Below are positions 1-64,000 of a stretch of 64,000 nt of DNA, piece by piece (the stretch's first letter is position 1; every line of letters begins with the position of its first letter). Origin of the DNA: Sabellastarte sp. h YS-2021 (Eukaryota > Annelida > Polychaeta > Sabellida > Sabellidae); NCBI GenBank assembly GCA_964017235.1, contig OZ024936.1:18080496-18144495 (forward strand), read 5' to 3'. Both the position numbers and the translations under genes were made by a program. Below the pieces are notes generated by a model. That model was not told where the DNA came from, made no database searches, and worked only from the letters and a program-made list of their open reading frames with translations.

Positions 1-61
1 CATGTATATAGAAATATAGATGGATCAAAATGATAGAGACAAGAAATGAATGCAAAGTTAT

Positions 62-787
62 CTTTCTCATCAATAAGCATTCCTAGTTTAGCAAACTTTG
101 TACATCCCAGTCGTCATCCATCATTGGTTTTGTTTTTTGCTTCAGTTGCCATTTTGTCTGTCTCATCGACCTGTGACTTCCTCCAAATCCCCAAAAAGAC
201 TAGATTGGTGTAATGCTTTTTATGTTTCCTAGTTTAGCAAATTATCTCTCAGTAGGTCATAGTTTTGATCCACTAATTTAGCTTTGATTTTTGCTTCAGC
301 TGTCATTTTATCTGTCTTGGTGTCCTGTGACTTGGTAATAATTTTACTAGTTTCTTTTGGTCTGATATCACCAGTGGCTCCCCTAACTGGATCAGAAGAT
401 GATATACATGTTGTGTATTATTTTCTCTACACTGTATTTAACTTAATATAATCCTCCAAAAGACAAACTATACCAGTGTAATGTTTTTCTTTGGCAATGT
501 CTAGTGGATTCTGTCCTTTATTGGTCACTAAAAAATCAGGATGATGAGCCAGAAGTAATTTTACAATCTCAAGTGAATTTGCCAGCACGGCATAATGAAG
601 TGGTGTATCTCCATCATTGTCAGCACTGTTAACTTGGGCACCTTTTGCAGTGAGAAGTTTGACAACAGATGTGTGATTGTTATAACAGGCCATGATGAGA
701 GGAGAGATACCATTCTGACATCTACTGTCTATTTGTGCCCCCCGTGACTGAGTAATTTGTTTACATCCGCAGTGTGTCCTTCCTGGG
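62..787 (-). pseudogene. Paralogue C exon 2: decayed ankyrin-repeat and linker exon
   Basis: This is the counterpart of the intact paralogue A exon at 47642-48217. It begins after a TTTTAG acceptor (AG at 788-789) and first reads AQEGHTADVNKLLSHG, an ankyrin helix. The frame then shifts at a run of six G where paralogue A has four, and the readable ankyrin repeats continue from GAQIDSRCQNG to about 427. The frame is lost again near YIKLNTV, where a stop codon appears. Beyond it the linker is still recognisable (RPKETSKIITKSQ, then AEAKIKAKL), and a second, more decayed copy of that linker block lies at about 58-180. The splice donor that should follow the AAAG at 62-65 reads AT instead of GT. 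I see no death-domain exon; it would lie left of the window. Either frameshift could be a sequencing error, but several independent lesions point to a pseudogene. Confidence 0.8.
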
Positions 788-799
788 CTAAAATACATA

Positions 800-1560
800 A
801 ATATTTTGCTTTATATTTACTAGTATTGCATATGATTAATTACATCAACATTTAAAAAGCGATGAAGATGCAATTATGCATAGTTGTGAAAGAGTGTCAA
901 TGTTGCATATAACAGCTTCATTGTAAAGAAAAATGTTGTATCAAACACCATTATAATTCAGGTGTATATAAATTGTAAGAAAGATAGTCTGAAGTCTTAA
1001 TATGCAATAAAGTTTTGCATGATGAACATTATTGACTAGGATCATTAATCTGCAATTAAAAGTCCAGAAACATTGCAATTACATTTAAATTGTTGCACAA
1101 TTTAGCAGTTGTTGTGCTTTTTAAATAACGGGTAATCAGTTCAACATAAAATGTCTTTCATTACTGAATAAGACGATATATAATCAAAGCATGGGATCAA
1201 GATCAGATAATCAAAACCAAATCAGTGGTGATTACCATATCATCTGGTGTTCAAAAGAAAAAAAGTCTTGGGCCTTACATCATCTTGTCACCACCTCTTA
1301 TGACATTGTGATCGCCAGATGATCTAATGCTCAGCATTGATCATGTGGTGAACACCAGCTGAGACGTTGACCACATTATCTGCTGATCACCAGATAATAA
1401 TTTATTAGCATCAGGTCATCTGTGATCATAACTAATTATGGAACTATGATGTAGTTCACAAGAGGTAATAACTGATACACATGAGATTATTTTGTAATAA
1501 CCAGATATTCCTGTGCACACAAGATGATCTCATGCACAAAATGTGATACATGCTTAAAAT
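800..1560. other. Intron of paralogue C, no gene seen
   Basis: There is no coding signal here. The stretch from about 1226 to 1400 carries short inverted motifs (CATCTGGTGTTC and, further on, GAACACCAGCTG) that could be the remnant of a small fold-back element, but the match is too short to call. Confidence 0.3.
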
Positions 1561-1565
1561 ACGTA

Positions 1566-1890
1566 TAGGTTAATTGCCAAGTAAGTGTCCAATATTGGAA
1601 AATAATGGACTGTTTACAAGGTCCCTAAGGGACCGAGTCAACAGTCCATTATTTTCCAATATTGGACACTTACGAGGCTATTAACCTACTTAGATTACAC
1701 CTCTTCCGTAGTTTATAATTTTTAAGATGTTGTTTAACTTCTACTTTACATTCCTATATTCCTGGTGTGTATTTTTTCGATTTTTATGATCATATTAGTT
1801 GAAATAAATCTAAAAGGGTTTCTTTGGAAATGTGCTAAAAAGACTTCTATATATGGTCAAAATCACAAAGTGGCCAATAGTGAAGGATAA
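1566..1890 (+). repeat. Dispersed repeat with a 34-bp perfect hairpin, copy 1
   Basis: Positions 1581-1614 and 1640-1673 are perfect 34-bp inverted copies. The 25-nt loop between them contains the 15-nt palindrome GGTCCCTAAGGGACC. The following 200 bases (through ATTCCTATATTCCTGG and TTAGTTGAAATAAAT) recur at 29637-29990 in the same orientation, so this is a mobile or dispersed repeat and not a local hairpin. No coding capacity is seen. It lies inside the intron of paralogue C. Confidence 0.75.
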
Positions 1891-2223
1891 TGGAGGCTTT
1901 TAACAAACGAAAAAACTCCCAGGTGTAATTTAAATAAGGTCAGCCAAGGTATTAAGCATTTCATCAGCTGGCTACCGAAGGTGAGTTGAGGTTGCTTCAC
2001 GGTGACCAACATTTCTTGTACTGTCATTCTACTGTTATTAGTGATTAAAAACAGTGTCCAATCAGTGGCCATCCACTTATAGTGTGAACAACTCAGACAA
2101 AATGGGGCAACCTGGATGGCGGTTCTGCTGCCGAGAAAAACTTCTAACCACGGGACGATTACCTGTAGTGTGAAAGGGGCATTATGAAAGTACATATATC
2201 GACAGAAAAAATCTGAGATACTG

Positions 2224-2362
2224 AAGTTGTATACATTTTATCAGGCAATAGTTCTGTAAAATTTCACTGAATTTTGTTAAATAAAGGGAGACAAGGAAGT
2301 TGTATAAATTTTATGTTGTAATAGTTCTGTAAAATTTCAGTAAAGTATGTTAAATAAAGGGA
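2224..2362 (+). repeat. 73-bp tandem duplication
   Basis: Two adjacent copies begin with AAGTTGTATA at 2224 and 2297 and end with TTAAATAAAGGGAGA. The copies differ at a few positions, so the duplication is not very recent. The surrounding intron sequence (2220-2760) resembles the intron just downstream of exon 1 in paralogue A (about 51480-52000), including GGTTATATTACATGTT. Confidence 0.6.
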
Positions 2363-2914
2363 GAAATAGTAATGATGGATTTTGCCATATTTGGACATTG
2401 TGTTTTTTTCACAGTTTTGCACATGTTCTCAATGTATGCGTAATATACTTAATGTACACAGATAAAAAGGGTCACTTCGGTATCTCGGGGGTTATATTAC
2501 ATGTTTTTGTTTGCAATCCAAGTTTGGCTTAGTAAACCTACAGTTTCCCTATTTATACCTTAAATCATAGAATGTATTTTACAGATGAGTTTTATAATAG
2601 ATGAGTTTATAATAGTTAATCATACTGTAGAACCAATATATTATGAAAGAAGTAACTAGATAATGAACATTCTGAATAAAATTGCATCAGCCATTGTCAA
2701 CATCATTTCTTATTCTCATTTTCAGAGGAAATTTGGCACTTCAGGCATTATAAAAATTTTGAAATTCAATGGTATAATTTTGAAATAGCCCCTACTTCTT
2801 TAAGTAATCACCTTAAATAATTTTAAGATAGGCAGTTATAATTAACAAAATAATTATCAGTGTATGCTATAGAATATCATTTATTTGAATAAAAAACACA
2901 TTGTTAAAACCAAG

Positions 2915-3065
2915 TGAGGTCTGCAGTTCGAACCACAGACCTTATGTGGGAAATTTGGTAGGTGCTTACCGATGGTCTGCAGTTTACAGTACAGAACCTT
3001 GACCAACTGTATCTGCTGGTGTCCTCTGCCCACAAAACTACTCATCCTGACATATAAATAAAACA
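2915..3065 (+). mobile_element. tRNA-derived SINE, 5'-truncated copy
   Basis: An RNA polymerase III B-box-like motif (AGTTCGAACC, 2925-2934) is followed by a body that matches the SINE at 24301-24534 in the opposite orientation: TGGGAAA, TGGTAG, TGCTT, CAGTTTACAGTACAGAACC and TCCTCTGCCC occur in the same order. The A box is missing, so the copy lost its 5' end. The element ends within about 20 bases of the splice donor of paralogue C exon 1. The body resembles the conserved central domain of molluscan SINEs from memory; I could not compare it with a library. Confidence 0.7.
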
Positions 3066-3086
3066 AAGTAAAATATTCTCACAAAC

Positions 3087-3705
3087 CTGCAATGCATAAA
3101 GATGTATACCCATCCTTGTCAGATAAATTGACATCAGCTCCATGCAGTAGTAAAATGCTGACACTATCCACGTGACCTTCCTGTGATGCTATGCATAATG
3201 GACTAGCACCATTTATATCTAGTGAATTTATATCCGCCCTGTACTTAATTAAGAGTTTGACCACATCACTGTGGTTGAAAGCACATGCCACATGCAATGG
3301 TGTGGTCTGGTCCTCAATTTTTCTTATATGTAAGTCTACATTGTGTTTCAATAGTATCTTAACAACTTGTTCATGTCCCTTAAATGTAGCCAGCCATAAT
3401 GCTGATTGTCCATGTTTATCCTGAGTATTACAGTTAGCATGATGTTTTAGTAGCAGGTCCACCACTTTACAATGGTTCTTGAATGCTGCTACTAATAGTG
3501 CTGTCCATTGATCTTCCTTCTCCCTGACTTCAGTGTCTGCTCCATGTGACAGGAGTAACTCTACTACACTCAAACCATTGTACTTACTGGCTAAATACAA
3601 AGGTGTACAACCATCATCATCTGTACAGTTTATACTTATTCCTTTTTTCAGACAGTCCTTTACAACTGTTACATTAAACGTTAATGCAGCTTTACATATA
3701 TCCAT
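3087..3705 (-). CDS. Paralogue C exon 1: N-terminal ankyrin repeats
   Basis: This is an open first exon of 206 codons plus one base, 619 nt long, exactly the length of exon 1 in paralogue A. It starts MDICKAAL and holds about six ankyrin repeats with the usual DG-TPL-A-GH-VV-LLL-GAD pattern (CTPLYLASKYNG, SALWLATFKGHEQ, ASPLCIASQEGH). The ATG three bases upstream (3708) is also in frame; I prefer 3705 because the paralogues start MDIF. The exon ends GCA-G with a GT donor at 3085-3086 (GTTTGT), the same phase-1 join as in paralogue A. The exon is intact but its partner exon 2 is broken, so the locus is probably a pseudogene or yields only a short ankyrin protein. Confidence 0.8.
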
Positions 3706-3709
3706 CATT

Positions 3710-6700
3710 TATTCAGTATGTATCAAGCAATTTAACATTATTTTTTGTGATACTAAAACTGTAAAGGTTACAATGATTTGACATAAATGTATCTGTTTTT
3801 AATGAGTAACAATGCAGAAATATACATTATGAATTGTAAATATAGTTATGAAATTCATGGGCATACATGAATTTGCCTCATGTGAAACATTTAAAAGACT
3901 TTAACAATCAAACATTTGAATACACAATTCTACCCATAAAATGTGTTATGCACAGTGATCAAAACATTGTAAAATTTATACCCAAGATATTGATCTAGGT
4001 ATTGGTAGCCAAGTTATTCAGTATAGTCAATCTTTTTATTCAGTGCAAACAGATATTCCCAGTATTATACAGCGAGGCTTTTATGGTCTTGACACATAAA
4101 TCTTTATATGGGATTCCCGCATAACTGCAGTGTTTAAATCGTTAAACATAAAAACAAATCAAATCTGATCTGCCCCACTTCGACAGAAAAGACATTTTAT
4201 TTAGAAAGCATATCAAAACCTCAAATGTTGATATCCTCATGACAATAATATTAAAACACATAAACTTAAGTTCCCCATGGAAAATTGATATTTTGTGCAA
4301 ATCTTCAAATATGAAGAACTTATATAATGCCTTTAACACATTTTTTTATATTCATTAAAAGAAATTTATAAACACTGTTTCATGGACTTAAGGTCTACAT
4401 TTGAAGAGGCTTAGTATTACAGCTTTTATAGGAATCAATGCTTTTTCAAAATGATTTGTCACGTGTTTCTGAGTGGAATGGCCTTGATCCTGCCATTTCT
4501 GAGCCATTGTCGATCCCAAAACTGTGGGTCCTTCTTATCGCCTTCTCACGTTAATTATTGATTGATTATTAGTGATGTTGACATTCAGAATGACCCATAG
4601 ATGTGATTCAAGAAAGATCACAAACGAATTGGGTTGAACAGTAGTTGGCAGTGGCAGATTTATCCAAAAGTTATATTTATAATGGGGAACACAATCTTTT
4701 CATACATTTTTCCGTTTGTTGCTATTGTACAGGCATTTGGGATACTTATGGACAAGTCTTACCCATAAAATATTACTCTCAATTCCTGATCAAATTGCAA
4801 AGTTACATGGGAACCAACTTGAAGGCTAAAAACCATTCCCTTCAGTAAGACACAAATTGGACAGAAATCAGATGGCAACATTTCTTGGGTATTAATCTCT
4901 CCTTTTTATCTGTCAATCGGGAAAAAACGCCCAATCAGTTGGTAGGTCTATGATGATCTCTACAGGTCAAATGCTCACTCAGATAAGAAACTTACTTGGT
5001 GTATATTTTATAATTTTGATAATGAGACAAGACAAGCAGGTGACTTCATCCCCTCAAAAATCATCACCTGATATTGGGTAAGTGGTGGAGGATTACAGTG
5101 CCACAAAATGGTAAATCAATAGCATATTTGTCTATATACTTTAGCTTTAAAATCTCTATTATTATCATATTTCTCACATGTAAAGTTCTACCAATTTAAC
5201 TAAGTAACAATAACTGAATCACCACAAATTTTGCATTAAAATATATATAGAACTGGATATGCTTTAGCTTCAAGAGATAAATTATATTTCAATCATTTTT
5301 GCTGAAACAGAAAATTAATTGTCTATTGTTTATTCAATAAATTTAAAGATAAAAATATAATTGGTGTTAATTAATACTGGTAGTTATTTTAAATATTATT
5401 GCCTATAAGTATTAAACTGTGGGTTAGTCAAAACAGATAAATAAGATAAGGTATTATTTTACCTTATCTAATGTTTATTTATCATGAAATAGAATACAAA
5501 GAGATCTTTTCTAGACAGGTGACTCAGTGTAACTTACATATGTAGAATTAAACAGGTAACATGTATGATATAATACATAACCTCGGTGTGTTACCTAGTC
5601 TTTACTAGGCTCCAGTAACACATAATAAATAAATATAATAAAATAAGGGTCACCTATTAATCAGGACATATATGCCACAGGGTCTTTACCCTTTTAAAAA
5701 TGTAGAAATGCAAATACAAGAATGTACAACAGACGTCATGATTTACCAGTTCACTCACACAAGAAACAAACATTTTTGACTGTATTAAATAATGTTATTT
5801 ACAATGAGGTAAACAATCTATAGTCACACTATATCACCAATATTCGTGGTCAACATGATATACATTTTATTAAACATTTTGAGAAATTCATGTGAAAGTT
5901 CAGATGATTCCTTAGGATTTTATATAGCTTTAAACACATCTGCAAATGTCATATATATGACTGGTAGTTGAGGAGTTGGAATCTTTGTCAAGATTTGGCG
6001 CTGAAGACTCTCAATAAAGATCAGTAAACTACCAGGTTTCAAATATCTATTTTTGCTCGGGTGATGAGCTAGGGACAATGTGCCCTTCATATCTCATAAT
6101 TATGGCTTTAAAAAAAGAGACCTTGTATATCAGTAGTAAACATTGCAGAAAGTGCCACTATATATATATATATCCACCCCAAACGTGGGAGGATTTTTAA
6201 TTGTTTGAGAAGGCAGAACCAAACACAATTTTCTATCTGAGCCATGTCAAATATGTCTTACTCACATGAGAATCACACCAAGTGACACCAAAGCCATCCT
6301 ACAAAAATTTGTAGTGGGACTGTACCACAACCAAAATCATATGAGCCCATTTTTTGCAGCTCATAACCCCTACATGGGAAAGTGTGACCTTGGTGTTAGG
6401 TCAAAATCAAGATCCAAACACCTGAACTATTTAGTTGGATAGGGAAGTGAGTGTGATACCCATTATGTTAATCTGCCCCCTTTTGTAAAAGAAATTCCTG
6501 ACCAAGCCATTAAATCAGAGTTGTTCTAACTCTATAATCAACGTGAAGTAGAATACTGTGTGAAAGGTTTGAAGTGCAGAGCACAAGATATTTGTACAAA
6601 TTCCTCCCACAAAGTGATAACCAAATTTGGTTGTTCACACATGAGAATAGTTCATCAGGAGTGAGTCTGGGCAAGGTTATAAATATTAACACCACCAAGA

Positions 6701-8290
6701 GTTTATTCATGACATACTTATGTATAAATTCATGATTATTGTGTGTGCAAGTACACATAACAAAGGGTGGTATAAGTGTTTACTTTTATTCATTGACAGA
6801 AAATGAATAATACTTGAAAAGTCAAAGGATCAAATGCATGACAGAGGTATGATTTCCTAAAGTTTATTTTTATCAAATATAACCCTTCGCATTAAAAATA
6901 AAAATAAAACCAGTACAGTATAAATACAAATAACGTGATGGGATACCTTGATTACTTGAATGCTTCACTTCTGTATCACAGTGAGTTGATGTATCAGTAT
7001 AGTAGCATATACAATTACTTGTAAAAGACAGATTTATAAATAAATGCAATGGAAACGGTAGATATCTTTCCATGATTACGTACAAAAACTTTTGATTATT
7101 GAACAGCGGTTGTGGAAAGTCTTTCAGGAAACTGATGGGGATGTTATTCTTGAATGGAGATCTCCATATAGAGGCCATTCTTCAGGATATGCTTGAACTT
7201 TATATGATTACAAAAAATAACAATATTTTCTTCATCCAGACCTGTCATTCTGTGAGATCAAGAGAACCTTGTACAGACTAAAATTTTTGTTGGCTTTGTA
7301 TGTACCTCCCAGGTTTAAATCTATCTTTGGTCAGTGATTGAGTGACATCTATCTCAGTTTTGGGATGTGGCTTTGATGTGTAAACCACATCATCAGCTTC
7401 CTTCCCAAATAAAAGTTCCAAAAGTCGCCCCTTCTCTGCCTCCTGTCACTATTACTTTTTCTTGTAGTAGAATTCGTGTTCATTAACATTGGCTTATTTA
7501 TGTGTGTTTGTTCTACGTCAACGGAGTCATTTGTGTTTGGATTGTTAGGTTGTTCATGTCATTTTGGAGGAAAATTGAACAATAGTCTCCCAATATTGCA
7601 CAATCAGTTAACAATAACGTTTCACAAACCGCCGTTCCACTTTGCCAAAATCAATCAGGAATAGAAAACTTGAGAATTTACACATTCTATATTGTGAATG
7701 CTTGCGGACTACATTTATGACAATCATGTGTGTTAAAGGGGCCATGTAAGTTAATTTGGCTGCAATCGTTTGCAATATAATTTTCATTAGCAATTCACAA
7801 AAGTCGCTATTCTAGTTTTATTCATTTTCAGTTCTATTGTTATTTTGAAAGGTTCAAATGGTTTTAGTACATTTCTAAACTGATCTTTATCAATCTTTGT
7901 CATTGGAGGAAGCTTCACAGTTACTTATCTGTATTTGTTGTCTTTAGCAGAGACATTAATTGTCGGATAATGTCTCTTTATCACAGGACACCTTTGATTG
8001 AAGCTAATATGTCATACCTAATCATCTTAGATAAATTCAAAACATATTCTTTAACATAAAATAGCATTTAGATCGTTGTTGGGTGTAGCTTGTAGGAAGC
8101 AATGAATTTACTCCAGAATGTCAACTGGCCAGTAATGGTAATTTCAGGGAAGTTCTGGAATGATTTGTGAGAGTACTGCCTTACGAGGCATCATCGGCAG
8201 TCGTGGGCGTTCACGGACATTTTACGATAATCACAGGGAATGGCAGTTACAAAGGAAAATATGCCTATATGCATGGACTGATATTGGAAA
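3710..8290. other. Intergenic stretch, no gene seen
   Basis: The open frames here are short, in AT-rich sequence, and lack recognisable domains. Small structures are present: an AT-rich inverted repeat at about 5436-5481 (arms around AAGATAAGGTA and TACCTTATCT), a short stem around GTGTTAC/GTAACAC at about 5588-5624, and an (AT)n run at about 6163-6171. The region separates paralogue C from the transposon-rich block to its right. Confidence 0.5.
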
Positions 8291-8298
8291 GGGAAGGA

Positions 8299-8903
8299 TT
8301 GCAGAATTCCCCTCCCGGAAGTAGAAAGGCGTAGGAATATAAGCAAAGTTATTTTCTGCAATAATATAGTTCCTGATTAAATGGAAAATAAGATAAGTAG
8401 ACAGGTAGACATGTAGGCAGGTAGGCAGGTAGACATGTAGGCAGGTAGACAGGTTGGCTGGTAGGCAGGTCGGCTGGTGGGCAGGTCGGCTGGTCGGCAG
8501 GTCACCAGAACAAATATCCACAACTTTATGGTAATATAATGCATGTTTTTTTTTGTCTGATTAACCAATCAGAAGCCATGTTACATTGTTGTTTGTTTTA
8601 CAATCTCCAAATATAAAATATTCCAAAATGCTTCAATTTTTTTTTTTTAATTATTTTTATTATTTTCTTTTATATTTTTATTAATATCTGTCTACCTGCC
8701 GACCTGTCTATCTGCCGACCTGTCTACCAGCCGACCTGTCTACCTGCCTGCACGTCTACCTAATAATCCACATATTTATTAATTTGTACTATTTTATTTC
8801 ATTTTATTTATTTTTATTGGATATATATATATATATCTAGATATATATATATAGATATATGACGGAACTACTTTCAGCTATATCCGGGAGGGGAATTCTG
8901 CAA
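8299..8903. mobile_element. Inverted-repeat (fold-back/MITE-like) element with minisatellite arms
   Basis: Perfect 21-bp terminal inverted repeats lie at 8299-8319 and 8883-8903 (core GCAGAATTCCCCTCCCGG). Inside the left end, about 8396-8510 is a minisatellite of CAGGTAGGCAGGTAGACATG and variants. Inside the right end, about 8689-8761 is the complementary version (CTGTCTACCTGCCGACCTG). The arms could therefore fold on each other over an AT-rich centre. There is also an (AT)n run at 8822-8858. No transposase is encoded, so the element would be non-autonomous. Open frames in the left arm translate the minisatellite and are not genes. Confidence 0.75.
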
Positions 8904-8959
8904 TTTAGCCTTGGAAAGAAGTACAATTAGTTAGGCCAATGGGCATTCTTATAAGATGA

Positions 8960-9450
8960 CATATTACACACATTTATGTCTATTATCGCTCAAAAGTGTG
9001 TAAAGTAAACAAATGGTATTATCGTCAAACCCGGTTTTACCAACACACAGCATGAAAATAAACTGTGAAACTGCAGAACTTACACAAAATAACCTCCAAA
9101 AAGGAGCTTATGTTTACAGTACTAATTAAATACAAGAGTATCCAAAACGTGAGGCTATTCAATTTTCAATGTGTTATGATCAGTCATTATTTCATTAGTA
9201 GGAAAATAACCTGGTATGTACTAAAACACATCCACAGAAATAAAGAGAGAAAGAAAGTAAAAATTCTTATAAATTAACAACATATGGCAGATATGTTGAA
9301 GTAAAGGTGCGAGTACATCAGGAACCATTAAGTCACACATATAAGGCAGAAATATATGATATTGATATTATATGAAAGTTATATGAAAAAAAACATTACC
9401 AATAACATTATATATATGAAAGTTATATGAAAAAAAAACATTTCCAATAA
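8960..9450. other. Gap, no gene seen
   Basis: AT-rich sequence with a short direct repeat near 9370-9440 (ATATGAAAGTTATATGAAAAAAA followed by CATTACCAATAA or a close variant). This lies just 3' of the zinc-finger exon that follows. Confidence 0.4.
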
Positions 9451-9452
9451 AA

Positions 9453-10735
9453 TTAATTATTTTTATTTTTGCAAACAGTACACATGTATCTTTCTCCCAA
9501 ATCTTTGAGACAAACATTCTCACATAAGCAATGCAACCATTTGTTGCAATTGTCACATAACACCCAGTCAATATCTTTGGTTTTGGTAGCCTTTTTCTTC
9601 CCTTTCACCTTCAAACCTTTACCCCCTTTCCCACTATATAGATTTGGGGGAATCTCTTTCAAGCAAATAAAACAAAGTGACTCGTCAACTTCATCACAAG
9701 AGTGCTGGTCACTTAATTCAACTACAGGTGATTTATTGATTGTGTCATCTGTCAGTGTTGTCTGCTCCTGTTTAAATGAAGATATGACTAAGTGAAAAAT
9801 GTATGATAATCAGTGCAACAATTTAAATTATAATAGTGATCATAGCAATGGAAATTGTAAAGAAAAATTACATTGAAATAGAAATTAACCTTTGTTGTTG
9901 CTTTCTTTGCATCAATTTTTTTTTGTTTTTCCTGACGTGTAGTTTCTATTTTTGCCCGCTTTTTTTCCTTCTCCTTAAACACAAAACATAACACAGGAGT
10001 AAGAATGGAAATTAATATTGCTGAAGAATTAATAACTATTACATTCATTAGTACTTTTATTCCATCATATATTTCAAACCTTCATCTGAGATCTAACATC
10101 ATCACCAGTGATCACCCTGCCATATGTTATGATGCGAGTACTCCTTGGTTTTTCTGAGGTACTTGTAGCACTGGTTGATGGTAAGTCTTGCCTTATTGGA
10201 AAACTAAGTTCCAGTTCAGGTGGCAACTTTCTCACACACTGAAGTGGATGTGGGTATCTGAGGCACTTATCACACTGATCTTCAGTTGGTATGATTGACT
10301 GAATGTTTTCATTCAGGTTAACAACAGTACTTTTTGTGGTGGTGTCAGCTACTCTGTATGGATGAGAATGTTAATTTGTACTTATTGCGAATACTAAAAA
10401 AGTGTAACTGAATTTTATGTGATAATCTACAATGTTGGATTAAATTTTAATACATTAATAGTGTGCGATGTAAATTCTATGCTTTAATAATTGAAGAAAT
10501 TATGAGTGTTAATTTAATTTGATTCTCACTTTCTCTTCTTAAGTTTGGTTGAATCCAGTGCTGTTGGATCAAAAGGGCAAAGTCCCGTACATCTGAAGGC
10601 ACTTTGTATCAGTTTTGGTGATGCAGCCTGTTTTAAAGCATTGCACCATGTGGTGGGAAAGTAACACTTGGTTATCCTGCTTTTACTAGATCTTGCCCCA
10701 GCCGCCAGCACAATTGCATTTTTAGATAGCAAATG
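9453..10735 (-). pseudogene. 3' part of a pogo-like (DDE_1) transposase gene with a C-terminal PHD-like finger
   Basis: Four coding blocks on the minus strand read in order. Block one (10526-10735) contains ITKCYFPTTWCNALKQA, then IQSAFRCTGLCPFDPTALD, the pattern seen at the C-terminus of pogo/Tigger/jerky-type transposases. Block two (about 10076-10355) contains a CDKC motif in a proline- and serine-rich stretch. Block three (about 9890-9983) is a basic region (EKEKKRAKIETTRQEKQKK) bounded by a TTTAAG acceptor and an AAAG|GTTAAT donor. Block four (about 9453-9764) follows a TTTAAACAG acceptor and carries CFIC, then CDNCNKWLHCLC, then YMCTVC before a stop, a C4HC3-like zinc finger. The catalytic DDE part is missing: upstream of 10740 I find no coding match and a tandem repeat begins. 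It is either a truncated transposon or the 3' end of a gene derived from one. Confidence 0.6.
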
Positions 10736-10917
10736 TATGAGTTATTGTTTACATATTATTTAGCTCACAAAATTAGAATAAATTCGATTAAATGTGTCAG
10801 TATTAAAATTTGTTAAACTCCACCTTACAAACTGCATGGAAGGTTTGGAGATGGTGCATCATGTGTGAAGGTGCTGTTGAACATCAGGAATGTGCAAGGT
10901 TATTGCCAGTTGTGTTC

Positions 10918-11890
10918 TTAAAAGTTCTGCAACTTCACAAGGTGGTAGATCACCAAAAAGTAGGTGAAGGACTTATATAGAAGAAATTGCCTACATTTTC
11001 TCATTTTAGTAGCTATGAGTGTGCTATGCAAAAAGCTATAGATCTGCAACTTCACTTTGTGGTAGATCAGCCAAAAGTAGGTGAATGACTTATTTAGAAG
11101 AAATTGCCTATCTATGATACTTTTAGAGATAAAAGACATTTACTCATTTTAGTAGCTATTACTCAGCTATCTACTCACTTAGCTATTGACCTAGATCTGC
11201 AAAAGCAACAAAAATATAAAGGACACAGGAAAGTAAGCTTATCAAAAACTAGATGAATAACAAATGAAAAGATTTGGCTAACTTTAATACTTGTGAAGGC
11301 ATTTGACATTTATTTCCGTCATAATTTTGCTGCAACTAAGAAAATAGCTATTGCTCACTTATGGCATGCAATAGAACCCCAAACTATATGCCATGTTATA
11401 GTTATGGACAAAGTAACTGTACAACATATTTTAGGAAAATATTCTAACTGCAATAGTTTTGGAGTTACAATGGATTTACTCAACAATCAGAATTTCAAAG
11501 TAGCTATTACTCAGCTATGCAATGTGCAACAGGTCTGAAACTTTACTATGGGATAGCTTACCAAAAACTAGATGAATAACATACAAAACGATTTCCCTAA
11601 CTTTAATACTTTTGAAGATATTCCACATTTACTTCTGTCATTATTTTGCTACAAATAAGAAAATAGCTATTACTCACTTATGGCAAGCAATGGGACCCCA
11701 ATCTATGCACCATCTTATAGCTAAGGACAAAGTAGCTGAACAACATATTTGAAGAAAAACCTGTAACTGCAATAGTTTTTGAGTTATGAGTCCTTTACTC
11801 AAAGTAGCTAAGATTGATATTACTCACTTATCTTCAGGCCTAAGTCCATAAAACAAAAATCTGTAGCTGTATTAGTTTTGGAGAATTCTG
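10918..11890. repeat. Diverged tandem repeat array
   Basis: Two periodicities are visible. From 10925 to about 11110 a unit of about 120 bp repeats (ATCTGCAACTTCAC, GTGGTAGATCA, AGTAGGTGAA, GAAGAAATTGCCTA). From about 11230 to 11890 a unit of 319 bp repeats (AAAATAGCTATT at 11341 and 11660, followed by GCTCACTTATGG or ACTCACTTATGG). The motif AGTAGCTATTACTCAGCTAT recurs throughout. A related block lies at 18540-19010. Open frames inside are not conserved between units. Confidence 0.65.
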
Positions 11891-11901
11891 CGCGACACCC
11901 T

Positions 11902-11938
11902 AATGCATGCATGCATGCACACACACACGCACACACAG
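11902..11938. repeat. (GCAT)n and (CA)n microsatellite
   Basis: A run of GCATGCATGCATGCATGC passes directly into an imperfect CACACACACGCACACACAG run at the right edge of the tandem array. Confidence 0.9.
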
Positions 11939-12269
11939 GCATCATTTCATAGTCTCCCTATGGCATATGGCATTTTTAAGCATAAGCTCTAGTGAGGCTT
12001 TTGTCTCTGATGGCTTTGCTTTGCAACTAGTAGATCAAAACACTTTTCAGCCTTGTTTACATACAAATTTGATGTGTGTACCACCCTAGAGAAAATGATA
12101 CAGAATAGTTTATTTTCCTTCCAGAGTAAATATTGTTTGTAAATTTTTGAGGCAATATGTCCAGAAATTGTTTATTAGATAGAAGAAAGAATAAATAGAG
12201 CCATAAATATGCAAGTGATAATAACCCAAAATAGTTCAAACATCATAGCTTAATGACCTCTCAAACTGT

Positions 12270-12615
12270 TTAAAATAAGCCAGTTAGGGACTGCAAGTTA
12301 TAGAACAATACCCAAGCTACAAAGCCCATTAATTTACCATGTGTAGATACAGGACTTTGGTCTGCTGGTTCATACTGTCTATTTAGTTTGCGAAGTGCCC
12401 CTGTAAGAATTGCCCTCCTGTCAGTGGTGGCTTTAGATGTATCTCTCCATTGAATCAACATTGCCCACGCAGCATAGCTGTGGTCTCCAGAGTGTTTCTC
12501 AAAGATATCTTCAAGGTCATGATAGTTCATTCCAAGTGCCCAAGTGCAGCACCAAGTTGCTTCCATTTGTCACCTAATTTTGTGGCTGCCTCATGCAGGA
12601 ACTCATTGTCTAATC
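12270..12615 (-). pseudogene. Paralogue B exon 3: frameshifted death-domain exon
   Basis: After an AATAG acceptor (AG at 12616-12617) the exon opens GLDNEFLHEAATKLGDKWKQLGAALG, helix 1 to 2 of a death domain. The reading frame then breaks and resumes in another frame as ALGMNYHDLEDIFEKHSG, followed by YAAWAMLIQWRDTS. The break is an 8-bp tandem duplication, CCAAGTGC at 12532-12539 repeated at 12540-12547 on the plus strand. Paralogue A has one copy of the matching segment (RLGMDYKKIDEID, YAAYVMLLQWRDG), which confirms the domain. The downstream frame ends at 12270. With the duplication, translation through exon 2 would stop within this exon. Confidence 0.8.
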
Positions 12616-12861
12616 CTATTAAATATAATCAATAATAATATCACAGTTTTTTACACATTTACAATAACATGAAACTTCAACAAAATCCATATGATTTTTT
12701 TCTCACTTTTGTTACAAAATCACTTTAAAAATATTTATGTGTCAACACTATATGTTATATGTGTAATCTTTTCTGAAAGATCTTGTCACAAACATTATAT
12801 GACAAAAATTAGTACACATAATTGAAATAAAGAGAAGAAAGGTGTTAGTGATGAAATGTAC

Positions 12862-13200
12862 CCTTCATATCTAAGACAGCAACTATCTCAGAGTTTTGTT
12901 TCTCTTTGGCAATTTCTAATGGTGTCAATCCATCTTTGTTTGTGATAAGAGTAGCACCATATCTGAGGAGAACCTTCATAACCTCCAGCAAGTTTTCCCT
13001 CACAGCTATGTGCAATGAAGTGTCACCATCATTTCTTTGAGCGCTGACATCTGCACCCCTGCTACATAACAATTCCACCACTTCTAACTGGTTCTCTAAA
13101 CAGGCTCCTAGCAGTGGAGTTTGTCCTTTGAAACCTCGGCTGTTTATGTCAGCATTGTGGACCAGTAGTGTATCAACCACAGCAGTATGACCAAACCATG
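12862..13200 (-). pseudogene. Paralogue B exon 2: ankyrin exon, open but in a broken gene
   Basis: This 339-nt exon (113 codons, symmetric phase 1) runs from a TTTCAG acceptor (AG at 13201-13202) to an AAGG|GTACAT donor (GT at 12860-12861). It reads AWFGHTAVVDTLLVHNADINSR and on through about four ankyrin repeats, ending TPLEIAKEKQNSEIVAVLDMK. It matches exon 2 of paralogue A in repeat register but lacks A's polar linker, so it is 79 codons shorter. The splice to exon 3 gives LDMK-GLDNEF, in frame. The exon itself has no lesion; I call it a pseudogene exon because exons 1 and 3 are damaged. Confidence 0.75.
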
Positions 13201-13696
13201 CTGAAATATATATATGAAAAGAGAAGTTTTAAAAAAATTATTTAATAATTTTGACCTTGCAAATCATGACATTTAGCGATAGTGCTGGTGATTTACCTTA
13301 TCATTATTTTCAATATAATTCAGTTGGTAATTCAATAATGCACATATTATTATTTAAATATTTCTGAAAGGATAACCTCGTATTTGTGTATATTGAAATA
13401 GTATTTGTGTATATTGAAATTATGAACATATAAAACTCTCTTTACTTCAGATTTACTGTATTCTGTGATAATTTGTATTGACATCATTGTTTTCAGTTTT
13501 TTGTGACAGTATTCTGTAAATATTAATTTTTACAAATAAAAATGTCTCGGGAAGCTGAAATTTTTACTACATTACTTCTATGTGATAGGTAAAGTGTGAC
13601 ACAGGTTTACATGCATGACTTAATACCAAGAAATATTTGGTGCCTATTTTGCCACACTACCCCATACCATAAATAACAGACAATAAAAGCACTACC

Positions 13697-13790
13697 CTAT
13701 AAGCTATGTGATAAAAAACAATTCAAAGCTCGAAATACAAACACCAAAAGTCACAAAATCATTATTACAGTTTGACCCCCCTAGTTTTTA
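13697..13790 (-). repeat. Dispersed repeat, one half of an inverted pair around the LINE
   Basis: The sequence TCACAAAATCATTATTACAG with flanks (TAAGCTAT, TTCAAAGCTC, and a C-run after CAGTTT) is the reverse complement of 19452-19548 over about 90 bases. The two copies lie either side of the LINE at 13969-18037. Confidence 0.65.
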
Positions 13791-13968
13791 CTTGATGATC
13801 TGCTTTATGGGACAGGGTTTGCTGTGGCAATAGCCTTGTTCTTTAATGGTAAAAGTGCTGGGATCATATCCCCATATTGGAGATTTGCCCCTATCACTAT
13901 ACTTTTCAATGGGGTGGGACTAAGGGCTTGTGTGGGGGCTTTAGGTTTGAACCGTGTTTTACTATATA

Positions 13969-16531
13969 TATATATTTTTTTTTTTTATTTCTCCACACCA
14001 GTCACATTAGAAACATACATATATTCAATACAAAAGGAGTACATACATACAGCATATACTTATTCAAAACAGTGTAATTGCAGAACCAGATTTACTATTG
14101 TAAGAAATATTAATTTTTTTTTTAATATTGTCAAGAGAAAACAGAAAAGAAGACATTTTAGGCCAAACAGTTTTTACATTGAATAGCACAGTATGACACA
14201 GGAGGGGGGGAAACAAGAAAGAGGCTGTGCTATGGTTCTTAACACAAACATACCCTGACAGGGTCCCATTTTTCATTGAATCGTGTTACAGTCACATCTT
14301 TTTAAATTACTATATTATATTCAATTTCCATAACCTCCTTTATCAATTGCATAGCCTCAGGTAAATTAAGTCTTTTTGACAGAAATTTAGTTACATAAAT
14401 ATATTTTTTGCATATACTGAATATATTATTTATTAAATCTTTCTTATTTTTGTTTAATACTCCTAAAATAATACACTTTGCAATAAAAACACTATCCAGG
14501 TCTAGCTTACCGAGAAAATTTTTCCTAACTTGTTCCCAGAACTTTTTAACAATTGGACATCCCCAAAATAAGTGTTTCACATTCTATGCCACAAAAGCTG
14601 CATTTATCATTATCCTTGATCTTACAGATCTTCAAAAATTTATTAGTTGTTAATATTCTCTGGAGTATTTTAAATTGAAAACTCCTCAATTTCGAGTCAA
14701 TTGTACTAGTTAGGTTGGCAACAAAATATTTCTGTAAGGTTTCATGTGATATATTCTCATTGAGAGTATTGCTCCATTTCTGTTCAGTGGTTCTACGTTT
14801 AGTATTATATAGTTTCATAAAGGTCCAATATGTGCTCTTGCAAACTTTATCAAATTTTAATAGGTCTAGTAGCACTTTCTGTGGCATGTTGTGGTCATCC
14901 AATTTTTTTTTTAATTCTGAAATTTCTAAACGCCATGGTCTTGGGAGAGAGTGAATAAGTGAATAAAAATCTACAAAGTTAATTCTAACATTGAATTTTT
15001 GCACAAAGTCTGAGTAGCCAAGTATATTTCCAGACTCATCAAGCAAGTTATTTATATATTTGATACCCTGTTTTTGTAATTCTTTTTTCTTCAAAATTAG
15101 GTTTGGATGTACCAAGTAAAAAGTATTCCAAAGGGGGTAGGTTCGAACATCTATTTCTTTTTCAAAATTAAGCTTATACTTTTTCCAGGCTATGAGAACC
15201 TCTTCCCAAAATAAATTGCCCATTCTTTTAGTCATATACTCCAGAGAATAGCAATCTAGTTCCCAAATCTGATTTTTGTCCATATCACTCAATTTTTCAA
15301 AAATGGTTTGCCAATCACCACATTTTATAAAAGTCCGTTTGATCCATGCTAGCTTTAAGGCATCATTTAAGCAGAACAGATTTGTCAACTTTAGTCCCCT
15401 TTCAACAAAATCCTGCTCTAATTGTGACAGTGTCATTCTCAGTTTTGATGTACCCCAAATGAACTTTCTAAAGAGTTTGTGTAATAAATTGAGTATTTCT
15501 TCTGATGGTTTTGGGAGGACCGACATTGGGTATAGAAGTTTAGGGATGGCCAAAGACTTAATAACTGTTATTTTGCCCACAAGTGAAATTTTTCTTTTTG
15601 CATAAGAATTTAAAAGTTTTTCAATGTTAGCTAACCTGGGGTGATAGTTTTATCCATCATTAATTCTATATTATTGGTAAATTTGATCCCAAGAAGCTTG
15701 AAGTGTTCTACCCAGTTTAGGTTTAAATCTAGACATAGATTGTTATTTGCATTCTTCAGGAAACCAATCCAAGCTACTTGGGTCTTTTGCATGTTCATTT
15801 TAAGACCTGAACATTGGAAAAATTTCTCAAAAATGGTTATACTTTCCCTGAGAGAATTTTCTGATCCATCTAAAAGTAAAAAAGTATCATCAGCATATTG
15901 CCCAATTTTGTACTGATCACTCCCTATCTTTATACCTTGGATATTGTTATTATTTTTTACCGTCATAGCTAATGGTTCTATAGCTAGAATAAATATATAT
16001 GGACTCAGAGGATCTCCTTGTCTGCAACCCCTGCCCAAATGAAACTGCTCTGAAAGGTATCCATTATTTATAACACATGAACAGGAGTCTGTGTAGAGAA
16101 TTTTAAACCACTTTATGAAACTGCTACCAAAATTATAAGCTCTTAAAATTTTGGTCATGTACTCCCACTCTATGGAGTCAAAGGCCTTTTCAAAATCAAT
16201 TAGTAGAATAAGTCCTTCTTTTCCTTTCTTTTTTAATATGCTAATGATGTCATACACCAAACGAATATTTTCACCTATGTATCTGTCTTTTAGGAATCCC
16301 TTTTGAGAACTGCTTATGATATGTGGTAAAACTCTTCTCATTCTCATAGCCAAAATTCCTGACAATATTTTATAGTCCACATTCAAAAGTGTGATTGGAC
16401 GCAAGTTCTTCATGAATTCTTGGGATTTTTCACCCTTTGGAAGACAGGCCAGAATTCCTAGTCTTTGGGTTACTGATAATTTTGATTTTGTAAATGCTTC
16501 ATTTAGACTGTCAATTAAGAATTTTCCTAAG

Positions 16532-16562
<31 letters not shown>

Positions 16563-18037
16563 GGAAGCCATCACTTCCCGGTACTTTGCCGTTTTTCATA
16601 TTTTTTAAAACCTCTTTTGCCTCAGCTTCAGTTATTAGACCTTCACATTTATTTTGGTCATTTTCGGACAACTTTGTAATATTTTTCCTGTCTAAGAAAA
16701 AGTTTGCATCTGTTGAACTTAAGCATTTTGAACTATAGAGGTCATTGTAGAATGATCTCATTTCCCTTAATATGTCTTTCTGATTATAGATTAGCTGGCC
16801 GTTGACATTCAATTTTGAAACGGACTTACTTGAAGAATTTCTCTTTTCTATATTACAAAAGAATTTTGTTGGCTTTTCCCCCTCTTCATAATATTGAACT
16901 TTACTTCTCACGACTATTGCCCTAATTTTCCGTTGACGCAGGGCTTCCAGGTCATTTTGAAGAGTCCTTAGGTCTGTTTCAATTTGATGCAATATATGCT
17001 TAGAAACATTCCTCTGCTGGGTGCAGACAAGTAGATCTCTGAGCTTAAGAATGTTGTTTTCCATAGTTTGTTCCTGTTTTTTTTCACATTTTGCTTTATA
17101 CGAAGAATATGATATTGTTTTACCCCTAACATTTAGCTTGATCATTTCAAAGATCATTTGATTGTCCATAACTGTAGTAGTATGATCAGACTTTATGTCT
17201 GAAATTGTATTTTGGATCTCTGTTTTTACCATTTCAACATACTGTATATCTTGTAATAGAGAGGTATTCAATTTCCAATAGCTCCTTCCACGTGTTATAT
17301 TAAAATTTTCTAGGTATAAATATATCAAGGAATGATCAGTCCTATATCCATGATACATCCCAACTTTAGATATGTTTAATTGAATGTCAGGGGTAACCAA
17401 ATAAAAATCCAGTCTAGCCATTTGCCTTGGTGACTTTGTACTAAACCAAGTATATTTTTTAAGGTCTTGGTTGGCTGTTCTCCAAGGGTCTGTGAGGTCA
17501 AGAATTGTTTTTATATATTCCACCTTGGATTGAGCACTTTTATTATTTTCATGGACATATCCAAAGGTGTCAAGCTGATAATTTTGAACCAAGTTCCAAT
17601 CGCCACAGATGACAATTGATGAAATATCTGATTCTAAAAGTTTTTGTTTCATATTAATGTAAAAGTTGGGATCATCTCTGTTTGGACCATATATGGTTAC
17701 TAATAGAAATTAAAAATGTTTGAAACCAAAAGCTTCACAATGGTAAGATTACCATCATTTTGTTTGTAAATCGATTTAATTTCAAAATCAAGCGCTGCAG
17801 AAAAGACAATTGCAACACCTCTACTGGCGGAGGAGTTGGAGTTCAAAATGCATTTCCCACCCCAATCATCCATAAACTGTTCTTCAGTAGCAGAATCCGA
17901 ATGTGTGTCTTGAAGACAATAAATATCCATTGTTTTACTCTTTATCCAGTCAAAAACGTCTTGTCTTTTTTCGTATTTGCTAAACCCCTGACATTCATAC
18001 TACCTATTCTCAAGCAGCCGTTTATAGCTTGTACATT
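13969..18037 (-). pseudogene. Decayed non-LTR retrotransposon (L1/Tx1-like LINE)
   Basis: A single element reads right to left. Near 18020-17990 the start of an APE-type endonuclease is seen (LRIGSMNVRG), followed by MDIYCLQDTHSD and, after a frameshift near 17700, VTIYGPNRDDPNFY, SSIVICGDWN and TDHSLIYLYLE. The reverse transcriptase follows (PGSDGFPAEFYK, LRPITLLNVDYKI, LIDFEKAFDSIEW, GCRQGDPLSPYIF, and the catalytic YADD at about 15888-15899). A shift in an A-run near 15640 leads into the thumb and C-terminal region (14546-15580) with CSFCGIECET. After another shift come HLFWGCPIVKKFW and a 90-residue tail ending at 14302. A plus-strand T-run at about 13974-13987 marks the poly(A) end. At least four frameshifts make it inactive. 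It sits inside the first intron of paralogue B on the same strand. Clade assignment is from the C-terminal C-x2-C...H-x4-C pattern and is inference. Confidence 0.85.
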
Positions 18038-18039
18038 AA

Positions 18040-18535
18040 GCATTTATTGCTGAAGCATTCACACAGCATGCTAATTACGTACATCAGTAAACATATATTT
18101 TTATATGATATTTGGTGAGAGCTTAACATAGATCTAAATGTGACTTGGAATTGGAAATTATAGATGAACAAAAACAACATTAATATTAATAATATTAGTA
18201 CAACAATACAGTACAGTGAAAAACAAAAAAACAAAAAAAAATAAAAATAAATGAAACAGTTATAAGGTTTCTGATATTTGTTTTATATATGGCGGGTATT
18301 AAATAACACATACTCCAGAACTGTAAATGGAAAGACTAACCCAATAACCTTTTTCAGAAGATTATGCTGGGAGTACTTTTAGTAGAAGTAATATACATTT
18401 GTTATTATATTACATGATAGTCTCCATATTAGTCTCAAAAAAACCTATGCTAACTGGAACAGCAGAATTGTCTAATTGTGTTTGTCACTTGTATTGTTTT
18501 TAATTGGTGAGAAGAGTAAACACTCAAATAATGAT
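18040..18535. other. Gap, no gene seen
   Basis: AT-rich sequence with an A-rich run at about 18220-18255. It may include the 5' untranslated part of the LINE, but I could not find target-site duplications that would fix that end. Confidence 0.35.
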
Positions 18536-18539
18536 CAGA

Positions 18540-19010
18540 GATATTCTACCAAATTTTTAATACCATTTTACTCTAAATGCAATAGTTTTGAAGTTACAAA
18601 CAATTTACACAACAGTGATCATCTTAAAGTAGCTATTACTCCACTATACAATAAGGCTACATGTCTGCAATTTTGCCGAAAAACATACTTGTACAAACTT
18701 CTCTAAGTTCAAAAGCTTTCAAGTTACAAATGTTTTTAGTTATTATTGATGGTACTGAAAAAGTCAAGAAGAAGCAATTGCTCACAGAGAATATGTGTAC
18801 AAATTTCTCTTAATGAAAAGCTTTCAAAGTACAAGTGTTTTTAGTTATTATTGAAGGTACTGAAAAAGTCAAGAAGAAGCAATTGCTCACCGAGCTATTG
18901 GGGGAGACACCCTAGTTACTCACCATGTTGTAGCTATGGAAAAAGTAGCTGAATAGCATATTATAACTAAAGGCTCTAAATGCTATACTTTTCAAATTAC
19001 AAGTGATTAA
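18540..19010. repeat. Diverged tandem repeat related to the 10.9-11.9 kb array
   Basis: Phrases shared with the other array include TGCAATAGTTTTG, AAAGTAGCTATTACTC and CACCATGTTGTAGCTATGGA followed by AAAGTAGCTGAA. A unit of about 115 bp also repeats locally (CTTTCAAGTTACAA/GTGTTTTTAGTTATTATTGA with GTACTGAAAAAGTCAAGAAG, twice between 18715 and 18885). Confidence 0.6.
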
Positions 19011-19451
19011 AGCATGATTTCATGAATTTTAATACATTTAAAAAAATTTTTTTTTTAAATTAAGACAAATCAATCCCACAAGACCATCTATCAGTGACCT
19101 AGTACATAAATGTATATGCATGTTAAAAGAGAAGACCCTGCAATAGTCCATGAGAAAAATTGTGATCAACTGAAATTTTCTTGCTTTGGGTTAGAGTACC
19201 TCACTTGCTCTGTCTCTGGGCCTTGCACTTTTGGAGAAGTTGTACATGCAGACACCACAGAGTGTTTTACTATATTTGTATTTTTAAGCAAAAGAGAGTT
19301 TCAACCCTGATGTACTTTGTCTCTTTTGGGGGTTGTTTTGTGGGGTTCTTTCTTTTTTGTGTGTGAGTTTGAACCTTTACTTGTTTTTGGGGAATAATAA
19401 TTATTCAATTATTCAATGAATGAATGTGGGTCACTTACAATTTAACTTGGG

Positions 19452-19548
19452 GGGGGGGGGTAAACTGTAATAATGATTTTGTGACTTGTCTTGTTTGTAT
19501 TTTTGAGCTTTGAAATGTTTTTTCATATAGCTTATTCGCTCATAGCTC
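19452..19548 (+). repeat. Dispersed repeat, partner of 13697-13790
   Basis: This is the reverse complement of the copy left of the LINE (CTGTAATAATGATTTTGTGA, then GAGCTTTGAA, then ATAGCTTA). A run of eleven or more G precedes it at about 19449-19460. The two copies differ by several substitutions and small indels. Confidence 0.65.
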
Positions 19549-19559
19549 AACTATGGGGC

Positions 19560-20530
19560 ACTGAAAAGGGCTTTCAAAATGTAAGCATAAGCTGAGCTGA
19601 AGAAGGCTACTACTGCTGGTCATCTGTGAGGACAATTGACATAGTGGATCATACAGATATCAGATCTGTGTATATTGAAATATACCTAACTTCAAACAAG
19701 TTGTTGATGATAAAATGTTTCAGTAACACCACAACTACTCTGGAAATATTCACACTGGGTAACACATGTTTCCACAAACATACCAAAAGTGTCAAATTAA
19801 TGACTTAAACTGTGCTAAAAAGTGTTTTTCCAAAATAAGGAGTAGATTTGAACAAGATAAACAAGTATTATTTGATATTGTAAATATATGAATGTAAAAT
19901 GGTGGATTAGTTACCAGAAATATATTGTCTAACATGTCAGATCAAGACACAATATTTTGGAAACAAAATTATGAAGATACCTTTATCATTTGTATCCCAC
20001 AAATAACAGAAAAACCAAAAATCATAAATAACACAAACTAATTTAATAAGGAAATGTGGATTATCAGTATATCTTAATCAATAATGGCACACTATGTTAA
20101 TTTTATCATTCTATCAAATAACTGCATGTATTGTCTGAATATATTTGTGTATCTTTAAATGTCATACTGTTGCATAAAATGACCCCATAATATTAACATA
20201 GTTTCCACCTGTTTTGTAACTGAATAATAAACCAGGACTTTGATTCCAAAATAATTGGATTAAGACTATGTCACCAATCTGATTTAGTAGGAATGGGTAG
20301 GAAAGATTATTCGCTCCACATTGTAGTTTCTTTTAAAATACCACAGATTAGTGTTGCTGTTCTAACACCGAAAAACTTTGCAAACAATGCCAAACATTTG
20401 GCCAATAATGCTGAGAACTTCACAAACAAAGATCAAATCTTTGCCAATAACTCAATAATAAAAACTTCACAAACAATAATAAAAACAACACTGTGTGTGA
20501 AGTTTCCATCATTGTTAATGCAGTTTTCAA
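19560..20530. other. Gap, no gene seen
   Basis: Short open frames only. The stretch 20380-20470 is a loose repeat of CAAACAATGCCAAA/CCAATAATGC-like phrases that produces an asparagine-rich frame without other coding signs. Confidence 0.4.
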
Positions 20531-20534
20531 CATT

Positions 20535-21050
20535 TTAAAGCACACTTGTGATATCATTCTACTGTTGAAAGAGTCCATTAGTTTTAGGTAATGCACACTT
20601 TTTGTTATAATTTACAAACACCTAATATGGTCAATTGGTTTTTGCCTGAACCATGACATAAACACTATAGATTGAGAAAATAACTTTGAAATAAATAAAT
20701 GGAGAATTAATAATTCTACTACATAATACAAACTGCATAACTAGTTCGCTTGTCCCTTATCTTGTCACTAAATTTTTATGCTAGAAAATAATTCACCCTT
20801 TCATCAATGGGATGACATAACACATGTGTTTTAATTCTAGTAAATTAGCTAAGTTATCCAATTCATTTGCCCAAAACGTGTTCAGAGTTATAAACCAATT
20901 ATTATAGTCACTTTTGTTCCTGCTTTTCAGTTTAGTGTGAAAAATTTTCAAGATAGAAGAAATGCTAGAAACCTGTATCCACACATAGGAATGAGTATCA
21001 AAATTATTTGAACGATATTGACAGAAACAAAGGATAATCAAGTGTTTTGA
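20535..21050 (+). repeat. Dispersed repeat with short hairpin head, copy 1
   Basis: It begins AAAGCACACTTGTGATATCATTCTACTGTTG and contains TTAGGTAATGCACACTTTTTG. It continues through TTTTTGCCTGAACCATGACATAA, CATTTGCCCAAAACGTGTTC and TAGTCACTTTTGTTCCTGC. Copies in the same order and orientation lie at 27600-27995 and 35568-36012. The head can form a stem (AAAGTGTGCATTA against TAATGCACACTTT) in the two better-preserved copies. Confidence 0.7.
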
Positions 21051-21235
21051 GAATTTTGTTAAATGGTTTGCTAAGCCATTTAAAAAGAAATATTAAGAGT
21101 ACATTATTACAGGGTTGTATCAAAAAGAGTTTTAGCTTCATTGTTCGGTAAAGTATTCAAAAGTGTGCCTCACTGGCACACATTTTCACACTTTACCTAT
21201 CATGTAAGTGACTTTTTGGTGTTACAACTTTGCCA

Positions 21236-22750
21236 ACATTAATCCCTGTCCACACCATAAGGGCATTTAAGGCTAAATTCATATAAATTATTGTTATGCA
21301 ATCTGGTTTATATGTGATATGTAAGGTATTACAGAGGTTTGATATACATTTTATAAAGCAAGTAATGTTCAATAATTTCCATAGGAGATATGTTACGTTT
21401 GAAATGGATGCATTTGCTTAGCAATACGTTCATATGAAGGAATGCAGGTCAGATTAATTTCTTTGATGTACTACAAAACAAACATGAATTGTAATCAGGT
21501 AATTTATATGGGAAACTATAGTCAATTGAAACTTGAGGAAAATGTCCTGTACATATGTATCTACATATGGGCTATCACATATTTATTTGTATATGGCTTA
21601 TTTTATAAAATTGATAAGGGTGAGTGAATGTAAGGAAGTTATCCTTTATGTGTAACATTAAATGTAAGGAACCTCTGGCATGGAGAGGTTGCGCACTGCA
21701 TTTTTGATTCCTGTAAATGTTAAAAATGCAATTCTTACGTCATGAGTTGTTGTATGAAACATCATGCCTGGAGAGACTACATTAGAAATTAACATTTCAG
21801 ACACAGGTGAGGCCTGAGTTACATACAGAGTCTTTCTTAATGTTTTTTAGTTTATTTACAAATTTTATATTAATTTTTGAAAATTGACAATTACATAACA
21901 AAACAAATATGTGTACAATGATTTATAACACTTTCTGGTTTCATCTAATTTCAAATGGGCAGTAAATTTCATCACCACCTATTGACTTTGATATATAAGG
22001 CTGAACTTATGCAAATCATTGCTATACCATGTTGTTTACTGCTAATAGACTTTAGTAATATATAATTGTGATGACAGATTTAAAAAAGGTTTTGAATTCA
22101 CATCTAACATATATTTAAATACCTTTTGTCTAACACTTTAAACACTTTATATGCAATTTTTTCATTTAAGATGTGTCCTTATTCTACTACAGCAATGCAA
22201 AATGTGTAGAATATGGCATCTTTATTAAAGCATGGAATGACGGGATTCTGAAACCACAATGAGAGGGTCTTAATTACCTGCACACATCATTTTATGCACT
22301 GTAAAAATCATAATGATATCACTAACTTGTAGACTGCATTGGTAATTTGCTGTTTATAGTAAACATTGGTTTACAAATCATCTGTTTTAAGAATTGAAAA
22401 GTACTGGTTCAAATACCAATAGAGAGGTTATGTTTTTTTTCACTCCCGCTAATGTTAAAAACAGCTTAATGACATCATAAATTGTAGATCTTAATGTTTT
22501 TTATGCAAGTGAAGTCTGAGTTTCCATTAATATTTTAGTGTATTTATAAACTTTAAAATATTTGGAAAATTGATGAATATATGCCTAGAGAAATATATGT
22601 AAGATCATTAATAACACCAATTCATCAATCCAATGTAAAACAATCAGTAAACAAAATTGATTTTTTCATAAGTAACCATAATAAATAAATAACACAAACA
22701 ATATTAAAGTCAAGTTCATGTAAATCATGGCTAGGCACTGTTGTTAAAGC
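21236..22750 (+). repeat. Diverged tandem duplication, period about 735 bp
   Basis: Ordered phrases recur about 735 bp apart. GCTGAACTTATGCAAATCATTGCTA near 21991 matches CAAGTTCATGTAAATCATGGCTA near 22712. AATGTTTTTTAGTTTATTTACAAATTTTA near 21840 matches an AATATTTTAGTGTATTTATAAACTTTA near 22530. The copies are well diverged. Positions 21380-21660 are a partial copy of the 25.6-27.5 kb array unit (ATGTTACGTTTGAAATGGATG, then GGGTGAGTGAATGTAAGGAAG). Confidence 0.5.
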
Positions 22751-23937
22751 TTCATACATTTTTAGAAGAAATTTTTATTTTGGTGTTTACTTTATACAAT
22801 GAAAGAATGTGTCTTTCTCCTTTTTTGAACTATAAAACTATATTTTCTTTGTAACTGTGTTGCCATATATGAAGTAGGCTTTGAATATACATGAAACATA
22901 TATTTAATTGCCTTAGGCCTAACACTTCTCAAGTTCCTTTATACTGCTGTCCTTGTGTGCAACTTCAAATAACGTAAACACAAACTTTACTTTTCTCAGC
23001 ACATTTACCTTACGGAACAATGAAACGTACTGTGCAACTTTTTCAGTGACTAATGTGTTTAGAACCACAATTTATATATCAATTAACATCCTTTGAACTT
23101 TAATATTTCACCTTGGATATTAATTTCATCGCTCAATATAGTTTCACTTCTGCCTTTTGTTCACACATGTGTCTTGATAAACTAGTGTTTTTAACCATGT
23201 GTTTCTGTGTTTTCATATTATAATTAAGATTATCGTCAGTCACCACTAGCGTTTTAATCAAAGTTTTGACCAAATAAAAACAGTCACGCTAAACATTATC
23301 TTTATTTTTAATGAACATATTTAAATGCAGATAAGAGTTAAGCCTCATAAAATGAATATCAATAAATGTTGAAAAACTACTATTATTATGAATTTCAAAA
23401 GACACATTAACAAACAATACTAAAAATTTTCCGACAAACCTGCAGAGTACAGAGGTGTATTTCCATTGTTCATTGATAAATTGACATCAGCTCTATGTTG
23501 CAGTAAAACACTGACAACATCCACATGTCCTTTCTGTGCTGATATATGTAATGGACTGTAACCACTAGTACACTGTTAATTGACATCAGCTCCATGTTGG
23601 AGTAAAACACTCACAACATCCACATGACCTTTGTATGCTGATAGATATAATGGACTGGAACCATCAGTACACTGTGAATTGATATCAGCTCCATGTTGGA
23701 GTAACAGTCTCACCACACCACTGTGGTTGTTTTGACAGGCCACATACAGTGGTGTGGTGTTGTCATCATACTCCACTCTGTTCACATCTGCATTATGCTT
23801 GAGTAACACACTGACAGCTTGTTCATATCCATAAAATGCAGCACAAAATAATGCTGTTCTTCCATATTTATTCTGACTGTTTACACTAGCCCCGTGTTCT
23901 ACCAGTAGTTTCACCACTTTACTGTGGTTATTGTGTG

Positions 23938-24664
23938 AGATTTAATTTTACTGTTCTGGAAATTCTATTCGGGGTTATAAATATGGAGCCAAAGTACTGG
24001 TTTCCAATTAACTTTGTGTTGTTGACAGGGAAAAACTTTATTTATAAATGTAAAAAGAATAACAAAGAATTGTTTTTAAACAATTTCTTGCAGAATTTGA
24101 CTTGGAATCTGAAGTTAGAGGAGGGAATCTTTATCAAACAAGGGAAATTGTCAACTTTTAATGAAAGATACAAAATCTTGTTTGATTCTCTGAAATAGCT
24201 TAACAATTTTATAAATGTCTACGTATAAATGTGCATCTTCCTGCTTTACCTTTATCTTATTTCTTTTTCTGCTCTTTTCTGTTTTCCTTGTAGATTTTTT
24301 ATTTGTTTGTTTATTCGGAGTTTTTACGTCGCTTTCAACACTGTACAGGTCATATCACGACGGGTAGTTGAAAGGGCAGAGGAAACCAGTACATATAGTT
24401 CGTTAGGGTTCTGTACTGTAAACTGCTGACCAACGGCAAGCAACTACCAGCTTTCCCACTTACGGCCATGACAGGGATCGAACCCCGACCGCAGAGGTGG
24501 GAGGCGAGAGTGTTACCACTCTGCCACCGTGGCCCCTTGTAGATTTTTGAACCTTGAAAGTAAATATTATTGATACATTATATTAGTCTATTAATTTTTA
24601 AGGTTTGTGTTATTGTAAACGTATATAACATTGTTTTGTGGCAATAAAAAAAAATAAAAAAAAA
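23938..24664 (+). mobile_element. 5'-truncated LINE insertion with target-site duplication
   Basis: The insertion is flanked by ATTGTGTG at 23930-23937 and 24665-24672, and it ends in an A-rich tail (from about 24648). It interrupts an ankyrin exon whose intact paralogue reads straight through. Its first 260 bases encode the last part of a LINE protein (KYWFPINFVLLTGKNFIYKC, then LEEGIFIKQGKL, then a stop at 24196-24198), the N-F-x-L-L-x-x-K-x-x-I-Y-x-C-K tail common in such elements. This is a different LINE from the one at 14-18 kb, judging by its unlike C-terminus. The rest is 3' untranslated sequence, itself interrupted by a SINE. Confidence 0.85.
24301..24534 (-). mobile_element. tRNA-derived SINE nested in the LINE
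   Basis: Read on the minus strand it begins GGGGCCACGGTGGCAGAGTG. It has an A-box match (TGGCAGAGTGG) and, about 45 bases on, a B-box match (GGTTCGATCCC). The body contains GTGGGAAAGCTGGTAGTTGC, TGGTCAGCAGTTTACAGTAC and TTGAAAGCGACGTAAAAAC. The flanks CCTTGTAGATTTTT at 24286-24299 and 24535-24548 are a 14-bp target-site duplication. The B-box region and body match the truncated copy at 2915-3065. It is not a functional tRNA gene, because the anticodon-arm region is degenerate and a SINE body follows. Confidence 0.9.
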
Positions 24665-24890
24665 ATTGTGTGCTGCTACTATCAGTGCTGTATCCTGATG
24701 TTTCTTCTACCTCACTTCAGTGTCTGCACCGTGACAACAGGAACTCTACTACACTCACACTGTTGTACTCACAGGCTAAATACAAAGGTGTAAAACCACC
24801 ATCATTTGTACAGTTTATACTGATTCCTTTTGAAAGACATTCCTTTACAACAGTTACATTATTACTTCTTGCAGCTTTAAATATATCCAT

Positions 24891-25520
24891 CTTTGTATTT
24901 TATTTTAGTTTGTATATAGTGATAAATTAATTCAAATTAATTGCGTATACCGTATATTAGTTTCATACGGTTTGAACACTCCTCTGTTTCAAATAAAATT
25001 AGATAACAGAAAGACCGTTTCTGCGTGAGTGCTGCGTATTTATACTGAAGAATAAATAACTTATGAGTAAAGTTTATCTTAATTGATACAGTATTGTCTC
25101 ACAAATAGTATCTCTAAGATAACTGTCCTTTACTGATGACAAAGGAGATTTCTTCAAGTAATCCCCGCTTCAAGTTTCACATCAAACGCACAACGCTAGA
25201 CGCAAAGCTCATTTGAAAGTAATATTGACTTTCTTGATTTTTTTTATGCATTAAATAGTCGTACATAGGATTGTAAAAGTTTACGCACCCCTATCTATTT
25301 TGTTAAATACTGTTATAGATACAGAAAAATATATATGTAATAGATCCATTTGCAGATACATTAACACATTTTGGCTTTGTTTCAATTCACCACATTTTCC
25401 GTGTAGATACCAGGGGCCCGTTTACAAAGGATGCGTCTTTTGTTGTACATCACACAAACTACTTGGACCTGAATTCCTTCATATGGACATATTGCTAAAC
25501 ACTAGAAAGGTTCAGTGACG
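24891..25520 (-). promoter_or_regulatory. Upstream block of paralogue B, conserved with paralogue A
   Basis: The sequence immediately upstream of the B start matches that upstream of A (52732-53540) in order: TATATAGTGATAAA, TTAGTTTCATA, GGTTTGAACACTCCTCTGTT, TTTATAC, AATAACTT, GATACAGTA, TGTCTCACAAA, then ATTTGCAGATAC and TTACAAA. Promoter elements cannot be placed with confidence, but the retained similarity covers where the transcription start should be. The far part runs into the tandem array that follows. Confidence 0.5.
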
Positions 25521-27560
25521 CATTTGACTAATGTAAAATAGTTTCCATAATAAATATGTTATGTTTGACGTGAATGTGTTTGCCGTTTTAGGGTTTAGCA
25601 ACACGTCCATGTAAAGGAATTCAGGTTGACGTAGCTTTGAGGGGCTGTGATATTTTTATTTGTAATTGGTAGTTTTTAAATAAAATAGATAGGGGGTGAG
25701 TGAACTTAAAAGGAACTCACCCTTTACGTATAAAACGTAACAAGTTAGAGAGTTTGTGAACGACGCTTTTGAAGCCTGTATCTGTTACGTTACACGTCAG
25801 TGATTTGAGTGTTGAATGTCATTTTTACAAAGTACCAGCCATTACGTATTTCACGTTAAAAAAGAGCTTTGCCACGTTGATCTCTGCCCCTAGTTAATCT
25901 AGTTTTAATTTATGTTACATTTTTGTGCTACATTTTCAAGAAAACGTTGTTCGCAACATCTCTAAATAATATTATCAACTCAAAAAACGCAAAAAATCAC
26001 CTGATATACATCTCTGCTGACGGAAATAAGTTTATGTTTACCTTTGAACAGCCAAAACATAACACTAAACTGAAACGTATAAATACCAGAGCCCTGTTTA
26101 TAAAGCATCCTGGATTTGTGTAGTACATCAAATAAACTACGGTACTTTGATTCGAATTATAGGTTTAGTATTAGAGAGGTTTAGTACAACGTTTACAAGG
26201 CACGCAACACGCAAATAATTTCCTTAAGAGATACGTTAGGTTTGAAGTGGATGTGTTTGTAAAATAAAGGTTAAGCAATACGTCCATATGAAAGAGTGCA
26301 GGTCAACGTAGTTTCTTTGATGTGATAAAAAAAGAAGCATCGTTTGTAAACAGACCTCTGGTATTCATAGGGAAAATATAGTGAACTGAAACCTGACCAA
26401 AACGTGGTGTACATATTTATCTGCCTATGGGGTTGAGATATATTTATTTGTAGTGTGGAGTTTTTAAATAAAATAGATAGGGGTGAGTGAACGTAAATAA
26501 ACCAGCCTTTATGTATAAAACCTAACGTAATTGACCCCCCAAACCTTAAAAGTCATCTGATACACATCTAATGCTGACGTAAATACGTTTGCGTTTAAGG
26601 TTTTGATGGCCAAAACGTAACACTAAACCTCTCTGTTTACAAGGCACGCAACGTTAAATAATTTAACTTAGTTAATAAATAAGAGATACATTAGGTTTGA
26701 AGTGGATGCGTTTGTTATGGTTTAGCAATACGTCCATATGAAAGAGTGCATCTTTGATGTGATACAAAAGAAATATGGTTTTTAAACAGGCCTCTAAAAA
26801 TATAGTGAACTAAAACTTGACCAAATTGTTGTGTATATATTTATTTGCCTATAGGGTTGTGGTATATTCAGTTGTATCATGTAGTTTTTATATAAAATAG
26901 ATAGGGGTGAGTGAACGTAAGGAAGTCACTTTTTACGTATTAAACGTAATGTAATAAACTAAAAAAAAAAACAACTCTAAAAATCACTTGATACACATCT
27001 ACTACTGACGTAAATATAGTGGATATACGTAGCAGAGAGGTTTAGTGATGCGTCTGACAGCCACCTAACATAAAATAATTTCCGTAAGAAATATGTTACG
27101 TTTGAAATGGATGCGTTTGTCATATTAGGGTTTAGCAATACGTCCATATAAAGGAATGCAGATCAAAGTAGTTTCTTTGATGTGATACAAAGCAAACATG
27201 CTTCGTAAACACTCTGTGCTATTTATATGGTTAAGTATATTGAACTGAATCTTAACCAAAATATGCTGTATATGTTAATCTACATATGGGGCTATCACAC
27301 ATTTATTTGTATCTTGTGGTTTTGTAATAAAACAGATAGGGGTGAGTGGACGTAAAGAAGTCATCCTTTATGTATAAAACGTAACGTAATTAACCCCCCA
27401 AACACTAAATATCACCTGATACACGTCTACTGCTGACGTAAATAAGTTTACGTTTATGTTTTAATAGCCAAAAACGTAACACTACACCTGTCTGCTAAAC
27501 CCTAATATAACCACTGCATCCACTTCAAATGTAACCTATCTATTATGGAAATAATTTAAC
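25290..27560 (+). repeat. Tandem array of ~430-bp units rich in ACGT motifs
   Basis: The marker GATAGGGGTGAGTGAACG (or close variants) falls at about 25686, 26475, 26898 and 27337, giving spacings near 790, 423 and 439. Each unit also carries TACGTTTGAAATGGATGCG or similar, AGCAATACGTCCATAT, TTTGATGTGATACAAA and a run such as TTACGTATAAAACGTAACG. The right end (about 27490-27560) turns round, with GCTAAACCCTAATATAACCA complementary to an internal unit segment. A single partial copy lies at 21380-21660. I do not recognise the family and find no conserved open frame. Confidence 0.7.
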
Positions 27561-27599
27561 TTGGCGTGCCTTTTAAACTTTGCACTAAAGCTCTTTCAT

Positions 27600-27995
27600 A
27601 CAAAAACGTCATTCAAACCACACATGTGACGTCATTCTGTTGTTAAAAGTGTGCATTATTTAAGGCAATGCACACTTTTTGGTTTATATTTACAGACCCC
27701 TGAAACAGTCACCTGGATTTTTGCCAGAACAATGAGATAATTGCTATAAATTGAAGAAAGAAAATAAATTTGAAATAAATGAATGCATGAATAGGATTAC
27801 AGAACAAATGTTTTAATTCTAGAAAATCATTTGAATTATATAGTTAATTTGCCCAAAAATGTTCTGAGTTCTAAACAAATTATTAGTCACTTTTATTCCC
27901 GCTATCCAAATAGTAGAAATTCTACAGAATAGAAGAAATACTAGACACCAATATAACATATGGGCCAATATACAAAAAGTCAATATATAAATAAC
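27600..27995 (+). repeat. Dispersed repeat with short hairpin head, copy 2 (interrupted)
   Basis: It matches the 20535 and 35568 copies: TGACGTCATTCTGTTGTTAA, AAGTGTGCATTATTTAAGGC, AATGCACACTTTTTGG, GCCAGAACAATGAGATAA, TTTGCCCAAAAATGTTCTG and so on. It stops at about 27995, and its continuation (AGTACATTGAGATTCAGGTT) reappears at about 29049-29115, so the intervening 1.05 kb is an insertion. Confidence 0.7.
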
Positions 27996-29048
27996 AAGGC
28001 CACTGTTGCAGCGGTTTCCTCAAGCCTTAGGATCAGTAATAATGAAGAACTGAAGGAGATGTAAGGCCTTTGTAGTAAGATGACCCCACTTGACATGAAG
28101 AGGGGTCAAAGGTAGAAGTCAACAATTGGGAAAGAGTCTCAGGTCATGTTTGTACAAGTTTTGTTTCACATTTGGAACCCCTACTGGCAATGATATTGGA
28201 GATATGATGCCTTTTTAATAGGATAATCCCATTTAACATTAACATGCGATATGGAGGCCATTTTAATTTCGAAATTAGGCCAAAATACAATCAGGATAAC
28301 TTTCCTAGCCATATATCTTTTGTGCAAATAAGATTAACCTAACTGCATTATTTCAAAGTTTAGAGCATCTTAATGATATTAAAATAATTGGCTATGGTGG
28401 CCATTTTGTTCTTCATAATAAGGCCAAAATTTTTTCTCATGCAAAACATTTGCAGGTCAGGACTTTTCATGGTCTGTCTTTACATTCTGAAGCCATAGTA
28501 CTAATAATAAGGGAGAAATAAGGACGTCTCAGTGTGATGACCCCATTTAACCTTGAAGCAAGGACAAAGGTCAAATTCAGCACCTGAAAAAGATGTCCAG
28601 GCCATGACTTCCTACAAGTTGTTTTCACATTCCAAACCTCAATGAGTTTTATTAAGAGACATATAAGGTCTTTTTAACAGGATAACCCCATTTGACATTA
28701 AACGTGATATGGCAGCCACTTTTTTAACTAGGCCAAAATTACTATCACTCCAGCTGTGCTAGCAATAAATCTTTTGTGCAAATTTGATGAAGCTAGCTGC
28801 AATATTTCAAGATTTAGAGCACCTTTATGATTTTCAAGCAATTGACTATTGGAGGCCATTTTGTTTTTCAAAACTCAGGCCAAAATTTTGCACAAACAGG
28901 TTTTCAGAGCCATAAATATTCCTTGCAAATTTGGTGAAGATATCTTCATAAATGAATGAGATATTAAGGTTTATGTAAAAACGTGATGAACAAATGCACG
29001 GACGGAAGGTGTTCTATAAACCAAAGCCTTCAGCTGCTTGCTTAAGCA
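27996..29048 (+). repeat. Inserted element made of two ~458-bp direct repeats
   Basis: The block separates two parts of the surrounding repeat that are contiguous at 35568-36012. Inside it TGACCCCACTTGACATGAAG (28081) recurs as TGACCCCATTTAACCTTGAA (28538), and GATAATCCCATTTAACATTA (28222) recurs as GATAACCCCATTTGACATTA (28681), a period near 458. GGAGGCCATTTT-like phrases occur several times. The right end carries the palindrome CTTGCTTAAGCAAG. No reading frame of note is present. Whether it moves as one unit is inference from the interrupted flank. Confidence 0.65.
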
Positions 29049-29115
29049 AGTACATTGAGATTCAGGTTAATTAGTTTATCAAGAGTTTTTGAAACAATTC
29101 CAAAAAAGTGTAGTT

Positions 29116-29630
29116 TTTCAGCGGCATAAATCCAAAAGTGTGTGAGCGTCCGGGGTCGAGTAATAGTTTGCCTTATTTTTTACAAATGAGGTACACTTTT
29201 GAATGATTTAAAATGTTTTCATGGCATTTAAACAAAGGGTAGACGTTTTTGACAGTCCTTGTCTTGTGTGTAAACATACTGACCCATAAACAATTATCCA
29301 AACATTCTGTCAAACAGTATACAATGTTAATATTTGAAATGAATGGAATCTAAATAACTGTTAGATGTTTATTACAATAAATGAGTGCAGTGCTTTCGAT
29401 ATATGATTTAAGATCAATGGCTTCTCAATTTTTCCCTTTTAAGCTACATTAATACAGCTCTGTAAGCTATACAAATTCAAACAGCTGAAGTTGTACAAGT
29501 CAAGCCAGAATCATTATTTTTTCCATGAATACAAAGCAAAGCTACAAATAAAATGGGTGAAGAATGCTCTAGTTTTAAAAATAAACTACAATGGCAATGT
29601 CTCTCACAAATGGGAACACATACAAGAACT
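29116..29630. other. Gap, no gene seen
   Basis: AT-rich sequence; only short frames without domains. Confidence 0.4.
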
Positions 29631-29636
29631 AAGTAT

Positions 29637-29990
29637 AGGTTAATGACCAAATATAGCAAGTAAGCATCAAATATTAGAAAATAAGGGATTTACACGGTCT
29701 AGAAGGGGCCGAGTCAACAATGCAAAGAATCCATTATTTTCTAATAGTGGACACTTACCAGACTATTAACCTATTAAAATTACGCTGATTCCTTAATTTG
29801 TAAATTTAAAGACATTTTTTAAACATCCTTACTTTTCATTCCTATATTTCTGGTGTATATTTTCAAGTTTTTGTGATCATTTTAGTTGAAATAAATGTAG
29901 AAGATGTTTCTTCTTCTGGAAATGTGTTGAAAGGGTTTCTCAATATGGCCAAAATCACAGAGTGGAACAACTGCCCAATAGTGAAATTTA
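29637..29990 (+). repeat. Dispersed hairpin repeat, copy 2
   Basis: This is the second copy of the 1566-1890 repeat: TAGGTTAAT, GAAAATAAG, GGGGCCGAGTCAACA, ATCCATTATTTTCTAATA, GGACACTTAC, ACCTATT, TATATTTCTGGTGTATATTTTC and AGTTGAAATAAATG all occur in order. The hairpin arms are more diverged here. Confidence 0.75.
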
Positions 29991-30159
29991 AAATATACCT
30001 GTGATGTCACACTATTGTTAAAAGTGTAGATTTTTTTAAGACTCTACACTTTTCTGTAGATTTTTTTAACCTAAACTGTGAATACTTAAAATATCCACAC
30101 TTAGATTTCATAGCCAAATAATTACCTCAGCCAGAGTTGGCCTTTAGCAGCAGTAAAAT

Positions 30160-30470
30160 TACTATTTCAGTATCAGAAATGTCTTCATAATTAGGTTGAT
30201 AATCTGAATTATTTCCTTCTTTACATGCAGTACAGGTTTTCATAGGTTTGTACCAATTCATTGTCATAAATATAAAAAAATCTTGCGAAGTGTTATTGTA
30301 GTAGAATTATAGCAGTTTCTGCTGCAATATCTGCAAATGTTTTGTCTCCTAAAGAGCATGCCTATAGCATTGAAAGCTGTATCTTTATCAACTGACCTAG
30401 CCAAATTCTCTGTAAATGTATTCTGAGTAATAAATATATCATTTTCATCGGCATTTTAATCCATTTTACC
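30160..30470 (-). other. Short coding-like fragments of unknown origin
   Basis: Two minus-strand stretches read without stops and with ordinary composition. One begins MNWYKPMKTCTACKEGNN and passes YQPNYEDISDTE before a stop near 30133. The other reads NADENDIFITQNTFTENLA and RSVDKDTAFNAIGMLF. I do not recognise either. They may be remnants of a gene or a transposon, or chance. There is no supporting splice model. Confidence 0.2.
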
Positions 30471-30628
30471 AATTTCACAGCAAAAACAAAATTAATAGAA
30501 TGACCACTGCATACAGACATGAAAGTGAAGGTTGACTTTTCATGCTTGAATGGCTTTAAAGAGTCCACACTTTTGGAAATGGTAGCAAACAGTGCAATGA
30601 ACATATGAAATACTATGATAATCCTTAA

Positions 30629-31349
30629 TGTGGGTGTTCCACCACACAACTAAGGCTCCCGATTAAGGGTTTTTGAGGGTCGGTTTCAAAAATTTGCTTA
30701 GTCCCAGGCGTCCTGTAAAGGTCGGTTGTGGTCGGTTGGGGCCGTGAGAAATATCAAACATGTTTGATATTTCTCCCGACCCCAACCGATTATTTTTTCC
30801 CGCCATAAACAAAATGTCCAGTCCCAGGCTTCCTCAGGCCTCCTCAGACCAAATTTACACAGTCCTATGCTGTCCCAGGCCGCCTGCGACCCTTAGTCGC
30901 CGACCCTTAGTCCCAGACCCTCTATTCCTTAGTCCCAGGCTTCCTGTGACCCTTAGTCCCATTGCAAAACAAAAATCGGCTATCTCGGTCTGTGGACACC
31001 TGGGGACGCCTCAGGACACCTTGTGGGGTCGGGACTTAATCCTGGGTTAGTCGGGGCTTAGTCCCAGGAGGCCTGAGGCGTCCTGGGACCCAGTCGGTTT
31101 GTGTACGACAGGATCGTGGTTCAAACCGATCAGACAAATGGCTTAGTCTGTTCTTAGTCCCAGACCAGTTAGGGGGACTGTCTGGGGCCGCCTGAGGCGT
31201 TCTGAGGCTTCCTGAGGATGATCTGTACTTAATCCCAGACTTTGAATCCAATCCAGTTTTCCCGCCCATTTTTGTTTTTTTTCACCGACTGTCCACGATT
31301 AAGGGTCGCCGACAGGGTCGGGGCTTAATCCTTTGGTGGAACAAGGGCA
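30629..31349 (+). mobile_element. Non-autonomous DNA transposon (TIR element), copy 1
   Basis: The element begins TGTGGGTGTTCCACCA and ends with a sequence whose reverse complement is TGCCCTTGTTCCACCA, terminal inverted repeats of about 26 bp with mismatches. Flanking triplets are TAA (left) and TTA (right). It is more GC-rich than its surroundings and full of CTTAGTCCCAGG/CCTGAGG words on both strands. A perfect 30-bp palindrome lies at 30746-30775 (half-site GAGAAATATCAAACA), extended by GGTTGGGG/CCCCAACC arms to 30733-30788. No transposase is encoded; the open frames inside are made of the repeat words. The 3-bp TWA-type flank suggests PIF/Harbinger, which is inference. Confidence 0.75.
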
Positions 31350-31438
31350 TTACAGACATTCTGCTTCCAATGTGTAATACTTAGCAAAATCACTATTGTA
31401 TATGAATTTACAGAATTAACAGAATCTGCCAAAACTAA

Positions 31439-32110
31439 TGTGGGTGTTCCACCACCCGACTAAGGCTCCCGATTAAGAGTTTTTCGAGTCGGTTTCAAAA
31501 ATTTGCTTAGTCCCAGGCATTCTGTAAGGGTCGGTAGTTGTCGGTTGGGGCTGTGAGAAAAATCAAACATGTTTGATATTTCTCATGATCCAAACCGATT
31601 CTTTTTTACCCGCCATAAACAAAATGTCCAGTCCCACGCCTCCTCAAACCAAAGTTACACAGTCCTATGTTGTCTCAGGCCTCCTGCGATCCTTAGTCCA
31701 AGGCCTCCTGAGACCCTTAGTCCCATTGCAAAACAAGAATCAGCAGTCTTGGTCTGAGGAAGACTGAGGAGTCCTCAGGACACCTGAGGAAGCCGGGACT
31801 TAATCAGGAGTCAGTCGTGGCTTAGTCCCAGGAGTCCTGAGGTGTCCTGGGACCTAGTCGGTATGTCTACGACAAGATCGTGCTTCAAACTGACCAGAAA
31901 AATGGCTTAGTCAGTTCTTAGTCCCAGAACAGTCGTGGACTGTCTGGGGCCGCTTTGGGCCTCCTCAGGCTTCCTGAGGCCGATCTGAACTTAATCCCAG
32001 ACTTTGATACCCATTCAATTTTCCCACCCATTTTACTTTTTTTCACCGACTGTCCACGATTAAGGGTTGCTGACAGGATCAGGGCTTAGTCCTTTGGTGG
32101 AACAGGGGCA
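31439..32110 (+). mobile_element. Non-autonomous DNA transposon (TIR element), copy 2
   Basis: This copy has the same orientation and the same ends as copy 1 (TGTGGGTGTTCCACCA and TGCCCCTGTTCCACCA at the complementary end). It is flanked by TAA on both sides (31436-31438 and 32111-32113), a clean 3-bp target-site duplication. The central palindrome is present with one mismatch at about 31555-31584. It is 672 bp against 721 bp for copy 1, with scattered substitutions and small deletions. Only 89 bp separate the two copies. Confidence 0.8.
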
Positions 32111-32114
32111 TAAG

Positions 32115-32720
32115 ATAATGTAGGGTGCCATTAGAAATTTTATTGCATAAGCAAGCTTTTGAATAGATACATAAGTAATACAAAAATCATAATGTACATA
32201 TATGCCATATTATTTAGTCTTTGTATATATCGTGGACTCTTTTCTTCATGATGTTGACATATTTCCAGTTTCATTAGAAATCATGCGACATAAGGGCAGA
32301 CATAACATTTTGAATCATTTTATTTTATCGCTAGAATACCATAATTATATTATAAATCAGAAATGAAAATTTTAAATATCATAATCATTCCAAATTACCT
32401 ACAGGTTCAATTGAGTACATGCGTAAAAATATACCAAACAAAACATGAAAGAAGGACTCACCACAAGACTAAATTAATGTAAAATATGTGTAGCATGAAC
32501 GCATTCATGATTGATTTATTTTTCCATAGTGTTTAATGATGGATGTCATTTTACATGAATGGTAAGTAAAATAATTCTATACTTAAAGAAAGAATACAAA
32601 TTAGGGTGTGGTGTATATAGAGACACTAGTGTGTGACAAACCCTCTTTAAACCCTAAGTAACGCCAGTAGTCTTATATAACTATTTTACTCCAAATGGGA
32701 ATTCTGTTTTAATTTATTAC
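32115..32720. other. Gap, no gene seen
   Basis: AT-rich sequence with no domain-bearing frame. Confidence 0.4.
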
Positions 32721-32724
32721 TCTC

Positions 32725-33140
32725 TGCCAAGGAGGTTATGTTTTCGCCTGGGTTTGTTTGTGGGTTTGTCAGTTTATTTGTGCGTTTGTTTGGGAACAAG
32801 ATAACTCAAAAACTTATAGACAGAATTTGATGAAATTTTCAGGATATGTCTAAAAAGGTAAAAGAAAGAAACTTTTCAATTTTGGGAGTGATCCGGATCA
32901 CTGTCTGGATCTTCTGGATCCATGAAATGTAATTTTTAAAGACAGATAACTCAAAAAGTTATAGATGGATATTGATGAAATTTTCAGGATATGTCCTCAA
33001 TGGGACAAGAAACAAATGATTAGATTTTTGGAGCGATCTGGATCACTGTCTGGATCCATGAAAAATATACTGGGAGTGGTCCGGATTGAGCTCCCTTGGC
33101 CGAGTTATGCGCTCTGCAAGTGCTCTTGTTTTCCATACAT
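32725..33140 (+). repeat. Dispersed repeat with internal duplication (GATCCGGATC type)
   Basis: It starts TCTCTGCCAAGGAGGTTATG and contains two unequal copies of a block: ATAACTCAAAAACTTATAGA or AAAGTTATAGATGG, TTGATGAAATTTTCAGGATA, then a GATCTGGATCACTGTCTGGA-type segment. It ends near TGCGCTCTGCAAGTGCTC. A shorter relative lies at about 44690-44800. From memory similar repeats are common in marine invertebrate genomes. No transposase frame is seen. Confidence 0.6.
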
Positions 33141-33149
33141 AGACAATAT

Positions 33150-34030
33150 TATTCACAATACAGTTTGTTGTAAACATGATACTAAAATATATTTGCATTT
33201 GCTTGTTATTCTCCAAGGCCATGGTAAAACATTTTGCCTCAAGGATTAAAATACAGATAAAATAAGCCTCATATTACCCAATTGACCCAAAAATAAAATG
33301 GTGTGGGAGGATTGGAAATCTGTGTATTTTGTTCAGTATCCAAAAGCCAAATAAATGAATTGCAGTCAATGCCTTCTATTGTGCATTTGCTGCGTTCCCA
33401 ACTTACTCCAGAATGAAACCATAATCCTTAAAGACAACATCATATGCAAAGGCCTTGAAAGATTAAAAACATACTATTATAATGTGTCCCAGATGGCAGA
33501 AATGTAATTGGTGCAAGAAAACCAGTAAGAGTTGTTTCTTTGATTCACTTACTGAACAAAACAACAGTGTGGTGCCTGTTGAAAATAAAAAAATCTTAGT
33601 GTTAAGTTTAACACCGATCACAGAAACAGAAGCCACATTAAAATTGCTTGTCATCCCTGTTTCTATATATCCAGAATTGTTATAGGATCTGTAATTTTCT
33701 GATCATGGACATTGTCGTTATGATTACTGTTTCTCCTTGAGCATCTCGATTACTGTGAAACTAAGGACTCCAAAAGCCCGACATTATACCTCAAAAAATT
33801 TAAAATCTAAAAATCACATTACTCACTGGCTAAATAAATACTCCTGGCTAGTCAGGTAAATGTGTCTTTTTCAAAGCTTAACCTTTCAGTATTCAGTGTT
33901 CTGATGTCTAAACATACAAAATGCTTGTGGTTAGTTACTATTGTGAAATTTGTTTAATGTTAATAGAGCTTAATCTGAAAACAGATTCTAGGCACATAAT
34001 ACAGCAAAAACAGTGATCCATAATCATATG
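33150..34030. other. Gap, no gene seen
   Basis: The frame at 33482-33685 (with CPRWQKCNWC near its start) has two CxxC-like pairs but no other support; I do not call it a gene. Confidence 0.3.
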
Positions 34031-34036
34031 AATCCG

Positions 34037-34929
34037 GGAAAATTGGCCTCCTGGAAAATTGGCCTCCTGGAATATTGGCCTCCATGAAATTTGTGGGGTT
34101 GAAAAATTGGCCTCCGTTTAGTTTTTTAATGATAATGGAAAAAAGTAAAATTGTTGTTCTCATTGATTACAAACAATTTATTGCATGATATAACCCAAAA
34201 AATGGTTAATGGTACAAATGTAGTAAAATGTAAAGAGTGTATGTCATTAATTAAAAAGAATATATGACATTACATGACCAAACACCAAGTTAGTTTGAAA
34301 ACAGGAATATATAAGTCATTATGTTGAGATAATGTATAGAATTAACCAAGTCTAATGCAGTGTCCAATGTCACGTAAAAATTCCTCTATTGTTTTGTTCC
34401 CTGTTGCTCTGGTTAATCTCCTTCATCTTTGATTATAAGAGTAATTGATTTAACAACACTTTTACAATGCATGATAATAAACAGGTGAAACTTAGGTTGC
34501 TTTTATACACACAAGAGACTAATCTGAAATGCAATTAGCTCAGGTATTCACTAGTTCCCTGAGCAGTTATATATAAAGAAATTATATCTTTGTTCTTGCA
34601 ATCCTGAGCAGGTATTTCAGTGTGTTCTGAGTATATTTCAATCAGACCTTGCTTTCTTTGAAATCTAATAATTAAAAGATCTTTATGCATAATTTTAATC
34701 CTGAGTTTATAGGCACATAAAGGTATTATATCTTTGTTCTTGCAGTTATCCTATATTCAAATAACTATATTAAAGACTCATTCAGTAAACCTAATGGGAA
34801 CTATGAAGAGCACTATTAAGTAAAATTAAACTAGTGTAAACATTTGGTCCACTATAAATAACCAAAGGAGGCCAATTTTCCACCCCCACAAATATCTAGG
34901 AGGCCAATTTTCTAGGAGGCCAATTTTCC
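34037..34929. mobile_element. Inverted-repeat element with repeated AAAATTGGCCTCC motifs
   Basis: The left end (34037-34115) has four copies of AAAATTGGCCTCC or a one-base variant, the third and fourth separated by GAAATTTGTGGGG. The right end (34865-34929) has three copies of the complementary GGAGGCCAATTTT, with CCCCCACAAATAT between the first two. The arms thus mirror each other, spacer included. The 750-bp interior has no coding region. No clear target-site duplication is visible. Confidence 0.75.
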
Positions 34930-34934
34930 AGATG

Positions 34935-35560
34935 CATAGCATGGGTTATTGCCATGGAGAAAGACCAGACAAAAAATAGAAACTCCGGTGGGTATGCTTT
35001 TGGAGTGTGATAGGTTTTCAATTTCTTTTCTGAACAAGGAGACAAAAGTGGCTGAACATAATATGTTATTACTAATGATTAACATTGTTTCAAAAAAGCC
35101 GAAGTTTTTAGTTTTTCAGTTATCTTAAAGCAGTCGGCTTTCTTTGATCATGTGCATAAAACTGCTGTGGCATGTCCCTCGTTTGCGGCAACATCATCAA
35201 ATTTATCTTGCTATTGTTACTTATTGCTAGGGTTACAGAATCGCTCTCAATTTGTGTGAAGAGTGTGAGACCTAAATGGTAGTATCACATCATTCATGAA
35301 ACCAAATGGTTTTGTTTGTATTTCACCATATTCGCTATCAAAATGTTTTTCTTTGGAAAAATCTTGTAGTATTCCAACAATGGAATGTAGCACAAAGACG
35401 TAGACAATATATTGATGAAAATCGTATCAATTTGTGTAAACTGCATTCCTTCTGACTTGTTTAGAAATTCATTGTCGCTGTAATGATACAAGCACATCCT
35501 GCCATCGCCTTTGTAAAATTGCTCCCAGGGACGCCAGCATCTAATTACCCCTTTCACCTT
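34935..35560. other. Gap, no gene seen
   Basis: No recognisable gene or repeat. A frame at 35294-35557 (minus) has no domain I can name. Confidence 0.35.
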
Positions 35561-35567
35561 GTAATTT

Positions 35568-36012
35568 AAAGCACACTTGTGATGTCATTCTATTGTTAAA
35601 AGTGTGCATTATTTTTAGGTAATGCACAATTTTTGTTCTAATTTACAGACACCTGAAACAGCCAAATGGTTTTTGCCAGAACCATGAGATAAATGCTATA
35701 AATTGAAAAAATAAATCTGGAACAAACGAATGCATCAACAGGATAACATGAGTCATTCTGGTAAATCAATTGAATTATCTAGTTCATTTGCCCAAAAAGT
35801 GTTCTGGGTTATAAACAAATTAATAGTCACTTTTATTCCTGCTATCCATTTTAGAGTAGAAATTCTACTGAATAGAAGAAATACCAGAAACCAATATAAA
35901 CACATGGGCCAGTATACAAAAGCAAATATATAAATAACCACTAATCGAGTACATTGAGATTTAGGTTAATTGGTTTGTCAAGAATTTTTGAAACAATTCC
36001 ATAAAAGTGTAG
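35568..36012 (+). repeat. Dispersed repeat with short hairpin head, copy 3 (uninterrupted)
   Basis: This is the most complete copy: AAAGCACACTTGTGATGTCA, AAAAGTGTGCATTATTTTTA, GGTAATGCACAATTTTTG, CCAGAACCATGAGATAAATG, TTTGCCCAAAAAGTGTTCTG, GAGTACATTGAGATTTAGGT and TTTTGAAACAATTCCATAAA. It defines the original order of the family and shows where copy 2 was split. Confidence 0.75.
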
Positions 36013-36019
36013 TATTACA

Positions 36020-39000
36020 AGGAGATGTTTCTAAAAGTTTGTGAGCTTTAAGTTTCATTTTCGGGAAAATAATGCCAACCCTTTCAAGGTCTCGTAAAGT
36101 ATGCATTATTTTCCCAGTAAGGCACACTCTTTCATACTTTACCTATCACAGACTTTAATGGCCAGAGATGTTTGATTTTCACAAATGAACAGTTCACATA
36201 TCTTTGGAAGTCTTGCGTAAAAGACACAGTCATTGTGGCCATGCCACAAATTCTGTAAAAGACGGTCATTGTGTGGCCAAGCCACAATTCATGAAAGTCC
36301 AAAAAAAAAAAAACGAAAAAAGTAATCTCTAGAATCCCAAGCCTGGCTAAAGCTCACACTTAAAAATTAAATCAATTTAGCTTTGCATTTTAAGGGGTGC
36401 CACAGGTACAATTACCACTTGAAATTAGCGACCCAAGTTGTCACAATTTGCATGCAGAAATTCCCGAAACCAATTAACTTCTCTTGCACAGTCACCTCAA
36501 CTACCTTATACAGCCCCAGAAATGTACAAGTGTTATAAGCAACAATCAATTTTAGTGTTACTTAACTGAATGAGATGCATTTAAGTAAATTTATAAAATA
36601 GCTTTCACGCATACAAATGTTATAATAGAAAATAACAATATGGTAACACAGGACCTCATTCATGAATCTGTCTCAATTTTAAATCATCCACAAAACAAAA
36701 TTTTGTATTTTATTCACGTAAAACATAACACTACTTTAGACTTAAATTTGGCTTGGATATTTATATGATTAGGTTACACAGTTAACTGTACCATATATGG
36801 TAAGGCCACTGTTATTTTACAAAAAGAGATCTATACACTGCTCTGCCACCTTTATCTCCGGGTACCAACTTTCCTCGGAAAAAAATTCTAACAGATATAA
36901 TTTGAGTATAAGTATACATCCCAGGTAAAGCAAATAAGGTAGAACAAATACACAACAAAACGATTTTGAAATATGTGGTCATTACTGAAATATCAAACTT
37001 TTATTTATTGGTTCTGTAATTGTTACTCGACGATAATTGATAAGTATTTATCTAATAAAAATTAAAATTCCAACAATTTTTTTCAAATTGGTCACATTCA
37101 GTCGACAGCTTCACACTTTAATTGTGTGTGGTCGTAGTGTCTCCATAATATTTTAAGCAATAATAATAAAGCAATATGAAATGCCTTTTCTGTCTATAAA
37201 TTGTATTACAAACTTGTACTCAGCATCAACAATTTCCCGACTTTCAAAGGTTTTGGCTTCATATTTAACTTTGGGTCACCTCGACATGATATGGTTGATA
37301 TGTTGCTTGATTATGGTGACCACATTAATTGTATCCCCGGCGCAAAACGGGGATACTATGGATTCATCATCGTCACATCTTTCTGAAAAATCAGGATGTG
37401 TCAAATCAAAAGTCCTAGTTTCACCCATTATTAAAATTTCAGTTAGTTTGATCAAATAATGTTTTTTTTTTCAAATTGTGTTGTTGGTTGTCAAGGTCGT
37501 GATCAATGACAAGAATTTTTAAGGTGAAGGTGGCAGTAAGAAGCTGGTTTGTTGGTTAATTTGCTTCATTGGGATGCAAGTTGAAATGGCATTTGAAATG
37601 AGGTCCTAAGGTTAATTCTGAGATAAAGCTTAATTCAGTAGAGCATTTGTGATCCATGTATTCATTTTATCAAGTTAATTCAACATATTCATGACACCAA
37701 GCCTGACTTGTGGTTGTTGACGGGTTATAATGTAGGCTCTAGACAGTATAAAACAGCAGCTTGCCTTTGGAACTATGTTTACATTGAATTGTTGGTTTGA
37801 CATTGTTGTTCATGCGGGTGTGTATTCGTTCATTGGAATGTGTAAAGTCAGATTCCTATAAAACCTACATTAGAGGTAGGCCTATTTTGAGAAGAATTCT
37901 TTCTTAAAATTTGGCATTTTCTAAACTAATTTACGGAATAAACATCAAGAATAAGAATTCTAGTGAATGAATGCAAAATATGAATGATTGATCTATAGCC
38001 TTAAATGCGACTATAAACCCTTATTTTCTCCTATCCAAACTTTCTTTTTGAAAACCTTAGACGTTGTTCATGTATTTCCAAGTATTTTAGAAATTTAGAA
38101 CCATATCATAGACGTCCGGTCTTTTTTGTTCTGGGGATTGTTCTGATTTCAAGTGGTAAAAATATCCTCAGCCAAATAAGTTAGCTATGTGTAACCTTGG
38201 CTTTTATTTTTCAATTGTGCTTCAAATGTGATAAAAATGTAAACAACTTACTTAACATGTATCAGAATTCACGAACGTGTCATTTCTGATATCACTGAAC
38301 ATTCAGTACTTATTTATAGCCACATGTTATGTTTTGTGGACTTATAGATTGGCCCTTCATTAAAAATCTAAATTTGAAACTTTGTTGATCAAATATAGAC
38401 ACTGTCCACCATGACCCTGTTTGCAAGTGGGAATCAAAAATTACTACTTTTAGGCACTTGTTAGATAATTTTCATTCCCAGAGCCCCAACAAATTGAATG
38501 AAATGAGATTAATATTTTATCATACACACATTAATACATCTACTAAAACTTTGTACAGACAAGTATAATACCATGAAGAACATGCATATATGCGCACAAT
38601 ATAGTAACAATCATGCCCAGAAATTAAAACCATGACTTTGAAGGTGACATTATGGATCAAGTTGTGTATGTATGTCAAGTAAATGGAAGGGGTAATAATA
38701 TATACCTCAAGACAGTTTTATTAGAGTGGCAGTTTTATTAATCCAAAACCAAAGGATTTGTCTATTTTGTGACTTGAATTGTCCTGAAGATGGGTTTCAA
38801 TTTTATGTACCTATTTTAGATTTGTATTTAAAATATTCACAGTTACTAAAAGAATTTAGAACATTCAACAGAGGGAGACAACTCCTTAAATATATTAAGT
38901 GTTCCTGGAAAATAAGAAAAGTTGAACAAGTGAAAAGTCAATATTTGCACAAGGCATAAGTTTCAGCTTATATTTACTGGTATTATTTTTTTCTCCAATA

Positions 39001-41630
39001 TAGTAATTATATTTTTATTCCTTTTTTGGCAAATATAAACCCGTTTGGTCTGGGTGACGTATTTTGCATTGTATTATTTATAATATTTTTATCCAACGTG
39101 TCACTACAATAAGTAAATATTATCTGTTGTCAGATAAATAGTATGTTGCTTCCTGGTTATTATGGTTATGGTTAAACTTGTGGATGCTGCTAATTTGCAA
39201 TCACAAATCTCTAATCACAACCACTGCATAAATAAAAATTTCTACTGACATTAAAAATGTGGCCTTTACAATAAATATAAGTGTGGTACATAGGTGACTA
39301 TTGTTTGTGTATTGGTCATAGCTGTTTGTGAAGCACAGACCATTTTTTTCAATCAGCTATATTTTAGTGGATAATTTTACCTTTTGGTGAATAAGATTTC
39401 AGCATGAGTAGTGATTTGGAAGGTTACTACTATTTAACTTAAAAGTGCCAACTTGGAATGGCATAAAGGAAGGCGAGAATGGCATTGAAATGATAATAAT
39501 GAAACCTGACTAGTTGTTAAAGCTGCTTTTAGAGGCAATGGTTATTTCCTTATTCTATTCTGTTGAATATTATTGACTCCAGTAAACATTACGTCACCTG
39601 TTGAAAAGGTTGATCACTGAACTCACATTAAACAATTCGCCCCTTTTGATTTAAATGGCCCAGCTTATCAGTGGTATGCACCACTGCTTTCAGTTATTGG
39701 TTTTGTGACGGTAATATTTTGAACTCCTGAGTTGTGGGTCAAACTGTGAACACGCTGTGTTGTGATCAAGAGGATCAGCATCCTTATAATATCTGACTTT
39801 GCTAAAATCATTGCTAAGACTAACATTTGATTAATCAGAATACAAAGTCTGTATTTTCTGTACAGTAGAATCAATATTATCCCAACTTATCATCTATTTT
39901 CATTGATATATTTTGTGCTAAAAATTTTTTCAGTGTTTGCATTCTGGTTATTATAAATAAGGTACATCTGTCCCACCATATTTATAAATATTGATAAATA
40001 TCCCATATGAAGCTGATACATCACATAACCTTTTCAAGTTGGTTAAAAGCCATGAATGTTTTGGAAAAAAAGGCTGCCAAACAAGGTTTATAGCTTTTGA
40101 ATAATGACATGATGTACCAGTATTATTCTTCTAGTCAACCCTGCGTCTTATCTGGTATGACCTGGCTATGTTATAGTACTCACGATAATTCTTGTTTATG
40201 TTCAGCTGCTGAGACCAAGCACTATAAAAGTCCACATTGCATTAGAATACAAAGTTAATTGCCAAGTTTGAAGTTTTTGGTTCAACTTCAAAAGAAATAT
40301 AGACAAATTGTTCCAATGTTTCCTTGGACTATATTTCATACTTTATAACACTTAATCAATTCTGCAAGGTAGATGTTCCTTTCCTTTTGTATTTAGATTA
40401 ATTATATAAAGAAGCCCATTGTGTAATCATCCTGGCCACACGTAATTTTATCATGAGTATCTCATTCCTGTAGCTTATCCCTCCAGTTGTGATATTTTTA
40501 GTCACCATGTGGTCTTCCAGAGACCCTGACATTGTGCTGCAACCACTTGTGGCAATTTTTGTCAGCTCTGAATTAGAACTAGTACTGAGAAGTTGTACGA
40601 AATTTTCAGTTTGATGTTGAGTATCTCTACAGACTAGCTAACTACAAATGTTTCATAACCTATCATAAAATCTTGTACTGTGTTAAGTATATGATAAAAA
40701 CATTTAATACAATGTTGTTTTGGATAATTACCATAATCTCATTAGAATGCATGGTTAATAGTTGTAGGACAAGGAACTAAACACAAAATTCATGCTAGAA
40801 TCAATTCATGGTAGAGAAACCGTCAATAAGCTCTGGCCAAATGGACAACTAGGCCCAACTTGACTATTGTTACCTGTTGCTTCAGTAACGTATGGAAAAA
40901 AATGAATGGTTTATTGGAATAACTCTTCATGGGGAAATGTAAAAATTGAATTTGCAATTGTTTCTCCAAAAAAGTTTAAAAATTTGCAAAAGTTATCTCA
41001 TGTAAAATAGAAAATCACTGCTGCAAATATGATAAAAGGCTGGTTTCTTTCTAATAAAAGTGATAAAGGAAGAAAAATTTCAAAATATAACACAGACACA
41101 GCTTTTTGAAAAGACGAACCAAATCTTTATTAATATTTAAAAATTATTATTATGCCTCAAGTGAGTTTCAGCCAATCATATTACAGTATTTGCGGGCAAT
41201 ATGACATGATATGCCCATTTTGAAAAAAAATATCACTCAGATGCCCTTTTACGTCTTGGAATGTAAACCAACTAGATGTTGTTTACTAGATACGTCATTG
41301 ATATGTCACATGATGACGTACACTATCAACAAGCACCCACCACTGAAATTTAATGCAAAGACATGCATAGTGTACATTTGCAGAGTGACTGCATATGTGA
41401 AACAAGCTGGGGTTGGGTAGGGGGCTTTTCAAGATTCACAGTGTGCATACATTGTGAATTGAAATGCTGCAAAGGATTGAAGTTATTAATTTTCTTCAGT
41501 CTCTGTCTAGAAGAACTGTACACTGATGATGTGGCTGAGCTGCAGAATCCCTCTGACGGAAGTTAAAATATGGTAATTTTAGTTGAAATAAAATTAATGA
41601 ATATTTAAATTACACAATAAATTTGTTAGT
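36020..41630. other. Long stretch without a recognisable gene
   Basis: All open frames are under 100 codons and none shows a domain. One short GC hairpin stands out at 37331-37356 (GTATCCCC ... GGGGATAC), a shape often found at transposon ends. An A-run lies at 36301-36312. The sequence could be intergenic or the intron of a gene whose exons I cannot see. Confidence 0.45.
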
Positions 41631-41637
41631 AAGGCAG

Positions 41638-41855
41638 AGGGTCGACAAGGTCGACAAAATACCATAAATAGTAGAAGGTCGACAAGTCGACAAATTGGAT
41701 ATCTGTTAAATATTTGTCGACTTGCTGACCTGTCTACCATTGTTTTCTTAGGATTTGTCGCATTTTGTCGACCTTGTCAACTTTCCTACTCTGATACCTT
41801 CAACAACACAGCGCCATATATTTAACAGATACCTCATCTGTCGACCTGCCGACTC
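41638..41855. mobile_element. Inverted-repeat element built of GTCGAC-containing motifs
   Basis: GGTCGACAAGGTCGACAAAA at 41640-41659 is mirrored at 41762-41781 (TTTTGTCGACCTTGTCAAC). GGTCGACAAGTCGACAAAT at 41677-41695 pairs with ATTTGTCGACTTGCTGACC at 41712-41730. A further arm (ATATCTGTTAAATAT, 41699-41713) is mirrored at about 41816-41830, followed by TGTCGACCTGCCGAC. The nested arrangement can fold in more than one way. No coding region. Confidence 0.6.
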
Positions 41856-41869
41856 ATTATTCACATCCT

Positions 41870-42335
41870 TAAATACATTCTTTTCTTTATGTCCACTTTG
41901 TTGACCTGGCAACCTAAATAATTTTAAAATAGCATCAGAGATGCCCGTACCCCACAGCCTAGGGAAATATTTTTCACACCATGAGATATAGAAGTACTGT
42001 ATCAGTACAAAGTTCAGGACACTTTCAGAGAACTGTCAGTTATATAAAGGTCCAAACCATGTTTAAATAGAGAAAATAATGTCTAAGAGAAAGATAATGC
42101 ATGTACTTTATCTACATCTGGCATGGCTGAATTATGGTTTAGATGTTTTGAATATTACCATGCATACAGAAGTGGTAATACATTCAATGAATGCTTATGT
42201 GTGGTGTTGTATCAAAATCTGTGGCTCACTTGATGAAATTCCATCTGCTACAATGGGAAGTTGTAAAAGTAAAATTCTTAATGCATTCTAATATGGCTTT
42301 AACAGTGCTTAATCTGCATCAAAAGACACACCCAA
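41870..42335. other. Gap, no gene seen
   Basis: No gene or repeat recognised; short open frames only. Confidence 0.35.
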
Positions 42336-42339
42336 AGGT

Positions 42340-43915
42340 GCAACATGATTTTCAAGGGTCAAGAAACACTACGACAAGGTCAAATCAAGGTCACACCATG
42401 ATGCTGCACACCTACAACCCCTAACCAATGTCCTACACCTTATACGGTTTCCGAATTATAGCCCAGACAAGATTTTAAGGGTCAAGGTCACTACAGCAAG
42501 GTCAAAGGTTAAATCAAGGTCAGACCATGACGATGCACACCTACACCTCCTAAAGAATGTCCCTACCAAGTATCAACTTTCTACAGCTTACGGTTACCAA
42601 GATATAACCCGGACAAGATTTTATAGGTCAGATCACTACAGCAAGGTCAAAGGTCAAATCAAGGTCACACCATGACTTTGCACAACTACTTCTCCCAACC
42701 AATGTCCCAACCAAGTATCAACTTCCTACACCTTACGGTTTCTGAGATATAGCCAAGAAAGATTTTATAGGTCAAGGTCATTACAGCAAGGTCAAAGGTC
42801 AAATCAAGGTCAGACCATGACGTTGCACACCTACACATCCTAACTAATGTCCCTACCACGTATCAACTTCCTACACCTTATGGTTTCCGAGATACAGCCC
42901 GGACCAGATTTTATAGGTCAGAGTCACTATGGCAAGGTAAAAGGTCAAATCAAGGTCAGACCATGACGTTGCACACCTACACCCCCTAACCAATGTCCCT
43001 ACCAAGTATCAACTTCCTACACCTTACGGTTTACGAGATACAGCCCGGGCAAGATTTTATAGGTCAAGGTCACTACGGCAAGGTCAAAGGTCAAATGAAG
43101 GTCAGACCATGACGTTGCACACCTACACCCCCTAACCAATGTCCCTACCAAGTATCAACTTCCTACACCTTACGGTTTCCGAGATACAGCCCGGACAATA
43201 TGTTATAGGTCAAGGTCACTACGGCAAGGTCAAAGGTCAAATCAAGTCAGACCATGACGTTGCATGCCTACACATCCTAACCAATGTCCCTAACAAGTAT
43301 CAACTTCCTACACCTTATCCTTTCTGAGATACAGCCCGGACAAGATTTTATAGGTCAAAGTCACTACAGCAAGGTCAAATCAAGGTCAGACCATGACATT
43401 GCACACCTACACATCCTAACTAATGTCCCTACCAAGTATCAACTTCCTACACCTTATGGTTTCCGAGATACAGCCCGGACCAGATTTTATAGGTCAGAGT
43501 CACTACGGCAAGGTAAAAGGTCAAATCAAGGTCAGACCATGACGTTGCACACCTACACCCCCTAACCAATGTCCCTACCAAGTATCAACTTCCTACACCT
43601 TACGGTTTACGAGATACAGCCCGGGCAAGATTTTATAGGTCAAGGTCACTACAGCAAGGTCAAAGGTCAAATGAAGGTCAGACCATGATGTTGCACACCA
43701 ACAGCCCCTAACCGATGTCCCTACCAAGTATCAACTTCCTACACCTTATGGTTTCCGAGATATAGCCCGGACAAGATTTTCAAACTCAAGGTGACTACGG
43801 CAAGGTCAAATCAAGGTCAGACCATGACGTTGCACACCTACACATCCTAACCAATGTCCCTACCAAGTATGAAGTTCCTACACCTTCTGAGATACAGCCC
43901 GGACAAAATTTTTCC
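42340..43915 (+). repeat. Satellite-like tandem array, ~146-bp unit, about 11 copies
   Basis: The marker (C/T)GGTT after CACCTTA falls at 42444, 42591, 42736, 42881, 43027, 43173, 43319, 43457, 43603 and 43749, a period of 145-147 with one 138-bp unit. Each unit reads through AAGGTCAAAGGTCAAATCAA, CAGACCATGACGTTGCACAC, AATGTCCCTACCAAGTATCA, ACTTCCTACACCTTACGGTT, GAGATACAGCCCGGACAAGA and TTTTATAGGTCAAGGTCACT. Variants are shared at distance four: the GTAAAAGGTC form in units near 42935 and 43510, the AAATGAAGGTC form near 43090 and 43667. This gives a 576-bp higher-order period. Frames across the array are by-products of the repeat. Confidence 0.9.
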
Positions 43916-44030
43916 CGCCACCCGCACGCCTGCCCGCCCAAAAGCCCGGCCCTCCGTCCGCCCGACCGACCGCCCATCCGGACACCATGGGTGAAAACAA
44001 TACCCCGACAGCCCTTAAGGGCTGTGGGGC
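43916..44030 (+). repeat. GC-rich end of the satellite block with an 18-bp palindrome
   Basis: The array passes into a C-rich stretch (CCCGCC, CCGACCGACC words) and then CCATGGGTGAAAACAATACC. Immediately after comes the perfect palindrome ACAGCCCTTAAGGGCTGT at 44008-44025, framed by CCCC and GGGG. Repeat, then GC hairpin, is the order seen at the ends of some rolling-circle transposons, but the diagnostic ends are not evident. Confidence 0.5.
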
Positions 44031-44635
44031 AAAAATTAAAGATCATTTGCCTAATTGTTTTCTCATTTTTAAACTTAAATGTCAATTAGCATATTTCTAC
44101 TTCCGTCAGGGAGATTTTGTAGTCGCTCCGATGATGTTAGTGGTGTGGGTTTGTGACATCACATTTCATTTACCAGTATTTGTAAAGAGTGTTTTGTATA
44201 CAGTTGGTTTTAAATAGAAAAGAAGAATGTTAAATATTTGCAATATCACTTGCCCTCGGGCTTCATAAATCACAATATTGCCCAGAAAGAAGTGTTTTAT
44301 TCTGTAAACATTTCCCTACACTCTCGCTTTATTCTGTGAGCAAGAAAATTTTGGTGCCCACGGCTACAGCTGTAAATCTTGTTTACATTTCCATAACAGG
44401 AAGGTGCTACTACTGTATGTCTTTTGCAATATCTGAACTGATATTTCAGCTCATTTGAAAGCATCACAGTAATAACTGTTAATGTGGTCTTTACCACTAC
44501 CATAATTTTACTTCAAAGAAAAGCTCAACTGAAAAAAAAATTCTAGTTATAAGTTCTTACATTTCTATGTAACCTATTCATGCAAGTGAATATTTTCACC
44601 TGAGCTGAGGAATATTTTTTCTCTTTTTTTTTGGG

Positions 44636-44800
44636 GGGGGGGGGGGGCAGCATGCATTTCTTTGTCCCTTTTGTTTGCATAATAGCTTGAAAAGCAGGGG
44701 ACAGATTTTGATGAAGTTTTTAAGAAATGTTGACAACAGATGTGTTTTTGGTGGAGATCTGGATCACCATACGGATTCATGATTTGTTTTTAAGGGTATT
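44636..44800 (+). repeat. G-run and diverged copy of the GATCTGGATCAC repeat
   Basis: A T-run and at least fifteen G at 44633-44648 are followed by GACAGATTTTGATGAAGTTT and GGTGGAGATCTGGATCACCA, a decayed relative of the repeat at 32725-33140. Confidence 0.5.
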
Positions 44801-44809
44801 GTATCATTA

Positions 44810-45835
44810 CATTTATAAGCAACTTTGAGAGCATTTGTTTTTGTGGAAGTATGTGCTTTCTTAGTTCTCTTGTAGATCATATACTATTGTGCAACATTTA
44901 TGGTATTATTGCCCTACATTTAATTTTTTCTGTTCTAATTATTGAAGAAGTAAAAGGCTTACTGTTTTACGGAAAATTTTAGTGATCTAAGTAAATTGTT
45001 TATTGTAATGTCTCACTCTATCAAATAACTCAACCACCTTTTAAACATATTTTAAATAGACTGAATCCCTATTTATTACTGTTTACTACTCCAGTCAGCC
45101 AGTTCTTTCGTGTATGTTTTTATACTCAATGCAGTGTCTCCTCTTTTGGACTCAAATTTCCATTTGACCCCTCTCAAATTCATCCATCAAAATATGGATT
45201 TACATCTGGTCCCATTTACTTGACAATATATTAAACTACATGGCAGAGGATCTTATCCAAGTAATCCATCCTGTTTTACTTAACTGTGTAATATTCACGT
45301 GGTAATCCAGAAGGTCTGTCTTGATATAACCCTGGCTGCTGGATATGAAGTAAAACCTAGAGTATTATTTTACCCTGACCAATACAAGTGCAACCTCTGC
45401 CAAGTTTTGCACATTCTATCACATTCTTTACCCAGTAGATAACGTGTTGATTTAAAGACCTCTGTTAAAGAGACAGTTTTTGATCATTGAATAATTTTAT
45501 TATTTCAATAATTGTTATATAAACCATGCATATACAGACAAATGGGATTATAAACTGATACAAAATACTTTCTATTTTAAAAATTCTTATTTTTTTTATC
45601 AAAATCACGAGGTATTGTTAGCATAAAATACAGGACCCTATGTAAAATGAAAAAAAAATTCCATATTTTTAGAATGAATTTTTTCACCATTGTCTTTACT
45701 TTAAAGAGGGAACATATCTCACCTTAATATATCGAATCATATCAGTTTCAACATTTGAAGTCACGTTTACATCTGACAAAACCATTTAATGAATTCACTG
45801 GCCAGTTGTACTCTAAAATGTAAATGCACTATATA
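44810..45835. other. Gap, no gene seen
   Basis: AT-rich with no domain-bearing frame. Confidence 0.4.
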
Positions 45836-45843
45836 TTTGTTAA

Positions 45844-46009
45844 TGGCTAAACCCGTCCATATGACTTTCTTGGTGGAGGAAGTAACTCTACAATGTCCAA
45901 TATTTATCTGACTGTGGGGAACCAGTTTGGTCATCAAACAGCCAGGTAAATATTGTACATTGTAGAGTTAGTACCTCTGCCAAGAAAGTTATATAAATGG
46001 GTTTAGCCA
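45844..46009. mobile_element. MITE-like hairpin element
   Basis: The arms, about 68 bp each, run 45844-45913 and 45942-46009. The outer TGGCTAAACCC is mirrored by GGGTTTAGCCA, then come ACTTTCTTGG/CCAAGAAAGT and AACTCTACAATGT/ACATTGTAGAGTT. A 28-bp loop separates them. The arms carry several mismatches and are similar at about 80 percent by eye. A 12-bp repeat (CACTTATTAACC) follows the right end. It lies 0.75 kb downstream of the stop of paralogue A. Confidence 0.7.
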
Positions 46010-46769
46010 CTTATTAACCACTTATTAACCAACTACTATACACATACTATACCGGTGCATTGTGCCCTTTATTTAGGGAATGCATGCTTTTTTTAAACAA
46101 TGGACAATGTAAGTACTTAATGAGTGCATTGTGAATACATTCCTTTACCTTCCACATACACAATCACATACAAGGAAAACAGCAATTAAATTCCAAGTAA
46201 GATGTGTTTATAATGTCATTATTATAAGAAAGCACTATATTTACACTGTTTTATATCATTTTTGCCACTGTTCACCCCACAAAGCAAACTGAAGAAGTCG
46301 TACAAAAATAAAACCTTCAACAATTCGGACTGCTGATACTTTTTTCAATTTGTCAGTGAACAGATTGGTGTCATCTAGGACACCCTAAAACAGAAGTGAT
46401 GTTCTATGATATGTCTACATATTGTCACTATTAAGTCTTGCTCTAAACAATGTAGGTAAAACTTTCATTTTTAGTCATTTATATAAAAGTTGTAATGATG
46501 GAGACATTTTTCAAATTCCTTTAAATTTTCTAAGAGAAAAAATAATTCAGAAAAATAGCTAATCTATGCATGGCTCTTTAAGAATACGTAAAAAGCTTAT
46601 GAAGATGATGAAGCAATTTTATCTCTTTGGCTTACAAATAATAGTTGATACAATTACTGACACTACAGCATATTATTCAATATATTAATAGCACAATTGT
46701 TTTGTGGCCTTAAACAAGATTTGCTGTGTACTTCATTCTGTAACTTCCACACAGCCAGTTGATCACAGT

Positions 46770-47026
46770 TCAGACTAGATCCTGTATGTCAGGTCTGTTC
46801 ATCTTCTTTACTGCCTTTAAAAGTTTCTGCCTCTTTTCATCCATAGATGTTTCCCAGCCATCCCTCCATTGAAGTAGCATAACATAAGCTGCATAAACAC
46901 TGTCTCTAGGATTTTTGGCATCTATTTCATCAATCTTCTTGTAGTCCATTCCCAGTCGTGGGGCCAGTTGCCTCCATTGTTCACCCAGCCTTGTGGCAAT
47001 CTCAAACATATGTTCATTGCCAAAAT
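46770..47026 (-). CDS. Paralogue A exon 3: death domain
   Basis: This last coding exon (257 nt) starts after TTTTCAG (AG at 47027-47028) and ends with a stop at 46770. Joined to exon 2 in phase 1 it reads NDEK-DFGNEHMFEIATRLGEQW and continues RQLAPRLGMDYKKIDEID, then YAAYVMLLQWRDGWETS, KRQKLLKAVKKMNR. The pattern of W, then L-x-L-G-(x)5-I, then A-x-x-M-L-x-x-W is that of a death domain, about residues 400-480 of the predicted protein. Death domains join signalling partners by homotypic contact; with N-terminal ankyrin repeats the protein is likely a cytosolic adaptor. No partner can be inferred from the window. The equivalent exon of paralogue B (12270-12615) is frameshifted. Confidence 0.88.
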
Positions 47027-47029
47027 CTG

Positions 47030-47640
47030 AAAAGAAGGTTTGCACATGTACTTTCAAAATTATAATTATGTACCTTATATTTTGTGTCTATTGTAACAAA
47101 TATTTTAGGTTAGATTATTACATTGCAGGAGTAAAGAAGAATGCATATTCCAATTTCCACATGATACGATTAACAATGAGAATGCTTGTTCTGACAAGCA
47201 TGCCTGTTAAACGAGACACAAAACACACAACTTTGACTTTTGTAATGATAAAGAAGATAATTGAAAGCAACATTTGCATTCTTGCTGATCATTTTATTTA
47301 ATTTGCTCTTTCATTTTGTCATAGGACAAGTATATAAAGATATTTGAGAATTTGGCATCTTCAGTTCTAAGAAACTAATGATCTCTTATGGAAAAGGGTG
47401 AATAGATTTTATGTCACATTGGAAAATGATACAGAATAATCACATAGATCATAAGTAAAAGATTATTAACTTGTTATTATGAACAATCAAACCAAGTTTT
47501 TAAAATTTGGCCAAAAATTTGCTTATAATTTATTTGAACTGTTTTAAGAAGTATCTCACTTGGTTATATTATGCCCCAACAGATATGCCTGAATAAAGTT
47601 CAATAACAGTAAAACACACACACAATAATTGTTCTAGTTA
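47030..47640. other. Paralogue A intron 2
   Basis: A 615-nt intron with GTAACT donor and TTTTCAG acceptor on the minus strand. No other feature is seen in it. Confidence 0.7.
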
Positions 47641-47641
47641 C

Positions 47642-48217
47642 CTTTCTCATCATTGCGCAGTCCTAGTTTTGCCAACTCTCTCTCTGGATCCCAGTTTTCA
47701 TCTCTCAATTTAGCTTTGAATTTTACTTCAGCTGCAAGTCTGGCCACATTGGTAATCTGTGACTGAGTGATGATTTTGCTGGTTTCTTTTGATCTAACAT
47801 CACTAGTAGCTTCCCCAGCTGCACCAGCAGAGGATGTAGACTGAGTGTTTTGTTTTTTCTCTATTGCATTTCCCTTAATAGATTCCTCTAAGAGACTAAC
47901 TAGATCAGTGTGATGTTTTTCTTTGGCAATGTCTAGTGGCCCCTGTCCTGCTTTGTTGAACAGAAATTCGGGATGATGAGCTAGAAGTAACTTAACAATC
48001 TCGGGTGAGTTTGCAAACACAGCACAATGAAGTGGGGTGTCTCCATCATCGTCAGCATTGTTAACTTGGGCACCTTTTGCAGTGAGTAGTTTGACAACAG
48101 ATGTGTGATTTTTGTAACAAGCCATGATGAGAGGAGTGATACCATTCTGACATCTACTGTCTATTTGTGCCCCATGAATGAGCAGCTTTTCTGCAACTGC
48201 AGTGTGACCTTCGTGTG
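47642..48217 (-). CDS. Paralogue A exon 2: C-terminal ankyrin repeats and linker
   Basis: The exon is 576 nt (192 codons, phase 1 at both ends), from a TATTTTAG acceptor (AG at 48218-48219) to an AAAG|GTAACT donor (GT at 47640-47641). The splice from exon 1 completes an ankyrin repeat exactly: LYIS-AHEGHTAVAEKLL. Three further repeats follow (NGITPLIMACYKNHTSV, DGDTPLHCAVFANSPE, QGPLDIAKEKHH). A polar linker (about residues 322-398) comes next, with a Ser/Ala-rich part (TQSTSSAGAAGEA) and a charged helix (RLAAEVKFKAKL, DPERELAKLGL). The frame-derived ATG upstream of the acceptor is not the real start. Paralogue C's version is decayed and that of B lacks the linker. Confidence 0.88.
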
Positions 48218-48234
48218 CTAAAATACACAACTGT

Positions 48235-49290
48235 TTTATTTAAATGTATTAACTAGCAATTCATTGAATGAATAACATCAAACATTTAAAAAGTTATTTA
48301 TTAAGTAAAAATACTTAAATTATATAGAAAAATATGTGGATATTGAGAAAAATTAAGAAAGGTAAGATTTAAGCGGAATAATCGATCATTAGTAACCTTT
48401 TATAACCAACCGCGATATGCACTGTCACTGTCTGATCGTTCACCCACTAGAAGTTGTCAAGTATATTGCTTTGAAAAGAGATAGGGTGCGGTTACAAGGG
48501 CAGATGCTCTAAATAGGTCATTTACGGTATTTACAATGGAAACTATTAAGGTTTATGGAAGTGCACAATAAAAGTTTCCTTGAAGTATAAGAAAACGAAT
48601 ATGAATAACAAAGACGAAGAACTGTGTGGACATTATCAAAATATTATCACTTTAATTGTTTGCGTGAAATACATAAAAGTTAGTATTTGATCTTTGCTCT
48701 ACACCATTATTTAGGTTTAAGAGGCATAAATAAATCTTCAATATCAGAACTAAAACTTCATAAAACCAATATTTTCATTCAATTGAAGTTTCTTGTTATT
48801 GAACTGAACACAATAAAGAAATGGTCTAAATTGGATATGAACAGGAAAGTGAGGGTCAGTAAGGCAGATAACTGGCTACCAGTTCCAGGAGGGGTGGGCT
48901 TTTGTTAATATAGATTTAAAATTAATTTTTGATATAACGTTCCTGTTTTCACATGCCCTTTAGTTTATTGTCCTGTCTAAGTTCGTCACTTTCTAACTTA
49001 TGCCAATATAAAGCGCCCCCAGAATTTACGTTCCTTGTAAAGTTATAAATTACTGTAATAATTAATTGTTATGTTTGTTTCAAAATTAACATTGCTTGTC
49101 CTGAACAGTTTTTAAGGTAGGTGATGGACCTGTGTGATTGACAAACTATTTTCACGATTACACTCGAGAAGCAAAACTACCACTAAACATAACATGCTTT
49201 AAAAGATGAACAATTGCACAAGTAGGACAAATAGTAATTTTATTATCTAGTAAGCAATTGAATGTGAAACAAGACTCCCGCCGAGCATTA
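48235..49290. other. Paralogue A intron 1, right-hand part without features
   Basis: The sequence next to exon 2 shows no gene. The frame at 48687-48908 has no recognisable domain. Confidence 0.4.
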
Positions 49291-49299
49291 CACGGAAAG

Positions 49300-49920
49300 A
49301 AATACCTTTTGCGAGATATTCACAATTCTTCATTTTCCGCTGAAATCCAAGATGGCCGCCAAAAGTGGTGAAAAACTGAAATTTTTCCCCTAGGCACAGA
49401 ATATGTTCTACTACCTTGTGGGTCAAAAATTCGTTCTTACCCTTTCGAAGATATTGTCAATGTTTATTTTCTGCAAAAATCGAAGATGGCCGCCTATCTC
49501 TTACAGTTTTTGAGATATTCACACTTTTTCATTTTCCGCAAAAATCCAAGATGGCCACCAAAAGTGGCGAAAATTGAAATTTTTCCCTTTTTATAGGACA
49601 CTCTTGTACTACCTTGTGGGTCAAAAATTCGCTCGAAATTGCTCTATCTCATACGGTTTTCGAGATATTCACACTTTTTCATTTTTTGCAAAAATCCAAG
49701 ATGGCCGTCAAATGTGGCGAAAATTGAAATTTTTCCCTTTTGCATAGGACACTCTTGTACTACCCTGCGGGTCAAAAATTCGCTCGAAATCACTCTATCT
49801 CGTACGGTTTTCTAGATATTCACACTTTTTAATTTTCCGCTAAAATCCAAGATGGCCGCCAAAAGTAGCAAAAATTGAATTTTTTCCCCTTTGCATAGGA
49901 TACTCTTATACTACCCTGCT
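49300..49920 (+). repeat. Tandem repeat, ~150-bp unit (CCAAGATGGCCGCC)
   Basis: GATGGCC falls at 49351, 49485, 49550, 49700 and 49851; the last three are 150 and 151 apart. The unit reads GAGATATTCACACTTTTTCA, TTTTCCGCAAAAATCCAAGA, TGGCCGCCAAAAGTGGCGAA, AATTGAAATTTTTCCC, then CTTGTACTACC and GGGTCAAAAATTCGCTCGAA. The left copies are rearranged. The array lies in intron 1 of paralogue A. Confidence 0.75.
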
Positions 49921-49924
49921 ATCA

Positions 49925-50150
49925 GCTTACTAGGGGTCTAACAGGTTTAGACAACAAAAAGATGCTATGACGTCATGTTGTCTAGACAGGAAGGAAGTAC
50001 AACACGCCATCTGGGGAGTGCACTAGTACTACGGACCGGCCAGCCGGTGGAAACACAGGACGTCTTTTTCTGACGTTTGGCGGACCGGTCTGCACCGACC
50101 GGTTTAGCAAATTTTCCATTGGATAGGATGTATTAACGCAATAAAAATAT
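49925..50150 (+). mobile_element. Solo end fragment of the DIRS-like element at 58-60.8 kb
   Basis: Two phrases are shared with 60555-60765. TATCAGCTTACTAGGGGTCT with GATGCTATGACGTCATGTTG corresponds to TATCGGCTTACTAGGGC and GATGCTATGACATCACACTG. TCCATTGGATAGGATGTATT with AACGCAATAAAA corresponds to TCCATTGGATAGGATGTGTT and AGCGCAATAAAA. The order of the two phrases is reversed between the loci, which fits an element with repeated or split ends. GGACCGG/CCGGTC words lie between. Confidence 0.55.
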
Positions 50151-50154
50151 TTTT

Positions 50155-51470
50155 CTTTAATGTATCAATATACTGGGACATTACATTAGTAATGTAAAAT
50201 AGAACAGATATAACTGCAATTGATCTTTATCTAATCTAATGTGAACTTTTATAATGCTTAATCTCCATCAGTTAACATACTTGAAGACACAACTAAACAT
50301 ATATAACCTGTGAATGATCATGCAGTGAAATTACATATAATAGACAGGTCGTACCAAAAAGATGCATAGTGATGGGGAAGACTATGGTAGATAGGCTTTT
50401 GCAAACAGATAAGTTTGTGAGCTTTTTTCATGAAGGAGACATTGCTCTACATATATTTTCTGGAAGTTGAACTACAATGATATGTGTAAAACTTGTTTAT
50501 TTTTCCTTTTGGATTGATATGTGAGATGCAACAACACATGCAACAACACTAATTTAACAACACAAACGCCCATACAAGACAACAAAATCCCAACTAAAAT
50601 CATGACTAACCCTGGAATGACCGGCATTGTTTTGGAGACAGCAGATAAAACTATATAAATCCTTAGTAGAAGACAAACATTCCCCATTTAAGTCCATTTG
50701 TTATTTAAAGCCCTGCAGCAAAAATAAATTAACAAACAAAATGATTTTATATATTTTATGTATTTACTGATGTATTTCGTCAAAAAAATACTGTTAAGCA
50801 AACAGGTAAATGTAAACAGAAATTTAAGTTTTATCCTTGTACCATTTCCCACTGACATGTTTTTACTCTGATTTTGGTAAGAATACAATTAAAAGAAAAT
50901 GAAATGTACATATTTTCAGATGGTGAGTCTTGTGAAAATCTGGCACACTAGATTTAGCTGTAATTGAACTGTGTGGAAATAATATGTAATTTCTATTTCT
51001 TTGAAATTGATATGTTCACCAGAGACAATTAAAACAAGAGACAGTCATAACATTATTGGGATTTTTATAATGGATTATGATGTTGGCTACAAGCCCACAT
51101 AATTAGCGGAGCTTATATAATTTACTTCCACATACAAGACAATAAACCCTGTTTTATTATCTACCATGAGCCGTGTCTAACCAATGTACAGGGATATACA
51201 GAACAGGACATATTGTTTGTATATACTGGTGCCTTCTTACAATGGATAATTAGTTTAAACAAGTGCCAAGTTTCATTAATATCTCAAAAACTGTGCAATC
51301 TATAAATGTGTATTATATATCTCATTGGAAATGTCAGTGCTTCTGCCTGTTTTGTATCATAAAAACCCATGCAGAAATCCATGAGAAATCGCAGTCTCTA
51401 TCAGAGCTGTTTTCACATTCTCTCTTTAAATATGAATATTTTTAACTCGTAAATAATACAAAAGGGTGGG
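50155..51470. other. Paralogue A intron 1, no gene seen
   Basis: Two adjoining minus frames (50472-50888) encode hydrophobic stretches, but they have no start context, homology or splice support, and I treat them as chance frames in AT-rich sequence. Confidence 0.35.
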
Positions 51471-51479
51471 TAATTTATC

Positions 51480-52090
51480 CTAGGTGTTGCATTGAGCTAC
51501 TTATATGAAACAGAAATCATCAAAGGTACACAATTTATGTTGTATAATTTGCATAACAGTTCTGAAAGTTTTGCTGAAATATGTTAAATATATTTAGAAA
51601 CTGTAAACATTGAAATATTTGGATATTGTGGGTCGTCTGCACTATTGCACATTACCCCCCCTCTCTCTCTCTCTCTCTCTCTGTGTGTGTAATATACGTC
51701 ACCAATACAGAAAGAGTCACTTAAGTACATTGCTGGTTATATTACATGTTCTTATACACATCCCAATATTCATTTTATAATTTGTATATGGGAGCTTTTT
51801 CAAACATAACTGTAATTTTAAACATACACATTCCATATCATAATGTATATCTAATGATGCATTTTAAGTAACAGTTAATCACGCTGATATAAAAAATTAG
51901 CAAACAAAATAAACATATTGTGCGTACCCATGTTTACATATTGTTTTTATACATTTTGAAAGGGAATTCGGTACTCCTTGAACATTAAACTTTGTTTAAA
52001 TGCAGTTTTGTAATTTCAAAATGGTCATTTTTACTTTTAAAAAAGAACCACAATATATTAGTTTAAAAGATAAATTATTAAAACAGTTAA
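51480..52090. repeat. Intron segment shared with paralogue C
   Basis: Phrases such as ACAGTTCTGAAAGTTTTGCT, GGTTATATTACATGTTC and CAGTTAATCACGCTG occur in the same order as in the C intron (2260-2640), showing that the duplication that made the paralogues included intron sequence. A (CT)n(GT)n microsatellite sits at 51655-51690. The frames are diverged. Confidence 0.5.
51655..51690. repeat. (CT)n(GT)n microsatellite
   Basis: A short C-run passes into about ten CT units and then GTGTGTGT. Confidence 0.9.
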
Positions 52091-52112
52091 ATATTCACAA
52101 ACCTGTACAAAC

Positions 52113-52731
52113 CTGATATATATAATGAATTGTAACCATCAGTATCCTGTGAATTGACATCAGCTCCATGTTGGAGTAAACCACTCACAACATCCACATG
52201 ACCATTCTGTGCTGATATATATAATGGACTGGCACCATCAGTACACTGTGAATTGACATCAGCTCCATGTTGGAGTAACAGTCTGACCACACCACTGTGG
52301 TTGTTTTCACAGGCCACATACAGTGGTGTGGACTTGTTCTGATACTCCACTCTGTTCACGTCTGCATTATGTTTGAGTAACACACTGACAATTTGTTCAT
52401 GTCCCTCAAATGCAGCACACCACACTGCTGTTCTTCCATCTTTACTCTGACTGTTTACACTAGCCCCGTGTTCTACCAGTAGTTCCACTACTTTACTGTG
52501 GTTATTGTATGCTGCTCTTATCAGTGCTGTACTCTGATATTCCTTCTCCCTGACTTCAGTGTCTGCTCCCTGTGACAACAGGAACTCTACTACACTCACA
52601 CTGTTGTACTGACATGCTACATACAAAGGTGTAAAACCACCATCATCTGTACAGTTTATAATGGTTCCTTTTGAAAGATACTTCTTTACAACAGTTACAT
52701 TATCAGTTTGTGCAGCTTTAAATATATCCAT
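52113..52731 (-). CDS. Paralogue A exon 1: start and N-terminal ankyrin repeats
   Basis: The exon begins at the ATG at 52731 (MDIFKAAQTDNVTVVKKYLS) and carries about six ankyrin repeats, e.g. GFTPLYVACQYNSVSVVEFL, KSTPLYVACENNHSGVVRLL and GASPLYISAQNGHVDVV, with strongly conserved QHGADVNSQ turns. It ends TCA-G|GTTTGTAC (donor GT at 52111-52112), phase 1; a second possible donor 7 bases downstream would break the frame. The start is supported by the same MDIxKAA opening in B and C and by loss of similarity upstream to a protein frame. With exons 2 and 3 it gives 1452 nt, 483 residues. This is the only copy of the three without a lesion. Ankyrin repeats bind protein partners. Confidence 0.9.
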
Positions 52732-53640
52732 CTTTATATTTTATTTTAGTTTATATATAGTGATAAAGTAATTCAAATTAATTGTGTATATATTAGTTTC
52801 ATATGGTTTGAACACTCCTCTGTTTCAAAGAAAATTAGATATCAGAAAGATCCTTTCTGTGCAAGCACTCTGTATTTATACAGAAGAATGAATAACTTGT
52901 CATTGAAGCGTATCTTGAGTGATACAGTACTGTCTCACAAAATAGTGTGCGTCTAATTTTACGTACTTGTAACAAAGAAAATTTCTGTTTAAGTAATCTA
53001 CACTTAAGTTTTATATGTTTGGAAATATAAATACTCACGTAAAACATTTCTGTTTAAACAGGTTTAAACGTATAATGCAATACAAGCATCAAATGCACAA
53101 CATTCGATACAAGCTCTTTCGAAAAAAAAAAGTTGACTTTCGTGACTTTTTGTTGATTAAAAAGTAGTACAATAGATCACAGAAGTATTTTTGTTTCTTG
53201 TGTAAAATCTGTTCATTACTTGTGTTTGTGTCTGTGCAAAGGAAGTTTAATATAAAAGTGGTTTTGTGTTACGTTGTGGCCACGTCACCAGTAGATTCAA
53301 TATCAGTTGATTTTTTTAACATTTAATGACCAATTACATGATGAGCTTTCTTACATTTAAACACCCCTATTAATTTTATTACTTACTGTAGGATGCAAAG
53401 AAACATAGTGGCGCCATTTGCAGATACGTAAACACACTTTGGCCTTTTTTCATTTCACCGTATTTTCCTGTCTGAATACCACAGGCCTATTTACAAAACA
53501 AACGTGTTTTGTAGTACACCAAAGAAACTATACACGGGTGTCATTAATGTTAGCCATCACTAATGTTAGACAAGTTGTAATTATATTGTCTATGTTTACG
53601 TAATTACCGTAAATTATTAAGAAATGCAATAAGTAAACAC
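52732..53640 (-). promoter_or_regulatory. Upstream block of paralogue A
   Basis: The region up to about 53540 is alignable by eye with 24891-25520 upstream of paralogue B: TATATAGTGATAAA, GGTTTGAACACTCCTCTGTT, TTTATAC, TGTCTCACAAA, ATTTGCAGATACGTAAACAC and TACACCAAAGAAACTA. It should contain the promoter, but I cannot point to a TATA box or initiator with confidence. The distal part belongs to the same repeat family as the 25.3-27.5 kb array. Confidence 0.45.
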
Positions 53641-53654
53641 TACCACGGGTGGTC

Positions 53655-53865
53655 ACAAAGATAAACGGTCATAGAGATAAACGGTCTTCAAACCTTTCAC
53701 ATCTAAGTGGTCTAAATACCAAAATTGCACAAACTAAATGACAAAATATATTTAAACAATGCTTATCTTGACATCCGGTTAAGTTATATCATTATCAAAC
53801 CCTTTAAATGTTTTTGGTGTGATAATTTCTGAGGGCCGTTTATCTGTACGACCATTTATCTTTGT
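53655..53865. mobile_element. MITE-like element with AGATAAACGGTC repeats in its arms
   Basis: The left arm starts ACAAAGATAAACGGTC at 53655 and repeats GAGATAAACGGTC. The right arm reads GGCCGTTTATCTGTACGACC, then ATTTATCTTTGT, the complement of the left arm with two or three mismatches. The element is 211 bp with an AT-rich interior and no coding capacity. Confidence 0.75.
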
Positions 53866-53869
53866 GTAT

Positions 53870-56800
53870 AATTTAGAAATATACCAAAATAACACATAAA
53901 ATGGATACATGAACTGACTTATGTGCGATGATAGAAGGTTATTGTAATCACTTTCACCTGTCTGTCATTCTGTTCTTCTGTCTGTACACCTTCTGCCCCT
54001 ATAAATACAAAAAAAAACTAAATGGTGGTGAGATACTTCTGGGTGTACACATAGATTCCCCCAAATTCATCATGTACGTAGATCATACAATGATGTATAA
54101 TGAACATACGTCCTGGTTATAGAGAAAAAAATGGCTGATTTGCAAGGAACAGTTAAGTTACACGTGCGATTTTAAAACAGAATTTCGAGGTTGCAGAGAC
54201 CTCACAATGAAAATTGGCATGCACATTATTCTATACGTGCACGTGGCATGGCTACAAATGCATCCATATCTCAAGGGGTATGTACAAGAGGCTTGGGTAC
54301 GAATTTTTTCCTTGCTAGTGGGGTAGGTTCTCTCCATTTACTTACAGTGTTTGCATGTGTCGTATTATACACTCATGTGTCTTATATAAACCCACCATGT
54401 GGTATGTAGCTAGTCGCAGCCTGTTCTTGGATATTCAAATAGTGACACTCTTGTTGGGAGACTTCAGTTTGTTTACACATGCAAAATCTACTACCCGACC
54501 ACCAGGCTATGCTCATTTTTTAAACAATATTTGTAGCACACTTAAGTGTGTACACACGTATGATGGGATGTGAGAGAATCTTCAGATAGGCCTAAAGTAC
54601 TTCATAATATTGTCAAATATTGTTCTGAGATCAGCATTATTGAGTGAAACAATGCACTATCTCTGTAAAGCAGTATCAGACAGCAACAACCTATATTGTC
54701 ATATACGTAAGCTGATGTATCATTGACAAAGGCTCTCTTTTTGTTGTGAAAGAATTGGTTTCACGTGAAAGCCTTTTTCGAACAGAGCTCTTTGTGCAGT
54801 CCACATGTTGGCCATGAGTTGGATTGAAAAAAACAGTCACATAAGAGAAGTTAATCGTACAAGATAATCAATTTCTCTGGTGACAGTTAATCTAGAAATG
54901 AATGAACATTTACCCAAATACATAAATTCTTTTAGACCTATCCAGTAGAGTACTGGTATAATACTGTCTCCACATATTTATCCCATAAATAGACTTGTGA
55001 GCTTAAGAATGGTGCTTGTAAGGCTTTCATAATCACCTGAATTCAATTATGGATAAAACTGTGTCTGACTGTTGAATTTTAGGATAAAATTGTTAGATGT
55101 TGTATTGTTTTATATAACCAGGGTTTAGACAAAATGTTTCAAGCCTTAAAATGTGAAGAACATTTATTAAGATATTTTAAAATCCAAAGAAGTAAAACTT
55201 TTATTCTTGCAAATTTTAAGTATATTTAGATGTAGCCAGGAGTTATTTTTAAAAATCTCCTAAAATGGACCATTTTTTGACATCTTCTCTGCCTAAGATT
55301 GTCTGATATATAACATATACTTGGCTTGTTAATGACCAAATAACAAGTATTATTGAATAATAACAACAAAATAAGTAATTAAATATTTTTCTGTAATCTA
55401 AAACGCTTTTTAAAAAATGGTATTATAAGACCATATACACAATCCCATTTCTCTGAAACCAGGTCGGAGTAGTGTCTCTTAAAGAGTTTCGATAAACAAC
55501 TGAGTATCTCATGCATTAAATGCTATACATACATATGCAACTAAAACTTTTAAGCCCCCTCTTCATATATTGTATGAGCTTTTCAACTAACCATGTGAGT
55601 TCACAATTACAATAGGTCTATCAGGTGGCATTATATAAGTGTAAAGTTAGTAAGGAAAACCTGAAAAAACGTTCATATTTCTGTGATCCCTATTTCATGC
55701 ATCAAGATCACTGTTATTGTGTTGCACAGTCTGATTTCTAGATCCAACAAAAATGTTTATTAAGAAAAAAGACTGATCTCAATTGACTGATATTTATGCT
55801 TAAATGGTTCATTTAATTTTCTTTAAGGGCAGACAAAATCAAAATGGGCCAATCACGTTTGTATTAAATATTTAGAATATTTACCCTGTAGGAAAACAAA
55901 CATAATGACTAAGAAAGAAATTATGGTAGATTTAATGTGAATACCTTGTCTCCACAGTTACATAACCAACATGTGGAGATTGCCATACTTTAAATACCAA
56001 AGAGAACTCCTCTGAGAGTTATTTTTAATTATGTCACATAAACAACAAATGTAATTTAAGTTTAAACTTATGATACAGTTCAAACTACTATTGGTATATT
56101 TTAACAATGTTTCGAAAGGAGACTCACACAGCATGAGTTCTATAGAAATTACATATACATTGTAACTAATGATTTATAATTTTTATCATATCTTCCTTTG
56201 ATATGTGCTTTGATATTCTATAAAGTCCTAAAATAATTTGTTCTATTTTCAACTTACTACTCAACATAGTGTTTACTGGCTGTTGAATGGGACGTAAAAT
56301 CCCCAACTGTGACTTTTCATTTAGGGGATTGTGGTGAAGAAAGCTAGGCCTACAAATTGGTAAATCACCAGCATATATGTCTGCTGGAAGACCTTTTTTC
56401 CACCTTACAATCTCTCGGATTACCAGATAGGTTGTATATGCACAAATACAACAGTTTACAAAGAAAACAACCCACAAAATCACCATGGCCATGTTTTTGT
56501 CATTAGAGGGCGTCTTTTCAACAACCTGTTAACTAACTACATCAAATTGTTTTATTGTACAGCTATAGTAAAATCTTAAATCATATTATTTATTGACGTT
56601 ACTTAAGATTTTACTACATTCATACAATATAAAATATCCAGATTGTTGAAAGAAAACCTATAAAATTCACGTGGTATGTGCTTCAATTTTGACCTTTGGT
56701 CACTGAAAAATGTTATTAAAAGTTTTTCGGAGCCATAATTATAGAAGGGGCCTTTATTACATAATATATGGTATATTCTAGCTTAACAGCATTTCTCTGT

Positions 56801-57705
56801 TCAATGTAGTTATTTTTTTCTAAAAATGAAATATTTTAGTGAAATTGATTATGCTAAAGTAAAGATTCAGACAGTTATGAATTGTGAAAGTGGTTGTAGT
56901 TATTTTAACATATGTACCCATTTCTGTTGACACACAAACTGTGAGTTAATAAAAGGCCATTGATTATCTTAACGTATTTGCTTTATTTCATTCCTACATC
57001 CACTGGGCTTAGGTAAAGTCTTATCATGCTGAAAAATTTACCATAGACAAAAATTATATGAGCTTAAAGTTGAGGAGAGATAAAATATGAAACTATACTT
57101 AAACAGCTACATGTGTATAATTTCATACATGAATTGTCAAGTTTCAGTAATGTATACTAACCTATGTGGTCCATGTGTGGGGTGTTTTAAATACTGTAAA
57201 CACTATGCTGTTAATATTGTGATTTAGGTGACCCGATATTAAAGCCTAATCGTGTGTCAACATGATAATTTTAACTTGTTACAATTGAGCTAATTTTGTT
57301 CATAACCCAACTTATTTTAATTGCTTCCTTTCGAAATAATACATATAAACTTGAAATCTTTAAACCAAGTATCAATACACCATACCCCAACATAGTTCAT
57401 AAAAATTATCTCCAGCCAAATATGTGTTTAGCTTCATTTGTATTTCTCTCTTGAACTATTTTAGATTTTTACAAAATATTTTGGATAAAAAAATTGATTT
57501 AATAATGATCGTCAACAAAAGTTAAAGGTAGGAAAATGTGATTGCTAATTATTAATGGTAGAAGTCATTTACAAAGGTATCCAATAACCTCAATACCCAA
57601 AACAGATAATTGGAAAATAAACTAAGTCTTACATGTTATTACATCATAATTAATTGATTCTATTTCTATATTTGATTCAATCCTTGGTTTGACCTAATCA
57701 TGGTG
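53870..57705. other. Long stretch without a recognisable gene
   Basis: The most coding-like frame is 56166-56492 (minus, 108 codons), described separately. The other frames are short. There are no obvious tandem repeats. Confidence 0.4.
56166..56492 (-). CDS. Possible small single-pass membrane protein or first exon
   Basis: The frame opens MAMVILWVVFFVNCCICAYT, a hydrophobic N-terminus that could be a signal anchor, followed by a basic flank (REIVRWKKG) and PADIYAGDLPICRPSFL. The C-terminal third is less convincing and may be intron read-through. I do not recognise a family. There are no neighbours in support and no clear polyadenylation signal was identified. It may be a chance frame. Confidence 0.2.
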   Translation of the reverse strand: MAMVILWVVFFVNCCICAYTTYLVIREIVRWKKGLPADIYAGDLPICRPSFLHHNPLNEKSQLGILRPIQQPVNTMLSSKLKIEQIILGLYRISKHISKEDMIKIINH

Positions 57706-57710
57706 ATGAT

Positions 57711-57935
57711 CAAAATTTTGTTCAGGCTACACCTGGGAAACTGTAAGGTGAAGGAAGTTGGTTGGAGAATGTGTGTATGCCATGTCACTATGTCAGCTTG
57801 ATTTGATCTTTGACCTTGCTGGAGTGACCCTGACCTGCATCCTGAAATCCGTAAGATGTAGGAAGTTGAAATTTGGCAGGATATTGGTTGGGGCGTAGGT
57901 GTCCAATGTCATAGTGTGACCTTATATATTTACTG
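57711..57935 (-). repeat. Diverged, reversed relic of the 146-bp satellite
   Basis: Read on the minus strand it gives about 1.5 units in the satellite's own order: ATGACATTGGACACCTACGC, CCAACCAATATCC, TTCAACTTCCTACATCTTAC, GGTCAGGGTCACTCCAGCAA, GGTCAAAGATCAAATCAAG. It lies about 14 kb from the array and is far more diverged than the array units are from each other. Confidence 0.7.
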
Positions 57936-58029
57936 AACTTTATTTTAAATAAATCTTATTTTGCTGTCTTCCTGAAGTACTATGTCAACGCTTATGGCAA
58001 TGTTATGGCTATTTTTGATGACCACTTAA

Positions 58030-60440
58030 AGTGCGCATGTTACAGACACAAGGGGGTGGGAGACGATCGGTGTGTTTAAGACAAACAATGCCCTAGTTGC
58101 AAGGCCTTCAATACAGAGTAGGTGCAGCAGTTAGCCATCTCCATCTGCAGAACCAGTAAAGAAAAAGAGCAGAAGAAGATGGTTTCTGCCTCCCCTGTAA
58201 CTGATACCTTGGTAGATCTGAAATAAGTGAAGCTTTTACGATGGGTAGAGGGAGGAAAGGCTACAGAAACAACACCTGCTGGCAAGAAGTAGAGACCTGA
58301 AGAGTCTCCAAAGCCCAGCAAGAAACATTCCAATATCAAACCTACATCTGATGATCTGATGAAGAGCCTTGACGACAAGTGGGCTTAGAGGTTTGCACGA
58401 CTTGAAGAAACCTAATGAAGTGGTGACCAATGAGAAGCACTTCTTCTAACCAGAAGTTGGTACCAGCAAGATGTTCAATGATGTGGTCGATCAGTCTACT
58501 GATGTAATTACCAGTGCCAGTCCTGTTCAGCCCATTGGGGATGTTGCTGCCAGCATGACTGCAACCCAGCCTGTTGAGACTCCCGAAAGAAAGAGGGGGA
58601 GTGCTGCCAGAATGACTGCTACCCAGCCTGTTGAGACTGTCAGTACTGTGAGGGTAGCCACCCAGCCTGTTTAAGCTCCCAGTGCATGGACGGCCACCCA
58701 GCCTCTATAGGCTGCTGGTGCCAGATCTGAAGTTGATTCTCAGCCCACCGGTACTGGTAGTGAATATGTGAGTGCTGTGGACCAGTCCCCCACCAGTAAG
58801 AAAACTGTTTCTCCTAAAACTGGTGTGTCTGACACTGGAGACGAGCTGGACAGTGAGCAGGAATCCCCTTTCATTGGCTGGCACCAGACACCAGACTTTG
58901 ATAGCTTGTCTTTCTTCACTGAACAACAACTCTTTTGCCGATTCCCAAGCCCAGCCTACCGGGAAAGTATCCATCAAGCTACCAGCTGGTGACTAGCTGT
59001 GCAGGAAACTGAAGAAATTGAACGTTTGCTGAACCATTGCTAAAACTGCTGGACTGTTGAGAGACCAGTTCATGAAGACGCCCAGATCTTCCATATGGTA
59101 AGATATGCACACCGACAAGAAAGACTCTTTGGTAAATCAAAGGTGTGTTCCTAGTCACCGGACCTAGCCAGACACAACAGTACTTTCAGCAGGGTTGCCA
59201 GAGACAGTTTGCCTTCTACCCCCCTTCCTGCAGCTGATCTTATAACCAAGACACTTTAAGATGTTGGGAGAGATCAGCTAGACAACAGATATTTATATGC
59301 AATCAAGCTGCTGGTCTGAATAGATGCCTCACCAAGGTCCAGAACTCCATGGTGGCTCAGCTTAAACTCTGCATCTGGATAAGGACAAAGGCAAAGCCTC
59401 AGGACGTTCACAGCAGGCTGTAGATGAGTTAGAATACTTGGTGAGTTTCAACAGGCCCATCACTCAGGCAATGGCATGTACCATGCAAGATCTGTCAGAG
59501 GGAGTCTTCATAAACATGGCCAACCTTACACTAGGTTGTCGAGACAGCTATGGATTACCTGAAGGCTGGGGTAAAGCAAGACACTCTAACTGCATTACAG
59601 AAATGCCCCTCTACATATAAAGTCATTGTTCCCGGATTTATTTCTGAGCAAAGCAGAGGAGGACGTGTCACAAAGGGACATTCTGCTGGTTCCTCCCACA
59701 AGAAGCCCAGTTATTTTTACCCATGTGCTTCTACTCGCAAGTCTTCTCAGCAATCGGACCAGAAGTCTGGTGTACCTGCTTGGAAGGATATCAGGGACAG
59801 ACAACAGGGCAAGAAAGGATGCGGCATGGGCTCAACCTACCAGCAATGACAATACTGTGTAGATTGTGTGACCGGACAGAAGAACTTAATGTATGCGTCC
59901 GGCAAGGCAGACAGTTTGAACCCTCCAGCAGAGGTACCCGGACAGAAGGACTTGTCTGTAGCCAGCAAGAGAGCCACTATAAAAATTAGATGTAAACTCT
60001 TGTGTTGTCAGTGCTGTTCCTTTTGTCAAAGGGTATCTGCAAAAGAAAGATGCAAATACCGTCATTTGTCAGAATTATACAGGAATAAAATATGTGAAAG
60101 ATGTTTCCTGTGTAGGTCACTTAAGTTCTGTAAATCTTTTCACAAAGGTCTGTTGCTCCAGATCTGCCTGTAGGCCACCAGGTTTGGGAGACGTGAACTG
60201 CCTTAGGGGACTCAGAGCTATTTTATTTGGGCCCAGTGGTGTCTGCCCAGCAGATCCACCATAAAACTCAGAAATCTGTACAGAGATCTGTACATATGTA
60301 CATATTTTATATACCTTGTATATAGTATATAAGTATAATAAAAAACTGTGACATACTTCCTTTAGGAGATTTATTTTCTTTTATGGGACTGAAGTCATCC
60401 CCCTCTTCCCCCATCACAGAGCAGGTCTGTAAGAAAAGTG
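58030..60440 (+). pseudogene. Decayed DIRS-like retrotransposon, gag region only
   Basis: The frames shift several times but in order give phrases typical, from memory, of DIRS-type gag: DDLMKSLDD (near 58350), a Pro/Thr/Gln-rich repeat (TATQPVETPERKRG, ATQPVETVSTVRV, 58550-58670), ITQAMACTMQDLSEGVFINM (from 59458), MDYLKAGVKQDTLTALQ (from 59550) and, in another frame, FPDLFLSKAEEDVSQ (from 59627). No reverse transcriptase, RNase H or tyrosine recombinase follows; the sequence goes straight to an AT-rich 3' part. It is either an internally deleted copy or a non-autonomous derivative. Individual open frames here are fragments and not genes. Confidence 0.5.
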
Positions 60441-60554
60441 GTCCAACACCGGTATATCCCTAGGTAACCGGTTATCGGTAAAGGACCAGGGCCTCATAGG
60501 GTTTGCTAACCTTAGGTCAACCTAAGCCTGTGAGTTTTGCCTACCAGGCGGTAC

Positions 60555-60775
60555 TTATTCAACACTTGTCCATTGGATAGGATGTGTTAGCGCAATAAAA
60601 TTGCAAATTTAATAAGCAAATTAAATTTTTAAAAGTTCATACCGTATCCAATGGACAGGTAAGGCCTTCCCAACTGGCTGTGCTATCGGCTTACTAGGGC
60701 TGTTGATAGGACTAGTCAACAAAACAGATGCTATGACATCACACTGTCTAGAGGGGAAGAAAAGTTTAAATATTA
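60555..60775 (+). repeat. End region of the DIRS-like element with short inverted repeat
   Basis: TTGTCCATTGGATAGG at about 60566 is mirrored by CCGTATCCAATGGACAGG at about 60643, with an AT-rich 60-bp loop. Then follows TATCGGCTTACTAGGGC. The same two phrases occur at 49925-50150. Confidence 0.55.
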
Positions 60776-61401
60776 ATTTAGTTAAAAGCATGTGACTGTT
60801 GGTTCAGTTACTCATCGTTACAGGAAAACTGTATGTGTTCAGATCTGTGTAATTTATCCTGATTAGGTCTCAAACAGCTAGTAAAAATTAGACATCATTC
60901 CACAGAAGTTTTAAAAAGCATCAAATCAAAAGACACATACAACTGTTCTCTTTGAATGTAAACTCCATTGTCTAGAACTTGACTTTTGCTTCTTTGAAGA
61001 GATTAAGTACTCAAGTTGGTGCTTTGGTGAACTATATAATTGCAATTTCAAAATTTGTGCTTGGAAAGACAAGTGTTACACAACTCCAGATCATTATTAT
61101 ATTAAAGTTCTGTTTATCAGCAAGAATAACCCCTTAAATAGCAATTCATGTGATGAAAGGGCAAGTGCATGGTTAGCCGTCTATAAAAGGGGGTGGGGGG
61201 TAGGTGGGTCAGAGATCTGAGATGTCATTATTCTGACAAATAGCCTGTCTTACTAAAATGTTTTAAAATAAAACTATTATTCACCACTTGATTTTTAGTA
61301 CTTGACCCTGTTATTTCTATCTTCTGTAACTTGAACTGAGGCCCAGGTGGTATAACAAGTGCATAACAAGATTCAGATTCAATTGGACTTTGAACCAATT
61401 T

Positions 61402-61530
61402 GAATTTGAGATTCTAATAGTAGAAACTCCAGTTGGATTTTCTATCAAGTTTGATGTAGTAGAAAGTCCAATTAGAATTTCTACTGATGGAAAGTCCAAT
61501 TGGACTTTCTACTGGGAGAATTTCAAATTC
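61402..61530. mobile_element. Small inverted-repeat element with GTAGAAAGTCCAATTGGA motifs
   Basis: The outer arms GAATTTGAGATTCTAATAGT and the reverse complement of ACTGGGAGAATTTCAAATTC match at about 80 percent. Inside, AGTAGAAAGTCCAATT at about 61457 is mirrored perfectly by AATTGGACTTTCTACT ending near 61513, and further variants of the motif lie on both sides. The total is 129 bp without coding capacity. Confidence 0.65.
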
Positions 61531-61539
61531 CACCAGATT

Positions 61540-64000
61540 AAAGTTTCTACCATGACATTAGACGGGAACCAGCCACCTTTAACAATAAAGGGACTGGTAT
61601 CGGCCACGATGGCCTTGACATACATCATTGCTAGCCATCATTATCGGGAAATCTCGATCATTATTTTAATTGCTTATATGCTTTTTGTATGTATTTACAA
61701 CATTTTAAACATTTATCATTGAAATTATAACATCAAATATTGTGAATTAAACTTTAAAATATTTTGAAATGACAATAATGTTTAGAAGCAAATACATGTT
61801 TGGGTGATAATAGAAGATCGACAGCACTTAAACTGGTTCACGTTTTTAGTTAGGGAACTACAGAAGCGTAGTACCCAAGATGGTGGGCGATACCCGACCC
61901 TATATTGCAGAGTAGGGTCGGCGGAAACCAGACTACCATGACATATAACATTTATATTTGATTGATTGTGCAATGGCCACTACTTGTCCAATTTTCAGGT
62001 CCTCATTGACCTAGTGGTCAGCAGGTTTTACCCCTACAGGTGTCAAATATTATGGTTCTATCCCATTATGACTCTGGCTGTTGAACAGGAGGTAAATATC
62101 AACTTTGACTTTGTCTATATTTTTTTAATTTGAACATGTTTTGGTCATTTTATCTAAACCTTTGTGAATCATATTGTTTTTTATTCAAGTTACTGTATGG
62201 TTGCATCTAAAATCGAGTCCAATTTATGGCTCACTGATTTTTGTCTTTATGTATTAAAGTGACACTTCCTTTAAGCAATAACATAAATCTAAAATAGGCT
62301 TTGTTCATGCAAAGCCATTCCATGATTTTTCTTAACTACTTTACACAAGTGCATTTTTATGCTAACCGTAAGACAAGAAGTGATATAATTTTTAAGAAAT
62401 TCCATTACACACATTTCAGATATCTAAATAAAAAATAATAAAAGTTATAAAAACACTCAACAAAAAATAAAAATATTCTACATTTTTAAATCTATATAAA
62501 TGTGCTGATCATCATGTATCAATAAATATACGTCTTCTACAAGCAAACGCTACAGGTTGTTGTTTCTTCCTGACATTTTAATCTTATAAATTTTTCAAGT
62601 GACCGTACTGATTGTTGAGTGGAACAGAACACCCCCACTTTGGACCTTTGGGTATGTTGATTTTATTTTGAACAAGGCTCTGTACAATTGTGTATAGTCT
62701 TGTGCTTATAACCTGTTCACACCTTTGCTTCCATTCATATCTGTATGTATTTGGTTTTCCATTGACGACCCCTCCTTGCCCTTATTCATTTATAAAGAGT
62801 CCCTTTGTACTTGGATAGTAAACTTTGAAGAATGAGAAACCCTTCATGCCTCCAGGAAATATATTGCTACACAGCTCATAAAGCTTGTGAGAGGTACTTG
62901 AAAAAAAACAGTCCCAAGCTAAAATGTTGTCCAGGTCATATGAAATAATAGCTTCCTCTGATGTAACATTATTAACGAACCAAAACTCTAAAATGATAAT
63001 ATTCGGTAAAATTTTTCGTTCTATGTTCTGATATATAAAACGGTGTTTGCATGCATAATAGCTAAGTGAGATGCCCAACAGGGTAAACAAGTAGAAGAAA
63101 ATTGAGAATGAATTGAAATCCTATATGCAGACAAGAAGTCTCCTTACTGGTGTATATTTATTTATTTTTGTTTTATAAAAGCCTTCAAAGGATTATTTAA
63201 TTCAAACTTACAGTAAGTTTGTCTTAATCAATGCACTGGATCAAGTGACCATTAACAATTATTTACTCAGGAAACTCCATTAACACTGCCACCTATTTTT
63301 GAATTGAAAAATAGTGCAAATGTCAAAAGCTTATGTTAGTAATATTAGCCTTGCACATGGCTTTCATTTTTATATCATGAATTATGACACTTTATTTATT
63401 TTTCAGTTTCAATAGCTGTATCACAGTTGCCAAACTTTGCGACAGTTAATGGCAATAGGAATGTTTTCACATAGCTCAATAGCAGATGTTGACAATTGCT
63501 TACAAAATGAGGACTACCAAATATTCCATATTCTTGTGCATCCTGTTCACTATTAAATTTCAGCTGTGAAATTAATAGTAAGTATTAAAGTTTAAATATT
63601 GCTATACACATTACACATTGCTAAATAAGGCCATGTAATACCATATTCTTAATATTGCAAAATATAGTAATTGATGAGAATATATTTAAACTAGTAAAAT
63701 TGAAACACTGCAAGTAAATGAGTCATTGTCATTTCTACTTCATCATTTCATTCTTCAGCTTGTAAATTATTATTTGGTAATATGGTAATACATTAAGTGT
63801 GGATAGAGAAATACATGTCATTAACAACTAACATGCTTATTTTCTTGTTTGTTAAAAAGTATTAAATGTTTGCATTCAAGGGTATGTGGAACTCAATAAA
63901 GAAAAATACTTCTCATTACTCCCAAATTACTGGTAAGTATGCAATAAATTTGCTTTGACTTGTGAAATGTAGCTATTACATACACAAAAGGCTAAGTAAA
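61540..64000. other. Right end of the window, no gene seen
   Basis: Frames are short; the longest (62782-63090, minus, 102 codons) has no domain I can name. Nothing repetitive stands out apart from AT-rich runs. Confidence 0.4.

Follow-up and report, generated by a model that had tools for sequence, protein, structure and literature searches.

Inverted arms that contain repeated short motifs have been described in several transposons. In Tm1, a Mutator/Foldback element of root-knot nematodes, asymmetric 7-bp motifs are located between the target-site duplication and the inverted repeat, and the arms contain a varying number of a 13-15-bp motif; the authors also indicate that other Mutator-like elements display short non-inverted ends (PMC3169594). 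In the case of Galileo, the THAP domain of the transposase binds sites within the tandem repeats of the long arms. Binding was shown for this domain, and the in vivo transposition assay, as reported there, yielded no events (PMC3688188). According to the same report, whether tandem repeats serve as binding sites in Foldback and Phantom elements is untested. Multiple sites are presented as a convergent trait across superfamilies in another Galileo paper (PMC3573991), and, according to a view cited by the authors of the Tetris study, the foldback structure may arise independently in separate lineages (PMC4079207).

We analyzed a stretch of 64 kb, hereafter the window, for which a preliminary description had reported five unrelated inverted-repeat elements sharing one arm design. 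They are called here E1 (8.3 kb), E2 (34.0 kb), E3 (41.6 kb), E4 (53.6 kb) and E5 (61.4 kb). Inverted arms are indeed present at all five places, those of E3 being missing from the list at a stricter inverted-repeat cut. A contrast had been drawn with ordinary MITEs, whose terminal repeats were said to be unique; it is a poor one, given the internally repetitive arms described for Galileo, Tetris and Tm1.

The elements at 8.3 and 41.6 kb

E1 is a whole non-autonomous TIR element of 619 bp (8292-8910), flanked by an exact 8-bp target-site duplication, TTGGAAAG, at 8284-8291 on the left and 8911-8918 on the right (+ strand). Its 7-bp ends are located outside the inverted repeat. The left terminal inverted repeat, TTGCAGAATTCCCCTCCCGGA(AGT), lies at 8299-8322 on the + strand, with 21 nt identical to the right end, which the end search placed at 8880-8903 on the - strand. 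Further inside, the left motif array (8397-8508, + strand) is composed of 8-nt units GTMGRCAG and variants with a period of 8/16, and the right one (8688-8763, - strand) is inverted with a period of 16.

E3, as delimited by its ends and its duplication, extends from 41533 to 44129, both ends lying outside the range initially given for it. Its duplication, GATGATGT, is also exact over 8 bp (41525-41532 on the left and 44130-44137 on the right, + strand). By self-comparison, the left terminal inverted repeat covers 39 nt (41540-41578, + strand) and matches the right one (44084-44122, - strand) at 82%. The motif search located the left copies, GTCGACAA, within 41641-41693 on the + strand (at 41641, 41650, 41678 and 41686) and the inverted right copies within 41714-41905 on the - strand (at 41714, 41730, 41765, 41774, 41838, 41846 and 41898, with one mismatch at 41774 and at 41898). 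The 16-nt period of E1 is absent from E3.

That E3 is far longer than first stated is due to a large internal block, a probable nested insertion with approximate limits at 41944 and 44037, which contains a 146-bp satellite. This tandem array counts 10.1 copies (42431-43886) and a 26-nt palindrome is found at 44004-44029. Helentrons and HINEs are marked by sub-terminal inverted repeats, a 3' palindrome, the lack of a duplication and a T-rich target, the first three of which were compared with the block. Its sub-terminal inverted repeats are weak, their score being reached by 19 of 500 shuffles, and no target-site duplication was found around its approximate limits. On this anatomy, the block would likely be a Helentron-like insertion. 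Once it is subtracted, about 0.5 kb of E3 is left, close to the 619 bp of E1.

Several comparisons connect these two elements. A loose search with the E1 end retrieved the left end of E3 at 41540 (5 edits), and the E3 end used as a query retrieved the right end at 44099-44122 (4 edits). The end type common to both elements can be written GG...TGCAGAAT. A further match to the E3 end, with 6 edits and located at 59488-59511, was discarded as being at chance level, a made-up control also giving one match at 6 edits, which was E1's own end. When the ends were aligned, the left end of E1 matched the right end of E3 over 26 nt at 81% and its left end over 28 nt at 79% (E about 0.005 in both cases); the right end of E1 and the left end of E3 alone aligned over 20 nt with an E of 0.26. 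Concerning the arms, the score obtained for the left arms of E1 and E3 was reached by 0/500 and 0/300 shuffles, and that of the right arm of E1 with the left arm of E3 by 1/500 and 1/300. Pairs involving the inner right arm of E3 were weaker, with 8/300 shuffles for the right arm of E1 and 36/300 for its left arm.

In both elements, the 8-bp direct repeats are identical at 8/8 positions and are located exactly 7 bp beyond the inverted repeats on both sides. With that same search, an 8/8 duplication was obtained in 60 of 20000 random pairs, and 8/8 at some equal gap of 0 to 15 occurred in 209 of 200000. These duplications are the footprint expected from integration by a transposase. The motif itself is also common to E1 and E3: 21 of the 25 exact matches to GTMGRCAR in the 64 kb, a pattern composed after both elements had been seen, fall within them, on the + strand in the left arms and on the - strand in the right arms with no exception. 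Moreover, when the block of E3 is set aside, E1 and E3 have in common 14 8-mers containing 4 or more G/C, for a mean of 0.94 and a maximum of 6 in controls (0 of 916 reaching 14), these 14 8-mers overlapping one another and the control windows being unmatched for G+C. Without the G/C cut, 38 8-mers are common to E1 and E3, which is inside the control range (mean 20.5, maximum 44).

The 7-bp ends match crosswise, 5/7 between E1 left and E3 right as well as between E1 right and E3 left, for 2-3/7 in the other four pairs. This would fit asymmetric non-inverted ends, with E1 and E3 inserted in opposite directions. We consider this argument as supportive only because the next 31 nt do not follow the crosswise pattern (E1 left has 22/31 to both E3 ends and E1 right 18/31 to both) and because a match of 5/7 also arises between random 7-mers (4167 of 200000 cases).

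Altogether, E1 and E3 appear to be one family of non-autonomous TIR (cut-and-paste) DNA transposons of the foldback type, the kinship and the sharing of terminal repeats resting on these two copies in one window. Similar terminal inverted repeats, the duplications and GTMGRCAR thus contradict the initial view of five unrelated elements.

The elements at 34.0, 53.6 and 61.4 kb and the survey of the window

The left arm of E2 (34034-34115, + strand) consists of five 16-nt units arranged as A,A,A,B,A, where A is of the GGAAAATTGGCCTCC type and B ends in TTTGTGGGG. The right arm (34866-34931, - strand) has four such units, A,A,B,A from the outside, that is one A unit fewer, the order being read by eye in both arms. 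The arm-to-arm alignment scores 57, for a shuffle maximum of 15, and the interior contains no ORF of at least 120 aa. At near-equal gaps, the best duplication is 5/8, which 16356 of 20000 random pairs reach and which is not above chance. A looser search with unequal gaps (14 and 1) gave a 7/8 match, which we do not claim as a duplication. From its arms, E2 probably represents a degenerate member of the foldback class, belonging to a family unrelated to that of E1 and E3 and with a Tm1-like order of units.

In E4, the tandem and inverted-repeat searches gave a left arm of two 16-nt units with a AGATAAACGGTC core (53654-53690, + strand), and the inverted-repeat search a right arm of two 16-nt units (53830-53866, - strand) that is 86% complementary to the left one. 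The alignment between the arms scores 27, for a shuffle maximum of 13. The number of units is equal in both arms, unlike the unequal arms of the foldback class, and the best duplication at near-equal gaps is again 5/8 (reached by 16356/20000 random pairs, not above chance). E4 is possibly another element of this class. The missing duplication at E2 and E4 may mean that these are old copies which have lost it.

E5 is of a different nature. About three imperfect palindromes, each of 26-30 nt and of the GTAGAAAGTCCAATTGGACTTTCTAC type, follow one another in a row at 61402-61530 with spacings of 39 and 28, and E5 has no arms around an interior. Its best duplication at near-equal gaps, 6/8, was reached by 5872 of 20000 random pairs and is not above chance; with wider limits and a looser search (gaps -3 and 3), an 8/9 match was seen, which we do not claim as a duplication. 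Rather than an armed element, E5 is a small array in its own right, built from a palindromic unit, and stands apart from the other elements. Neither the E1/E3 end nor the tandem motif of E2 had a match when viral contigs were scanned for them, a result of little weight for an animal-like genome.

To place these elements among the other inverted repeats, pairs of arms within 2.5 kb of each other were retrieved with blastn (E <= 1e-2). The window contains 10 such loci, for a mean of 0.27 and a maximum of 2 in 30 windows simulated with a Markov-1 model. Loci were called motif-armed when tandem repeats covered at least 30% of both arms of the best pair. This is the case for three of the 10, namely E1, E2 and E5, the latter being counted in spite of being a self-palindrome of which both arms are one stretch. 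When the tandem-repeat mask was shifted, 13 of 2000 trials gave at least three motif-armed loci, and the mean over trials was 0.43. Arms and tandem repeats of the window thus coincide more often than under shifting, with the qualification that the inverted-repeat and tandem-repeat detections partly overlap in what they count and are not fully independent. E3 is left out by this rule (cover 0), the copies of its motif being spaced, and so is E4, in which the left arm alone is covered (0.89, against 0.00 on the right). At the other five loci (1566-1688, 25279-27605, 30732-31598, 44004-44029 and 45844-46009), tandem cover is 0-0.04. As seven of the 10 loci do not follow the rule, motif arms are not a general feature of inverted repeats in this region. 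A Pfam scan of 10 of the 13 long ORFs of the window gave five with ankyrin repeats, one reverse transcriptase and four without a match.

Origin of the motif arms

Inverted arms with internal tandem motifs that are unequal between the arms, the feature by which foldback elements are recognized, are present in E1 and E2; in E3, such motifs are found as spaced copies only. We are reasonably confident in a joint reading in which E1 and E3 represent one foldback-type transposon family, E2 probably and E4 possibly belong to the same structural class, and E5 is separate. From the outside in, a member of the E1/E3 family would comprise the 8-bp duplication, a 7-bp non-inverted end and some 21-39 bp of terminal inverted repeat, then about 60-120 bp of AT-rich DNA and the copies of the 8-nt motif, in opposite orientation in each arm. 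Since neither E1 nor E3 contains an ORF of at least 120 aa, we infer that a transposase from elsewhere must have moved them. The 8-nt motif copies would most likely be extra transposase-binding sites that aid the pairing of the two ends. Their number and spacing have probably been altered by slippage and gene conversion, so that the arms became unlike within and between copies. The target-site duplication is about 8-11 bp in the Mutator superfamily, and the 8 bp of E1/E3 is also a usual length in hAT, P and Merlin, the latter having 8-9-bp duplications and GG ends.

Motif arms being convergent in the literature, several unrelated families with one layout are to be expected and no new process is required. 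The class of fold-back elements put forward in the preliminary description thus holds for E1 and E3, with their duplications and terminal inverted repeats, and probably for E2, but not for E5, and it is a structural class that had already been described. Likewise, the single arm design proposed there applies to E1 and E2, becomes spaced copies in E3 and two units per arm in E4, and is not found in E5, which has no arms around an interior. For the motifs that it quoted, the actual units are of 8/16 nt in E1 and of 16 nt in E2 and E4. Instead of unrelated oddities, the list now comprises a transposon family whose ends and insertion footprints are defined, together with likely members of other families, and both the E1/E3 family and these other likely families can now be searched for by end sequence.

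One would also wonder whether the motif arrays could be ordinary degenerate microsatellites, generated by slippage inside MITEs and copied from arm to arm, with no role in binding. This has some appeal, though we hold it to be rather unlikely. Indeed, the E1 arms come near to a degenerate 4/8-nt microsatellite and can be read in 4-nt steps (period-4 identity 0.50), and Helentron-type elements of oyster are described as regularly holding short and highly variable microsatellites, several of them GTCY/GTCC/GTCK (PMC7492417). On the other hand, the 8-mer core and its orientation have been kept in E1 and E3 despite their different arrays, and the 16-nt units of E2 and E4 do not display a 4-nt step (period-4 identity 0.13-0.35).

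Another hypothesis is that template switching or fork stalling made motif-armed palindromes in place, without any transposition. A row of self-palindromic units such as E5 could have been formed in this manner and so, more weakly, could E4, whose arms are inverted and whose duplication is not above chance. Yet the exact 8-bp duplications and the related ends of E1 and E3, 33 kb apart, point to integration, so that such a process, which had been suggested at the outset, is unneeded for them; seven of the 10 inverted-repeat loci also escape the motif-arm rule. We thus regard it as improbable. Finally, a single lineage of fold-back elements that comprises all five, with fast replacement of the arm motif, is hardly credible: arrays do change within the E1/E3 family, where ends and core motif are common and the suggested rapid turnover of the arm repeat would fit, and a 16-nt period is common to E1, E2 and E4, but 28 arm comparisons of E2, E4 and E5 with E1/E3 and with one another revealed no likeness (37/300 shuffles reaching the score in the lowest case) and none of these three has a duplication above chance.

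Coming back to the E1/E3 family and its likely companions in the foldback class, the 16-nt period deserves a comment. It is the top period in both arms of E1 and of E4, and comes second to 32 in both arms of E2, these figures being for arms picked by hand in three elements, with two units per arm in E4. As 16 nt correspond to about 1.5 helical turns, every second unit would be on the same side of the DNA. A speculative and rather doubtful proposal is that the sequence-unrelated E1, E2 and E4 share a 16-nt arm register because this spacing is dictated by one host factor or by transposases that are themselves unrelated. Outside the elements, 16-nt pairs number 4, for 0.6 in simulation; we attribute no special meaning to them because pairs at 10, 11 and 12 nt also exceed simulation (43 for 23.6, 16 for 9.1 and 8 for 3.3, respectively). 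If true genome-wide, this register would provide a sequence-only handle on the alignment of transposases along foldback arms.

Comparison with known systems

A parallel can be drawn with Cg_HINE, a Helentron-type element of oyster, for the E3 block only. As described, two modules of Cg_HINE enclose a satellite-like array, its 3' end bears a palindrome, and it shows no duplication (PMC7492417). The sub-terminal repeats are weak in the E3 block (19/500 shuffles) and its limits are uncertain. Tetris, a foldback element of Drosophila virilis, resembles the elements of the window in being non-autonomous, in having arms that contain tandem repeats and in being flanked by duplications of 8-10 bp (PMC4079207). 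However, its internal repeats are of about 220 bp and feed a satellite (PMC4079207), for units of 8-16 nt here, and the 146-bp satellite of E3 is part of the probable nested block and not of the arms, unlike in Tetris. Galileo, from the P superfamily, offers internally repetitive inverted arms with unequal copy number and a conserved short outermost segment. Its arms are of 0.5-1.2 kb and its duplications of 7 bp, whereas the arms of the window elements are shorter than 0.25 kb (PMC3573991, PMC3688188).

The comparison with Tm1 is made with no transposase seen within the window. Going by the published description of Tm1, the sequences are unlike, its motif has 13-15 nt instead of the 8 nt of E1/E3, and the AT-rich DNA between the end repeat and the array is a feature of E1/E3 that distinguishes them from it. 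The duplication is of 8 bp in E1/E3 and usually of 9 bp in Tm1, with 8-10 bp in 45 of 53 complete ones (PMC3169594). The likenesses are split over two unrelated elements, the ends being those of E1/E3 and the order of units that of E2. Indeed, Tm1 displays, as E1/E3 do, a duplication followed by an asymmetric 7-bp end and then by arms with a variable number of short motifs, and, as E2 does, a run of one motif, a differing motif and one further motif unit. Tm1 copies are moreover described as non-autonomous and MITE-like, some of them with nested insertions.

Ankyrin-repeat and retrotransposon ORFs

Five ankyrin-repeat ORFs were identified by Pfam on the minus strand (3079-3708, 12845-13228, 23576-23941, 47634-48239 and 52087-52740), and they represent either a local gene family or duplicated pieces of genes. 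The Pfam basis of this assignment is these five ORFs; a sixth one (427-810) seems similar to them on reading. Pfam also revealed, on the minus strand, the remains of a non-LTR retrotransposon (14546-17709) in two ORFs, the larger of which matches RVT_1, and a scan of the smaller one returned no Pfam match.

Palindromes and inverted repeats

Two related palindromes around CAAACATGTTTG (30732-30789 and 31541-31598) sit within a G+C-rich stretch and are apparently two occurrences of a single repeat. Mutually inverted repeats, sharing 69-83% identity, are clustered at 25279-27605 and pair in several combinations. Finally, we found two long plain palindromes, 89% (1566-1688) and 79% (45844-46009) self-complementary; a target-site duplication was sought at both and none was clear, and these palindromes are MITE-like.

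Tandem arrays

An additional 16-nt tandem pair (53541-53572) lies ~80 bp outside the left arm of E4, the inverted-repeat element at 53.6 kb. At 49494-49919, 2.8 copies of a 151-bp unit form a tandem array, which constitutes a second satellite-like block.
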